Source: Loxodes magnus
Taxonomy: Eukaryota > Ciliophora > Karyorelictea > Loxodida > Loxodidae
Assembly (NCBI GenBank): GCA_946699065.1
Contig: CAMPDV010000710.1
Location: forward strand, 62,001-126,000
DNA length: 64,000 nucleotides
Direction of reading: 5' to 3'
How positions within the stretch are numbered: the first letter of the stretch is position 1; each line of letters opens with the position of its first letter. Both the position numbers and the translations under genes were made by a program. Below are positions 1-64,000 of the stretch, piece by piece. The notes under the pieces are model-generated. The model was not told the origin of the DNA. It was given only the letters and a program-made list of their open reading frames with translations, and ran no database searches.

Positions 1-2728
1 TTAATATTTGATTAAAGCAAGCAAATGATTATAGAAAAGTGTAAAAAGTATAATAAAAATTCTTAGATTAATGAAATTTAAAAGATAGATGCTTTATTTT
101 AAAAATATATTGATTAATGAAATATAATAATGAAATGTAGCTTTTCTATTGGTATAAGTATATTGTTTTATAGTCTACAAATAGAGTTTTATTTAATCTA
201 AAAGGTAAATTTAAGGATTAGCTTCTATTTATTATTAATAGTTTAAATTTTAAATGGTTTTTATGCCGCTACTAACTTTACTTTCATTAAAGTTTTAAAG
301 TTGATTGTATTATTAATGAATTAAATTCGTTAATATGCTATTCTTTCAGTGTAAAAGTAATCTCTATTCCAATTTTGATTCTGAAGAATAATTAGATGTT
401 TATGTTCTTTAAATATAGAGTTATGAAGATATAAGAATATAAATATTGCTATTATAAATTGCTTTGTTTTATCACTATCTTATCTATTCTCAATCTTAAA
501 GGTATATCTAATAATATTTTTCTAATCTTAGAATGTAAAGCTTAAGCTAGAAATCATCTTTTATCTATAAACTGTAATTAAACTTATATGCTTTATCTCT
601 TATCCTTCTAGCTTGCTTTCTTAATTAAAATAACAGAACTTTGAAGGATATTTAGCAAGTTAGTTAATCTAAAGCATGACTCTTAGTAACTAAGGATAAT
701 CTGTGACTTTTTAGTTAAAGAAGTGATTTAATTTTACAAAATATACTAATAAAAAGGATATTTAAGTTAGGTTAATTTATTAAAGCTTCTTATAATTTAT
801 AAATATTTATTCTTAAAACTCATTCCTATTTATACTAAACCCTATTTATAGATATTTTTGTATAAGCTTTTAAGTGTCTATCTAAGAAGCTAAAATTGCA
901 AGTTAATTATATTTATATTTAGCAGATTAAAATAATGAGCATACCACTGGTATATTTGCTTGCTAAGTTTAGGATTTATTTATATTTTATTAAAATATAC
1001 CTGAAGATATAAAGTTTAGACATATTATAACTTTAGAAGAGCCATGCAAAGTATATATAAAGGAATCACTCAAATAAAAGAAAATAAGCTATATTAAAGC
1101 TTTAATTTATATAATTGCATGGAATATCCTTTTTTATATTAATTAATGCGATTTGGACAAGTCAATCAACTATCTATTTAAAAAATTAATAAGTTAAGAT
1201 AAGTATAAGCTGCTATTTTTAAACCAAAGCTGATTTTATTCTGAATAGTTTTTACTTTTAATATTAGGAATAATTGCTACTTATGGAAGAGAAACAAAAG
1301 AATATTTGTTTATATTGACTAAGTGGCTTATGTAAAGGGACAAGCTGTAATTATTTGAATAAAGCCTGAAGTTAACTAATTATTAATTAGGAAGGCAATA
1401 AAATTTATAATTATTTGTTCATTATTCTATGAGCAACTTATTTGATATAAATGAATCTGCTTAATCAGGGGAACTCTAGTTCTAAATTTCTTTTATTTTT
1501 ATAAAAGTATATTAAGCACTAGAATCATTAGTTACTTTGCTTTAAAGTTAAAATGATGGTAACTTGACTTTTAGAAATAAAAAAAACTATGATATATAGA
1601 GTAAACTAACAATAAATACATAAGTACTTAATTTAAATTTTAAGATGCATTAGTTATTTCTACTTTTATCTTTAAATGAATAATTAGAATTTCTCAGTTC
1701 TTTATAGTTGTATCTAATCTGTCTTTAAAGATAATTAAGCAATGCCTTATTTCAATTTATTTAAGAGAGCATTGTATCTATATTAAATAATTAAAGGCTT
1801 TATTATTAAGATGTAAGAGCTATTTTTATCATTGTTTTCTTAAATATGCTTTAGTGATAATATTAAATAAGTGAGTCTTATACTAAGTTTAATAGAAATA
1901 TTGAGTATTTTTATGAAACTTCAATCTCAAGTAAAATTCTATTATATAAAAAATACCACTCGCACATTATAGATGATTGCTTTTCATTTGGAATACTTAG
2001 AAAAATATTTAAGACTTTGAAGCAAATCTTTCTTCTCATTGCTGTTTATACCATTATTTTGTTTAATTTAATTTTTGATAAGAGTATTTGAGATGAAATG
2101 ATAACTAACTATTGCTTTGAATCTAATAATTATATTTACTAATCTTAGTTAATAATCAAATATAATTATAATTTACCTTTGTAAAATCTGACTGTTGGCT
2201 ACTTGGCTTTTAATAAAATAATGTAAACTTAAATATGCAAGCATTAATAGTTATAGTAGTAGACTTATTATATACTAGCTATAAACTTGCAAAAGTAGAT
2301 ATTTAATAGAATTCATTAGTACTATTATCTCTATCTCTATTCCCTAATGCTAAAAGAGACTTTCCTTACATTTAATTGTATTTAATTTAAATGAGTATTC
2401 TTTAAATTATCTCACTTTAATTTATGTCTTACCAATCAAAAGTATAACTACCTAACAAATTAAAAGATAAGTTTATCAAAAGATGCTTTTTATTTATAAG
2501 TCCTTACTTTAATTACTTCTTTGAGTGCAAAACACTGTTTATTTCTTAACTAAGTATAATTAAGTATACAAGTTATAAATGCCAAATAAAAAGACTATAA
2601 ATCTAAATAGAGTTCTATTTTATAAATGCTTAACAAATTAACTCTCAAACCACTCAAAGTTTAGGTAGAACATTTATTCCAAGTGAGATAAACCATTTTA
2701 TTATAGCTTTTTATTTAATATTTATGCA

Positions 2729-3640
2729 ATAGAGATTTAAGATGCTAACCTTCAATTTAAACTCATACAATTATAAAAGTTTATAAACCAATCAATTAAA
2801 CTATTTAAATGACTCCTATAAATTCAAGAGTTCATTTCTGTTTATAATAAAAATGCAAAAAAGTAGACAAAGCCATAAAGTAAGTTCAACTTCTTTATGT
2901 TGAACTTACTAGGGCCTTGGAAGAGCAAGCGCTAATAGGATGCTTTCCTAATTCAATTCAGAATAAGGATGCAATTCCTCTATAGGTTAAGAAGAAAAAC
3001 ATTTGAATCATTAATCTGAAAGGAAATAACAAGAGAAGGGTTATTAACTTACTGAAACTTAGAAGCTTAATCATTTAAATGAAAGATCCGATTTTAATAA
3101 ATAAAATCACACATGTAAAAAAAATTCCCCTGAGAAATAAAAAGAATTAGGGTAATTTATTTTAGGAAGAGCAAAGAATCTTACATAAAGTAAGAATTAA
3201 TAAAAGGAAATTACGAGCGCAATTGTGTAGAACTTAGCATCTACTAAACTTAAAAAGAGTAGTTTTAGCTATACAAATTTGAATACCTTGCAAGACGTTC
3301 GTGCAAGCAAAGCATCTAAAAATGATTGGATATTCTATTAGTAGAAACAATAAAATCCATCATTACTTTATTAGTACTCCTTTTCAAGTCTAGGTACAAT
3401 AAGTGAAGAAAGCACGTAAAGATCTTAGTCAAGTTAATAATTATCTCCTAGCGAAAGAAATTTCACTAGCTTATCACTTCATTTATATGAAAATGAAGAT
3501 AAAATTGAGTAAGAGAGTTCTTAGAAAAAAATTTAGGAAGAATCAAAATAAGTGAAGCTATTAATCTCCTTCTTAATAATTTTGGCGCTTTTGTACTTAT
3601 ACTTAATAATCGTAGTATGAAACAACTCACTACGCAAACT
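2729..3640 (+). CDS. Family R conserved basic Trp-rich protein, copy A (core; ends not defined)
   Basis: No known family is recognised. Read with TAA/TAG=Gln and TGA=Trp, this is one frame of about 300 codons without a frameshift. It aligns residue by residue with copies at 45.5-46.3, 31.1-32.0, 37.4-38.2 and 55.1-55.9 kb. Conserved segments in order are VYNKN, RIRM-FLY-LRRK, LLTYW, FKWKI, WEIK, IKGNYE, YNKWRKH, FIWKWR-NWV and, near the end, a Ser/Asn-Asn-Phe segment followed by MKQL. The Trp in LLTYW (3053), FKWK (3080), WEIK (3131) and NKW (3404) are all TGA. WEIK to NKW is exactly 273 nt here and in three other copies. Differences from copy 37 kb are concentrated at third positions (tac/tat, agc/agt, tag/taa, cta/ctg). 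The protein is rich in Lys/Arg/Gln/Trp, with no obvious signal peptide. The frame stays open on both sides, so true start and stop are unknown. Confidence 0.75.
2879..2910. repeat. Perfect 12-bp inverted repeat, 8-nt loop
   Basis: The arms AGTAAGTTCAAC and GTTGAACTTACT flank TTCTTTAT. The palindrome lies inside the family R coding frame. It is not conserved at the equivalent place in copies B, 31 kb or 37 kb, so it is probably private to this copy. Confidence 0.6.
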
Positions 3641-5157
3641 TTAAATAAATTTTTTAGTTTAATAATAAAATAAAATTTTAGCGTAATATCTTCTATTTAT
3701 ATTTCAAGTTATCCATATGATCTTAAGACTTTGTTTTAAGCTGTATTTATGTTTCATAATAAAACATTATAAAGTAATTAACTTTAATTTGTTAAATTAT
3801 AAATTCATACTTTTTATCTAATTCTATATAGATTATTAAAAACAAGTAAGAACAGAAGGTAAAAAGATAAAATAGATAAAGTGTTAGAGTGTTAAAACTT
3901 GTTATAGAGCTCTCATACTCATCTTCTATAACTAAATTAAGTCTTTTATATCAATTTAATAAATGTTAAATTTAAGAAAAATGACTAAAAAGCTAAAGTG
4001 ATAAAAATACTCCAATTTATTAGATTCTCCTTTTTATAAATCTTGAAACTAAAAATATTTAAATAAAGAAAGCCCTTTCATTAGATTATTAATAGGGGTA
4101 TAAATTATCTAATATGATTTATCTATTAATAAGAGACTTTTTAAATTAGTTTCCTTTACTTTGAAGATACTTATTTAAGTCTATAAACACAAAGAAAAAG
4201 TTCACTCTTACACTTTAAAATTTTCTTTAACTGTCATGCAACTTTACGTTCCATATGAAGGTATGATTCCTAAGAAACAGAAATAGAGTTCCATCGAAAG
4301 AAAAAGAAGATAATTAATTGACTTTTTTAAATAGTAAATTAATTTTAAATTTGAAGCATCTTTAAGAAAACTTGAAAGAGATAAGCTTTACATGATTTAA
4401 AGCTTTAATTATTTATTAGTAAGCTAAATTTTATATCTATTCTATGTATGCTATGATTTTAAAGCCTTAGCTTATTTAATTAAAAATAGATTTATATCAT
4501 ACATTTAATTCCAAATTTTATAATTTTATTGCTAACTAGAAAGATATAATATTAAAGGTATATGGCTATACATAATTGTATGTTCTATTTTATCTTCGTA
4601 TATTCATTTAAATATTCAGGATATTAATTATAAAAGCCAATCTAATTTATAATTATAAGCTAAGATGCTGCTATGCTAAGCTTTAGTTCTAAATGTTCTT
4701 AATTTATATTTTTTACCTAGTAAATTTATTACTATTAAGCTGCTTGACTCATTTAACTTAAAAGAATGATGATTATTTATTATTTACTTTTCTTTAATAG
4801 AATGCTAGTTTAACTTTAGTAACTTATTAATTTGGTTTAGGAGCATTTCTAGTTTGACTGTAGAAATATATAAGACAATGCTCCAGCTAATAAACAAAGA
4901 TTAATAGTAATGGTATAATATAAAGCTTTTTCCTATCTTTATAGCATTTATAGGAATCAATAAGCTTGATATCTTTAAGAGATATATAAAATGAATTAAA
5001 TCTAGTTAAAGACTAGAATTTAATAAAATTTAAGTTATATTATAAGAAAATAAATCTTTATAAATCTCTCTTTGCCTTTAAAGCTAAAGCAGGATCAAAT
5101 GTCAAATGGTTCGCATTATTTTATAGTTATTTTATAAAGGAGTTTGAAGCACATAAA
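3641..5157 (+). other. Family R downstream region, no gene defined
   Basis: Homology to 46.3-48.2 kb continues through this interval, and the gene frame stays open. Some stretches look coding in the same frame (around 4200-4310, matching 47,095-47,210). I cannot separate a coding tail from conserved flank. In the inverted copies the family R unit ends near the position equivalent to about 4,480. Confidence 0.4.
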
Positions 5158-5700
5158 ATGCTTTTTCTAAAGATATTTAAGCATAAAGAAAAAATAAATA
5201 AGAAATCTTTTAAAGCGTTAAGTATAAGTGTAAAAAGTAAGATAGATGTTTCATATTAAGCTGATATCGATGTTTTTAAGCTCAACGAAGAAAACTTTAA
5301 AAGCTTTAATTTCAATTTGAATCAATAGAAGAATAAAATGAAGATATAAAAACTATTATATCTACAAGAAACTCAAAGCAATACATTTCTTTAAAATTTA
5401 TTTTTTGTGCTTTCCGAAGCATTCAAAAGCTTGGAATCCATCAAAGTACAAGCTATAAAGATATGAGCTTGTACAAAAATGAGCTTATTAACGATAAACT
5501 AATAGAAACTAGCTTTGAATTGCTAATGTTTAGTAAGTCTCTTTATAAGCTTTTATATCTCTCTTTCAAATAACTATATTCTTCAAAGCTATTTTTAAGA
5601 TTATATGGTTTGCAGGATGTATTTAATTACAACTACCTTAGTAGTGATGTAAAGTGTTTATAAAGCAAAAGGATTTTAGTTAAAATTAGAATATAATAAA
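5158..5700 (+). CDS. Possible protein-coding insertion within copy A
   Basis: A frame beginning at the ATG at 5158 reads coherently under the altered code: Lys-rich N-terminus, a KIDVSY segment, a QETQSNTFL segment, then FVLSEAFKSLESIKV. Part of the segment has no equivalent in the 48.3 kb copy, suggesting an insertion here or a deletion there. A short piece (ETQSNT-like, near 10,545) recurs beside the zinc-knuckle element at 10.8 kb, so it may belong to another mobile sequence. No function is recognised. Call rests on composition and one partial repeat only. Confidence 0.3.
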
Positions 5701-8390
5701 CTAAAATAAATAAAGGAAAGAGTAACCTTAATAGAAATATCTACTTCTTATACTAGATAAAGTTTAAAAACATAGCTCTCATATGTTTTCTAACTATTGT
5801 TACTATATAATTTATTTTTAATTAACCATTTCTAAAATCTCAAATTTAATTTCCTTGTCAAATAAAACATTTAAGTTATAAGCTAAATTTATTTATCAAT
5901 AATAGCCTTTTTATTAATTGAGATATAGCTCATAAGATTAAGAGAATTAATAACTTATTTAATTAGCTAAATTCTAAAATATTTGCTATAAAATTATATT
6001 ATTTTACATAAGTTAAAACTTAAAAGCTTAGTATTAGCTTATTAATACGATATCATATCTTTAAAGCAGATGGACTTAGATATTAAAAATTGTGTTTAGA
6101 ATATAATAAATCTGAGATAAGTTAGAAGATAATAATTGCTAAGTTAAATAATTAAGCTAAACTTAATAAAATTTAAAAATGTATATAATGGTAGGACTTT
6201 AGTAAATTATAGTAAGGTTAGAGAGAATAAGATAAAAAGCAAAGCAACTTAGCTTAGAATATATACAATATGCCAAATATTTTAGATCAACTATATTTAG
6301 AATGATATTAGATAGAATACAAATTTAGCATAATATCCAATTATCTTAATTTATAGAAATTAATTACGAAATAATTGTTTATAACTATTTTAGCTTTACT
6401 ATTGAATGCTACATTCAAAACTCATTCATCTAAATCAATATATTTTACATTTTCATTTAACTTAAGCATTTTAATGATAGTCATAGATCTTCTAAAATTC
6501 TAGATTATAAACACTAAATTTATTTAAAGTTTATTTTAACTACTAACTTTAGTTTATTTGCTATATGAGTCTTTAAAATTTAAAAGCTTTAGGTTTCGGC
6601 TATAGTTGTGAATCTGATTTGAATGAACTCTAAATAATCTTAAATAGAAAATTATCATCCAAGAAATTAAAAGTTTATTAAAGAAGATTTAAGATATTAA
6701 TAGATAAAAGAATGATGCTTCATTTCAATTTGGGTAATAAACATATTAAAATTAGGAAAAATAAAATTCAATAGACCAACATAGCTCAAGAACTTTAAAA
6801 AATAATTGCATAAAATACAATAAATAAAATAGAAATATGAGAGATTATCTAAACACTAACTAACACACACATAAATTAATTCAAGGCTAAATAAATGAAA
6901 TTCTTTAATTTAAAAGTCAAACTTGCCAAGGAAATATTATAAAGATTTGATTGCAAATATTGGAAAATAATAAGCAAACAAAAAGAAAACTAAACATTTC
7001 TTTAAAATAATAGAAATTTAAAGGAAGAAAGTCTTTAAGTGAAAACTTATTAAAAATATTTCAGAAGTTATTCAATTAGAATAATATTTATGAACTGCAG
7101 AAATGATCTAAGTCTAATGTTAATGAAGAGTTTTTACAGAAATTCTAAAGAAAAACATTTAAAAGTTTATTGAGAAAGTTAATATTAAATGTATTATGTA
7201 GTTTATAAGAAAATAAAAATAAAGCAGTCTTTATACAAAAAAAGCATACTAAGTTTTAAACTAAAAACGTAAAGAACATACAAAATTTCAGGAACATTTT
7301 TATATTATCTTTAAGAATTAAAGAGAATGATAAATATTTAAGAGAGATATAATTAACACTCTAGTAACAAAAATAAAAATTTGCGTTTATTTAATAAATA
7401 TTTCATGAAATTTAGTGTTATTGTAAAAGCTTTTCTTCAAATGTACATTCAATTTATATTTGGACTAAAGTAAGCAAAATTTTTATTTTATGAAATTAAA
7501 TTTAACCAAAAATTATTATCTTGATTCCAGAAAATATAGTTGGAAATTACATAAAAAAGAATAAAATCAAGGACCAATAGATTTCTTAAAGAAATCTTAA
7601 AGAAAAGGAAGCATTTTATCTTTATCCTTATATTATATAAAATTAAATTAAAAAAATATATAATTAAATTGTCTTAAAATTTAATATAAATAATTGAAAA
7701 GTTATTTTTGATAGAATATAACTAAATTTATAGATAAATGATTAGATAATTTTGAAGGAAATATATATTTCTATCAGAATAAAATTTTAATTTCCCCAAG
7801 AGCAATTATAATAAGCTTGATGTATTACTAAAATTTATTAATTATATAAATATTATTGCATAAATTTTATTTTTATAACTATGAGAAATTATTTTATATT
7901 TCTACTGCAAATCTCATTAAATGTAATATTTTAATATTCTTTTTTTAAGGATTATTTCTTGACTTTTATAATGCATTATTAATAATTTAAACTCCTCTTA
8001 ATTTAATTTCTAAAGATTTTATTTATATTAAAAGTATTTTAATTCAATTTCTATACTCTCGTTATAATTTTTTAATGTATAAAGTTTATCTTTAATAATT
8101 CCCTAAAGTATTTGATTATATCTCTACTTTATAATATTTGAATGGTTTTAGCACTTGCTTTTTATTAATTTTTAGATAAAATAATGTTAGATAATAATAA
8201 GTCTTTAATTTGAAGTATTGATTATAATTTCTTTATCTTTTCTACTATATTTTAAGAATTTTATTTAAGTATTTTCCATAAAATTTATCTATTCAGCATA
8301 ATCACAATCCCTTTCTTCTAAATCTTTTTCTTATATAAAAATAAAAATTAGATTTTATATTTTAGCAAGAAATTATATAAGTTAAAGAAC
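5700..8390. other. A+T-rich tail of copy A and spacer
   Basis: Up to about 7,100 this matches 48,480-50,870 once the insertion there is removed. From 7,100 to 8,390 I see no repeat match, RNA gene or convincing coding frame. Confidence 0.5.
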
Positions 8391-8403
8391 GAAATAAAGG
8401 TAA

Positions 8404-8880
8404 ATGTCTGATGCTTAGATCAGTTTTGCTGAATTTTATTCAAGAGTGTAATTGATTTGGCTGGAACAGAGTCAATATATTTCTTATTAATAATTTTTAA
8501 AGTATCTATTTTATCTGATTAAATAAATTTTACGATTTTATATTTTCATTACCTCTACTTTTAAGAAATAATTCTATTAATAATAGTTTCAAGGAAAAAC
8601 CTAATAAAGAAAAAATAAAATATAGACTTTGAAACTGAATCTATTTCTCATAAAGAGACTACAGATACAGAAAAGGTACACAAAAGATATAGTAAAATAT
8701 TCCATAATTGCGACTGCAAAGAGCAAAATTTAAAAATTTAAATGTTTTGATTAAGAAAAGATTTAAAAGAGCATCTAATAGACTTACAAAGTAATTTGAT
8801 TAAAAGAAAGAAATGCTAAGAATCTTAAAATTCCTTTAATATAATTCTAATAAAAAATTGGATTTGAGACTTAAAATGTA
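8404..8880 (+). CDS. Family S protein, 5' part (copy at 8.4 kb)
   Basis: The ATG at 8404 starts the reading MSDAQISFAEFYSRV. It is chosen because the same beginning recurs in family S copies at 16.16 kb (DIQICCSILFENVIDLIETEQ region), 24,156 (minus) and 52,355 (minus). The family N-terminus is followed by a Lys/Glu/Gln-rich coiled-coil-like part. From about 8,620 the best match to other copies is in another frame (ESISHKETTDTEK segment against VESISSQENINIK at 16.9 kb), so a frameshift separates the two parts. Function unknown. The copy fades after about 8,880, and 8,880-9,540 shows only A+T-rich sequence. Confidence 0.5.
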
Positions 8881-9541
8881 TAAATTATTCTTTCTTTTTT
8901 AATTTTATCTAGTAATATTTTTAAGTCTTTCCTTCTTTTGTATATCTCAGTTTTTTAATTTCCTTAAGAAAAAAGAATATAAATTTTTTTAAAAGATACT
9001 TACCAAAAAAGATGGAAAAGGAATAAATAATTTGTAATTAAGAATAAATTACATTTATCTTAATTTACAGAAGAAAATCCTTCCTTCTTCTGACTTTAAG
9101 ATAAACATTTCTTTTTGCATATCATACTAGCTTTATTTGAATGAGAACTTTAAATATTTCTATTTTTTTATTTTTTTTATTTATTTAGCTTTAAATTATA
9201 TAAATTAGTAAAATTAAAGTTTAAGAATAGCAAATGAAGTGATGTTTAGATTTAATTCAAATGCAAGATTAAAATAAATGCTTAGAAGAGTCAAAGTTTA
9301 AATACTTTTATATTTATTTTTGAGAAATGTCAAGCATTAGAAAGATAATTTATTAAAAGATTTAGAACTAAGTTTAAATAGGAAAAATTATTTAAAGAAG
9401 CAAAGATGAATTATTTTGGATAAAAAATAAATATACCTATAATTGAATTTCTAGGATTTTTAAGTTTATTTATAAATTTTTATTCAAGATATCTTTCTTG
9501 TTTATGTATTACTTTATTTATCATAAATAAATAAGATTAGA

Positions 9542-9572
9542 GAACATTTAGTACCTAAATGGCAAGCAGTTC
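9542..9572 (-). repeat. Terminal stem-loop, decayed copy with compensatory change
   Basis: On the minus strand the outer stem is GAAC:GTTC where intact copies have GAGC:GCTC, so both sides changed and pairing is kept. The inner stem TGCC:GGTA and the 3' CTA bulge are retained. The middle stem is partly mismatched. Confidence 0.6.
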
Positions 9573-9830
9573 TTTAATAAAGATTTTTAAAAATAAAAAA
9601 TTCTTTTATGAAGTCTTCTTCAATGCTATAATTCCTTTATGAGTCTTGTTTTCTATAGTACCGTTATCGAAATGATCCCTAAGAGACCTTAGTATCTGGC
9701 ATTTTTCATCATTAACGTTACTTGATGCCTCTTCAATCTTGTCTTCTCTTGGCTCCTACCAAGATTCTTGTTCGGTTCTTCGCCCTTTGGTACTTCCTTG
9801 TACTAGATGTTAAGTAAATTTAAGTTAGAG
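9542..9830 (-). mobile_element. Decayed 3' part of a stem-loop-ended element (L)
   Basis: On the minus strand this aligns with 13,690-13,975, the 3' half of element D. It encodes the shared segment AKRRQDKIEEASS followed by NDEKCQILRSLR, and later the IKEL segment. The start codon present at 13,690 is lost here. It ends in a degraded copy of the terminal stem-loop (9542-9572) followed by TTTA-like sequence. Confidence 0.6.
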
Positions 9831-10112
9831 GTTGCTCCTTCTTAATGATTTATATATAATAAAAATAGAATTTAAGGTAAAGTTATATTTGAGGTAGTAA
9901 TGTTAAATTTATTTAAACAATAAAGAATAATTAAAAGAATTAATTAATATAAAGCAACAATAGTTAAAAAATATATATTTAGACTTAGAGTAGCATAAGT
10001 GGATTTTAAACTTAATTATACAATTAGCTTTGTCAATCTAGCGGATTTAAGAAATGTAGACAGCTTATAGATTTATTTAAAGTAAGTTATTTTATAAATC
10101 AATTTTATTATA

Positions 10113-10144
10113 GAGCGCGTAGCACTCTCGTTGGTCCGCAGCTC
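10113..10144 (-). repeat. Terminal stem-loop copy (32 nt)
   Basis: It has the GAGC:GCTC outer stem, GCG:CGC middle stem and CTA bulge of the family, with one extra base near the loop and a weaker inner stem. The extra base shifts any reading frame through it, which argues that the structure rather than a protein is the conserved feature. Confidence 0.7.
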
Positions 10145-10160
10145 TTTAAAAAATGTTTCA

Positions 10161-10275
10161 TACTGACAAAAATGTTTGTTACTGATAAAATTATCAGATA
10201 CTGGTAGACCTTGTTCAATACTGGTATAATTATTCAGTACTGATAAAAATGTTCAATACTGATATAATTTAAGAA
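10161..10275. repeat. Six degenerate 19-bp tandem repeats
   Basis: TACTG starts at 10161, 10180, 10199, 10219, 10238 and 10257, spacings of 19, 19, 20, 19 and 19. The unit is close to TACTGATAAAAATGTTCAA. The period is not a multiple of three. Confidence 0.75.
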
Positions 10276-10778
10276 TACTCGTAATCTTTTCTACTTGTTG
10301 GAGGTCCAAGGACATGGCAGGATTGTGTCTCATTGCATCACCAAAGCAGAGGACGACATGTGTCAATTATGGGTACTTAACTTCCTCAACCTCTGATGAA
10401 GATGACCTTGTTGCTCACCTTCGAACAATGAGCAAAGCAATATTATATGATAATTTAGTATCAAGGATTTTTATATAATAATTTTTTAAGTTAAACTGAA
10501 AAATAAAACCATCAAAAGAAAGATTGTAGAATGAAAATATTAAAAGAAACTTAAAGCAATACACTTCTTAAAATCTAATATCTTTTATACAGGCCTAATC
10601 AATTATAAATCTAAAAATTAATTCCGAAAATAGAAACACCAACTCTTAAATGGTAAGAGTTTTTATAAAATATAAGCTTAATAACTATCTTATAATAGTA
10701 ATATAATCATTTTAATTATTAAAATATAATTATTTTTAATTTAACTAATAAGAGATAATAATATAATAAATAATTAAA

Positions 10779-10807
10779 GTGATACCACCTTTCATTAGGA
10801 TCATCAC
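10779..10807 (-). repeat. 3' stem-loop of the zinc-knuckle family
   Basis: Minus-strand GTGAT...ATCAC with an inner CC:GG. The equivalent at 15,040-15,069 keeps pairing with one G-U pair. An A+T/ATT-rich tail follows both. Confidence 0.5.
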
Positions 10808-12004
10808 TGATATAATGTTTATAAATGTTAAAAAAAAGTATTCTGGATATATTCTTCATAGTCTTCTTCTGTCTTATGCTTCATTATTACATATCGACTA
10901 TTACTTTTTTCTCCAGGTTTTATTTAGGGATTTGGTTAAAATCTAGTTCTTTTCCAATTATTTACTAGGGTCTAAATCATATATTTTCTTCAGGACCGAT
11001 TTACTAATTTTTTACGTTTGTTAACTTAAGTCTATAAACTTTACCCTCTTGAGTAACATACAATCTGCTTAATTTATTCAGTGTTTTTTAAATTCTTTTT
11101 TTCTCTTCATTTTGTTTATTTTAATATTTCCAGCATTGTCTTACAAAATGACTAGGTTTTCTGCAGAACCAGCATTTAGGTTTTTCCTTCATTCTATTTC
11201 TTTTTGCTGGCTATATATTCATAGGATCGTTGTGAGAGAGATTTTTAGAAACAGACTCTCAGTAATCTCAACGAATTAATTTAATTTTTCTTCTGTCTGC
11301 TTGATTCTCTAGTTAAATTCTAATAACTAAGGATGATTGCTGAGTTCAGTCTTGTAGTTACTATTTTCTTATCTTAGTGTGTTCACGTTATTGATCAGGC
11401 ATTAGATTTATTCTTTCAGTGAATTAAGTTGTATGGAAAGTTCGTTATTATCATTTTGCATTTTTTAGAGGTTTTCAAAAATTATTTTCTGAGGATCTAA
11501 TAAATCTTAGGAAGAAGAGTGAGTTAGTTAAAGCTAAGACGTGGTTAGAGATGATGCTTCAGGTTTTCTCTCCTACTCTGAGGAGGTGGTAAAAAAACCT
11601 TTCTTGAAGCCAGTCATTTTTTGTATATATAATAAAATAAGTCAAGAAAACAGCTACTTACTAATTTAATTTACATACTAGATAAATTTAAATATAATAT
11701 AATTATATTTCCTAGTTTAATTTTAATTTCAACTATAAAAGTTTTTGGACCGGAAATTCCTTTCCGATTGCACGACCCGACGCTCTCTTTTTATGGAATA
11801 ACGGGGATATCCTGTTGTGCTCCAGGCACAGCTGCTAGGGAGCTCCATCGCTATGAGCAGTCAGGCTTCAAGCCCCTACTAAGAGCGGATAATCTCAAAG
11901 ACAGTGTTCCCTTCAGAAAACGACTCTGACCAGGGACTTTCTCAGCGACAGGAAAGGAACTTGTTCCTAGCCATAAAACCAGAAAGTGTCGTCACGAAGG
12001 TCAT
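10790..12004 (-). pseudogene. Gag-like protein with coiled coil and CCHC zinc knuckle, one frameshift
   Basis: From the ATG at 12,004 the frame runs through the ATG at 11,617 (129 codons apart, in frame) under TAA/TAG=Gln, TGA=Trp. It contains an EGNTVFEIIR segment, then from 11,617 a Ser/Thr/Gln-rich stretch and a strong coiled coil. Near 11,250 the reading shifts by -1/+2 into NDPMNIQP and a perfect zinc knuckle CWFC-RKPS-H-FVRQ-C (CX2CX4HX4C; first Cys 11,174, last Cys 11,135). Trp codons in the knuckle are TGG. Related copies have TGA at the equivalent positions. The gene ends near a DDPNERWYH segment. Knuckles of this kind bind nucleic acid, and gag-like packaging is the likely role. The shift may be inactivating or programmed. 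Confidence 0.7.
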
Positions 12005-12030
12005 TCTCAGCTCCCACCATCTTTTCAATT

Positions 12031-13264
12031 ATTATATTTCCTAGTTTATAATCTTTTATTTATCTTTAATTAAAATTCCTTAAATCTCTAGTTCTATTTT
12101 CTTTAAAATTTTCCATCTAAATTAAGAAATTTCTATTGGCAAAGATTTCATAAGGGCTATTATTTTACTCGTAATTTTGGACTGACTTGAGGGGATCGAT
12201 GGATTAATCAGGATTTTTAAAGTTAGAATACCCAGATATTCGCTACAGTTATAAATATCTCTACAACTGGGAGTGTTCTTAGATACAGTGGCGACAAACT
12301 TCTCTTTTGAATATAATTATATTAACCTCTAATGAAAAATGTGCAGTTAGATTAAGTCTGAGTGAGAATAAAAAGTTTCTAATTTTTTGGAACTTAAAAA
12401 TTGAGTATTGAAAGAATTATTTGAACGTGTTGAACATATAATAAAAAATAAAAAGATTGAAAAAGAACAATAGCAAGTTTAAGTGCCACTAAAATTAGCA
12501 ATAAAATATTAACTAAAAACTTATATCCTAAGGAATATTTTAATATCTTTCATACATTTGAAGCACCAAAAGCTAAAAATCTTAAAACCAGAGAATGAAG
12601 AACTGAAATAAAAAGATAGATGTCTAAGTAATTAAATTATCTTAGTTATATTTAAATTTATCTATTATAAGTTACTTTAATAAATCATTTATACTATTTA
12701 TATACCTTTAAATATACGTATAAGTATCTTTAACAACTAAACTTATACTAACAAATTAAAAAAAATATGGCATAAAGATAAATCATAATAAAGGCTTTAT
12801 AATATGTAATAGAAAACAAGGTTAATATTAAGAAAAATAAAAGGTAAAATATAAATCTTGGACAAAATAAATTGCTTATTTTATCAATATTTTATAAAGT
12901 CTCAACTTTAAAGAGATATAAATAAATATTTTGCTTATATGAAATATGAATATTATATACTAAATGTTGCGATTGATATATTTCCTAGGAATTTTTTTAA
13001 TAATAAAGGGATAATTTCATAATTCTTCAAATGTAGATGTGCCATTATTTTATAGAACCTATACACGAATCAATTTTAAAAAAGATAACTAATATAATTC
13101 GATATTATCAGATTCCTTACTAATATAATGGTAATTAACGCTTACTAGTAGTTATTATAAAACTAAATAGTGTGTCGCTATCTCTTTAATTTTATTAATG
13201 AAAGCTTTTTCAAGTAGAGACCTCTAGTTCTTTTTTTTTACTTTTTTCCTAATTTAAGAACGAA
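12031..13264. other. A+T-rich spacer between elements C and D
   Basis: No RNA gene, repeat match or convincing coding frame seen. Short coding-like runs exist but match nothing else in the window. Confidence 0.4.
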
Positions 13265-13276
13265 ATTTAAATTTGG

Positions 13277-13540
13277 CGGCTTCAGGAGTAGTTCTTCATT
13301 TACACTTAGATAAAGGTCACTAGAAATAATGCGGCATCCTTATTCATTGATAGATTGAATTATCCGGTTTAGCATCAGTATGCGCTTGACGACAGGTAGC
13401 CCATAGCGACGGAACTTCCTGACTCAGACATCCAAATATCAACTGACTATTCCTCACACGCCCCCTGTAATCGTTAGTACTTTAAGACCGTATATTAGGA
13501 GTTATGGTTGATCAAGGTGCTGAGCTTCCAATCAGAATAG
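13277..13540 (+). CDS. Element D upstream coding segment
   Basis: The frame starting at 13,277 reads LFIDRLNYPV, ALDDRQPIATELPDSD and STDY. The IATELP...ST-Y part aligns with IAMELP...STTGY in element C, with synonymous third-base changes (gag/gaa, ctc/ctt). No ATG is evident at its start, and the frame differs from the ORF at 13,690. Function unknown. Confidence 0.5.
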
Positions 13541-13689
13541 ATAAAACAATTTTAGTTTAATAAATAAAAAATTATAAAATTAACTTTTCTAATAATTAAA
13601 TCTTAAGAAAATTGAATAAGCTACAATAAAAGTTAGTAATTAAACTTAGTAATTTTCTTTGAAAATTTTAATATTATATATATAAATAA

Positions 13690-13974
13690 ATGGGGAGGAG
13701 CAATCCTCAAACTGAAACTGATTTAAACTCTGGTACCAGGAAGTACCCCATAGGTGAAGATCCAGCCAAGAGAAGACAAGACAAAATCGAAGAGGCATCA
13801 AGTAGTATTAATGATGAAAAATGCCAGATACTAAGATCTCTTAGGGTAGCATTCCAATAGCGGCCTTATACAAGGCAAGGCTAGCACTATGGAAGACTTT
13901 AGCAAGGAATTTTTAACTTTAAAAATCTTTATTAAAGAGCTGCGCACCATTGAGGTGCTACGCGCTCTATAATC
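13690..13974 (+). CDS. Element D 3' ORF
   Basis: From the ATG at 13,690 it reads MGRSNPQTETDLNSG, RKYPIGEDPAKRRQDK and IEEASSSINDEKCQILRSLR. This matches fragment L over the same span. Near 13,850 the best match to L and M moves by one base into MEDFSKEFLTLKIFIKEL. That last frame crosses the terminal stem-loop as RTIEVLRAL. Whether the stem-loop is also translated is unclear, because both the structure and this frame recur in L, D and J. No function recognised. Confidence 0.5.
13937..13967 (+). repeat. Terminal stem-loop, intact copy
   Basis: GAGC-T-GCG-CACC, loop ATTGA, GGTG-CTA-CGC-GCTC: three stems, a 5' T bulge and a 3' CTA bulge. It is strikingly GC-rich for this sequence. Confidence 0.8.
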
Positions 13975-13975
13975 T

Positions 13976-15034
13976 CATTTATTTATATATAGAACAATAC
14001 ATAAGTAGCTTATAATTTTGACCTATTTTAGCATTTTATTATTAATTTGAAGGGAATTTGCTTTAAAATATAATACTAATACTTTAACTTAAAGGAGAAC
14101 TTGAATTATCTTAATATAGCACTTTTAAACCAAAAAATGATTTTCTTTTATAGTATCTACTAAAAGGTATAAGTCGAGATAGAATTATATCCTAATTAGA
14201 CAGTTTAATCAACTTAAAGCTAGAAATTTTTTTAATAATTAATATAAGTCAAGTAAAGGAATATATTGTGCTTATTCTTAGATTTAAGCAAAAAGATTAG
14301 ATCAAACTGGTTTTATTTAATTCAGATGAAAACCTTAATAAATAAACAAAATGAAAGCTATTTAATTTTCCTAATTCATAAAGCAAAAATAAAGAACTAT
14401 TCAGAATTAGAATATTCAATTTACCAAATAATCCCGAATTATTAAGGTAATAAACTAATTATCAAGTTGAAAATTTAAGAATACAAGGTATTTTAATAAA
14501 AGAAGATTTTTAAGAAAAATTAAGCTTTAGCAAGAAATAAAAGTTATTTTTAAAATATATGGTTCAAAAGTTACTTTTAAGATATTTAATATATTCAATT
14601 GCTTATAAAATAAATTATAAAAAGGAAATTAATTTTAGATATAATGAAAATTTAGAGTGAAGGAATGAGATATTAAATATTTGGAGACTAATTCAAGCGT
14701 AAATAAAATTTAACCTTATATTTAATAAAAAAAATTAGAAAAAAAAATTTAGCCGAAAGACAAATTTAAAATAATAATATGACTTCTTAAATTTTTGATT
14801 AAAATAATTAATAGAAACATAATTTTTCTAAATTATATAAATAAGCTTCAGATTTTTTTTAATTTATATTAAATATAATTAAGTATAAAAATTGAAAAAT
14901 TAATCTTATATTTTCTCCAAAGTTTAAAAACTAAAAAATAGTTTCCTATTAAGTAGTTATATTCCTCTAATTTTATATTGTGAAAATTATCTAATTAAAA
15001 TTTTAAAACAAATCAAGATAATAATAGTAATGAA
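13976..15034. other. A+T-rich spacer holding one shared 17-bp motif
   Basis: Only one thing stands out: AGCCGAAAGACAAATTT at 14,751-14,767, identical to 35,707-35,723 near the 3' end of element F. It may mark the 3' end of a decayed F-like element here. Confidence 0.45.
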
Positions 15035-15715
15035 TTATAATGATTCCACCTTTCAATCAGGTTCATCACTGTAAATTTTATTAGTTTTGTTTAATATTCC
15101 AATTCCAGTCTTCTTCAGGATCATTTTCTTTTAATACATATCTAGATGTACTAAGTTAACCCTTTTTTATTAAAGATATCTTGCTTCAGTCAAATTTTAT
15201 TTCAATCTAATTTTAATTTCTTCTTTGTTTAGCATGAGAAATTTCCATCAAGATTCCATTTCTTATGTACATCTTTTTTCTGGATAATAGTCTTTCTGTA
15301 GTACAGCATAGATAACTTATGGATTTCCATAACTTAAAGATTTCAAGATTTTATTTTTATTAGAAATATGACCATATTTCCTGTAATACCAGCATTACTT
15401 TCTATTCTTTGCTATCGGAATTTTTGCTGGTTGAAGATTCGGTTCTCATTTATGGGGTTATTTTTTGTTGTATTTTTAGTAATAAGCTTTCAGTCAACTC
15501 CATTAAATGTTTTAATTTTGGTTTCTATTTGTTCAATTCTCAGACTGACTGATTGAGAATTTTCATCTTTTAGTATTTATGTTTAGAAATCAGGTATTCG
15601 ATTTTTCCTTCTGGCTCTGATAGGTTTCTTAAAAGTTTAAAATTCTCCTATTGCATAATTTTTAGTTCCTAAAGTATATTTTACTAATCGTAATTTAATT
15701 AGGAACGGATCCTGT
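15035..15715 (-). pseudogene. Decayed zinc-knuckle element (H)
   Basis: On the minus strand, LVKYTLGTKNYAIGEFQTF and KKPIRARRKN align with LAKYTL...CAIGEFQTFKK in the copy at 57.6-58.0 kb. A coiled-coil part with IEQIETKIK and an NPINEN segment (equivalent of DPM) follows. The knuckle near 15,365-15,405 has lost two ligands: C-x2-Y-x4-H-x4-N. The element ends with the family 3' stem-loop (15,040-15,069) and an ATT-rich tail. It is a remnant. Confidence 0.6.
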
Positions 15716-16293
15716 TTATTTTGCTTGCTTTATATGTAGAGATTTAAATTATTAATGCATTATAAAATAGATTTAAAGAATATTTTTAAACACTTTTTTA
15801 AAACTATTGATATGAAAATTATTTTATATATAATGAATATCTTATAAGATTTATTTTTTCTCTATATAATACCATAGTAGTAATTCACTTTCCTCTTATA
15901 GTATTTTTATTAAATTTTAGATTATACTTAAAAGTATTTCTAGTATAGTAATTACATTCTTTAATAATCCTATTTCCATTTGTTTAGATTATCCTTTATA
16001 CATGCTTAAATTAGTAGATTATATATTTATTAAATGCATCTATTTTGATTTTAGATATCTACTAATTCTATTTTGCATATAAGTTCAAAAAATAAATTTT
16101 AAGTTCAACATATTCAAAAAGAACAATGTAAATTGAAGTACATACCTAAAGCAAATAACTGATATTTAGATTTGTTGTAGCATTTTATTCGAGAATGTAA
16201 TAGATTTAATAGAAACAGAGTAAAAGCCTTTCTTTTTAGTTTTTTTTAGATATTAAATTTACCTAATTATAAAAAAAACTTTCAAGCTTATAT

Positions 16294-16305
16294 TTTTTAA
16301 ATGAA
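16294..16305. repeat. Target-site duplication of element G, left copy
   Basis: TTTTTAAATGAA, repeated exactly at 16,842-16,853. The family S copy at 40.3 kb has the sequence once, at the uninterrupted site. Confidence 0.85.
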
Positions 16306-16841
16306 GAGAACTAAGAGCTTTCTGAAACAAATACTAAGACCAGAATAACTAATCCTAAATTAGCTTCAGAAACAATCTGATCTGAGTAATAGACTGGAAA
16401 AATTAGAAAAGAAGATAGACGAACAAAGGGAGATCCAATGATGATCGAAGAGACCAAAACGAAGACTAAGATTAAACAGCAAAAAGTAGTGAAGAAATGT
16501 TATTTCTGTAATTCGACAGAACACTTGTGAAGACGCTGAAAGAAATTCCAAAATTTAAAGACTTAGTATTGGAATAAATAAAGAAGAATAGAAGTACAGC
16601 AAAGGAAGAAAAAACAAATGCAGTAGAGATAAATCAGAGAAAAATTGTACTTAAATGAATTAGGATACATTTACAAGAGAAAATTTGATTAGAAATAAAG
16701 ATAGAATTGGAAATGACAAGAGCAATGAGAGAAGTAGAGCCTTATAAAACTTTATTTTTAATACCAGAGCAATCTGGTGTCCAGATGAAGAGGTGAAAAT
16801 CCTCGATAATTGCTAAATTTAATTGATCCTATTATTATTAC
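16306..16841 (+). mobile_element. Zinc-knuckle element G, 5'-truncated insertion with 12-bp duplication
   Basis: A 536-bp insertion bounded by the 12-bp duplications and absent from the family S copy at 40.3 kb. It starts within the coiled coil (RLEKLEKKIDEQRE). The frame then shifts by -1/+2, in the same sense and place as in element C, into DPMMIEE and a knuckle C-YF-C-NSTE-H-LWRR-W. The final Cys (first Cys at 16,498) is missing. Trp codons here are TGA where element C has TGG. The end is ATTATTATTA. Truncated 5' end, simple tail and target duplication are hallmarks of target-primed retroposition. Confidence 0.75.
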
Positions 16842-16853
16842 TTTTTAAATGAA
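16842..16853. repeat. Target-site duplication of element G, right copy
   Basis: Exact repeat of 16,294-16,305. Confidence 0.85.
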
Positions 16854-18620
16854 AGATTAAAATCTTAATATATAATAATAGTAAAATAAAGCAATCGAAA
16901 AATTAATGAAAGTAACTTAGAAAGAAGAATTGAAATATAAACCTTGTAGTTGAATCTATTTCAAGTCAAGAGAATATTAATATAAAAAGGTTAACAGCAG
17001 ATATCATTTAAGTACTCCTAAAATAGAGAATATTAAAAGAGAAAAAATACGAAAAAATAAAATATTTGGATTAATATTAAGCTTTAATAGAATGATTGAT
17101 AAAGCCATAAGAAATTTGATAAAGAAAAAAGCCTTAGGATTCTTAGTATTCTTTAAGATTATTCAATTTAAATTAATAATTTAAGACTTAAAAGCAAAAA
17201 TGATTTTAAGTTAATAGAATGAAAGAATAATTATTTTAAGGTAAAAGATTTATAAAAATTATAAATAATAGAAATAAGATTAAGTTAAAAGAAATTGTAA
17301 ATTATGCCTTTAATTATTTAATTTAATCTCAAACTTTTAAATGTTTGAGATATGTTTCATTTAATGATTTAGCTACATTTAATCACAATTTTTATCCAAA
17401 ACATTTCTTGCTTTTCTCCTTTATATTTCCTTTATATTTTAAACAATAAATATTCAAGTTTCCTTTCTGTCAGGACAATTAAACTAAACCTATCTAAGAT
17501 TTTTACAGCAATCTACATTCTTACTAGTTAAATTTTTATTAAGAATAAGATAGTAGATAGGAGAAATAGATAAAGCTAAACTAAAAGAGCAACTCAGAAT
17601 AAAACTGGTTTTATAAATAGAATAAAGCAAAATATAACACTTAGAATAAACTGAAAACTAACTATAAAGAACATTTAAATATAGATAGAAAGAGATAGAT
17701 AAATTTATGGAAAAATTAATCTTAATAACTTTATGGATCAGAAAAAATTTAATTCTGTAAGAAAATATTTGGAAGCTAACTTCGTAGTAAGGATTATAAA
17801 TAAAAGTGAAATTAAAGAACTTTCCTTGTATACATTATCTAGTTTTTTGAGGAAATTGAAGTTTTGTTTTATTAAAATCTTCAAAACAGGAAATAGAGAA
17901 AGGAAATATAAAATAAGATGCTAATATCGATTTAACTGAGCATAAATTGAATTTTATTTCAAAAATGATTTAATAATTCCAGGTAGTTCAGACAAATATA
18001 GTAAAGATTTATAATCTATTCTAAAATATGTGTTTAGAATTATTATAGGGGCATCCCAAGATATTGACATAGGAAAAAAAGGAGCTATTTTATAATATCA
18101 AATATCATATAGATTGAAGCAAGCATAACTCTAGCGAAGCAATCAAAATGAATCAGCTAAAAATTTATAGTACCTAGCTTATTAAAATTCCTGGATTTGA
18201 CCTTGGGTACGGTTTGTTCCAGGCAAAATCTATAAATTTGGAAAATTTGCTAAAAAGTGCAGAACTTCTTTAAATAATATTCAGATGTTTGACTCTATGA
18301 GCAATTAGTGGGTTATATCCCTTTAACCTACCAACACTTGCTTTAATTTCTGAAATTTTTATCTCAAGTTTGCAAGAATTTTTATTTTATAAAAATATTA
18401 ATGAATTGCCTACAACTATTTTCTATATGAAAAATGTAATTGAAAGAGACGAAAAATATAATAGAGCAGCAATTTAAGATTATTTTTAACTATACGTATC
18501 AACAACTTCGTATATCAATATGATAATGGTGATCGGCTACTTTCGAATAATGTAAAAAATGGAAAATGAGATAAAGTTAGAGGATAACTGAATAAATGTA
18601 TTTAAAATAAAATAAACTTA

Positions 18621-20584
18621 GAAGCATAAAATATTTTAAAGTTAATTTATAAAAATACATTTGTAAAAATTTTAAGCATCCATATCACTTAACTATTTTA
18701 TTTCTTTACTACTAAACTTAAATTAGCTTTAATAAGTAGTCAGCAACTAACTATTCAATGAAAATTAAAAAGTAATAGAAAAGATACACTATCTTATGGA
18801 AGCGTTAATCATGAGGTAAACTTTATTATCATATTTTCTTGCTTAAATATAGAAATTTTAATTAATACTCTTAAGTCTTTAAGAAAATCTCTGATATATA
18901 TGTATTTATAAAAATATCTTTATGGATTTAAGGGAATTATATATTTTTATTTATTAGATATAAAAATATATCAATATATGAGTAATTTTAAAATAGTTTA
19001 AATGAGTAAAATATAAATATTCAGGATTTAAAAATTATTTTAAAAATTATAAACCTTGAAGTATATATATTACAACTAATAAAAGTGATAAAATTCTTTA
19101 TTAGTTCTTAATAAAGATTATATGATTCTTGAACACCTCATTAATAAAGTTATAAATATTTATTACTCTTCTCATTCAGTCAAATTATTAAAAATCGCTT
19201 TTTCAGAAAAAAAATTAAAATTAAAATGTTTATAAAGCTCAACAATGCTAAAATCGAAAATTTAGATATGATTCATCATTTTAATTTCTTTTTTATAGAT
19301 AAAAATAGATAATTATATAAATATCTGGTATTAAATAGCCTTATAAATATAAAAGCTATTCTAAGTAAATTTAAACTTAAACCAAAAATATTTATTATAA
19401 CTTAAACTGTAAAATTATTTCTTCCAATTAAAGCATTAAGCTTTTAATTCATCACAGTACTCCCTAATATTTTCTTTTCAGCATCTCTTATTTAGCTTTT
19501 TCCAACATAAATAATAATAATATAAATAATTGAATAATGAATACTCAGTTATGATAAGTTATAATTATAAAAATACTATATCTAAATTATTAGAGAAGCT
19601 TTATAATTAGTTAAATTTTATGCATGTCTTTTCTTTAGCTAGCTTTCAAGTGCTATTTAAATACAAAATGAAGTAATTATATTATAAATGTATATAGACA
19701 TACATTTATAAAAGTTAATTATAAAGAAAAATAGATTATATTTGATATACAATTTTATATAAGCATAAAGAGCTTTACTTAGATACCAATAATTCTATTA
19801 ATTATTTAAAATAATATAAAGCTCTTTACTTTGGTTATATTTCTTTATTAAACATATTTAATTTTAATATTCTAGTTAGATAATGATTGTTCACTAAATT
19901 ATTAAGTTTAAGATAAAAAAGAAAATTTAGGTAAATCAAAGATTTAATAAAATAGTTGATGCACTAAAATAAATAAGTTAATTTAATATGTTTAAGGTAT
20001 ATAACTAATAGATAAATTATTAATAAAGATAATAAAATATTTTATTAATACTTTAATCAATATCATCCTTATTTCTTTCTAAAAATATTAAATCTTTATG
20101 AAGCTTGGTTTAAATTAGAAATAAAAGTGATTTAAGAATTTTAATTATCATTTAAAATTAAATTAAAATGCTTAAAGAATTTATTTAAATTAAGCTTTGA
20201 TCTTCAAATAATTTAGTTCTTTCAATAGTTTTTCAGTTTTATTAAGGTAATTTTAACAACGTAAGAGGATATAATTAGCAACTACTTTGAGTTAAAATGA
20301 GTAGAATAAATAAATAAATTTTTGGTAGATTTAGTCTTAAGTAATAAAGGATCATCTAAAATAAATCTTAATAATATTTAAAGAATAATCTTTATAATTT
20401 GATAGCATTCTAATTTAAAATTAAAGGTTAAAGATTAAAGAACAATCCTCAATTATAGTTTTAATAGTCTTAAAATTTAACTTCTTTATCTTTATTCATA
20501 ATTTTCGTACATAATTTGACTAAATTTGATTGAACTTAAAAAATAAAGAAATAGTAAGGAAAATCCCTAAAATTATAAAATAAT
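18621..20584. other. A+T-rich spacer
   Basis: No RNA gene, element or convincing coding frame recognised. Short A+T-rich similarities to other parts of the window are not informative. Confidence 0.45.
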
Positions 20585-21274
20585 AGGTGATCATAATAAA
20601 ATTGTTAACTTAATTTTATAATATTTGCTTAGCCTTAAAGTTTAAAATAATTGATATAATCTAAAAACTTACTAAAATCAAATTATATTTAGCGAGATAT
20701 AGAAATAAGCAAAATTATTATTATAAAAACCTTATAAAATAAATAATTCATCAACTATAATTATTTCCTTTTTGCAAATTAATCTAGTTTTTAATTGTGA
20801 GAAAAACATTCAATAATAAACGTAATAACTTGAAGAAAGATAGTTTTTTAAAAGAATTATTAAAAGATTAAAGAAGGATATAACTAATAAACATTTTAAA
20901 TTAAATAAGAGTAAAATAAAAAATTCTATTTTCAACTTTATAGATTGAAAGTAATCAAAAGTTAAGATAAATAAAATAAAAAACTTAGATATATGAAATA
21001 ACTATTTATATTTGAAAGAAAGAGATTGTATTATCAAATAATCTTTAGTAAATTATTTTATGATATTATCTATTTTAGCACTAAACTTAATAAATCCATT
21101 ATTTATCTATTTTTTTAATGTAGATAATTATTTAATTATCTTGATATAATTTCGAAATTAAAATCCACTAAATTAGGTAAAAATAGATAGTAATTTTAAA
21201 TAAATTTTAGATTTAGAGGAAATGTATTACAAGCTAGCAATTGGTTTATTAAATTATAAAAATAAACTTTATTA

Positions 21275-21346
21275 TACCTCATGGTGTAACGGTTAGCACT
21301 TTGGACTTTAAATCCAGCAATCCGAGTTCGATTCTCGGTGAGGCAA
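21275..21346 (+). tRNA. Glutamine-type tRNA with anticodon UUA (reads UAA), copy 1
   Basis: A full cloverleaf: acceptor TACCTCA/TGAGGCA, D stem GTGT/GCAC, anticodon stem TTGGA/TCCAG, loop CTTTAAA with anticodon TTA at the standard place, 4-nt variable region, T stem CCGAG/CTCGG with loop TTCGATT, discriminator A. The body from the anticodon arm on closely follows eukaryotic tRNA-Gln, whose loop is normally CTTTGAA. The single change gives UUA, a decoder of the stop codon UAA. Box A (TGGTGTAACGG) and box B are present. Pairing A2-C71 is mismatched, unlike copy 2, so this copy may be weaker. Amino acid identity is inferred from resemblance. Confidence 0.93.
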
Positions 21347-21351
21347 TTTTT
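21347..21351 (+). terminator. Pol III T-run terminator
   Basis: Five T directly after the discriminator base of the tRNA. Confidence 0.8.
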
Positions 21352-22385
21352 ATTAATTTTTAAAATATATTGGGATTAATAAAAATATTCAGTCTTTATC
21401 TTGATTATATTTATAATTCTACTTAAATTATTTTAATATAAGCACTTAATTATATTTAGTTGGAAAATAATTTTATAAGCTTCTAACATTAAAAATACCT
21501 TACAAAATCTAAATAAGCAATTGATTTAGTAAGATGCTAAAATTTAAATTTATTTGTCTACAAAATACAAAAATAAAATTAACTAAAGCTTTCTAGCTTA
21601 AAAAACTTAAAAAAGAGAAAAGCTGAAATATGTATTTATCTTTTATCTTGTACTTAAAGCATATATAGTAGTTATCTTTATTTAAGAACAAAAATAACTA
21701 AGTTTGTGATATGATTGTTAACCCATTAAAAGTAAAATTTAATTTAGATTTAAATAAATTTTTATTTATAATCTAATTAAATTAATATAAGATTATAGTT
21801 ATGTCTTTTTAATCTAGATCTAAATAATTTAAGATAAGTAATGATATTTGAGTTATAACCATAACCTTTATTTAGAAGTCTTTAACTCAAAACTATTAAT
21901 AATTAAATTCAGCAAGAGAAAATTAAGAAACAACCAAAAGCAACACAAAAAGAAATCCTAATCAAACAAAAAAATTTTAAATGTTTTATAGTTTCTAAAT
22001 TATTTTCTATTCATTTAGTATATCTAAATTTATATCAGTTTCCATTATTTTATATTTTACTTATGCAATTAGTCACAGTTATCTATTTTATATAAGAAAT
22101 TCTTGCTGCAAATTAACTAAAAATAATCTTGCCTTACTATTCCATTATATTTTTCACTTCTTTAAGATACCTTTTTCATATATAAAATAATAGTAGCTAA
22201 ATCAGTATAATTTATATAATTAAAAATCCTTGTATACTGTGGGCATAAGCTACGAAAGCATATTAAAATTTTGGAAGAATTTTAGGTAATTTTATTTTCT
22301 GATTACTTAAAGAGGCAAGCATCTGAATTTTATTTAGTGAAATTTTATACTTGCTTATAAATCCTCCGAATATATAGACTTTATC

Positions 22386-22462
22386 TTATAAATATTATAA
22401 GAGCTGCGCACCAACAAGGTGCTACGCGCTCTATAATCAAATTTATTTATTTATTTATTTAT
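22386..22462 (+). mobile_element. Minimal stem-loop insertion (K) with TTTA tail
   Basis: About 75 bp interrupt the family S copy between sequences that are contiguous, apart from about 12 bp, at 18.2 kb. The insert is little more than the terminal stem-loop (22,401-22,431), CTATAATC and about five TTTA repeats (22,442-22,461). It is best explained as an extreme 5' truncation of the stem-loop-ended family. Exact ends and target duplication could not be fixed. Confidence 0.65.
22401..22431 (+). repeat. Terminal stem-loop, intact copy with different loop
   Basis: Stems and CTA bulge identical to 13,937-13,967. The loop is AACAA instead of ATTGA. Confidence 0.8.
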
Positions 22463-24699
22463 ATCCAAAGCCAAATTTCTGAATTTTAATAGGCTAGATA
22501 TTTTAAAATCTTTACTGGTCCATTATGAATACTACGCATAAATTAATATCTTTATATATTGTCTTTATATGCATGAGTTCTAATATGATAAAAATAGTTT
22601 ATTTTCATTGAATCAATTCTATGTCAATATCTTGGGATTTATATGAAATAATTCTATACACTTATTTAGAATATATCGTAAATCTTTATTGTTAATATCT
22701 CAACCACCTGATATTAATAGATCATCTTAAGAAAATTTCTTTTTTTTTGTGAAATTGCCTTTAGTTAGATCAATTTTAACATGTTATCACTATATTTTAT
22801 TTTTGTTTAATTTCAAGATTTAAGAGTATTTGATTCTTTTAAGTTTTCCTTTATGGAGCTATCTTCGGTTTATAAGCAAAGGAAATAATTTATATTTAGC
22901 TTCCATCTTTCCTGTCTTATAGCTATTATTAAGCAGAACTTAAAATTCATCAAAAAGCAATATAATGCTATCTTAGAAAAGTTCTTTAACTTTATTTTTA
23001 TTATATTCGCCTTACTATGAAGTAAGCTTCCAAATTTTTCTTATAGACTTTAAGAATTTTACTGATCCGATGAATTTTTCTAATTTTTTAATTCCATAAG
23101 TTATTTTAGTTTTTCTCCTAGACTCTAATCTTCTTTATACTCAGCTTATGGTTTAATTTAAATTTTATATTTTGCTTTATCCTTTTTATAAACCAGGCTT
23201 AATATTGAATTAATCTTTTGAATTAGTTTTGTCTAATTCTTTTATTCCCCCACTAACAGACTATCTTATTTTTTACGAGGCTTCTGCTAGTAAGATCGTA
23301 TATTGCTGCATAAATCTTAAGTTAAATTTAAGCGTTCTTTGTATTCTTCCAGGTAGAAAAGGAATTTAAATAATCAGTGGTTCTTAGAAAAAAATTAAGT
23401 ACTATGGACATCTAGTTTATTTTATTTTTTTCAACTTTCAAATACACATTCATGCATATTAGATATCTGCAAGGAAGTATCCTGAGTAAGTGTTTGTTGT
23501 AGTTATATTCCCAAATAAGGCAAACTTCAACTATTTTATTTTAAATGTAAGAGACTAAATAAAAATAATTAAAAGTATTATATAAATTTTCTTTATTTTT
23601 ACTAATTACTAATAAATTAATAAGTCTTATATTCCTTAAAGCATTAAACTATTATTCTTTCATTCTACTAATTTAAATCATTTATGTTTTTAAGTCTTAA
23701 GTTTAAATTAATTAAATAGAATAATCTTAAAGAAGAATAAGCAAACTTAATCTTTTTGAGCTTCTTTATCAAATATCTCCTAGTTTAATTTATTTTTCTA
23801 TTAAATCTCTATCTTAAGCATATTCTTTATATTCATTTATTTTCTCTTTTGTAATCTTCATTATTTAAGGAGTATTTTGCTTTATCTCTGTAAAAATCTT
23901 CTAAATTTGAAATCTCAATACGTGAACAGATTCATCCACAAGGTTTACTTTTAAATTTTTGTTTCTCAATTTCTTTCATAGAAAGTTTCAGCATCTTTAT
24001 TTTCTAATTATGCAGCTTAAGTTCTAATATTGTCATTTTGATAAAAATATGAAGTTCTTAAGATTTACTTTATAATCAGCTAAAATTGCTACTTTGTTCC
24101 AGTTTAATCTCTTACACTATTGAAAATAATACCATATAATGGATCTAAGTATCCATTCCTTTGTTTAATTATGTTCTTAACTTAAATAGATTCTGGCTAA
24201 AGCACGGAATTTAAATTATTTTTTATATCTTTGTTGAAAAAATGATTTAAACTTTTATTCTTTAGTTAGCTGGAAAGAGGAATATTTGGATGATAAATTT
24301 AAATAAATTAAAATAGATTCTCTAAAATAAATTAGATGAGATAAAGAAATACTAATAACTATTAAAATATTAAGTTATAACATCTTAAATGCTTGCCTAA
24401 AATAAATATGTATCTAATAATTTAAAATATATCAATGATAATCTAAACAAATATAAATCAGATTATTATAAGAGCATTATGAAAATATTGGAGCAACAAT
24501 TAATATAATTTAACTTTCAAATAAAATTACTATAAGATGAATAGTGAACTACAACTTTGGTATTTAATAGAAGAATAAATATATCTTAAATTTTATTTCA
24601 CTATATATAGAATAATTCTATATAATATTTTATAAAATAGTGGAAAGATATATTAAAAATCTATGTAATTATATATTAATATAATTAAATCTAAATAAG

Positions 24700-27600
24700 T
24701 AAAGCAAATAAAATAACTAAAACTATAAGAGATATTAATAACTTTATTCTGATTTAAGCATAGCTTTTATTAAATCTAATAATTAATCTATAAGTTTAAT
24801 TGTATTATTTAAATAATACTTATTAACTATTATTATTTAATTGTAAGGTATTTTAATTTTATATCAAATGTTTTGCTATTAAGTCTCTTAAACTTTCTAT
24901 TTAAGATATAATATTTAAATCTTCTTAAACTTTTTGTTTAGTTATTATAAAAGGAATTTTTATCTTGATTATTTTAAAAGTGCTAAATAAAGATAATTAA
25001 ATTTCCTTTGCAATAAATAAATTAATAAGATATTTTAAAATAAGTAAATCAGCTATAAATAAATAATAAAATCTTAATAATTAAATAATAATAAATAAAT
25101 CCTTAAGTTTTGCATCAATCAAAGAACATTAGCTATTTTATATTGTTCTATTTTTATTTACTTAGCTTTTATAATTTAGTTAGTTTAGATTGCTCATTTT
25201 CTATTAATTTTCAGATTAAAATAATTTAAGCTTAAAATTAATTTAATCTAATAGAGCGATATTCAAGGAGAAAATTTTAATATGTTTAAGATATATTATT
25301 AATATACTCCCTTGCTTAATTATTAATCAGAAAATTTATTATGGAAGATATTAAAGAATTTTAATGTTAGTATTTTAGTAAAAAATTAGCAATTTTTATT
25401 TTATAAATAAAGAAATTTTTATCTATATGATCCTTAATTTAAAATTAATAATAAAAGCTATCCATATTACTTTATTAATTTTAATTCTTTTATAAACAAA
25501 AATTTTAAAATAATTTAAATACTAAAACATTATTTTATAAGTTTAAGCTTCATTCTTTAAAGATTTTATCTAAATTAATTAATTTTGGAGAAGCGATAAA
25601 ACTAAAAAAATTCCCTTTTAAAGTGTATTACTAAGCAAAATAAAATCTAGTTATTTTTTATTATAAATTCACTCTAGGCTATATTTATAAGTCTGAAAAT
25701 AAGTTAAAACAAATATTTGATAAAAATCATTTTTATGATGAAATAAGGTTAAAACTCTATAGTATTTATTTTATTTTCTTAATTTTTGAATACTAATAAA
25801 CTGTAAAATAATTAAAAGAAAATACATTTATTTATCCTTTATAAATAAATAATTATTAGATATATCTCTTTGCTAATATTCATGAATTATGCTAAAGATA
25901 ATTATCTTTTACAAATTTACTATAGAGGCTATTAAAAGTTATTTTGCACAGTTTTAATAGATTTTTTAAAGATTTTAGCAAAATAAATAAATTATTAGTG
26001 ATGATTTTGGAAATTTTTGCTGATTTATATAATAAAAATTATTCTAAAGATTTTATTTAATTTTAGTATTTTTAATAATAAAACTTAGTTAGATTATTAA
26101 TATATTAATAATAAAATAAGTTAAGAAAATTAGATTAAATTTAATTTTTTCGTATTTTTATTAGCAATTTAAGTTTAGAAGTATAAATATCTGAATATAC
26201 CAAATTCTAGATCTATAAAATTTAATCATATTTTAAATTAAGATAAGCTTAAAAATTGGGAAGCTAAAAGCTTTTTAATATTAATCTAAATTTTATTTTA
26301 AGAGCTTCACTCCTTTATTTTACATTAACTTCTTTGTAATTAAAAATATTAATCCCAAAGCATTTTATGCTTTTTATTTAGTCCTTAAATTTTTACTTGA
26401 AAGTAATTGTAATAAAATTAGCTCAATTTAATCAGCTAATAATAACTTTAAATTTCAATTTTTTTAAATTTCATACAAAGCCAAATTTTCATATAAAGAT
26501 AAAACAAATTATGAAAGAGAATTTCAGTTTATAAAATGCTAATTTGAAAGATAAATTTCTTAGAAACTTGCTAATTATAATTGTATAAAAATTGAGAAAC
26601 TCTAAATATTATTTTAATTTAAACTAAATATCTTAAAGATAAAATTAATTTATTGGCAAAGAAATATTGATGATTCTGATTAAAGTGTTTGTAATAAATC
26701 ATTTTTTTTTTCTTAATAACTTTTATGATGAATAATAAGCATGCTATTTATATACTTTAAGCATGCTCTATTTTTTTCTTCTTTTCTTCTTTAGTAATAA
26801 TCTTTGATATTTATGCTTTTTCTTTCATACAATTTCTTTGAGTAAATGACTTAGAATTAATAATTTAATGAATAATCATAAACTAACATTTTTGAAAATT
26901 ATATAAATTTCAATAAAGAAATAGATGTCTATCAATTATTAATAACTAACTATTTACACCTAATAATTTTCATATTGATATTAAATTTCCAATAGAATTA
27001 TTGATTGTTTATTAAAATGCTTCATGATTTATGTTTATAATGACAATAAATATCTAATTGGAAACTATTATGCTTAGCAGATAGCTTTTATAAATTAATT
27101 GTTATAAGCTTTGCTAGAGATCTTTAAATTTCTTACTAATTTATTTATAATTTGCCTATAATTTAATTTTATCTGCCTAATGCAAGCTTAGCAGAATTTA
27201 TTTATAAATTAAAATATTTTATCTTATTTTGCCTTGGATTATCTGCTCATGTGATAGCTTAAGTTTAGATTATCTAAAAGGTCTCCATTTATCTTTAAGT
27301 ATTTTTGCTATAATTAATTGCCCTAAAATTATTTTTATACTCTTCTATTCTCGTTTGATTTATCTCTTCTAATTATTTTAAATTGCTAAACCCTTTAGGA
27401 AAGTAACTCCTTTACAACCTTAATATGTCAAAGCTTCTGTTATATAATTCTTTATTTCTAGGATAATAGATTGCTATTTAGATCATTTGGAGTCTTATAA
27501 TATTCTAAACTACTTTCTAACTTTAAGCACTTGCAAATCTAAAAGAAATTTATAGATTAAAGTATGTAGCTACAACAACACTTGTAACTCATTCTATGAA

Positions 27601-30400
27601 TGAAGCTATAAATTAGGAAATTTAACTCTAATGCAAAATATTAAAACATAGTAGATATGTAAATTCCATTTATTTTAGGTAAATTAAGTTTCATTAAAGA
27701 ATATATATTCATTAGAAAAGCTATTTAGTTATAATTAATTATTTCATTATAATTTATATAAATCAAATGTTTGAATATTATGGCTTATTTTATTACATCA
27801 CATCCAATCTAAAATTAATTGTTCTAAAATTTTAATTATTTTATCTATTACAGTCAATTTGCGTTTTCTCTCATTACTATTTTAATCTCTCCTATTTTAC
27901 TAAAGTTGATAAAATCTTACCATTTTGTATTATTTTTAATTAAAGAAAAAATAAAAAATCTTTATTTATCAATACACTTTTTATTATTATTCAGTATATA
28001 TAAAACTTAATTTTCCACTTAGAGTTATAAGATATAAGCTCAATTCATAAAAAAGCTTTTATAAAAATTTCTTATATAATTAATTTTTATTTAGCTATTA
28101 GACCATTATAATATAAGTTAACTACATATCACTGAATTTTCATTTTTATCTTTGGTAGATTCTAGTTAATAGTCAACTTCCAAATTTTTATAATAAGATC
28201 TATATAAATGTTAAATTTAACTGTGATATTTCCTTTTTATTTTATTCTTATTTTTGAACATTTGATGAGAAAATTTTACCTTTTTAAAGATTCTTGTTAA
28301 AGTCAAAATGCTATCGTGACTAACTAGAAAACTTATGAGTGTTAAAATAAAAATTAGGTTTAGTATAAAAATAAATGATTGAGTAATTAAATATTTCCTT
28401 TATTTATTTTGATTCTATTCTTAGTAAATAAATTTCATATGTTTTATTTCAAAATTGCTCATATAAGTATTTTAAGATAATTATAAAGAAATTAATTCTA
28501 CTAGCCTTTATATTAAAGATATATTTAGAAGAGCTTAGCTAATTAAATAAGAGATATTAAACTTTATAAAGAGATAATAAAAATTATGAAAATGCTACAT
28601 TGTTTATTACTATTTATTTATCTTTAATATACTAATAATTGGTAGAAGTTATCATTTATAAGGCTAGTAGCATTTCTATTTTCGATGGATTTTATGTCTT
28701 ATAAGTATTATTGACAGTTTAAAAGATGATAGATTTAGAAAGATTTTTTCTTTTAACTATTTTCATTTATATTTGCAATCTTTCTTATTTTTCTAATTTA
28801 TTTCACTATTATAAAATAACAATTTAACCTTTAATTAAAACTAACTATTTGCTCTTTTTCTACTTGATAAACAGATTATAAAGTTTCGGCTAATAGGGTT
28901 AAAAATGCGAATTTGAAATTAAATAATTTTAAACTTTTCTAGAATGAGTTAAAAGTATAAATAGCTATTTAGTTTAAACATTCTATTTTTTAATTTAAGT
29001 TCTTATGCTAAAAATTAAAAAATTTAATTATTGATTAATTTTTACTTGCTAAATAGACAATTTGCTATAGCTTTGTATATTTTTTAGCAAAAATTTTCAA
29101 TTTCAATTTATATTATAAAGTTGCTATATTAATTTTTAAAACCTAAGTTTATTTTATTTTGGCTAGTTAAACAACTAAATTTTAAATTTTTACATTTCAC
29201 TGATTTGTTTTCTAATTAAGCAAATAATGCTTTTACTATCCCTAGCCTTTTCATTTAGTTGCTAATTTGTATTAATTTTCTATAATTATTTGAAGATAGA
29301 TATTTCATAATTTATCTTCTTTAGCCGTAAAGCAAAATATTACGTATTCCTACTTGCAAAAGTTAATTATAAGTCACTAAAGATAATCTAAATATAAATT
29401 AAAAGGAATACTTATATAAATTAAGATATGACAAGCAATCTAATAATAATAGATGCTAGTATTGTGTAGTATTATAAATCAAATATACTTAAAATTTAAT
29501 ATAGTCATAGCTATCATTCTAATATTAGTTTTGATAGCTTTCTATTATTAATCTGTATATTAATATAATAAGTTATTAAGAATTAGCAAAGAAATCTTCA
29601 TTAAGATATTCATTGATAAAGTATTCATTGGGGTATTAAGCAACCTAATAAGATACAAAGAGATATAGTTTATAAAATAAGAAGTTATGTGTTAAGATAA
29701 TTTTAAATTTCTATTATAGATTAAATTATAAAGTTTAAAAATACACATAAAATTAGAAAATGTAAGACTTTAAATAATTAAGGATTATGATTAAATATTT
29801 CTATTTTGGTTAGACAAATTATTAAAATAGCTTTGTATTTAAAACTATAAATCAAATATTCTTATAATTTTTATTATATTTTCTAATATTTATTTTAATT
29901 TAATATACTAAAACCTTTATTTCAGAAAACATTTATAAACTAACTTGCTTAAAATAGATATATGGTCACTTTTATTTTACTATTATTAAAGAGTTCATTT
30001 GCAAAAATAGTGAAAGCTGCTATCCTTATGATATATTTGAAAAAGTGTCAATTTTAAATTAAAATTATATTTATTTATTCAATAAATTTACTAAACTAAC
30101 AAACTTAGCTTTTATATTAGATTTTTGTCCCTATATTTTAGAATAATATCTCCTAATAATTTAAGAAAAACTAAATTAAAACATATTGATTGAGGAAAGA
30201 AAATATGCTTAATACATGCAAGAACAATCTGATAATCTTAACATTTATAATATTAGTAAATTATCTTCAGAGTCAAGAAGATTCTTTGAACAATTCTTCA
30301 TAAATTAATAAAGAATTATAAATAGTTTATATAACTATTAATAATCTAAAGGAATTATTATTTTCATTAAGGTACTCTTAATTTAAAGCTAAGGTTTCTA
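24700..30400. repeat. Block U/V, copy 1
   Basis: It aligns in the same orientation with about 60.1-64.0 kb. Examples are 24,940 with 60,140, 27,465 with 61,610, 28,590 with 62,605 and 29,790 with 63,480. Its left part also matches 52.7-53.1 kb. It contains a decayed copy of the minus-strand U gene and, at the right, the downstream end of an inverted family R unit. Much of 25.1-26.9 and 27.6-29.7 kb shows only A+T-rich sequence with no gene I can support. Confidence 0.6.
26950..27480 (-). pseudogene. Family U protein fragment, copy 1
   Basis: Around 27,380-27,200 the minus strand reads NLKQLEEINQTRIEEYK and SKNTQ, aligning with LWDLEEIKLNEIRK and KILKNTQ at 61.5 kb. The aligned part before it lies in another frame, so the copy is broken. 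No function recognised. Confidence 0.4.
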
Positions 30401-33400
30401 TAAATAAATTAACAAAAGGGAGGAAATTAAAATAATTGAAGTATTATTGTCTCCTAGATTTTTTATATAATTAAATGATAAAGGGCTAAAGAAAAAAATA
30501 AAACCATTGAGAATGAATCGCTATTTCTTAAAGTTATAATAAATTAGTCAACATTCTTGCTAGAAAAAAATAAAAGCTATAATTTAAAATATCATAACCC
30601 TTTGTTATAAACATACTAGCCTTTAATAAATAGAAATCAAATAATTAAATTATTTAGATGGCTTTATGGTTATTAAACTAAATAAATAATTAGATAGATA
30701 GATAATTAGACTGATTTCTTAATGTTGGTACTTTTATCTAATTTATTTTATTAATTTTTTACTTTCTTATCGAAGTGTGCTTATGAAAGTTCCATAGCAA
30801 GTTTTAAAATTTTAATGCTAAAATTTCTTTATCTGTTTACCCTCTCTTGCTATCTTTTATTAATCTAAATGAAATTAAGCAGAATAAATTAATTTATAAT
30901 CTAACAATTTTAATTTTATTACCTTTAAGTGTTTTATTACTAAGCAGTATTATTGATAACCAAATTAAATCACTATACCACATATATAAATTGTATAAAA
31001 TAAGAGATAAAAGTAAAAATTTGATTTATTTACTAAGCTAAATTAATATAAAAAGTAACTAAGTGAGTTGATTCATCATACGATTAAAAAGTATAAGTAG
31101 GAAAGTATTAAAATTACTAGGCAAGAACTAAAAACCATCATCTAACCTTATTAGTTTATATCTTTTTCTTCAGAGTTATATTACTCAGTTTTTTCGTCAA
31201 TTTCATTATCTTGAAGTGGTGAACTAGTGGATTCTTTGTCACTAGAAGTTTTATAAAAATTTGACTAAGTTCTTTATATGCTTTCTTCGCTTATTGTACC
31301 CAAACTAGAAAACGAACTTTAATAAAGCAATGATTATTTTTCTTATTTCTACTAACAGAATATTTTATCATTATTTTATGCTTTATTTAGCCAAGTATCT
31401 TGAAAATTATTCAAATTTTAATGACCAAAATCAGTTCTTTTATATTTAGCTTATACTAAATTCTTTATTTAAGAACTCGTAATTTCCTTTTTAAGATTAT
31501 TAATTTATTTAAGATTCTTCGCTGCCCTTAGATTTAATTCACCTTATGATCTTTATCTCTCAGTATAATTTATTTTCCCCTTATTTTATTTTTTGCTTAA
31601 ATTAGAACTTTCATTTAAATAACTAAAGCTCTAAATTTAAGTAAGTTGATGACTCTTCTCTTACTATTTCCTTTCAAGTTAATGGTTAAAATGCTCTTCT
31701 TAACTTATGTAGGATTATCTTCCTTTTTCTTAACTAAGCTAGGAAATTTTCCTATTATCAATTCCTAGTCCAGAGCTCTAGTAATTTCTTCAATCAGATT
31801 AGGAAATAATTTGTTTGCTTAAATTATTTTTCCACATTTTTATTATAAACAGTAATGAAATCATCAATTTATAGCTATCAATTAAACAATTAAACAATTT
31901 AGTTGATATTGTTCATAAACGTATAATCATTATATGCATCTTAAAAGCTAGAGTACATTTATACATCTATATTCCATTAATATTGAAGCATGCTAAGAAG
32001 CAAAGAAAAATGGTTTATTAACATTAAGACTCATTTTTTTATTAATTATTTTGAAAGGCTGAGAGTTATTTTACTAAACACTTAGTAAATTATAACTAGA
32101 TTTAGAGGTATTAAGAATCTTTACGATTTTATATTTTAGTGCTTTATATTTTAATTAGAGCTACTAAAGCAATGGCTAATATTTTTCATTCAAAGAGAAA
32201 AAGTTATATTTAATAAAAAATTAGAAAGCACAGTTTGCCTTAATTTAAAGCTAACATAATTTAAACTGGTTAGGTGTTTTTAGTATTTAAGAATAAATGT
32301 TCTAATTTAAATTAAGGTATAATCATAAAATAAGAATAACCTTATTTAATTGTAATCAACAGAGTTAGAGATAATAGTAGCAATGTATTTTGTAAAGCTT
32401 TACTTTTAAACAGCATTAAGGAGAAATTATTATAGGCTATAAAATAATCTTTCTTTTTAAATCTCATTATGCATGTAAAATTTAATTATACAGAATGTTG
32501 TTGATAAGCACAGTTGTCAACTATTAGTTTGATTAAGAATGTATCCTATATTTAATTATTGAAATAGATGAGTAACTTCTATGAAAAGATTAATAGTAAT
32601 TTTTAATTATCTTATATTCCTAAATAATCAGATTAAAATTAAACTAAATATTAATTTAAGCATTGATAAGAGGAAAGACTTGCATCAAAAAGTCAAATCA
32701 CTTTCTTTAAATTTTAAAAAAGCAAAAATAATTTATATATCATACTGGGAGATTGAAGTATGTATCGATTGATACCCTTTAATAAAATATTAAATATCTT
32801 TTATTAAACTTACTTTTTATAAGATTTTAATTATTGTTATTAAAACATTTATTAAGATACTGAATTAAAGAAAAATTATCATATCATAACACAAATCTTT
32901 AAATATTAAAATTTAGATCTATTGCTCTTAGTTAATTTTTAAATTAATTTAGTTAAGATATTATTAAAAAATATTTAAAGAAAGATAGCCTTAATTTTAT
33001 AACCTTAGTGCTTCTTTATCATTTATTTAAAGTTAAATTACTTCTAATTGAAATATTTGATGCCTCTAAATCTTAAAATTTAAGTATTAGTGTATTTTAT
33101 AGTTGCATTATTTCTATAAATTTTAGTTATATTTTATATTTAGTGCTGCTTTGCTTGGATATTTTCTTATTATGTTTATTTATTCTTACTTTATTATAAA
33201 AGTTTCTTAAACTGAATAAAGAAACTTAATCATAAAGTGAAATATCTAGCTGGAATATTAGTACATATCCTTTTTGCTTTATCTATTTCCAAACCATCTG
33301 ACTTCCATAAAAAAGTTAGCATGATTTAAATACTTAGAGATTAAAAGCTATTCAGAGATGGACTTAGGTTTCTTTATGACCATACTAAATCAATGAAATA

Positions 33401-33800
33401 GAACTTAAGTAGAATTGATCTGTCTAAGCATGATACCATTATGATTTAATAAGCCGCTTATAGAATAATGAGCAAATAATGATGAAATTGATTGACCATT
33501 TTATGTATCAATTAGTTAATTTAAGGTTTTCTATCCAAATAATTATAACTTGTATAATTTATCTACAAATGCTATAAGCTAACATTTTCCTTTTACTTTA
33601 ATAAATCCTTTTATATATGCTTTAAAGGACTTTAGTATCTCAGAGAAAAACACAACAAAGCTTTATATTTCCAGAAATAAATAATTAAAATTTAAATAAA
33701 TCATACACTCAAAAAAACTAATAATCCCATTAGATGTTTCATTGCTATATATTACTAAAAGAAATGTTTAATGATTAATTATTAGTTCGAAGTATTTTTA
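29750..33800 (-). repeat. Family R unit, inverted copy 31
   Basis: It begins with the shared landmark near 29,790 (CTATTTTGGTTAGA), also at 36,110, 53,940 and, altered, 63,490. It runs through the gene at 31.05-31.96 kb to upstream sequence matching 39.3-39.5 kb. The rest (29.8-31.0 and 32.0-33.8 kb) is A+T-rich flank with no separate gene supported. 33.8-34.6 kb shows nothing recognised. Confidence 0.65.
31050..31960 (-). CDS. Family R conserved protein, copy 31
   Basis: Minus-strand homologue of the 2729-3640 gene, without a frameshift over the core. It shares QLQI, VYNKNVEKQF, YLNLELQLFKWK, WEIKIIR, KGNYEF, YNKRRKHIKNLVK, then SNFNTFLLIL near the end. The WEIK Trp is TGA (31,560-31,562). 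The LLTYW Trp is Leu here, and NKW is Arg (CGA at 31,287-31,289). WEIK to NKR spacing is exactly 273 nt, as in copies A, B and 37. Function unknown. Confidence 0.7.
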
Positions 33801-34619
33801 GAACAACTAAATTTTCTTCGAATGTTTACTTTGTACTGCGTTTTTAGCAGCTTTTACTAGTGCTTCATCTGATAAGTTTCTGCAAAAAGAAACTATCATA
33901 AATAATTAATGCTTACTCCATAAACATAAATTTAAAACATATACAAAAGACCGAGTATTCGACCAAATGCTTTCCCTTTGAAATCTTGGATCCTATAAGA
34001 AAATTCTAAAATGTTGAAATGCATAATCAAGCAATTATAATTCTTTCTATTGCCATTCTTTGATTTTAGCTAAATATAATTTACTTCTAATTTTAACTTC
34101 ATAAATAATTATACAGGCACTAACTTTCACTTCAAAGAAAAAGAATTGACTAGACTAAATTTAATAGATAATAGCTTCTAATGAGAGCTAAATTGCCCTT
34201 ATATTATTAAATTATAAACAATAAATGATTAGAGCTGATTTAATTATCATTTATATCTTATACTAATAAATTATTAGATCCATTGAAATAATATTCATTT
34301 ATTTATTAATATCTAAAAATTTCTATTAGATTTATTTATTTCTAAGATAAGATATTTTTATTTTAGATTATTTTAAGTACATTCTAATCAGATTCTAAAT
34401 TATTAACCAAAAAATAGAGCATTTACAACGATAAAGGAGTCATTAACAAATAGAACAAAATTAGCTGTTTTATTTATACTTTAAATAAATTTTATAACTA
34501 GAGACTATTATTCTAGAAGATTTATCTTTACAATCAAAATATTTTTCATAAAGTGGATATGCAGTTAATAAAATGCAGTGAGAATAAAAATTTTTAGTTT
34601 TCAGTTTATACCTACAATT

Positions 34620-35725
34620 CTTATAGAAGTCTCTTATTGGATCCATGGTCTTGAAGGGAATGCCTTTGGATATTATAAGGTTTAAATAGGGCCTTGAAAT
34701 CTACGATCATGGTTTACGAATTCAATATTCATGGTGGTTCCCTTTTGTAGATACTGATTGACAGAATATCTCGTTATGACCGTCAGAAGATCCTTCAGAG
34801 AAACCACCACGGCAAGCACTTAGTTTTTTTTCAAATATTCAAATATATGATTAACAATAAAAAGGATATAATTAAAATGTAAGATCTTAAAGGTGGATTT
34901 CTCTTGGGAAGAAGGAACGCAAAAAAATCAAGACCAAAGTAAAGGGGTTATACTGTAAAAACCTCTAAGGACGTGGCACTCTCCTGATACACCATACGGA
35001 AAGAGAAAATAACGATAGATGGGAGGCACTGAAACTCCGCCAAAGAAACGACAAGAAAAACCACCGATTTAATAACCAAGAATAAGTCACTTTAGCATCA
35101 GAACAAATTGGATCGATTTTAACAAGAAAACCATAAAAAGTATGGAAATAATTTAGATGTTAGATTTATATGAACACTGATAATAAGAGTTCGAAAATTG
35201 GAAGAAGATCAAATTTAAGAAAAAAAGAAGTTGAAAACCACATTGAAGATGATAAACCTCACTTCGGTAGAAAATTTAGAAGCATTAAAGAATAGAAAAT
35301 TGTCAGAAAATAGCTTAGAAAACGGAAAGTAGCATTTGAATTTTGTAAGAACAAGAAAAAAAAATTAGATGAGGCAAGAAGAAATTAATACAGAGATTGA
35401 GATAAAATTTGAATAATTCCGACAAGAATCCTAATAGAGTGGTTGTGTTTCAAAGGAAATAGATAAAATAAAAGAACAAGCAAAACTTAAAGCAAAAGAA
35501 ATTAGAAAATTATGCAGCATCTGCTAAATTCGATGATACCTATGCTGGAAATGTTCGTAGCAAGAGATTAATCTTATGAAAAATAACGATTTCTTTGAAT
35601 TGAGCAATGGGAGATCTAACAAAGAAAGCAAGGATAACTGGATGGAAGCTTATATATTATTAGAGAAAGGAGAAACTTACAGAAGTTGAAAATTGTTCAA
35701 ATTTCTAGCCGAAAGACAAATTTTT
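34620..35725 (+). mobile_element. Zinc-knuckle element F
   Basis: A GC-richer plus-strand island with the same overall plan as element C: an upstream coding part (GAAGGGAA... near 34,655 aligns with element C), a coiled coil and a knuckle. It ends near the 17-bp motif AGCCGAAAGACAAATTT (35,707-35,723) also found at 14,751. The 3' end differs from elements C and H, so it is probably a sister family. Confidence 0.6.
34709..35689 (+). CDS. Gag-like protein with coiled coil and altered zinc knuckle
   Basis: One uninterrupted frame under the altered code from the ATG at 34,709 through a second in-frame ATG at 34,877 to a TGA at 35,687. This is 326 codons if that TGA is the stop. The second start gives MQDLKGGFLLGRR, comparable with MTGFKKGFF of element C. 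A long Lys/Glu coiled coil (KLEEDQIQEKKKL, EEINTEIEIKFEQF) leads to C-SI-C-QIRW-Y-LCWK-C: CX2CX4YX4C, with the usual His replaced by Tyr (first Cys 35,513, residue 213 from 34,877). Several internal TGA fall where Trp fits. Likely nucleic-acid binding, but the lost His suggests decay or an atypical knuckle. Confidence 0.65.
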
Positions 35726-36049
35726 TTCAATTTAATTTAAAATTTAAAAATAAAATGGACATGCTAATCCATTTAATTAGATATATCTATTTTTCTTAAA
35801 GAATATAAAATTAATTAGAAAGCTAAATAGATATAAAATAAATATAAAGATATAATAATTAACTATAAAATAGGATAAATTATATTATACTTTATTTAAT
35901 TATATTTCATACCAAGATAGACATAATTTATCTAATAATAATCTGGATATTAAATTTAATTTAATATATACAATGCTGTATAGTTATATATATTTGATTA
36001 CTATACCTTTCTTGCTAGAGATAAAATAATAAAAATAGAAATAAATGTA

Positions 36050-39000
36050 TAACATTAATTATCTTGCTTAGCAAAAATAATTAAGGCTTATGATTGAAGA
36101 TATCTATTTTGGTTAGAGAACTTATTAAAGCAGCTTATAGTTATAGCAATAAACCATTATATCATTAAATATGAATCTTCTTTTTTAATTTCATTTTACT
36201 TTCAGCTTCCTAAACCTTTATTTAAATAAAAGGTATTTAAGTACTAGCATTTCATAGATATATGACTTAACTTTTGTTTGCTCACTAATTAAATAAATAA
36301 TAGAAAAGCTATAAAAGCTTGTTTCCTTATATTTTTCTTAAAAAAGCTTCAAAATTAAAATAATATATTTTCTATTTATTCAGCATAGTCAATAAAAATT
36401 ATCTCTTTAGGTTTGAAGGAAACTTTAGCTTTGATACTTAGAATAATATTTTCAACAAAATAAGAGAATTGAAAGTAAAACTGCGTGAGGATTAAAGGAA
36501 AAATATGCATAAAACTAAAAGAGTAACTAAACTAAATAAATGTTGATAATATTAGATAATTATCTTCTAAGTAAAGAAAACTTCAACAGCTATTCATAAA
36601 ATTAATAAACTATAATAAATAATATATATCACTAATAATCTAATGCAAGCTTATTTTCATTTAGCTAATTTTAATTTAAAGTTATTAACTTCTTAAATTA
36701 AAATAATTATAAAAGAAGCCAATCAACTAAAAAATTAGTGTTTATCACTTTAGAATTTCTATAAAATTAAATTATCAGATAATTAAGAAAATAAGGTATT
36801 GGGGAATCAAATTTAATTTTCACTTATAAAAATAAGGATAAGTTACTAAGTATATTTATTAGAAAAAAATAGAAGCTATTATTTGAAAAATTACAATACT
36901 TTTTAATCTCTAAGAATTAGCTTTTAATACAAAAATTGAAAATTTAAATAAATGCAAATCAAACAAATAATTAATTTTTAAATGGTATAATAATAGCCAA
37001 ATTAATAAATAGTTGAAGATAAGTAAAGCATTCTCTTTATGCTAAACATTTATCTATAATAAGTTCATTTTAAATAATTTTTCAATAGAAGCGTGAACAT
37101 GAAAGTTATTTAGAAAGTTTTAGTGCCTTTTTAATTAAGCTTTTTATTTTTATATCATCTTTTCTTACCTATTTTACTCATCTACATGTAAAGCACAGAG
37201 AATTTAAATTTGTTAATTTTATGTTTTATTGAAAAAAATAATTACAGCACTAGAATAAAAATTTTAGAAATATGAATAAACTAAAACCTAAAGAGAAAAA
37301 ATTGTAGAAATTAATTAATTTTATAAATAAACTAAAAATAAAATAATAGTAGTTAAGTTAGTTTTCTTCATATAAAGATAACCAAGGAAAAGTATAGAAG
37401 CGTTAAAATTACTAAGCAATAAATCAAAACCATAGCTTACTTTGATTCTTTTCCAACTTTTTCGTCTGAATTATCTTACTCAGTCACTTCTATATTTCCA
37501 TATAAATGAAGTGATGAGTTAGTGAAATTTTTGTCGTCGGGATTTAGATATTAACTTGACTAAGATTTTTATGTGCTTTCTTCACTTATTGTACCCAGAC
37601 TGGAAAACGAGCTTTAATAAAGCAATTATGAACTTTCTTATTTCTATTAATAGAATATTTTATTTTTATTAGATGCTTTGCTCACACAAACTTCTTGGAA
37701 GGTGTTCAAATTTGTGCAGCTAAAATTACTCCTTTCATATGTATTAGATACTAAATTCTACATACTAGAACTCATAATTTCCTTTTATTAATTCTTACTT
37801 TATATAAGAGTCTTTACATGGTCTTGAAATTAATCCCCTAATGATTTTTATCTCTCAGTGGAACTTACTTTACATACATTCAATTGCTTGTTTAAATAAA
37901 ATCTTTCATTTAAAAAGTTAAGATTCTATTTTTCAGTAAGTTAATAACTCATCTCTAGCTATTTTTATTCATGTTTATGCTTTTAGTGCTTTTCTTCTTA
38001 ACTTATAAAGGAATTTCATTCTTATTCTTAATTAGACTTGGAAAGCTTCCTATTAGCGACTTATTTTCCTAATTTTTAGTAACTTAAACAAAAAGATTTT
38101 GAACTAAGCTTATGGGCTAAATTGCTATTCCACATTTTTATTATAAAAAATAATGATTTGATGTATTTATAGCTAGAAATTTCAATAATTAATAGATAAT
38201 GCTTATAAACTTTAAATATGAAGTTTAAATTAAGGGTTAGTAGCTTTTATAATTCAAAAGTATAATAAAAAGCATAAGCATACTAGTTTATTTACTCTAA
38301 GACTTAGTTTTCTGCTAAGCTTAAAAGAATTGAGAGTTAATTTACTAGATATTTATAAAATAATACTAAATTTAGAAAAACTAAACATCTGCTTCACCTG
38401 GTATCTACAATGCTTTACATTCTATTTAGAGTTACATAAGAAATAAATGATTCTTATATCCAAAGGAATTTATAAGTAGAGACTTATAAATAAATTAGAA
38501 AGCATCATATAATAAATTTAATTTAAAGCTTATATAATTTAAATAACTAGGCATTCTTTAGTTTTTATGCTAAATCTCTAATATTAAGTATTCTGGATAA
38601 AATATAGTAAGAGTAAAGGCTTTAAATTTAAATTAAGATACAATTATAAAATAATAAAAATAGACGATATTAATTAGATAGAGATAATAATGCTTATGTA
38701 TTTTATAACTATCTGCATATAATTAAATTGTCAACTTATTGCTATATATAATAAATCTGCTATATGAATATTAATGCTTGCATAATTTAAGTTTACACTA
38801 TTTTGTTAAATGCAAAGTAGCCAACTGTCAGATTTTACAAAGGTTAAATTTTAAATTATTTTGATTATTAACTAAGATTAGTGAATTAATGAATAGATTG
38901 AGAGTGATAATTATGATTATTGCATCTTAGATATTTTATGAAAAATTAAATTAAACTTAATATTGGTATGAATACAAAGAGATGACAGGTTTAATTAAAA

Positions 39001-39500
39001 AGTCTAAAATATTTTTCTTTATAAGCTTTTCAAATGAAACAATCGTATAAAAGTGCAGGTAGGAATTTTTTATATAATAGAATTTATTACTTATGATTGA
39101 ATTTTCATAAGGATACCAGTTAAACTTAATACTTTATTGGTTCATAAATTTAAATATTATCACTAAAACATAAATTAAGAGGAAATTATTATTAAGAATA
39201 CTATCATTTCTTAATAATAGATTCTTTAACTAATTAATATATGTTAAGCAGCTTCTTGAAATAATAAATGCCTTATATAAGATATTGCTTAATATATTTA
39301 AAGATAATTAATAAACAACTTAAATAACTTAATAATTTTAATAGCTTAATGAAGATAAATGATTGAAGTAGAAGCAAATAATGCATATTAAACTTTAATT
39401 TAAGTATTATGTATTTTATTGCTTTAGCTCTATATATTTTAGTTATATTATGATGAATCCTTTTAAATTGGCTTGCATATATTTATTGTTTTTAGTTGCT
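36050..39500 (-). repeat. Family R unit, inverted copy 37
   Basis: It matches copy A (about 1,100-4,500) on the opposite strand, including 38,815-38,850 against 2,165-2,200. It carries the gene at 37.35-38.2 kb. 36.1-37.3 kb is the downstream flank and 38.2-39.5 kb the upstream flank; neither holds another supported gene. 39.5-40.15 kb is unassigned. Confidence 0.65.
37352..38215 (-). CDS. Family R conserved protein, copy 37
   Basis: Minus-strand homologue with an intact core frame: YNKNVEQQF, SRQQEAFQVQLRIRMKFLYK, LLTYWKIESQLFKWK, WEIKIIRG, SYIKQELIKGNYEF, YNKWRKHIKILVKLI, ITSFIWKYRSDWV and a YGFDLLLSNFN tail. TGA encodes Trp in TYW, FKWK (37,906-37,908), WEIK (37,855-37,857) and NKW (37,582-37,584). 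Spacings of 51 and 273 nt between the last three equal those in copy A. Several Gln positions are TAA/TAG in one copy and CAA/CAG in another. No known domain. Confidence 0.75.
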
Positions 39501-40149
39501 TATTTATTCTTGCTATATTATATAAACCTAATTAAATTTAATAAGGAACCATACTTTTTAAATGTAACATCAATACCTTTTTTATCTAATAATTTTTGTT
39601 ATTTGATTTGATTTAAATATAAGAGATTTAATTATATTAATATATTATGAAATATATTTTAACAATATTTATAAATACTTTTTCTAATTTAATATATATA
39701 AATTATTCTAAATATAATAAATATTTAGTTATATTTATTTTTATCTATATTATACTATAGTAGTAATTCACATATATCTTATAATATCTTTATTACAGCT
39801 TTAGAATATTCTTAAAAGCATTTCTAATATATTAATTACATTTACTTAATAATTTAATTTACATTTGTTTATATTATCCTTAGTATATTCTTAAATTAAC
39901 AGATTAATTATTTATTATATTAAACATTTTTATTTTAAATATTTATTTATTTTTATTAAAATTATCCTAGAAATAAAATAAATTATAATATATTTATTTT
40001 TATTATTTCTCCATTTAATATATTTTAAATATTATATTTTTATTATTTTTCTATTTCACAAAAAATAATCCTTTTTCCAATCAAGGAGAAGTCAAGCAAT
40101 ATCTAATAATTCAATTTTGCATAAAAGATTAAAAAATAGTTTTAAACTT

Positions 40150-41390
40150 TCAATTTATTCTAAAAGAACTATGTAAGTTAAAGAACATGCTTAAAGTTAA
40201 ATATCTGATATTCAAATTTTGTGGCATTTTTTTTGAGAATATAAAAGATTTAAAAGAAGCAGTCAAAGCCTTTCAGTTTAATATTTTTAAAATTATTAAA
40301 TTTATTTAATCTAAAAAGGATATTAAAAGTTTATATTTTTTAAATGAAAGCCTAAAATCTTAAAATATAATAATAGTAAAAATTAAATAATTGAAAAATT
40401 AATGAAAGTAACTTAGAAAGAAATTATAAAATATAAACATCAGAGCAAAATCTATTCATTAATGAGAATATAAATAAAAGAGGTTAATAGACGATATCAA
40501 AAAAATACTCATAAAATTATGAAAACTACAAGGGAGAAAATAAGAAAAAGCAAATATTTAGATTAAGATTAAGCTTTAATAGAATAATTAATAAATCCAT
40601 AAGAAATTTGACAATAAAAAGGTAATTAAGATTCTAAATTTCTTTAAGATTATTCAATTAAAATAACTTAGATTTAAGAATTAAAAAGCAAAATGATTTA
40701 AAATTAATATAATGAAAGAATAGCTATCTAAAAATTATAGCTAAAAGACATATAAATATTATAAATTTATAAATAATAAGATTAAGTTAAAATAAATTGT
40801 AAATTACGCTTTTAGTTATTTTTATTTATTCTCTTCCTTTTAAATTTAATGTTAGATACATGTCTTATTTGTGGATATAGCTAAATTAAATGTCAAAACT
40901 CCCCAGGATACTTCTTTGCAGACACCTAATATGCCTAAAATGATTTTTTGATAGTTCAAACTGGTAAAAAAGATCAGATTTCAATAATATTTACCTTAAT
41001 TCTAATAAGAACCACTGAATGTTAATATTTTTTCTGTTTGGATCAATACAATAAACCTTAAAGTTAGCTTAAGATTTATACAGCGATCTATAACCTTGCT
41101 AGCAAAGCTTAATTAAAAATAAGATAATATATAGTGAAATAGACAAAACTAAATTAAAAGACTAACTCATTAATAAGCCTAACCTTAATAAAAAGGATAA
41201 ACATAAACCAACATCTAGAATAAACAAGGCTTAAACATACGGAATATTTAAGTCTAGAAAGAAAAAAATAGAAAAATGTATGGAAATTATATCTCTCAGT
41301 AAGTTTATGAAAAAATAGAATCTGCAAGGAAAAGTTTTGAAGTTAACTTTGAAAGCAACAGTAAAGAAAGTTTAATAGATCACTAAAATA
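40150..41390 (+). pseudogene. Family S fragment (empty site for element G)
   Basis: Starts with a degraded family N-terminus near 40,215. It carries the uninterrupted target sequence TTTTTAAATGAA near 40,340, then the coiled coil and EIW (TGA) segment, and a decayed IESARKSFEVNFES segment matching NSVRKYLEANFVV. It stops abruptly at about 41,390 against the tRNA-bearing segment. Confidence 0.5.
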
Positions 41391-42182
41391 ATTTGATGAT
41401 CATAATAAAATAGATAATTTAATTTTATAATATTTGCTTAGCATTGAAGCTTAAAATAAATATATAATCTAACTAACTTAATAAAATAAAAAATATATTA
41501 AACAAATATAGAAATAAGCAAAATTATTATTATATAAACCTTCTAAAATAAATTATTCATCAACTATAGTTATTTATTTTTTTGCAAATTAATTTAGATT
41601 TAATTGTGAAAAAATAATTTAATAATAAAATGTAATAACCTACTGAAAGAAAGTTTTTATTTTAAGAATTATTAAAACGAGTAAATAAGGATATAAACTA
41701 ATAAGCTATTTAAATTATATAAAAATAAAATAAAAAATTATTTTATTTAAGTTTATAGCTTGAAAGTAATCAAAAGCTAAGAAAATAATAATCTTAGATT
41801 AATGAAATTTAACTTCTTAAATTTGAAAGAAAGAGATTATATTATCAATTAACCTTTTAATAAATTATTTTATGCTTAATTTCTATTTTAATACCAAATT
41901 CATCAAATCCAATATATAATTATTTTTTTAATGTAGAAATTTATATAATTATCATATTATAATTTCGAAATTAAAACTCAGTAAATTAGAAAAAATAGGT
42001 AGTGATTTAAAATAATTTGAGATTAAGAGGAAATGTATTACAAGTAAGCAATTTATTTATTAAAATATAAAATAAACTTTAATATTCAGATATTTGGAGT
42101 GATTTTTAAGTTAAAAAGATAAACTAACTTAGAATATTTGTCTTTCTCTTTTTAAGTTATACTGAGAATATAAATAAATGAA

Positions 42183-42254
42183 TGCCTCATGGTGTAACGG
42201 TTAGCACTTTGGACTTTAAATCCAGCAATCCGAGTTCGATTCTCGGTGAGGCAA
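42183..42254 (+). tRNA. Glutamine-type tRNA with anticodon UUA (reads UAA), copy 2
   Basis: Identical to the copy at 21,275 except that position 2 is G, restoring G2-C71, so the acceptor stem TGCCTCA/TGAGGCA is fully paired. Anticodon loop CTTTAAA, box A and box B as in copy 1. This is the better candidate for the functional gene. UUA reads UAA and, by wobble, possibly UAG. No tRNA for CUA or a Trp tRNA reading UGA was found in the window. Confidence 0.95.
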
Positions 42255-42258
42255 TTTT
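42255..42258 (+). terminator. Pol III T-run terminator
   Basis: Four T directly after the discriminator base. Confidence 0.7.
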
Positions 42259-43859
42259 GATTATTTAAAAAAATATTATAGATTAATAAAAATATACAGA
42301 CTTTAGTTTAACTATATATATAATTCTACTTAAATTATCTTAATATAAGCACTTAATTATATTTAGTTTAAAAATATTTTTATATATTTCTAACATTAAA
42401 ATGTATTCTAAAAACTAAATATACTTATTGATATACCAAGATTAAAATATTTTAAATTTTTTTGTCCGCAAACAACAAAAATAAAATAAACTGAATTTTT
42501 TTAACTTAAAAACTCAAAAAAGTGGAAAACTAAATTATGTATTTATCTTTTAATTAGTGCTTAAAAATATTAATAATAATTATCCTTATTTAGAACAAAA
42601 ATAACTAAAATAATGAAATTACTATACATTTAATTATAGTTATATTTCATTTAGATTTAAATTTATTTTACGTATAATCTAATTAAATTCTAATAAGATT
42701 ATAGTTATGTCTTTTTATCTAAATCTTAATAATTTAGATAAGTAATATTTTAATTATAAATATAATCTATACTTAGAAGTCTTTAGCATTTATAAATATT
42801 TTGAAGAAAGAGATTATCAAATACAGCATTTTTAGCTTAAATAATTCATAAAAGAAATAAATAAAATAAGAAACTTTAGGATTTAAAAAGGATGAAAAAG
42901 TAATAAAATTAGAAAATAAAAATTTATTGATGATCTAATTTAGCTTTAATTTTTTTATTTCTAATTTTTAAAGAAGTATAAATAGGAGTAATCAAAACAA
43001 CACACAAAAGTCATCCTAATTAAACAATTAAATTATAATTGTTTTATATTTTCACAATTTTTAAGATATATCTCTTTATGTTGCATAACCAAGAAAATGA
43101 AACTTAAGCTAAATATCTATTTATGGTAGATATGTTTATCATGTAAAATTATTATTGTCTTTTATCTCCTAAACGCAATTAGATTCATATAATTTTATCT
43201 TCATTATTTTTAATTAGCTTCTTTAATTAAAATAAGACAACTTTTGATGATATTGCTTTTCCTTTTTTTATTTATTTTAAAATTAGATTTTAGTCAAATT
43301 GAAAAAAGTTTCTTATTATTAAAGGGATATTACTATTTTCTAAAAGGATAGATCCATTAATATTTTTAAAATATCATATTAATGAACTTATAGCAGGAAT
43401 GAATAGAATTGCTCTATTATTAATTTTTCTTTAATTTATAGATATTAATTTAGCAACTCATTGGTAGTTTCTACTAAACTAAATTTAGTTATAATTCTTT
43501 AATTTTTCTTATAGAAGACTTTAAGTAATTATTTAGGAATAACATTTAAGATTTATTGTACTTGAGCAGATTAAACTAGTTATATATCACAGCCTTATTC
43601 ACTTAATTAATGTGTTAACTTAATTTAGCTTTTATTAAAGTATACCTAAAATTATAAAACTTAGTTACATTTTATCCTTAAAGAGTCTTGTATATAAAAA
43701 GAATTACTTATTTAAAAGAAAATATGCTATTTATAGCTCTTAATTTATAAAGGTAATAAGCTATTTTATATTCATTATTTAGATTTATCTAGTCATCTTA
43801 GCTTCTTTTTTAAACAATTTATTAAGTCAAGATAAGTATTAATATCAGTGGATTTTTCA

Positions 43860-44260
43860 AGTACAAAATCTAACTATTCTTTAGCTTTATATTTTTCTCT
43901 ATTGCTTTAGTATCTTTAAAGACAGATGAGATAAAATTTAAAAGAACTGCATAACAGTATAATTTATTTAAGATAAATTATTAAAGCAGACTAACTTTGG
44001 CATCTAAAGCCTTAATCATGTGCTTATGCATTTATAGTTGTTTTAACTCTATTTTTTTAGTTATATTTTGATGGCTTCATGCTTTATTTATCTTTTATTA
44101 TTGCTTATTTTTCTTGCAAAAGTATATGGATCTACTTTAACTTAATTAACAAATATAATTTAAAGTGAAATATCTAATAAAAGCTTTTACCTTTCCTTTT
44201 TTATATATCTTTAATTATTTTAGAATAATTAAAGTTAAGTAATCAATTTTAATTTGAAAG
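43860..44260. repeat. Segment inverted relative to copy A
   Basis: Here CTTTAAAGACAGAT (43,915) corresponds to the reverse complement in copy A (ATCTGTCTTTAAAG near 1,717). Sequence to the right matches 33,060-33,300 and 39,330-39,500. Relative to the adjacent gene, copies 31 and 37 have the copy A orientation, so the inversion belongs to copy B. Confidence 0.55.
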
Positions 44261-45469
44261 TAAAAGAAACTAATTATTTGAGTGTTTGGTATAGCTTATG
44301 TCTTAGTTAAGTTAATTTAAGAGATAAAGAAGATAAATAAGTATATATTAATTAATAATCAGATTATTACTAAGATGTAAGAGTACCTTTTATCATAGTT
44401 TTCTTAATATACGTTTTAGGGATAATATTTAAATTTATGAGTCTCATAAAATATTAAATTTTCTTAGAAATCAGTGAGTAACTTATGAAGCTTCAATCGA
44501 GAATAAAGATTATAACAAATAAAAAATAAAATCTCTAATTATAGATGATTTTTTTAATTTTAAAAGCTTATAAAGAAAATATTTAAGACTTTTGAAGCAA
44601 ATCTTTCATTTCATTTATGCTTATATCAATATTTAGTTTATCATATTTAGTTTATCTTTATTTTTCATAAGAGTATCTGAGATGCAAGTATCGCTAAAAA
44701 ACACTTTCAATCTAATTATTATTTTTACTAATCTTCGTTTTTAATCCAATATAATTAAAATTTACCTTTGCAAATTCTTACAGTTTGTAGCTTTGCTTAT
44801 AATTAAATTTTGATAAACTTAAAATTATGCAAATATTAATAGTTATAGTAGCAGATTTATTATATTCAAGCAATAAATTTACTAGGGTAGATATTTATAA
44901 AATACATAGGTACTTTTATCTCTATCTAATAAATACTATTAAGGAGACTTTTATTATTTTATAATTGTATCTTATATTAAATTTAAAAGCTTAACTCTTG
45001 TTAGTATTATCTAGAAATACCTTAATATTTATGAGATTAAGTAATTAAAAGTATGAATACCATATCAGTTAAATTGGATTTCTTTATAATTAAATTTATC
45101 TTAAGATGCTTTTTAATTTATTTATATATCCCTATTTTATCTATTTCTTTAATTGTAAACTATCATTCAATTCTGTAAATCTAGTTAAAGTATATAGCAT
45201 TCCAAATTCCAAATAAAAAGATTCTTATTATCTCTATAAATCTAAAGTTAATTTATAAATGTTTAGTAATTAGCTATCACAGTATTTAAAGCTTAAGCAG
45301 AAAATTAAATCTTAATGCTAATAAGCTACTTTGCTATTGCTATTATTGTATTTCATATTTATGAAATACAAAGGTTATTAGTCCTAGACTTTAAACTACA
45401 TATAACTATTAACTTAGTAATAATTATCAACTAAATTATTAAATTGCTAGCTATAAATTCATCTATTCA

Positions 45470-46290
45470 TTACTTTTATAATAAAAATGTTGAAAAATCA
45501 TTTAACGCATAGCCTTAGTTCAAAATCTGTATGCTAGAAATACTAGAGTTTTGGAAAAGGAGTCGCTAATCGAAATCTTTCAAAGACTAATTAAGAATAA
45601 AAATGGCATTCCTCTGTAAGTTAAGAAGAAAGAAACTTGTAGCATTAGCATGAGAGGATCTAGCAAGAGAAGAGTAATTTACTTACTGAAAATTAGAAAT
45701 TAAATCTTTAAAATCAAAGATTTGACTTAAGCAAACAATTAAATATATGAAAAGTAAGTTCTAATGAGAGATAAAAATCATAAGAGGATAATTCTTTAGG
45801 TAGAGTAAAGAATCTTAAAGAAAGTAGAAATTAATAAAAGGAAGTTATGAGTGCTATTATGTAGAATCTAGTATCTACAACATTTAAAAGGAAAATATTT
45901 AGCTGTACAAATTTGAATTCCTTTCAAGACGTTCGTGCAAGCAAAGCATCTAATAATGATTGGATATTCTATTAGTAGAAACAATAAAATCCATCATTAC
46001 TTTATTAGTACTCCTTTTCAAGTCTAGGTACAATAAGTGAAGAAAGCACGTAAAAATCTTAGTCAAGTTAATAATTATCTCCCAGTGACAGAATTTTCAC
46101 TAGCTTATCACTTCATTTATATGAAAATGAAGATAAAATTGAGTAAGCGAGATCTTAGGAAAAAGTTGAGGAAGAATCAAATTAAGTGAGGCTATTGATT
46201 TCCTGCCTAGTAATTTTAACAGTTTTCTACTTTTGCTCGGTGATCATAATATGAAACAACTTAATTATTAACTTTTATTTTTATTTTGTC
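45470..46290 (+). CDS. Family R conserved protein, copy B
   Basis: Plus-strand homologue of 2729-3640 with an intact core frame. It shows YNKNVEKSF, LRIKMAFLCKLRRK, TYWKLE, WEIKIIRG, YNKWRKHVKILVK, FIWKWRQNWV and a SEAIDFLPSNFNSF tail ending MKQL. TGA is Trp at 45,687 (TYW), 45,765 (WEIK) and 46,038 (NKW); the 273-nt spacing is kept. FKWK is altered to LKSK here. One base is missing relative to copy A near 45,465, so the upstream extension is out of frame. The 3293-3510 equivalent is nearly identical in nucleotides, whereas flanks are less similar. Confidence 0.75.
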
Positions 46291-48729
46291 AATTAAATGA
46301 ATTCTTCACCATATATTTTCTCTGTATTTTGCAGTTTATCTATATACTCTAAAGATTATACTTTGTGCAATAATTAAATTTGGTAATAAAAATTAAATAA
46401 CAATAAATTTTAAATGGCTATATCATAAAATCCTTTTATCAATTTCATGTAGAGGATTATAAAAACATGTAAGTTAAGAAGGTAAAAAGGTAACAGAATT
46501 TTAAGTCCTAAAATGTTAAAACTTGCTATAGAACTTTATATTATGCTTTTTTTGATAAGATAAATCTTTAAAATAAACTTACTATAGATAAATGTTTAAT
46601 ATTAAGAAAATTTTTAACTATATCCTATTTATTTATTTTGATTTTCATATATCATAAAAAAATAATTATTTGATTTTTATTATTTTAGCCTTTCGATTTA
46701 ATTAGTTTAAAGCTAATATTAATATGATCAAAGGTAATTTTATTTTAATTTTAGCTTATATCTTTATAATAAATATACTTGGTAGTTTAGCTTCATTTTA
46801 GAAGTTAAAACCAAAGTATGATTTTCCACTACCTCTTTTCTTAATTTGATAATTTAGCTTTGCTACAATTTTAAAGTGATAAAATATTTATTTTTATATT
46901 TCCTTTATTATTACTTTAATGAGAGAAGATTTAATTTAAATGAAAATAACCTAAATGAAAATAAGCTTCTTTTAGATTAGTAATAGTGATATAAAGTATT
47001 TAATATGACTTATTTATTTATAAGAGACTACTTAAATTAGTTTTCTTTACTTTGGAGATATTTATTTAAAATTATAAACACTATGATAATAGTTCACTCT
47101 TACACTTTAAAAATTTATTTAACTGTATATAAGTTTATATTCCATATAGAGATATTATTCCTAGAAAACAGAAATAGAGTTTCATTAAAAGATAAAGAAG
47201 ATATTCTTATTAACTTTTTTAAATATTAAATTTATTAATAAATTTGAAGCATTTTTAAGAAAACTTGAAAGAGATTAGCTTTCAAAGATTTAAAATTTTA
47301 AATCTTTATTTAGTAAGTAAAATATTATATCTATTCTGTGTAATGCTAGTATTCTAAAGCTTTTATAGAAATATAATATTGTTAGTGCTAAGGTTAAATA
47401 ATTATGAAGATTAAAGTTTTATGAATTAATAATTTATTATTTTAAAAGCTATTTTCAAAAATAATCTAACCAAATAGATATTAACAATCACTAGCCTAGA
47501 TCATCTTACTAGCAAATAGATTTTATAATTTTATTTAAAGATATATGGCTATATGCCATTGTATATTCTATTTATCTTGGTATATTAATTTAAATATCCC
47601 AGATATTAATTATAAAGCTAGTCTAATTTATAATTAAAAGCATAGATGCTGTTTATTAAGCTTTAGTTCCAAATGTTATTAATTTATATTTCTTACCAAG
47701 AGTATTTTATTATTAGTCTATTTGACTCTTTTTAACTTACAAGAATGATGTTATTTATTATCTATTTCTCCTTAATTTAACGTTAAAGTATCTTTAATGA
47801 CTTATTATTTTATTTTAAAAGCAGGTAAACTCTAGTTTGACTTTAGAAATATAGATGATAGTGCTTTAGCTAATAAATAAAGATTTATAGCAATGATATA
47901 ATCTATAATACTTGCCATCTTCTGAAATAATCTAGGAATATTGTAAATATTCTATCTTAAGCAAATTATAGAAAATTAATTATAATTAGTTAGCAAATGA
48001 AATATTAGAAGCATAATTAGAAATAATTTGTCTTACAAGAAATAAATCTGAAAATTGAATAAACCTCAGCTTTAGCTTTAAAGGTAAAATAGTTTTTAAT
48101 ATTATTTTAGTTTTCAAAGATATTTAGTAATTTAATAAACAAATTGAAACTATAAATTTATAATCCTTTAAAGCCTTTTATTAAATGTATTGTGACTTAT
48201 AGGCACTTTACTAATATCAATTAAAACAAAAATTACGATTTTTAGTTAATAAATATAATAGCTAAAAATAAGATAGATGCTTTACTTTTAGTTGATGTTG
48301 CTTTTTAAGCTAATTGAAGAAAACTTTGATAGTTTTTTTAATTTGAATAAATAGAAAAATTAAAAATGAAGCAGAAAACTTTTAAAGATAAAAAAATAAT
48401 ATTAGCAAGAAAATAAAGGCAAATAAATTCTTTAGAATTAAATGATTTCTGCATTTTACTAGACATTGTTTATAGAATAAAATATTTAGTTAAAATTAGA
48501 GTATAATAAACTAAAATAAATAAAGAAAAGAGTAACCTTAATAGAAATATTTACTTTATATATTTTATTAAGTTTTAAAGCAAACCACTCTTATGTTTTC
48601 TAACAATTGCTATTTTGCATTTGATTTTTAATTAGATTTTCTAAAATCTCAAATTTAATTACCTTACCAAATTTCCTAAAATTTGAATAAGGTATAAACA
48701 AGAGCGAATTATTATAATATATATATAAA

Positions 48730-49467
48730 ATGGCTTCTAAGAAATAACAGAACTTTGAACAAAACAGTTAAACAGGAAAATAATCTAAAAAATAAAAAAA
48801 CGAAATAATTACAATGAGTGAAAGTGAGAAATATGATTGATATGACGAACATTAACCACTTGGAAATCCAGAACTAAAAAAACTTCCGACACAAACTCAA
48901 ATAGAAATATTATCTAAGTCATTAAAAGAGTTTATGTTTAAAAATAGATACCTCACTGATAAAGTAGAAAAATTAGAAAAACTAATAACGTCTTTACTTG
49001 AGAAACAATATTAATCATCATAAGAAATAGAAAAAAACCTGGAACAAAGAATTCTTTAAATTTAATAATAAATTCAGGTAAAGCCATTTTCGATTTAACA
49101 GAATTAATAAGATCCTATGGAAATAGAAAATGAAGCCTCAAATTAAAATAAAAAGTAAACGTTTATTTAAAATAAGTAGTAAATTTAAATTAAATAAGTG
49201 CTACAGGAATAATAGTTTAAAAGAAGAATAAAATGCTACGTGTGCAATAAATAACACCAATGAAAATACTGCTACTAACTAAGCGAAATTTAAAGAAAGA
49301 ATAAATAAGATATTTTTAGAAAACTATTTAGGATATATCCAACATAGAGCGGAAACATTTATAGAAAAAAATTCTTTAATTCAAATCTTAATCCTTGGAG
49401 AAATAATTAGGAACGCTACATGCAAGATGAAAACTATTCAGAATATTAAAGGATGGTGCGCTAATGA
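48730..49467 (+). CDS. Intact gag-like protein with coiled coil and zinc knuckle
   Basis: From the ATG at 48,730 one frame runs 245 codons to the TGA at 49,465, or about 50 codons further if that TGA is Trp too. A Lys/Gln-rich start is followed by an acidic segment with Trp37 as TGA (48,838), then a coiled coil at about residues 75-115 and DPMEIE at residue 128. A knuckle C169-YV-C172-NKQ-H176-QWKY-C181 follows, whose Trp178 is TGA (49,261). Spacing is CX2CX3HX4C, one residue shorter than usual. Many Gln are TAA/TAG, others CAA. Under the standard code the region is riddled with stops, so it is evidence for the altered code. Probable role: nucleic-acid-binding structural protein of a retroelement. 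Confidence 0.8.
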
Positions 49468-49481
49468 AGTGCTACACCGCC
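49451..49481 (+). repeat. Variant stem-loop with covarying stems
   Basis: GGTG-CGC, loop TAATGAA, GTG-CTA-CACC. The layout and 3' CTA bulge are those of the terminal stem-loop, but the stems consist of different, still complementary bases. Confidence 0.55.
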
Positions 49482-50879
49482 TAACTAAGCCTAGTAGAAA
49501 TTCAAGACAAACTAATGGAGACAAGTTGATAGAATAGGTCAGATGGCTGACTACTAAGGCTTTAGCAAAGCTTTTTAACTTTAACTTTAATTTTATTAAA
49601 AAGAAATAGATACATAGAATTATTTCTTATAACTACATTATTTAGAATTGAATACTACCTTAAATCCTCTAAGTAGTATTAAAAATTAAATGAAGCTAAT
49701 AAGTTTATAATAAATAGATTAATAGTTAAATAAACATTAAGATATAGCAAATTTTATTTTTTAATAATAGCCTTTTATTAATGACATCTACCTTATAAGA
49801 TTAAGAGAATTTGTAATTAATTAATCTAAAATATTTGCTATAAGATTATATTGGTTTTCATAAGTTAAGATTTAAAAGGCTAGTACTATATTATAAATAA
49901 GTATCACATTTCAAGCAGATAGGCTTAAGTCTTAAAAATTATGTTTAAAATTTAATAAATCTGAGATAAATTTGAAGAGAGAAATTGCTAAGTTAAATAA
50001 TTAAATTAAATACAATTAAATTAAAAAATTTATATAATAGTAATCTATAGTGGGATATGGTACGATTAAAGTTAGAAAATATAATAAGAGCCAGAAAACA
50101 AAAGAAAAACAAATTAAGTTGGAATATATATAATATGAAAAATATTTTAGATAAGATATTTAGAATTATATTAAATAAAATAAATGTAGCATAATATCCA
50201 AATATCTTCATTTATAGAAATTAATTATGAATTGTTTAATAATAACTATTTTAGCTTTTCTATTAAACTCTTCAATCAAAATAAATTTATCTAAATCAAT
50301 ATATTTTACATTTTCATTTAACATAAGCCTTTTAATGATAGAGATAGATATTTTTAAACTATGAAAACTCTAAATTTATTGAAAATTTATCTAAAGCTTT
50401 AATTTATTTGCTTTATGTGTTCTTTAAAGTTATAAGAGTTTTATGGTTTAGTTAATAATTTAGAATCGATTTGAATGTATTCTAATAATCTTAAATAACA
50501 ATCTATCATCCATGAAATAAAAAATTTTATTAAAGAAAATTTTAAATATTAAGAGATAAAATAATGATGCTTTATTTCAATTAGGGCTATAATAAATGAG
50601 AATTAGTAGAATTAAAATAAAGAGATCAGAAGAACTCAAGAATTTTAGAGTAAAATAGAAAAAATAAATGAATAAAGTACTATAAATCAAATAGAAAAAC
50701 GTGAGATATTCTAAACACTAACTAACACACTCATAAATTAATTCAAGGCTAAATAATTGAAATTAACTAACCTAAAAGTCAGATCTACCAAGAATAATAT
50801 TATACTGATATAATTGTAAATTTTGAAAAATAATAAACAAAAAAAAATAAAATAAAATTCTTTTTAGAATATTTTTTTA

Positions 50880-52355
50880 AAGTAATGTCTGAACCACCTG
50901 ATATTAAAAGACCATCTTCAGAAAGCTATTCAATTTGTGTGAAATTGCCTTTAGTTAGATTAATTTTGACATTTTAGTATTACATTTTCTTTTCTGTTTA
51001 ATTTCAAGACTTAAGAGTATTCGATTCTTTTAGAATTGCTTTTATGGAGTTAACTTTAGTTTAATTATCATCAAAGGAAATATTTTATATTTAGCCTCTC
51101 TTTCCTGTTTTGGAGCTATTATTAAAGCAGAATTTAAATTCATAAAAAATTAAATAATTTTATCTTAGAAAAGTTCTTTAATTTCACTATTTTTTTATAT
51201 ATCTTACTACGAAACTAGCTACCAAATCCTTTTTAGCAAGTTTTAAGGTTTTTGGATCAAATTAACTATACCTATTTTCTCATTTCCATAAGTTATTCTA
51301 CTTTTCTTCCTATATTCAAATCTTCTTTATACTCAGCTTTTGGTTTATGCAAAATGTTATGTTTTGCTTTATCCTTATTAATAAAATAGACTTAGAATTG
51401 AGTTAGTTCTTTTAATTTACTTTTATCTAATTCTCTTATATTTCTCCTAGCAAACTTATTCTTAATAAAGCTTCTGCTAATAAGATTGTAACTCGCTGCA
51501 TAAATCTTAAGCTTAGTTTAAGGTTCCTAGAATTTTTCTAGTTGAAAAGGAACTTAAATACTCAATATTTCTATTAGAAATAATTTAAGCACTATGGATA
51601 TCTAGTTTATTTATTTCATTTTAACTATCAAAAGGTATTTTTTACATATAAGGAAGCTGTAAGGAAATATCTTAGGTCAGTGTTGCGATCTGTTGAAGAT
51701 ATATCCACAAATAGGACAATATTTATGAAATTTTAGCTTTTAAAGAGATTAAACGAAAATAATTAAAGCACTATTTACAATTTCCTTTATCTTTATCTTA
51801 TTTTTATAAATTAAAAGGATTATATATCTTTTTAAAGGATTAAAGATATTTATTCTAGCATTCTATTAGATTTAAGTCATTCCTACTTTCTAAATCTTAA
51901 AGTTTAAATTATTAAAAAGAATAATCGTAAAGAAATATTAAGATTCTATAATTACTTGATTGTCTTTAACAAATATCTTATGGTTTTATTAATTGCTCTA
52001 CTAATTCTTTTCTTCATATAAATCTTTAAATTTGCGTATTTTCTTTCTTGCAATTTTTATTATTTTAGGAGTATTTTACTTTATCTCTGTAATCTCTTCT
52101 AAATTTTTATTCTCAATTCGTAAAACAGATTCATCTACGATATTTATATTTAAATTTTTGTTTCTCAGTTTCTTTCATAAAAGCTTTAAATTTTTTATTT
52201 TACTATTTATAAAGCTTAAGTTCTTAGGTAGTCATTTTTGATAGAAGTATAAAATTCTTAAGATTTGCTTTATAATTAGGCTAAATTATTATATTGTTCT
52301 TGCTAAATCCTTACATTATTGAATAAAATACCACAAAATTTATCTAATTATCCAT
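50880..52355 (-). pseudogene. Family S gene, 3'-truncated minus-strand copy
   Basis: The ATG at 52,355 starts MDNQINFVV, matching the start at 24,156. The coiled-coil part shows a frameshift (MTTQELKLYK against MTILELKLHN). The copy ends at SEDGLLISGGSDI (near 50,910) where it meets family R copy B. The sister copy reads SQDDLLISGG, so the ancestral motif was probably SEDDLLISGGSD. Upstream it shares GCACGGAATTTAAATT (near 52,400) with the 24.2 kb copy. Confidence 0.55.
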
Positions 52356-52699
52356 TTTTTGCTTATATATGCTTTAAACTTAAATAGATTCTTGCAAAAG
52401 CACGGAATTTAAATTTATTTATAATTTGGGATTAATTAGTAGAACTGTATATTTTTAGTTAATTGGAAAGAGGAATATTTGGATGCCAAATGTAAATAAA
52501 TCAAAATAGAGTCTCTAAATTATATGAATGAGATAAAGAAATTATATTAAAAACTAAAAGAATTAAGTTATAAATCTTAAATCTTTGCCTAAATAAATAT
52601 CTAATCTAATATTTAAAACATATTAAGCGGAAAAACACCCTTAGAATAAATATCGTAATATATGAATATAATTAAATCTCTTATATTAAAAAATAAAAT

Positions 52700-53900
52700 A
52701 TCTTAAGCTACTAGAGACAAATTAATTATTTATTTTTATTTAATTTAGTTTTTCTTCAAGTTTATCTAATCATTTATCTATAAATTTAATTATAGTATTT
52801 AATAATATGCTTATAGCTGTTTTAATTAGCTTCTAAGCTTTTTTATTTTACATCAAATTTTTTGCTTCTAAGTCAACTGTTTTGTTAGTATCTAGCTCTT
52901 ACTTCTGCTTATTCATTTTTATAGTTACTATAAAAGAATTATTATTTTGTTTTTATAGAAGTGACAAATTAAGATAACTAGGTTTGTCCTTTTATTTAAA
53001 TAATAATAAGATATTTTACTGTAAGCAAATCAGCTGTAAATAAATAGTAAAATGATAAATTCAAAATAAGTTGAAATTATGAAGCTTCTTATGTATGCTT
53101 TATTTATCATGCTTTTAAAATTTCCAAAGAAAGGTACTACTTTATTCCCACTTTTTTTAGTTTATCAGACTTTTTAATTTAATAATTATAAGAGTTAATT
53201 TAGAGCCTTTTTTATAAAGTAAGTTAAGCAATAAGTTCTTACATGAAAATATATTTTTTATTTTAAGTTATTCTTTAGTTTAAATATCTAGATGCTTCGA
53301 CCTTTCAATTATGTGCAAACTGAAATAATTTAGATTAAAGAAGTTTTATTTTCCTTCCTATAAGATTTTCTTATGCATTTCTATTTTATTTTATTTATAA
53401 ACTGAAGCTTTATCTTTTATATTTTCTCCACTAGAGAAAATTTCATATTCTTAGCCAATTTATAAAAGTTTGAATATAGGCAACTAAATATAACTTACGC
53501 ATTAAAATAAATTAAAGAAAAATAAATAAATAAGCATCATCCCTTTAAGTTCAGATGAGTTGAACAATCAAATAATTATATATTTTACTTTATGACAAAA
53601 AGGTATAAATTATCATAACTTAAGCTTATATAAATACACCTATGTTTTTTAACTTCTAATTATAATAACTTTTATAATTGTCTGATATTATAAAATTTAC
53701 TCTAAAGAGTTAATAAGCCAACTAATAGTAAGATATTCATAACTAAGGCCATTGTAATTACAAAGCGGTAAAATTAAGATACAGAGTTAAATGTAGTTTA
53801 TAATGCTAAATAATTATGTTCTTTGATCATTTAAGTTTTCTATTTCTAAATATAAAATAAAGTTTAGAAATAAATATATTTAATTTAAAATACCTAGTTG
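52700..53900. repeat. Partial block U/V
   Basis: 52,910-53,060 matches 24,930-25,060 and 60,130-60,300. From about 53.1 kb the similarity is weak. 53.2-53.9 kb shows no supported gene. Confidence 0.4.
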
Positions 53901-56900
53901 TATAAAAATAGTTAGAGTTTATAATCAAAGATATCTATTTTGGTTAGAGAAGCTATTAAAATAATTTGTATTTAGAACAATAAAATTATTAAGTCGTAAA
54001 ATGTGAATTTTCTTTTTAATTTTATCTTTAACTTTAGTTTCCAAAACCTTTATTGCATAAATAATCTATTTAGCACTAATATAGCATAGAAAAGATATAT
54101 GACTTTGCTTTTATTTAGTTAACTAATAAAGAATTTAATTGCAAAATTGAGAAAGCTTATTTCCTTATCCTTTTCTTAATAATGCATTAATTTTAAAAAA
54201 AATTCTGTATATTTAGTAACACCAATTAAAATTACCATCTTTAATAGTTAATGTAGCTCTAAGTCTGATATTAAGGAATAATATCGCCAAAAATGTAAGC
54301 AAAATGGAAATAAATTATGTAACAGTGTAAGACTTTAAATTCTAAGAGTGTTTTGAGTATAAAAGTATTTTTAATCTTAAACAATTTACTTAAAAGTAAA
54401 GAAAAATAACTTAAACAGTTATACATAATTAATAATCAACAATAACCTATATCACTATCAATAATCTAATGCAAAACTTTTATATTTCATATTTTTTATT
54501 TAAATGTAAATTCTAAAAAATTAAGAGACAAATAAATTATAAAAGGAGACTTTTTATCATTTTAGATTTGTAATATAACAGAATTATCAACTCTAAAGAA
54601 AAAAGGCATAGGGTATTAAACGTTAGCTTTCGCTTCTAGAAATAAAAATTAAATATTCAACTTAATTGTAAGAAAATATAGAGGTTAGATTTTAGAATAG
54701 CATCACCTTTTGATTATAATTATAATAGCTTTTATTAAATAAAAATTTATCTTTAAGTAAGTTTCTTTAAAAGACTTAAATAAGTATAATTATGAAAGTT
54801 CTATAACAGGTTTTAACATTTTATTAATTAATTTCTTTATCTCTTAACCCTTTCTTATTACTTTTTTAATCATTATGAAATTAGACAGAGAAAATGGATT
54901 TATAATATAAGAATTCAAGTTTATTACTGTTTGATACTTTAACTAAAAGTTTATTTCAAAAATTAAAATTTTTAGAACATATGGGAAAACTACAATCTAG
55001 AGAGAATAAAATATGGTTAAGAGTTTTTTTTAATTAATAATCTAAAAAATATTATTTGTAACTAAATGAATAGCTTCATTATACGATTAACAAGTATAAG
55101 TAGGAAAGTGCTAAAATTACTAGACAATAAATCAAAAGCATTGCCTATTCTGATTATTTATTATCTTTTACATCAGAGTTATATTGCTCAGCTTTTTCTT
55201 TTTTTTCATTAAACTGAAGTGATGAATTAGGATTTTTATCACTGAAAGTTAAATATTAGCTTGATTAAGACTTTTATGAACTTTCTTCACTTATTGTACC
55301 CAGACTGGAAAACGATTTTTAATAAATCTTTGATGTTATTTTCTTATTCTCAATATCAAAATATTTTATCATTATTAGATATTTTGATTACTTCGACATC
55401 TTGTAAGCTGCTCAAATTTGTATAGCTTTAACTATTCTTTTTATTTGTAGTTGACTCAATATTCTTTATAATACCACTCATAATTACCGTTTATTAATGC
55501 TTAATATATTTAAGCTTCTTTACATTATCTGGAGTTAATTTCTCTTTTGCTTTTTATCTCTCAGATGAGCTTATTTTTTACATCTGTTATTATTTGCTAA
55601 AATCAGATCTTTCATTTAAATGATATAACTTCTTATCAGTAAGTTAATAACTTTTATCAAGTTATTTACTCTCAGTTTGGCGTTTGAAGTTTTCTTCTTT
55701 ATTTGTAAAGAAACACTATCCTTATTCTTAGTTAAGCTTGAAAAGCTTATTATTAGTTATTCCTTTTTCAACACTCTAGTGATTTAAGTATACGGATTTT
55801 GAATTTGTTTATTTGCTTAAATGATTTTTCCACCTTTTTATTATAAACAGCAACGAACTCTTGAATTTATAGCTATCAATTATATAATTTAATTAATACT
55901 ATTAATGGGATTTGGTCATTATATGTAGTTTAAGTTTAGGGCTAATAGCTACACTTCTATATTTCTCAAACACACAGACCGAGTTAGATATTAAAGCATA
56001 AGATCATTTCCACTTTTACTTTGTTTACGTTAAATCTTTAAATAATTAGAGATTATATTTCTAAGCTTTAATTTTAGTTATAGCTAGCTTTAGAAAGAAG
56101 TACTAAGAGTCTTTTAGATTTAATTTAGTATTTGTTATGTTTTACATTTAATTAGAATTACTAAAGCTATAATAATTAACATTCAAGGAATTAAATTAAG
56201 TCATGTATAGCAAGAAAGCCAAAAGTATCATTTAATAAATTTGATTATTAGCTTGCATTGCTTAAACTACTTAATCGCTAAACTAATGATTTCTTAATTT
56301 CATAAAATTAGGGAGCTCTAGATAAATATTTAAGAAATAAGATTTTAATTTATATTAGATTCAATTATGAAAAAGAAAAGCTTCATTTGATAGAAATGAA
56401 AAAAGATAGAAATAATAGTATACAGTGCTTTACAAAGGATAATAATTAATTAAATAATAATAAGCAAAAGTTAAAGCAAGCTATATAATAAATTCATTGC
56501 TAATAAATAGTTTTAATATTAAAATAAATAGAAAATATAGTCACTACTTTCAGACTTTATTAAGAGTAAATATATACATTATATTTTATTTCATCAAATG
56601 AGCAAATATAATAAATTAAGAATAGAACCTAATAATATATTACATCTCAGAAGCTCTAATAAAACGAAAAAATAAACAATGAAATAATATAAAAATCAAT
56701 AAGAGAAAAAACATGTTCAAAAAATCAAAAAGCTTTTATTTAATAATTATTTTAAATAAAGAAGCATCATAAAAATTTGAGCTAGGATATTTTTAGTATT
56801 AGAACTTTGACTTAAATTGAAATCTACATCACTAAAATCTTATTTTATTAGAATACTCTATTATTTTTAATAAAAAGTGCTTAAATAGATACATATATCT

Positions 56901-57500
56901 AAATATTTTAATTATGATTAAAGATTTTGGTTATATAATTCACATAAATCCTTTAATTATTATAATTAAGATTAAATAACCTTAGTTAATTTATAAATGA
57001 TTATAAACAAGTTATTATTTAGATATCTTTAAAGATAAATAGTTTATTATTTCTAAGACCTTGATATGTTTATCATAAACTTAACTCTGAACAATCATAA
57101 CTAGAAATAACTCATTTATCTAAAACTCTAAATTTAATTATATATTCTATTGCTGCATTAACTCTTTAGAATTGAGCTATTTTGGATGACTTCTTTAATT
57201 GTTTGGTTTGTATTTTACGTCTTATTATTATTAATTTACTCTTAATATATTAAATAAGTTGATTCTAGCTTTACAAATTTAAGTTTTATTTAAGTATTAT
57301 TTATAATTAAGACTTTTAACCTAATATTTGCGCTTTATCTATCTTAAGGTATTTATAAGTCAAGTTTACTTATTTAAATTAAAAGCTAATAAATTGAAAT
57401 TATTTAAAAAGTGCTTAGTTTACTTAGCAGAGAGAAGCAATAAATCTAATATAGAACTTAAGAAAAGTTCCACTGATTTAAGGGGATAGCATTAAGATAT
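53900..57500 (-). repeat. Family R unit, inverted copy 55
   Basis: Starts at the shared landmark near 53,940, carries the frameshifted gene at 55.06-55.89 kb and continues into upstream sequence. 54.0-55.0 and 55.9-57.5 kb hold flank only. Confidence 0.6.
55062..55892 (-). pseudogene. Family R conserved protein, copy 55, one frameshift
   Basis: Minus-strand homologue: KLYNWQLQIQEFVAVYNKK, RIRIVFLYKQRRK, LLTYW, FKWKIWFQQ, WEIKSKR and NGNYEWYYKEYW, then QWQNIL. The WEIK to NKW spacing is 274 nt instead of 273, placing a one-base indel near 55,335. The frame after it (end: AFDLLSSNFSTFLLIL, then MKLF) otherwise matches. TGA is conserved as Trp in TYW, FKWK, WEIK (55,561-55,563) and NKW. Confidence 0.65.
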
Positions 57501-57599
57501 AGTAAGCTTTTAATAAAATAATGAGCAGATAACTATAAATTAATCATTTGATCAACAGGTAATTAAATTTTAAGTTTTTCTATATTATCATAATTTTAA

Positions 57600-58000
57600 A
57601 TTTTCTTGTTGTTGCTTTCGTTTGAAATATTGGCGGTTTCTTATCAAATGTTCAAGTCTTCTGCAATGTCAGCATTGTTTTTTACTTATATAATAAAAAA
57701 TTTTTTGTGATGATCTTTAAGTTCTATATCCATCGGGTCATTCATCGGTATATTTTAAAGAAATATACTTAAATCAGCTCTGCATTTGGTTGAATTTTAA
57801 TTTTAATTGCTCGATTCTGATCTTTTCTGATTATTTATTTTCAGTTTTTTATTTTTATACATTAGACATCAGATATGGGATTTTTTCTTTAAGCTCTTAT
57901 AAATTTCTTAAAAGTTTAAAATTCTCCTATTGCGCAATTTTGAGTTCTCAAAGTATATTTTGCTAATCGTTATTTAATTTGAATGGATCTTTTAAAAGAA
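57600..58000 (-). pseudogene. Decayed zinc-knuckle element (I)
   Basis: On the minus strand it shares LAKYTLRTQN, CAIGEFQTFKK and IRAQRKN with the element at 15.0-15.7 kb. The knuckle is C-WH-C-RRLE-H-LIRN-R (first Cys 57,674). The Trp is TGA where element C has TGG in the same place, and the last Cys has become Arg (TGC to CGC). Confidence 0.6.
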
Positions 58001-58043
58001 ATTTTTTTCCATTTTTTTATTATAAAAAAAAACTTGGATTATA

Positions 58044-58074
58044 GAGCGCGTAGCACCTCAATGGTGCGCAGTTC
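58044..58074 (-). repeat. Terminal stem-loop copy
   Basis: Same stems and CTA bulge as 13,937-13,967. The outer stem has one A-C mismatch (GAAC:GCTC). Confidence 0.75.
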
Positions 58075-58252
58075 TTTAATGCTAATTTGTCTCAAACTCT
58101 TACATCTCGATCTCTTCAAATATACCTTTTGGAATTAGAAACTCTTCTTCAATCTTATCCATTTCTTCTTCATTTATGTTGTTCTCTCGTATTAAGTATC
58201 TATCTTCTACTTATCTTCTTTTTATTAATTTTTTTTAATAACTTTTAGCCAT
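58044..58252 (-). mobile_element. Stem-loop-ended element fragment (J) with small acidic ORF
   Basis: From the ATG at 58,252 the minus strand reads MAKSYQKKLIKRRQ, ENNINEEEMDKIEEEFL and PKGIFEEIEMQEFETN, a basic start followed by an acidic stretch. It runs into the stem-loop at 58,044-58,074. Another frame gives the family's IKELRTIEVLRALQ. No function recognised. Confidence 0.5.
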
Positions 58253-60159
58253 ATTTTCCTTTGCAGAATTTAGGTCCTCTCCCATGTATCTTTTTCTCTA
58301 TAATAAATTTTTATAAACTCATAGAATTAGCCTTTGGCAGCTCTATAGTCTTTACCTATTCCTCTGACTATAAATATTTAGATAAACTATTTATTTTGCT
58401 TATACTCTGCTTAACAAAATTCCTGCTTTTTTGATTTTATTCAGTTTTATCCAATCTATTAATTTATTTTTTAAGAGTAAAGATGCTAAATTTTATTAAT
58501 TTTAAAATATAAAATTAGAGCTAAATTAAATTTTTGATATGTCTAAATTTTCATAATTAAGTCTAAATATAAATTAAAAGAAGAGGATGAAGTTAAACTT
58601 ATACAATAAACTTAAATTTATTGAAATACTTAAGGAATAAAAATATGAAACAGTACTGAGTTTTTATGATTAACGATTACATCTAGAATTTCTCTCTTTT
58701 AGTTATTAAGATTCTAATAACTTTATAAAGTTGCTAAGATATTTAATTTATAATGAATCTGCAATTCTATAATCACAAGGTATTCTAAGAAAAATGTATG
58801 AGTTAAAAGGAATAAAAGAAGATATAAAATAGACTATTACGTATAAATTTTTTCCGTGGAAAATTTCTAATTATCTCTATTGCTTAAGGGATATCGATTA
58901 AGTTTTAAATTATAATAAGATAAGTTTCTTCATTTCTTCATACAAATAACAAGAGACTTCTTTTTTCTTTCCTATTCCACATATTTAAATTTTCGATTGA
59001 AACTTTAATTTATAAATTGTTCAATTCTATCTTAATCTGATTTCTTTCAGATTTTTACTATTTTTCTTAGTTATAATTTTACATTTAATGTAACTAAATA
59101 TAAGCACTGCTTTAATTTATTTTTTATGAACTGGAAATATTATGAAATAATGATATACAACAAAAAAGTTAAATTTGATGCTAAAAATTTGTATCGTTTT
59201 TCTTTATATTCATTTTAGATTATTTTCAAAACTCGAGAAATTTTAAAGCAAAATAAATGTATTCATTTCTTTTATCTCCTTGATTTTAAAAGATTTTATT
59301 AGTGTTATATTCACTAAAAACATCCAGAAGAATATATTAATAAATAGAAGAGTAATATTTTAGTTTAAGTTTTTGGATGAATCATAGTATAATTTCATTC
59401 GAATTTCCAAGATTGTTTATAAGTGCTCTTAATTTAGAAAAAATCTGAAGCTTATTTGATATAATGTGGCAAAAATATTTTTGTTTAATTTTTTCAATCA
59501 AAAATTGATAAAAACATTAAAATTTTTTCTTATTTGTTTTTAGCTTTTTTTAATTATTAGTTAATACATTTTTATTGAAATTAAAGGCTAAAATTTTATT
59601 TACTCTTGAATTTTCTCGAAATATTTTAATACCTCATTCCTTAACTCGAAATTTCAGTGTTCTAAAATTTATTTTTCCTTTTCCTTCTTTAAATATTTAA
59701 TAAATAATTGAATAAATTACCTAATTTAAAGAGAGCTATTAATTTAATAACTTTCAAAAAGCTTCTGATTTTCTTCTTAAGTTTATTTTTCTTAAAAATT
59801 CTTTTTATAACCCATATTATATTCCTGCAAAATCTCATTTTGTTGAAATACCCTATTTCCTTTATATTTAATTTAATTATCTGGATTTATTAATTATATT
59901 ATTTTTCTTCTGCATGATTCTTTTATTTTTTAACGAATTATAAAAATCAAATAATCTTTCTTCTTTCAATTTTTATTCATATTTTCATCTGTATTAATGT
60001 TAACTATTTAGTCTAGTCTTTTATGCTCCAGATTAAGAACAGTCACTAGAATTTATCTTTACGTAACTTATTCTAACTACTACGCCAAATGTTTTAATAT
60101 TAATCCTCTTAAAATGCTTAATTAGATTATATGCTTATTCGATTTATTCTTTTTAGTTA
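58253..60159 (-). other. Coding-like minus-strand sequence, not delimited
   Basis: The frame of the family U gene stays open here and reads plausibly in places (for example near 59,300-59,640). There is no second copy to test it, and frames change. Left uncalled. Confidence 0.3.
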
Positions 60160-61660
60160 CTATAAAAGGAAATTATTAATTTTATCTTTTATAAAAGTAC
60201 TAAAGTAAGCTAATTTAATTTCTCCTTTGTATCTAATATATTAACAATATATTTCTAAATAAGCAGACTTACTGAAATAAATATATTCCTAATAAAATGT
60301 TTAAATTTAAAAAAGGTTAGAATTATGAAGCAAAAAGAACTACTTTTCATTTTGTAAGCCTTTTTTAGTAACTTACTCAATTTTTTTTAAGATTTAATTA
60401 TTATAAAAGTTAATTTTTTACCTAATCTTTGGAAAAAGTTAAAATAGCGGAAGTTTCTTACAGGAAATGTGATGCTTTATTTAAATTTTTTTTTCAATTC
60501 GAATGCTTAATTCTTAGTATTATGCGCAAGCTTTAATGACTTCTTAATAATCAAACCTATCCTGAAAAAGTGTTTTATTTATTTTTTATTTTGGAATTAT
60601 CTCGACGTACACTCTCCTTATTATACCCCTGCATAGTTTGTCTTACAAAAAACAATTTAATTATTATCTATAGTAAAACACATCAATCTATCTAGAAACT
60701 ATTTAGTTTCACCCTTGTTAATTAAAGTTACCATAAAAACGTTAATTCTAAAATCTTATTAGTCCCAAACTTCCAAGTTAGTACTCATTATTTATTAAAA
60801 TCAAAAATATCTTCGACCTATAGTTGTCGAGTCTGAGCTTATTTTATTTTATGTTATATCTTATTCTATAAAAATTTGCATTTTATTTTAGATACTAGAG
60901 TGCTAATTTTATTTTTTTAATTTTATCGTCACTTTCTCCATCGCCTTCATTATTTCATAGAGATATTAAAAATTTTTTATACTTTAGATATTCATAAAAT
61001 TTTTTGAATTAAATCTAGTTCACTTTTTTAATTAAAAACCATCTTATTTCTAGTTATTTTTAGCTCTACAATCTCAATTATTATTTATTTCCTCTTGATT
61101 ATTTTTCTCTTTATCTAATTTCTATAAAAAATCTTTAATTAGCCTTAAGATTTGACTAGTTTCTGTTATTCAAAAATTGTATTCCAATTGAAAAAATATC
61201 CTAAAGCTTTAAATTTATTTTTTCTCCTAAAATTTTTTTTTTTATTTCTATTATTTAAAGTTAAGCTGCTTGGGGAATTTATTTCGTATTAGTTTGCTTA
61301 TATTTTCTTAAATTATACCTTTGTCAGCATAATATTAGTCTTAGCGTAAATTACTTTTAAGTAAACGATTATCATTTATTTTTTCTTGATTTAGTCAATC
61401 TATGTATTAGCTTATGTTTAATTATCTTGTAGGTATCTATGTATTTTTAAGTATTTTTGGTACTATTTTTTCCTTTCAAACCTAAAGTGCTTGTATTTTT
61501 CTGATCTCATTTAATTTTATTTCTTCCAGATCTCATAACTATTAAACCCATCGAAGTAAGTAATATTATTTTACCTCTTTATATTCAAAATCTTCTATGA
61601 ATTCTAGAATAAAAGATTGCTATTTCAGATCATCGAAGTCATCCAATCATATCCAAATTA
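60160..61660 (-). CDS. Family U protein, long minus-strand frame
   Basis: One frame of about 500 codons under the altered code. It reads WLDDFDDLKQQSFILEF, EYKEVKQYYLLRWVQQLW, DLEEIKLNEIRKIQ, NISQYIDWLNQEKIND, QYYADKGIIQENISKLIR, LIKDFLQKLDKEKNNQEEI, YLYEIMKAMEKVTIKLKK and DYQEVIKACAQYQEL. The sequence is Lys/Gln/Glu-rich, helical-looking, with scattered Trp as TGA and TGG. A broken copy at 26.95-27.48 kb shares LEEI and KNTQ segments. Start and end are not defined because no codon is an unambiguous stop. No known domain recognised. Confidence 0.5.
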
Positions 61661-63449
61661 TTAGCAAAAACGCTAAAGACTCACAATATTAAAGAACTCC
61701 TTCATAAATAAAATCAAATTAGTAGTTTCAATTTCGCTTTAAATGCCCTAAAGGACTACAGTCTTGAGATTTATTCTATCATCAAAAAATTTCTAACAAA
61801 ATGAGCATGCAAAATTAATTAAATTTAGACATATTAAATTCCTTTAAGCTAAAATGGTTATAATATTAACAAATAATTTCAAGTTTATTTCTATAAAGTA
61901 AGGTATATGGATATTATGGTACAATTTATTATATCTCATACCTATCTTAATATAATTGATCTAAAACACTTTGCAAATTATATATAATCAAGTTAAATTG
62001 CATTCCTTCTGCTTTTTATCTCTCATCAACATTTCTATTTCTCAAGTCTTAACGTATGAATAGCAATTTAAAAGTAAGTTTATTTATCAGAGCACAATTT
62101 CGATAATTTAGTTACTTAAACAATATAGAATATTCTCTTAGATTTATTAAAAAGATGCTTAGTTATTAAAAAAGGATATTATTAAAAAGGAATTTTAAGC
62201 ATTTTACATATCTATTTAACTATTTATCATTCTTACATAACTTCACCTTTGAACTCAGTTTATTTATAATATCCCTTTTAGGGAATTTTATTTAGTATCT
62301 GATTAAAGTTCTTCTAGTTATACTCTTTCTGCATCTTTAAATTGACTGCAATGATTCTTCATTCTAATTTAAATTTTTTTATTTATTGAAGATTATAAAA
62401 AGATAGCTTTAGATTTTAAGAGCTTTAATTGAAGGCAAATGTTAAGATGATAAGCTAGAAAAAGGTATGATTATATAACTATTATAAGATAGAAATTAAG
62501 AAATCTATCCTACTGTCTTTATATGTAGATGGCTTTAGAGGAATTTAGTTACTTAAATGAGAGAAATAAAAGGCTATAAGAGATTGTATTAAACATAAGC
62601 AGGTCACATTGCTTGCAATTATTTATCTATCATTAAAAACTCATTGTTAATAGAGAAATGCTTATCTATAGCTCTTGTTGTTTTTCTACTTTTGGAATTA
62701 ATCATTAGCTTTAAGTATGTTTAAGCTTATATAAAAGAAAATGGTTATTAAAGAAGTGTTTTGGTTTTAGTTCTTTTAATAGTTTATAATCTATGATCTT
62801 TCTTTCTTTTTTTTGGTTTATTCTTCCATCATAAAAAAGTTTATCCTGATATTAGAAGTTGATTATATTAGTCGATTTTACCTACTTCGTAAGCAAAATA
62901 TAAGACTTCAAAGAAAAAGCGTTTAGTTGAAATTAAAACTGCTTAAAGCTTTTTTTTCAGCGAATTTAGAACCATCACTATCTATTTAGTGTAAACAGCC
63001 TACCATATTTATTTATACTCTTATATCATATCTAGATAGACAATCACTTTATATGCTTATTTAAATACTAAAAGACATAAATATTTTAAACTTCATTTTA
63101 CTTTATTAAATTGCTATTTAACCCTAGAACCAAATTGACATTTTATACTGTTCTATTTTAATAAGTAAATCATGAGATTTATAATTCTTAGATTTTTCCC
63201 TTATAAAGAAAAACCATCATTCTATTATAATTCTAGTCTTTTCATCTAGAGGCTAGTTTTATTTCATTTTCTATGATTCTTTGAAGATAGAAAATTTATA
63301 ATTTTCCTCTAATATTCCAAAATATCACTAACCAATAGATCATACCATTGCTATAAGCTTTGCTTGTTATGTAGTCACTATAATTATATCTTTCCAGCTA
63401 GAAATTAAATTATAAAGTCGAGAAAGAAAAAGTATATTTCAAAGTGCCT

Positions 63450-64000
63450 AACTTAATAAGAATAGTTTAGGCTTATGATTAAGCATATCTATTTAGGCTA
63501 AAGAACTTATTAAAATAATGATGCATTAAAAAATAAAGCATTAAGTCTTAAAATACGATGCTTCTTTTTTAAACGATGATTTAACTTCAACATCTGAATA
63601 TCTTTATTTTTCTTAAAAAGTTCCAATATAGATATATCTTCTATTTAGCAAGCCAATAAATATGATCTATTTAATTTTTTAACGAAACTCTATTTTTGAT
63701 ATTTTGGAATAATATCTCCAAAAAAAATAAAAGTGATAGACAGCTAGAGGAAAATGCTTAAAAAGCAAAGAGTGACTTGATTGCAATAGCGTTATTGATC
63801 TTAGAAAATTATCTTCAAAGTAAAGAAAACTACTTTCAACAGCTATTCATAAAATCAGCAAGCCACAATAAATAATTTAGATCACTATAGATAGATAAGA
63901 GGAAACTTATTTCTATTAAGATTGTTTTAAAATAAAACAATAAGTTTCTTTACCAAAAAATAATAATAAAGGAGATAAATAAAGTATAAAAGTGGCGAAA
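63450..64000 (-). repeat. Family R unit, start of a further inverted copy
   Basis: The landmark near 63,484 and the following 500 bp match the downstream ends of copies 31, 37 and 55. The gene itself would lie beyond the window. Confidence 0.55.

Follow-up and report, generated by a model that had tools for sequence, protein, structure and literature searches.

Loxodes magnus uses NCBI translation table 27. In the available text of PMC11441545, UAA and UAG (UAR) encode glutamine, UGA is either tryptophan or the only stop codon, and the genome is rich in repeats; between that description and the DNA analyzed here, we found no difference. The same text has UGA read as tryptophan when it is sufficiently upstream of the poly-A tail, coding UGA depleted over about 20 codons ahead of the stop, and published L. 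magnus assemblies of 706 Mbp (MAC) and 848 Mbp (MIC). The karyorelict Parduczia sp. is also alike, with UAA and UAG as glutamine, UGA as tryptophan, and UGA at expected stops. However, its eRF1 gene has an in-frame UGA, whereas the eRF1 copy that we translated (locus L031) has none (excerpts of PMC4967479). Condylostoma magnum (table 28) likewise has a sense meaning for all three standard stops, but all three codons also stop there, whereas here a stop role was seen for UGA only (excerpts of PMC4967479). As far as it is described, Blastocrithidia nonstop shares the sense meaning of all three standard stops, with UGA as tryptophan, but it reads UAR as glutamate and also stops at UAA, whereas here UAR is glutamine and the stop is UGA. 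In the ordinary ciliate code (table 6; Tetrahymena and Paramecium), UAR encodes glutamine and UGA is a stop and not also tryptophan. That code and this DNA have UAR as glutamine and UGA as a stop in common, and UGA as tryptophan was found here only.

We analyzed a window of 64,000 nucleotides (assembly contig C710, positions 62001 to 126000), together with conserved genes elsewhere in the assembly. It is nearly certain that this is Loxodes nuclear DNA, most likely of the L. magnus macronuclear assembly, and that it uses table 27, with UAA and UAG as glutamine and UGA as tryptophan internally and as a stop at gene ends. The code is real, but it was described previously and is already known; the window adds sequence-level confirmation of a code known from karyorelicts, including Loxodes. 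A first-pass annotation of the window had taken all three stops as sense codons. Its assignments of UAR to glutamine and UGA to tryptophan were right for the genome, but it omitted that UGA is also a stop. UGA in table 27 is not simply a sense codon. It is tryptophan or stop, depending on context, and where the sole stop codon doubles as a sense codon, termination can be set by mRNA position.

UGA and UAR codons in conserved genes

The assembly has 705,730,643 bases in 7,843 contigs. We sampled 21 arbitrarily placed 10-kb stretches, three further stretches next to gene-rich ones, and three eRF1-domain loci, and conserved genes were located by a codon-usage scan and Pfam. These genes are on contigs C1, C2, C3, C4, and C196 and none is on the window contig; within the window, we found no conserved gene with a TGA at an invariant tryptophan. 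There were 16 internal TGAs: four in a CHD remodeller gene, two in a DYRK-type kinase gene, three in a START gene, six in a WD40 gene, and one in a pelota gene. There were none in a gene encoding phosphofructokinase and phosphoglycerate kinase domains (PFK-PGK) or in the translated eRF1 copy. The pelota and PFK-PGK genes are placed as follows.

Locus L033, 1237-2424 (contig C2), minus strand: Pelota/Dom34 gene with one in-frame TGA
Locus L006, 6182-8947 (contig C4), minus strand: PFK-PGK, phosphofructokinase and phosphoglycerate kinase domains in one 922-codon open frame, from Pfam

Twelve of the 16 internal TGAs are within the stretches that align with the PDB homolog chosen for each gene. 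Eight of the 12 face tryptophan, and none faces cysteine. Tryptophan is faced by both aligned TGAs of the CHD remodeller (9ear; sites GLNW and DSDWNPQND), both of the kinase (5lxc; DMWS and QWD), both of the START gene (1ln1; RMKWD), and two of five in the WD40 gene (2ymu; IKIWD and VWSVA). A check of codon assignment on conserved protein families, which the first-pass annotation had proposed for the whole assembly, bore out its reading of UGA in the sampled loci. The four aligned TGAs off tryptophan are evidence against that reading. Three of these, in the WD40 gene, face threonine in 2ymu; in its seventh repeat, this gene carries TGG at the corresponding position. The fourth is the single aligned TGA of pelota, which does not face tryptophan in 5lzw; homologs have asparagine or phenylalanine there. 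In addition, WD40 W96 faces tryptophan in 2ymu but threonine in a second homolog (6g6m), by which one of the two tryptophan matches of this gene is lost. CHD W346, opposite arginine in a weakly aligned part of 3mwy (8.2 bits), was not counted, and neither were CHD W1268, START W212, and WD40 W22, which are outside the aligned stretches. In eight conserved training stretches (4,555 codons), we counted 49 TGG and 15 TGA codons, along with 152 TAA, 58 TAG, 61 CAA, and 27 CAG codons.

PFK-PGK has 30 UAR codons, and its homolog search pointed to ciliates (Blepharisma and Stentor). The domain fusion may be unusual; the PGK family was absent from the precomputed Pfam domains of the best 120 of 1,547 homologs. 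A table 6 reading that this gene had suggested was dropped because the CHD gene has a TGA at an invariant tryptophan.

Under table 6, UAR would be glutamine, UGA would only stop, and the TGAs would be decay of repeats or pseudogenes. The lack of internal TGA in PFK-PGK and eRF1 fits this, as do a window that is largely diverged repeat, internal TGAs that are private to each copy of its repeat family R, and a TGA at a cysteine site at 16,537 (see below). However, long conserved genes with otherwise intact frames have TGA at near-invariant tryptophans, at the 8 of 12 aligned sites given above, and L. magnus UGA is described as tryptophan in the available text of PMC11441545. Therefore, table 6 is very unlikely to be the code of this genome, although single TGAs within the window may be decay.

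Some of the sampled loci are repetitive. In L001, L004, and L016, tandem repeats give long open frames by chance under table 6, and L001 also had Pfam scores above the cut-off that are apparently spurious. L008 (C6:50001-60000) has WD40-type repeats in a tandem array, with a G+C content of 43% and a frame that is broken in places. Across three frames of this array, the site preceding SVA is TGA in 42 of 42 cases and the site preceding DV.TG is TGG in 80 of 80.

eRF1 and the ends of genes

There are two eRF1 gene copies on contig C196. The protein is identical to Loxodes striatus eRF1 at 427 of 432 positions and has at most 60% identity to the other 119 matches listed. The first-pass annotation had guessed a karyorelict lineage from the window, and this match confirms it. 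The translated copy has 21 UAR codons. Its protein carries the motifs RAQNIKS and FLCENTF; the human counterparts are TASNIKS and YLCDNKF. The search for matching eRF1 substitutions, also suggested at first pass, was positive: both motifs are tabulated for L. striatus eRF1 in the available part of PMC4695839, which adds that Loxodes eRF1 needs both altered motifs together for UGA-only recognition.

In both eRF1 copies, ..DPDEDFL is followed by TGA, with a second in-frame TGA three codons further. The C terminus of the L. striatus protein is this same DFL. PFK-PGK also has a terminal TGA, shortly beyond its PGK domain. The first-pass annotation had held that housekeeping genes ending in a standard stop that they do not use internally would speak against it. 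PFK-PGK and eRF1 are such genes with respect to UGA, but the CHD, kinase, START, WD40, and pelota genes are not, because they use TGA internally.

The end of eRF1 is the only one known independently. Other gene ends, such as that of MBF1, were located by reading to TGA and therefore do not test UAR as a stop. This leaves some room for a Condylostoma-type code, in which UAA and UAG are stops too, because an upstream UAR stop would be overlooked where the C terminus is not known. However, table 28 has all three codons as stops, and in this small gene sample the stops seen were UGA alone. Both eRF1 copies end at TGA precisely at the L. striatus protein end, UAR codons occur throughout the conserved domains of PFK-PGK and eRF1 and up to the end of both, and the eRF1 matches Loxodes, for which the available text of PMC11441545 has UGA as the only stop. 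Table 28 is highly improbable here.

Several features of table 27 are observed here. Its glutamine UAR is seen in the UAR-rich conserved genes and in UUA-anticodon tRNA genes (see below), its tryptophan UGA in the aligned conserved genes, and its stop UGA at the ends of eRF1 and PFK-PGK. A genome of the Karyorelictea, to which Loxodes belongs, is indicated by the near identity to L. striatus eRF1. The alignments, on contigs beyond the window, show UAR and UGA as sense codons and UGA also as a stop.

For Condylostoma and for the karyorelict Parduczia, a model has been proposed in which a tRNA reads the codon by default and a release factor acts near the mRNA end (excerpts of PMC4967479). For Loxodes, the parts of PMC13092985 and PMC12005148 available to us, citing others, give a tRNA-Trp(CCA) with a 4-bp anticodon stem. 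From this literature, tRNA-Trp(CCA) with its shortened anticodon stem would be the default reader of UGA, with the release factor winning over it only close to the mRNA 3' end.

The window and its tRNA genes

The window has a G+C content of 21.5%, and much of it is diverged repeat. With the standard code, its longest stop-to-stop stretch is 98 codons, stop counted. Pfam searches of six window regions, on one or two strands each, gave nothing above the cut-off. The window has two tRNA genes with a UUA anticodon, which we take to be tRNA-Gln genes from their resemblance to eukaryotic tRNA-Gln.

21275-21346, plus strand: tRNA gene, anticodon UUA (reads UAA, and UAG by wobble), pair 2-71 broken
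42183-42254, plus strand: tRNA gene, anticodon UUA, no stem pair broken in the fold

The two genes sit in duplicated segments and are identical at 71 of 72 bases; the single mismatch between them breaks the 2-71 pair of the first copy. The flanks of the duplicates have diverged far more (identical at 655 of 853 and 478 of 645 bases), and this comparison points to selection on the tRNA. In the sampled loci elsewhere, ARAGORN found no tRNA (all 21 loci) and Rfam gave nothing above the gathering score (14 of the 21).

The absence of the conserved genes from C710 could mean a mixed assembly, with the genes that use UGA as tryptophan coming from an organism other than that of the window. However, the window carries the UUA-anticodon tRNA genes and is likewise rich in UAR and in A+T, and the frame of family R is kept around internal TGAs. 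A mixed assembly is extremely unlikely.

Family R and other TGA sites in the window

Family R has five copies in the window.

2853-3620, plus strand: copy R1, putative protein with hydrophobic C terminus; internal TGA 2901-2903, terminal TGA 3618-3620
45487-46254, plus strand: copy R2; internal TGA 45748-45750, terminal TGA 46252-46254
37368-38135, minus strand: copy R3; internal TGA 38016-38018, terminal TGA 37368-37370
31073-31837, minus strand: copy R4; internal TGA 31790-31792, double terminal TGA 31076-31078 and 31073-31075
55066-55835 (low end approximate), minus strand: copy R5; start codon lost, one 1-base frameshift

The likelier frame (frame 0) runs from an ATG common to R1 to R4 to a TGA that is in one column in all five copies, although in R5 it is retained in a shifted frame. 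The shared TGA comes after a hydrophobic stretch, which, read from the letters, suggests a putative membrane anchor at the C terminus. By the codon usage of the eight training stretches, frame 0 ranks first of six in all four of R1 to R4. The frame 0 block of these copies has only 3 gaps in 4,665 aligned positions (six pairs summed; R5 excluded for its frameshift), each of 3 bases, whereas its flanks have 69 gaps in 1,997 positions and 45 in 1,751. On the 3' side, the first gap column is the third base beyond the TGA. On the 5' side, a one-base gap is 13 columns ahead of the ATG, but the 27 columns preceding that gap are gap free, and so this border is less sharp. Two other measures failed to single out frame 0. 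Its mean BLOSUM62 score is 0.477, compared with 0.532 for the frame of a WEIK motif (below) and 0.489 for one antisense frame. Exchange of TAA/TAG with CAA/CAG between copies, which had been offered as evidence for the code, is not frame specific: among R1 to R4, there are 10 such pairs in frame 0, 4 in frame 1, and 14 in frame 2.

R1 to R4 each have one private upstream TGA, at codons 21, 92, 44, and 20, respectively, and share the TGA at codons 258 to 260 (counts start four codons before the ATG). The column of the R3 internal TGA has TGG in R2, and that of the R2 internal TGA has TGT in R1 and R3. All four copies are truncated under table 6 and open to the shared TGA under table 27. This pattern fits table 27 without being proof of it. 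There are 371, 410, and 435 changes at the three codon positions, a small third-position excess, and with such weak codon-position selection the internal TGAs could be decay. It is unlikely, but conceivable, that the copies are working genes in which UGA roams as an extra tryptophan codon off conserved tryptophan sites, where its gain would be almost neutral, other than close to the 3' end, and position alone would determine the terminal UGA. If true, family R would be a natural experiment on the distance from UGA to the mRNA end that is needed for sense reading.

The first-pass annotation had relied on TGAs at the tryptophan of the WEIK motif in the five copies, on two TGAs in zinc-knuckle-like motifs, and on two open reading frames (ORFs).

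3131-3133, plus strand: WEIK TGA, phase 2 of the R frame
45765-45767, plus strand: WEIK TGA, phase 2 of the R frame
31560-31562, minus strand: WEIK TGA, phase 2 of the R frame
37855-37857, minus strand: WEIK TGA, phase 2 of the R frame
55561-55563, minus strand: WEIK TGA, phase 2 of the R frame
16537-16539, plus strand: TGA in zinc-knuckle-like motif, facing the final Cys codon (TGC) of the knuckle in the 11.1 kb copy
57669-57671, minus strand: TGA in zinc-knuckle-like motif, facing TGG (Trp) of C-W-F-C in the 11.1 kb copy
48730-49464, plus strand: 245-codon ORF with zinc-knuckle-like motif, two internal TGAs
34709-35686, plus strand: 326-codon ORF, four internal TGAs

All five WEIK TGAs are present, but all are outside the likelier R frame. 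The phase was assigned by hand from TCA positions for R3 to R5; the three minus-strand coordinates had been given as the low end of a TCA. The WEIK frame has 7 to 13 TGAs per copy (900 bases read). Both knuckle TGAs were said to face TGG. This holds at 57,669, where arginine replaces the last cysteine of the knuckle, but not at 16,537 (alignments by eye on translations, ungapped for 16,537). Neither ORF had a Pfam match above the cut-off. By codon usage, the proposed frame is the best of six at 48,730, and at 34,709 codon usage does not tell the frames apart: the proposed one scores 51.0 with four TGAs, compared with 52.7 and five TGAs for another sense frame. That these ORFs and the R cores are unbroken only with the claimed code carries no weight, because the code as claimed has no stops.

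Reading UGA as cysteine, as in Euplotes, with UAR as glutamine would suit the TGA facing cysteine at 16,537 and the R2 internal TGA facing TGT, but its probability is negligible when the aligned TGAs of conserved genes face tryptophan in 8 of 12 cases and never cysteine. The leading evidence from the window (the WEIK sites, 16,537, and the open ORFs) does not show the code; the proof is in conserved genes on contigs other than C710. In diverged repeats, neither open frames nor recurrent TGAs are in themselves a demonstration of codon reassignment.

At about 11700-12020, the G+C content is above that of the surroundings (29.8% in the 2-kb step from 10,001) and there are short open frames, for which no identity was found. 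The window also has old duplicated segments: 20400-22000 and 41200-42950, with the tRNA genes; 5675-6930 and 48485-50792; and 22693-23188 and 50883-51380. Their identity is about 71 to 85% where repeats matched.
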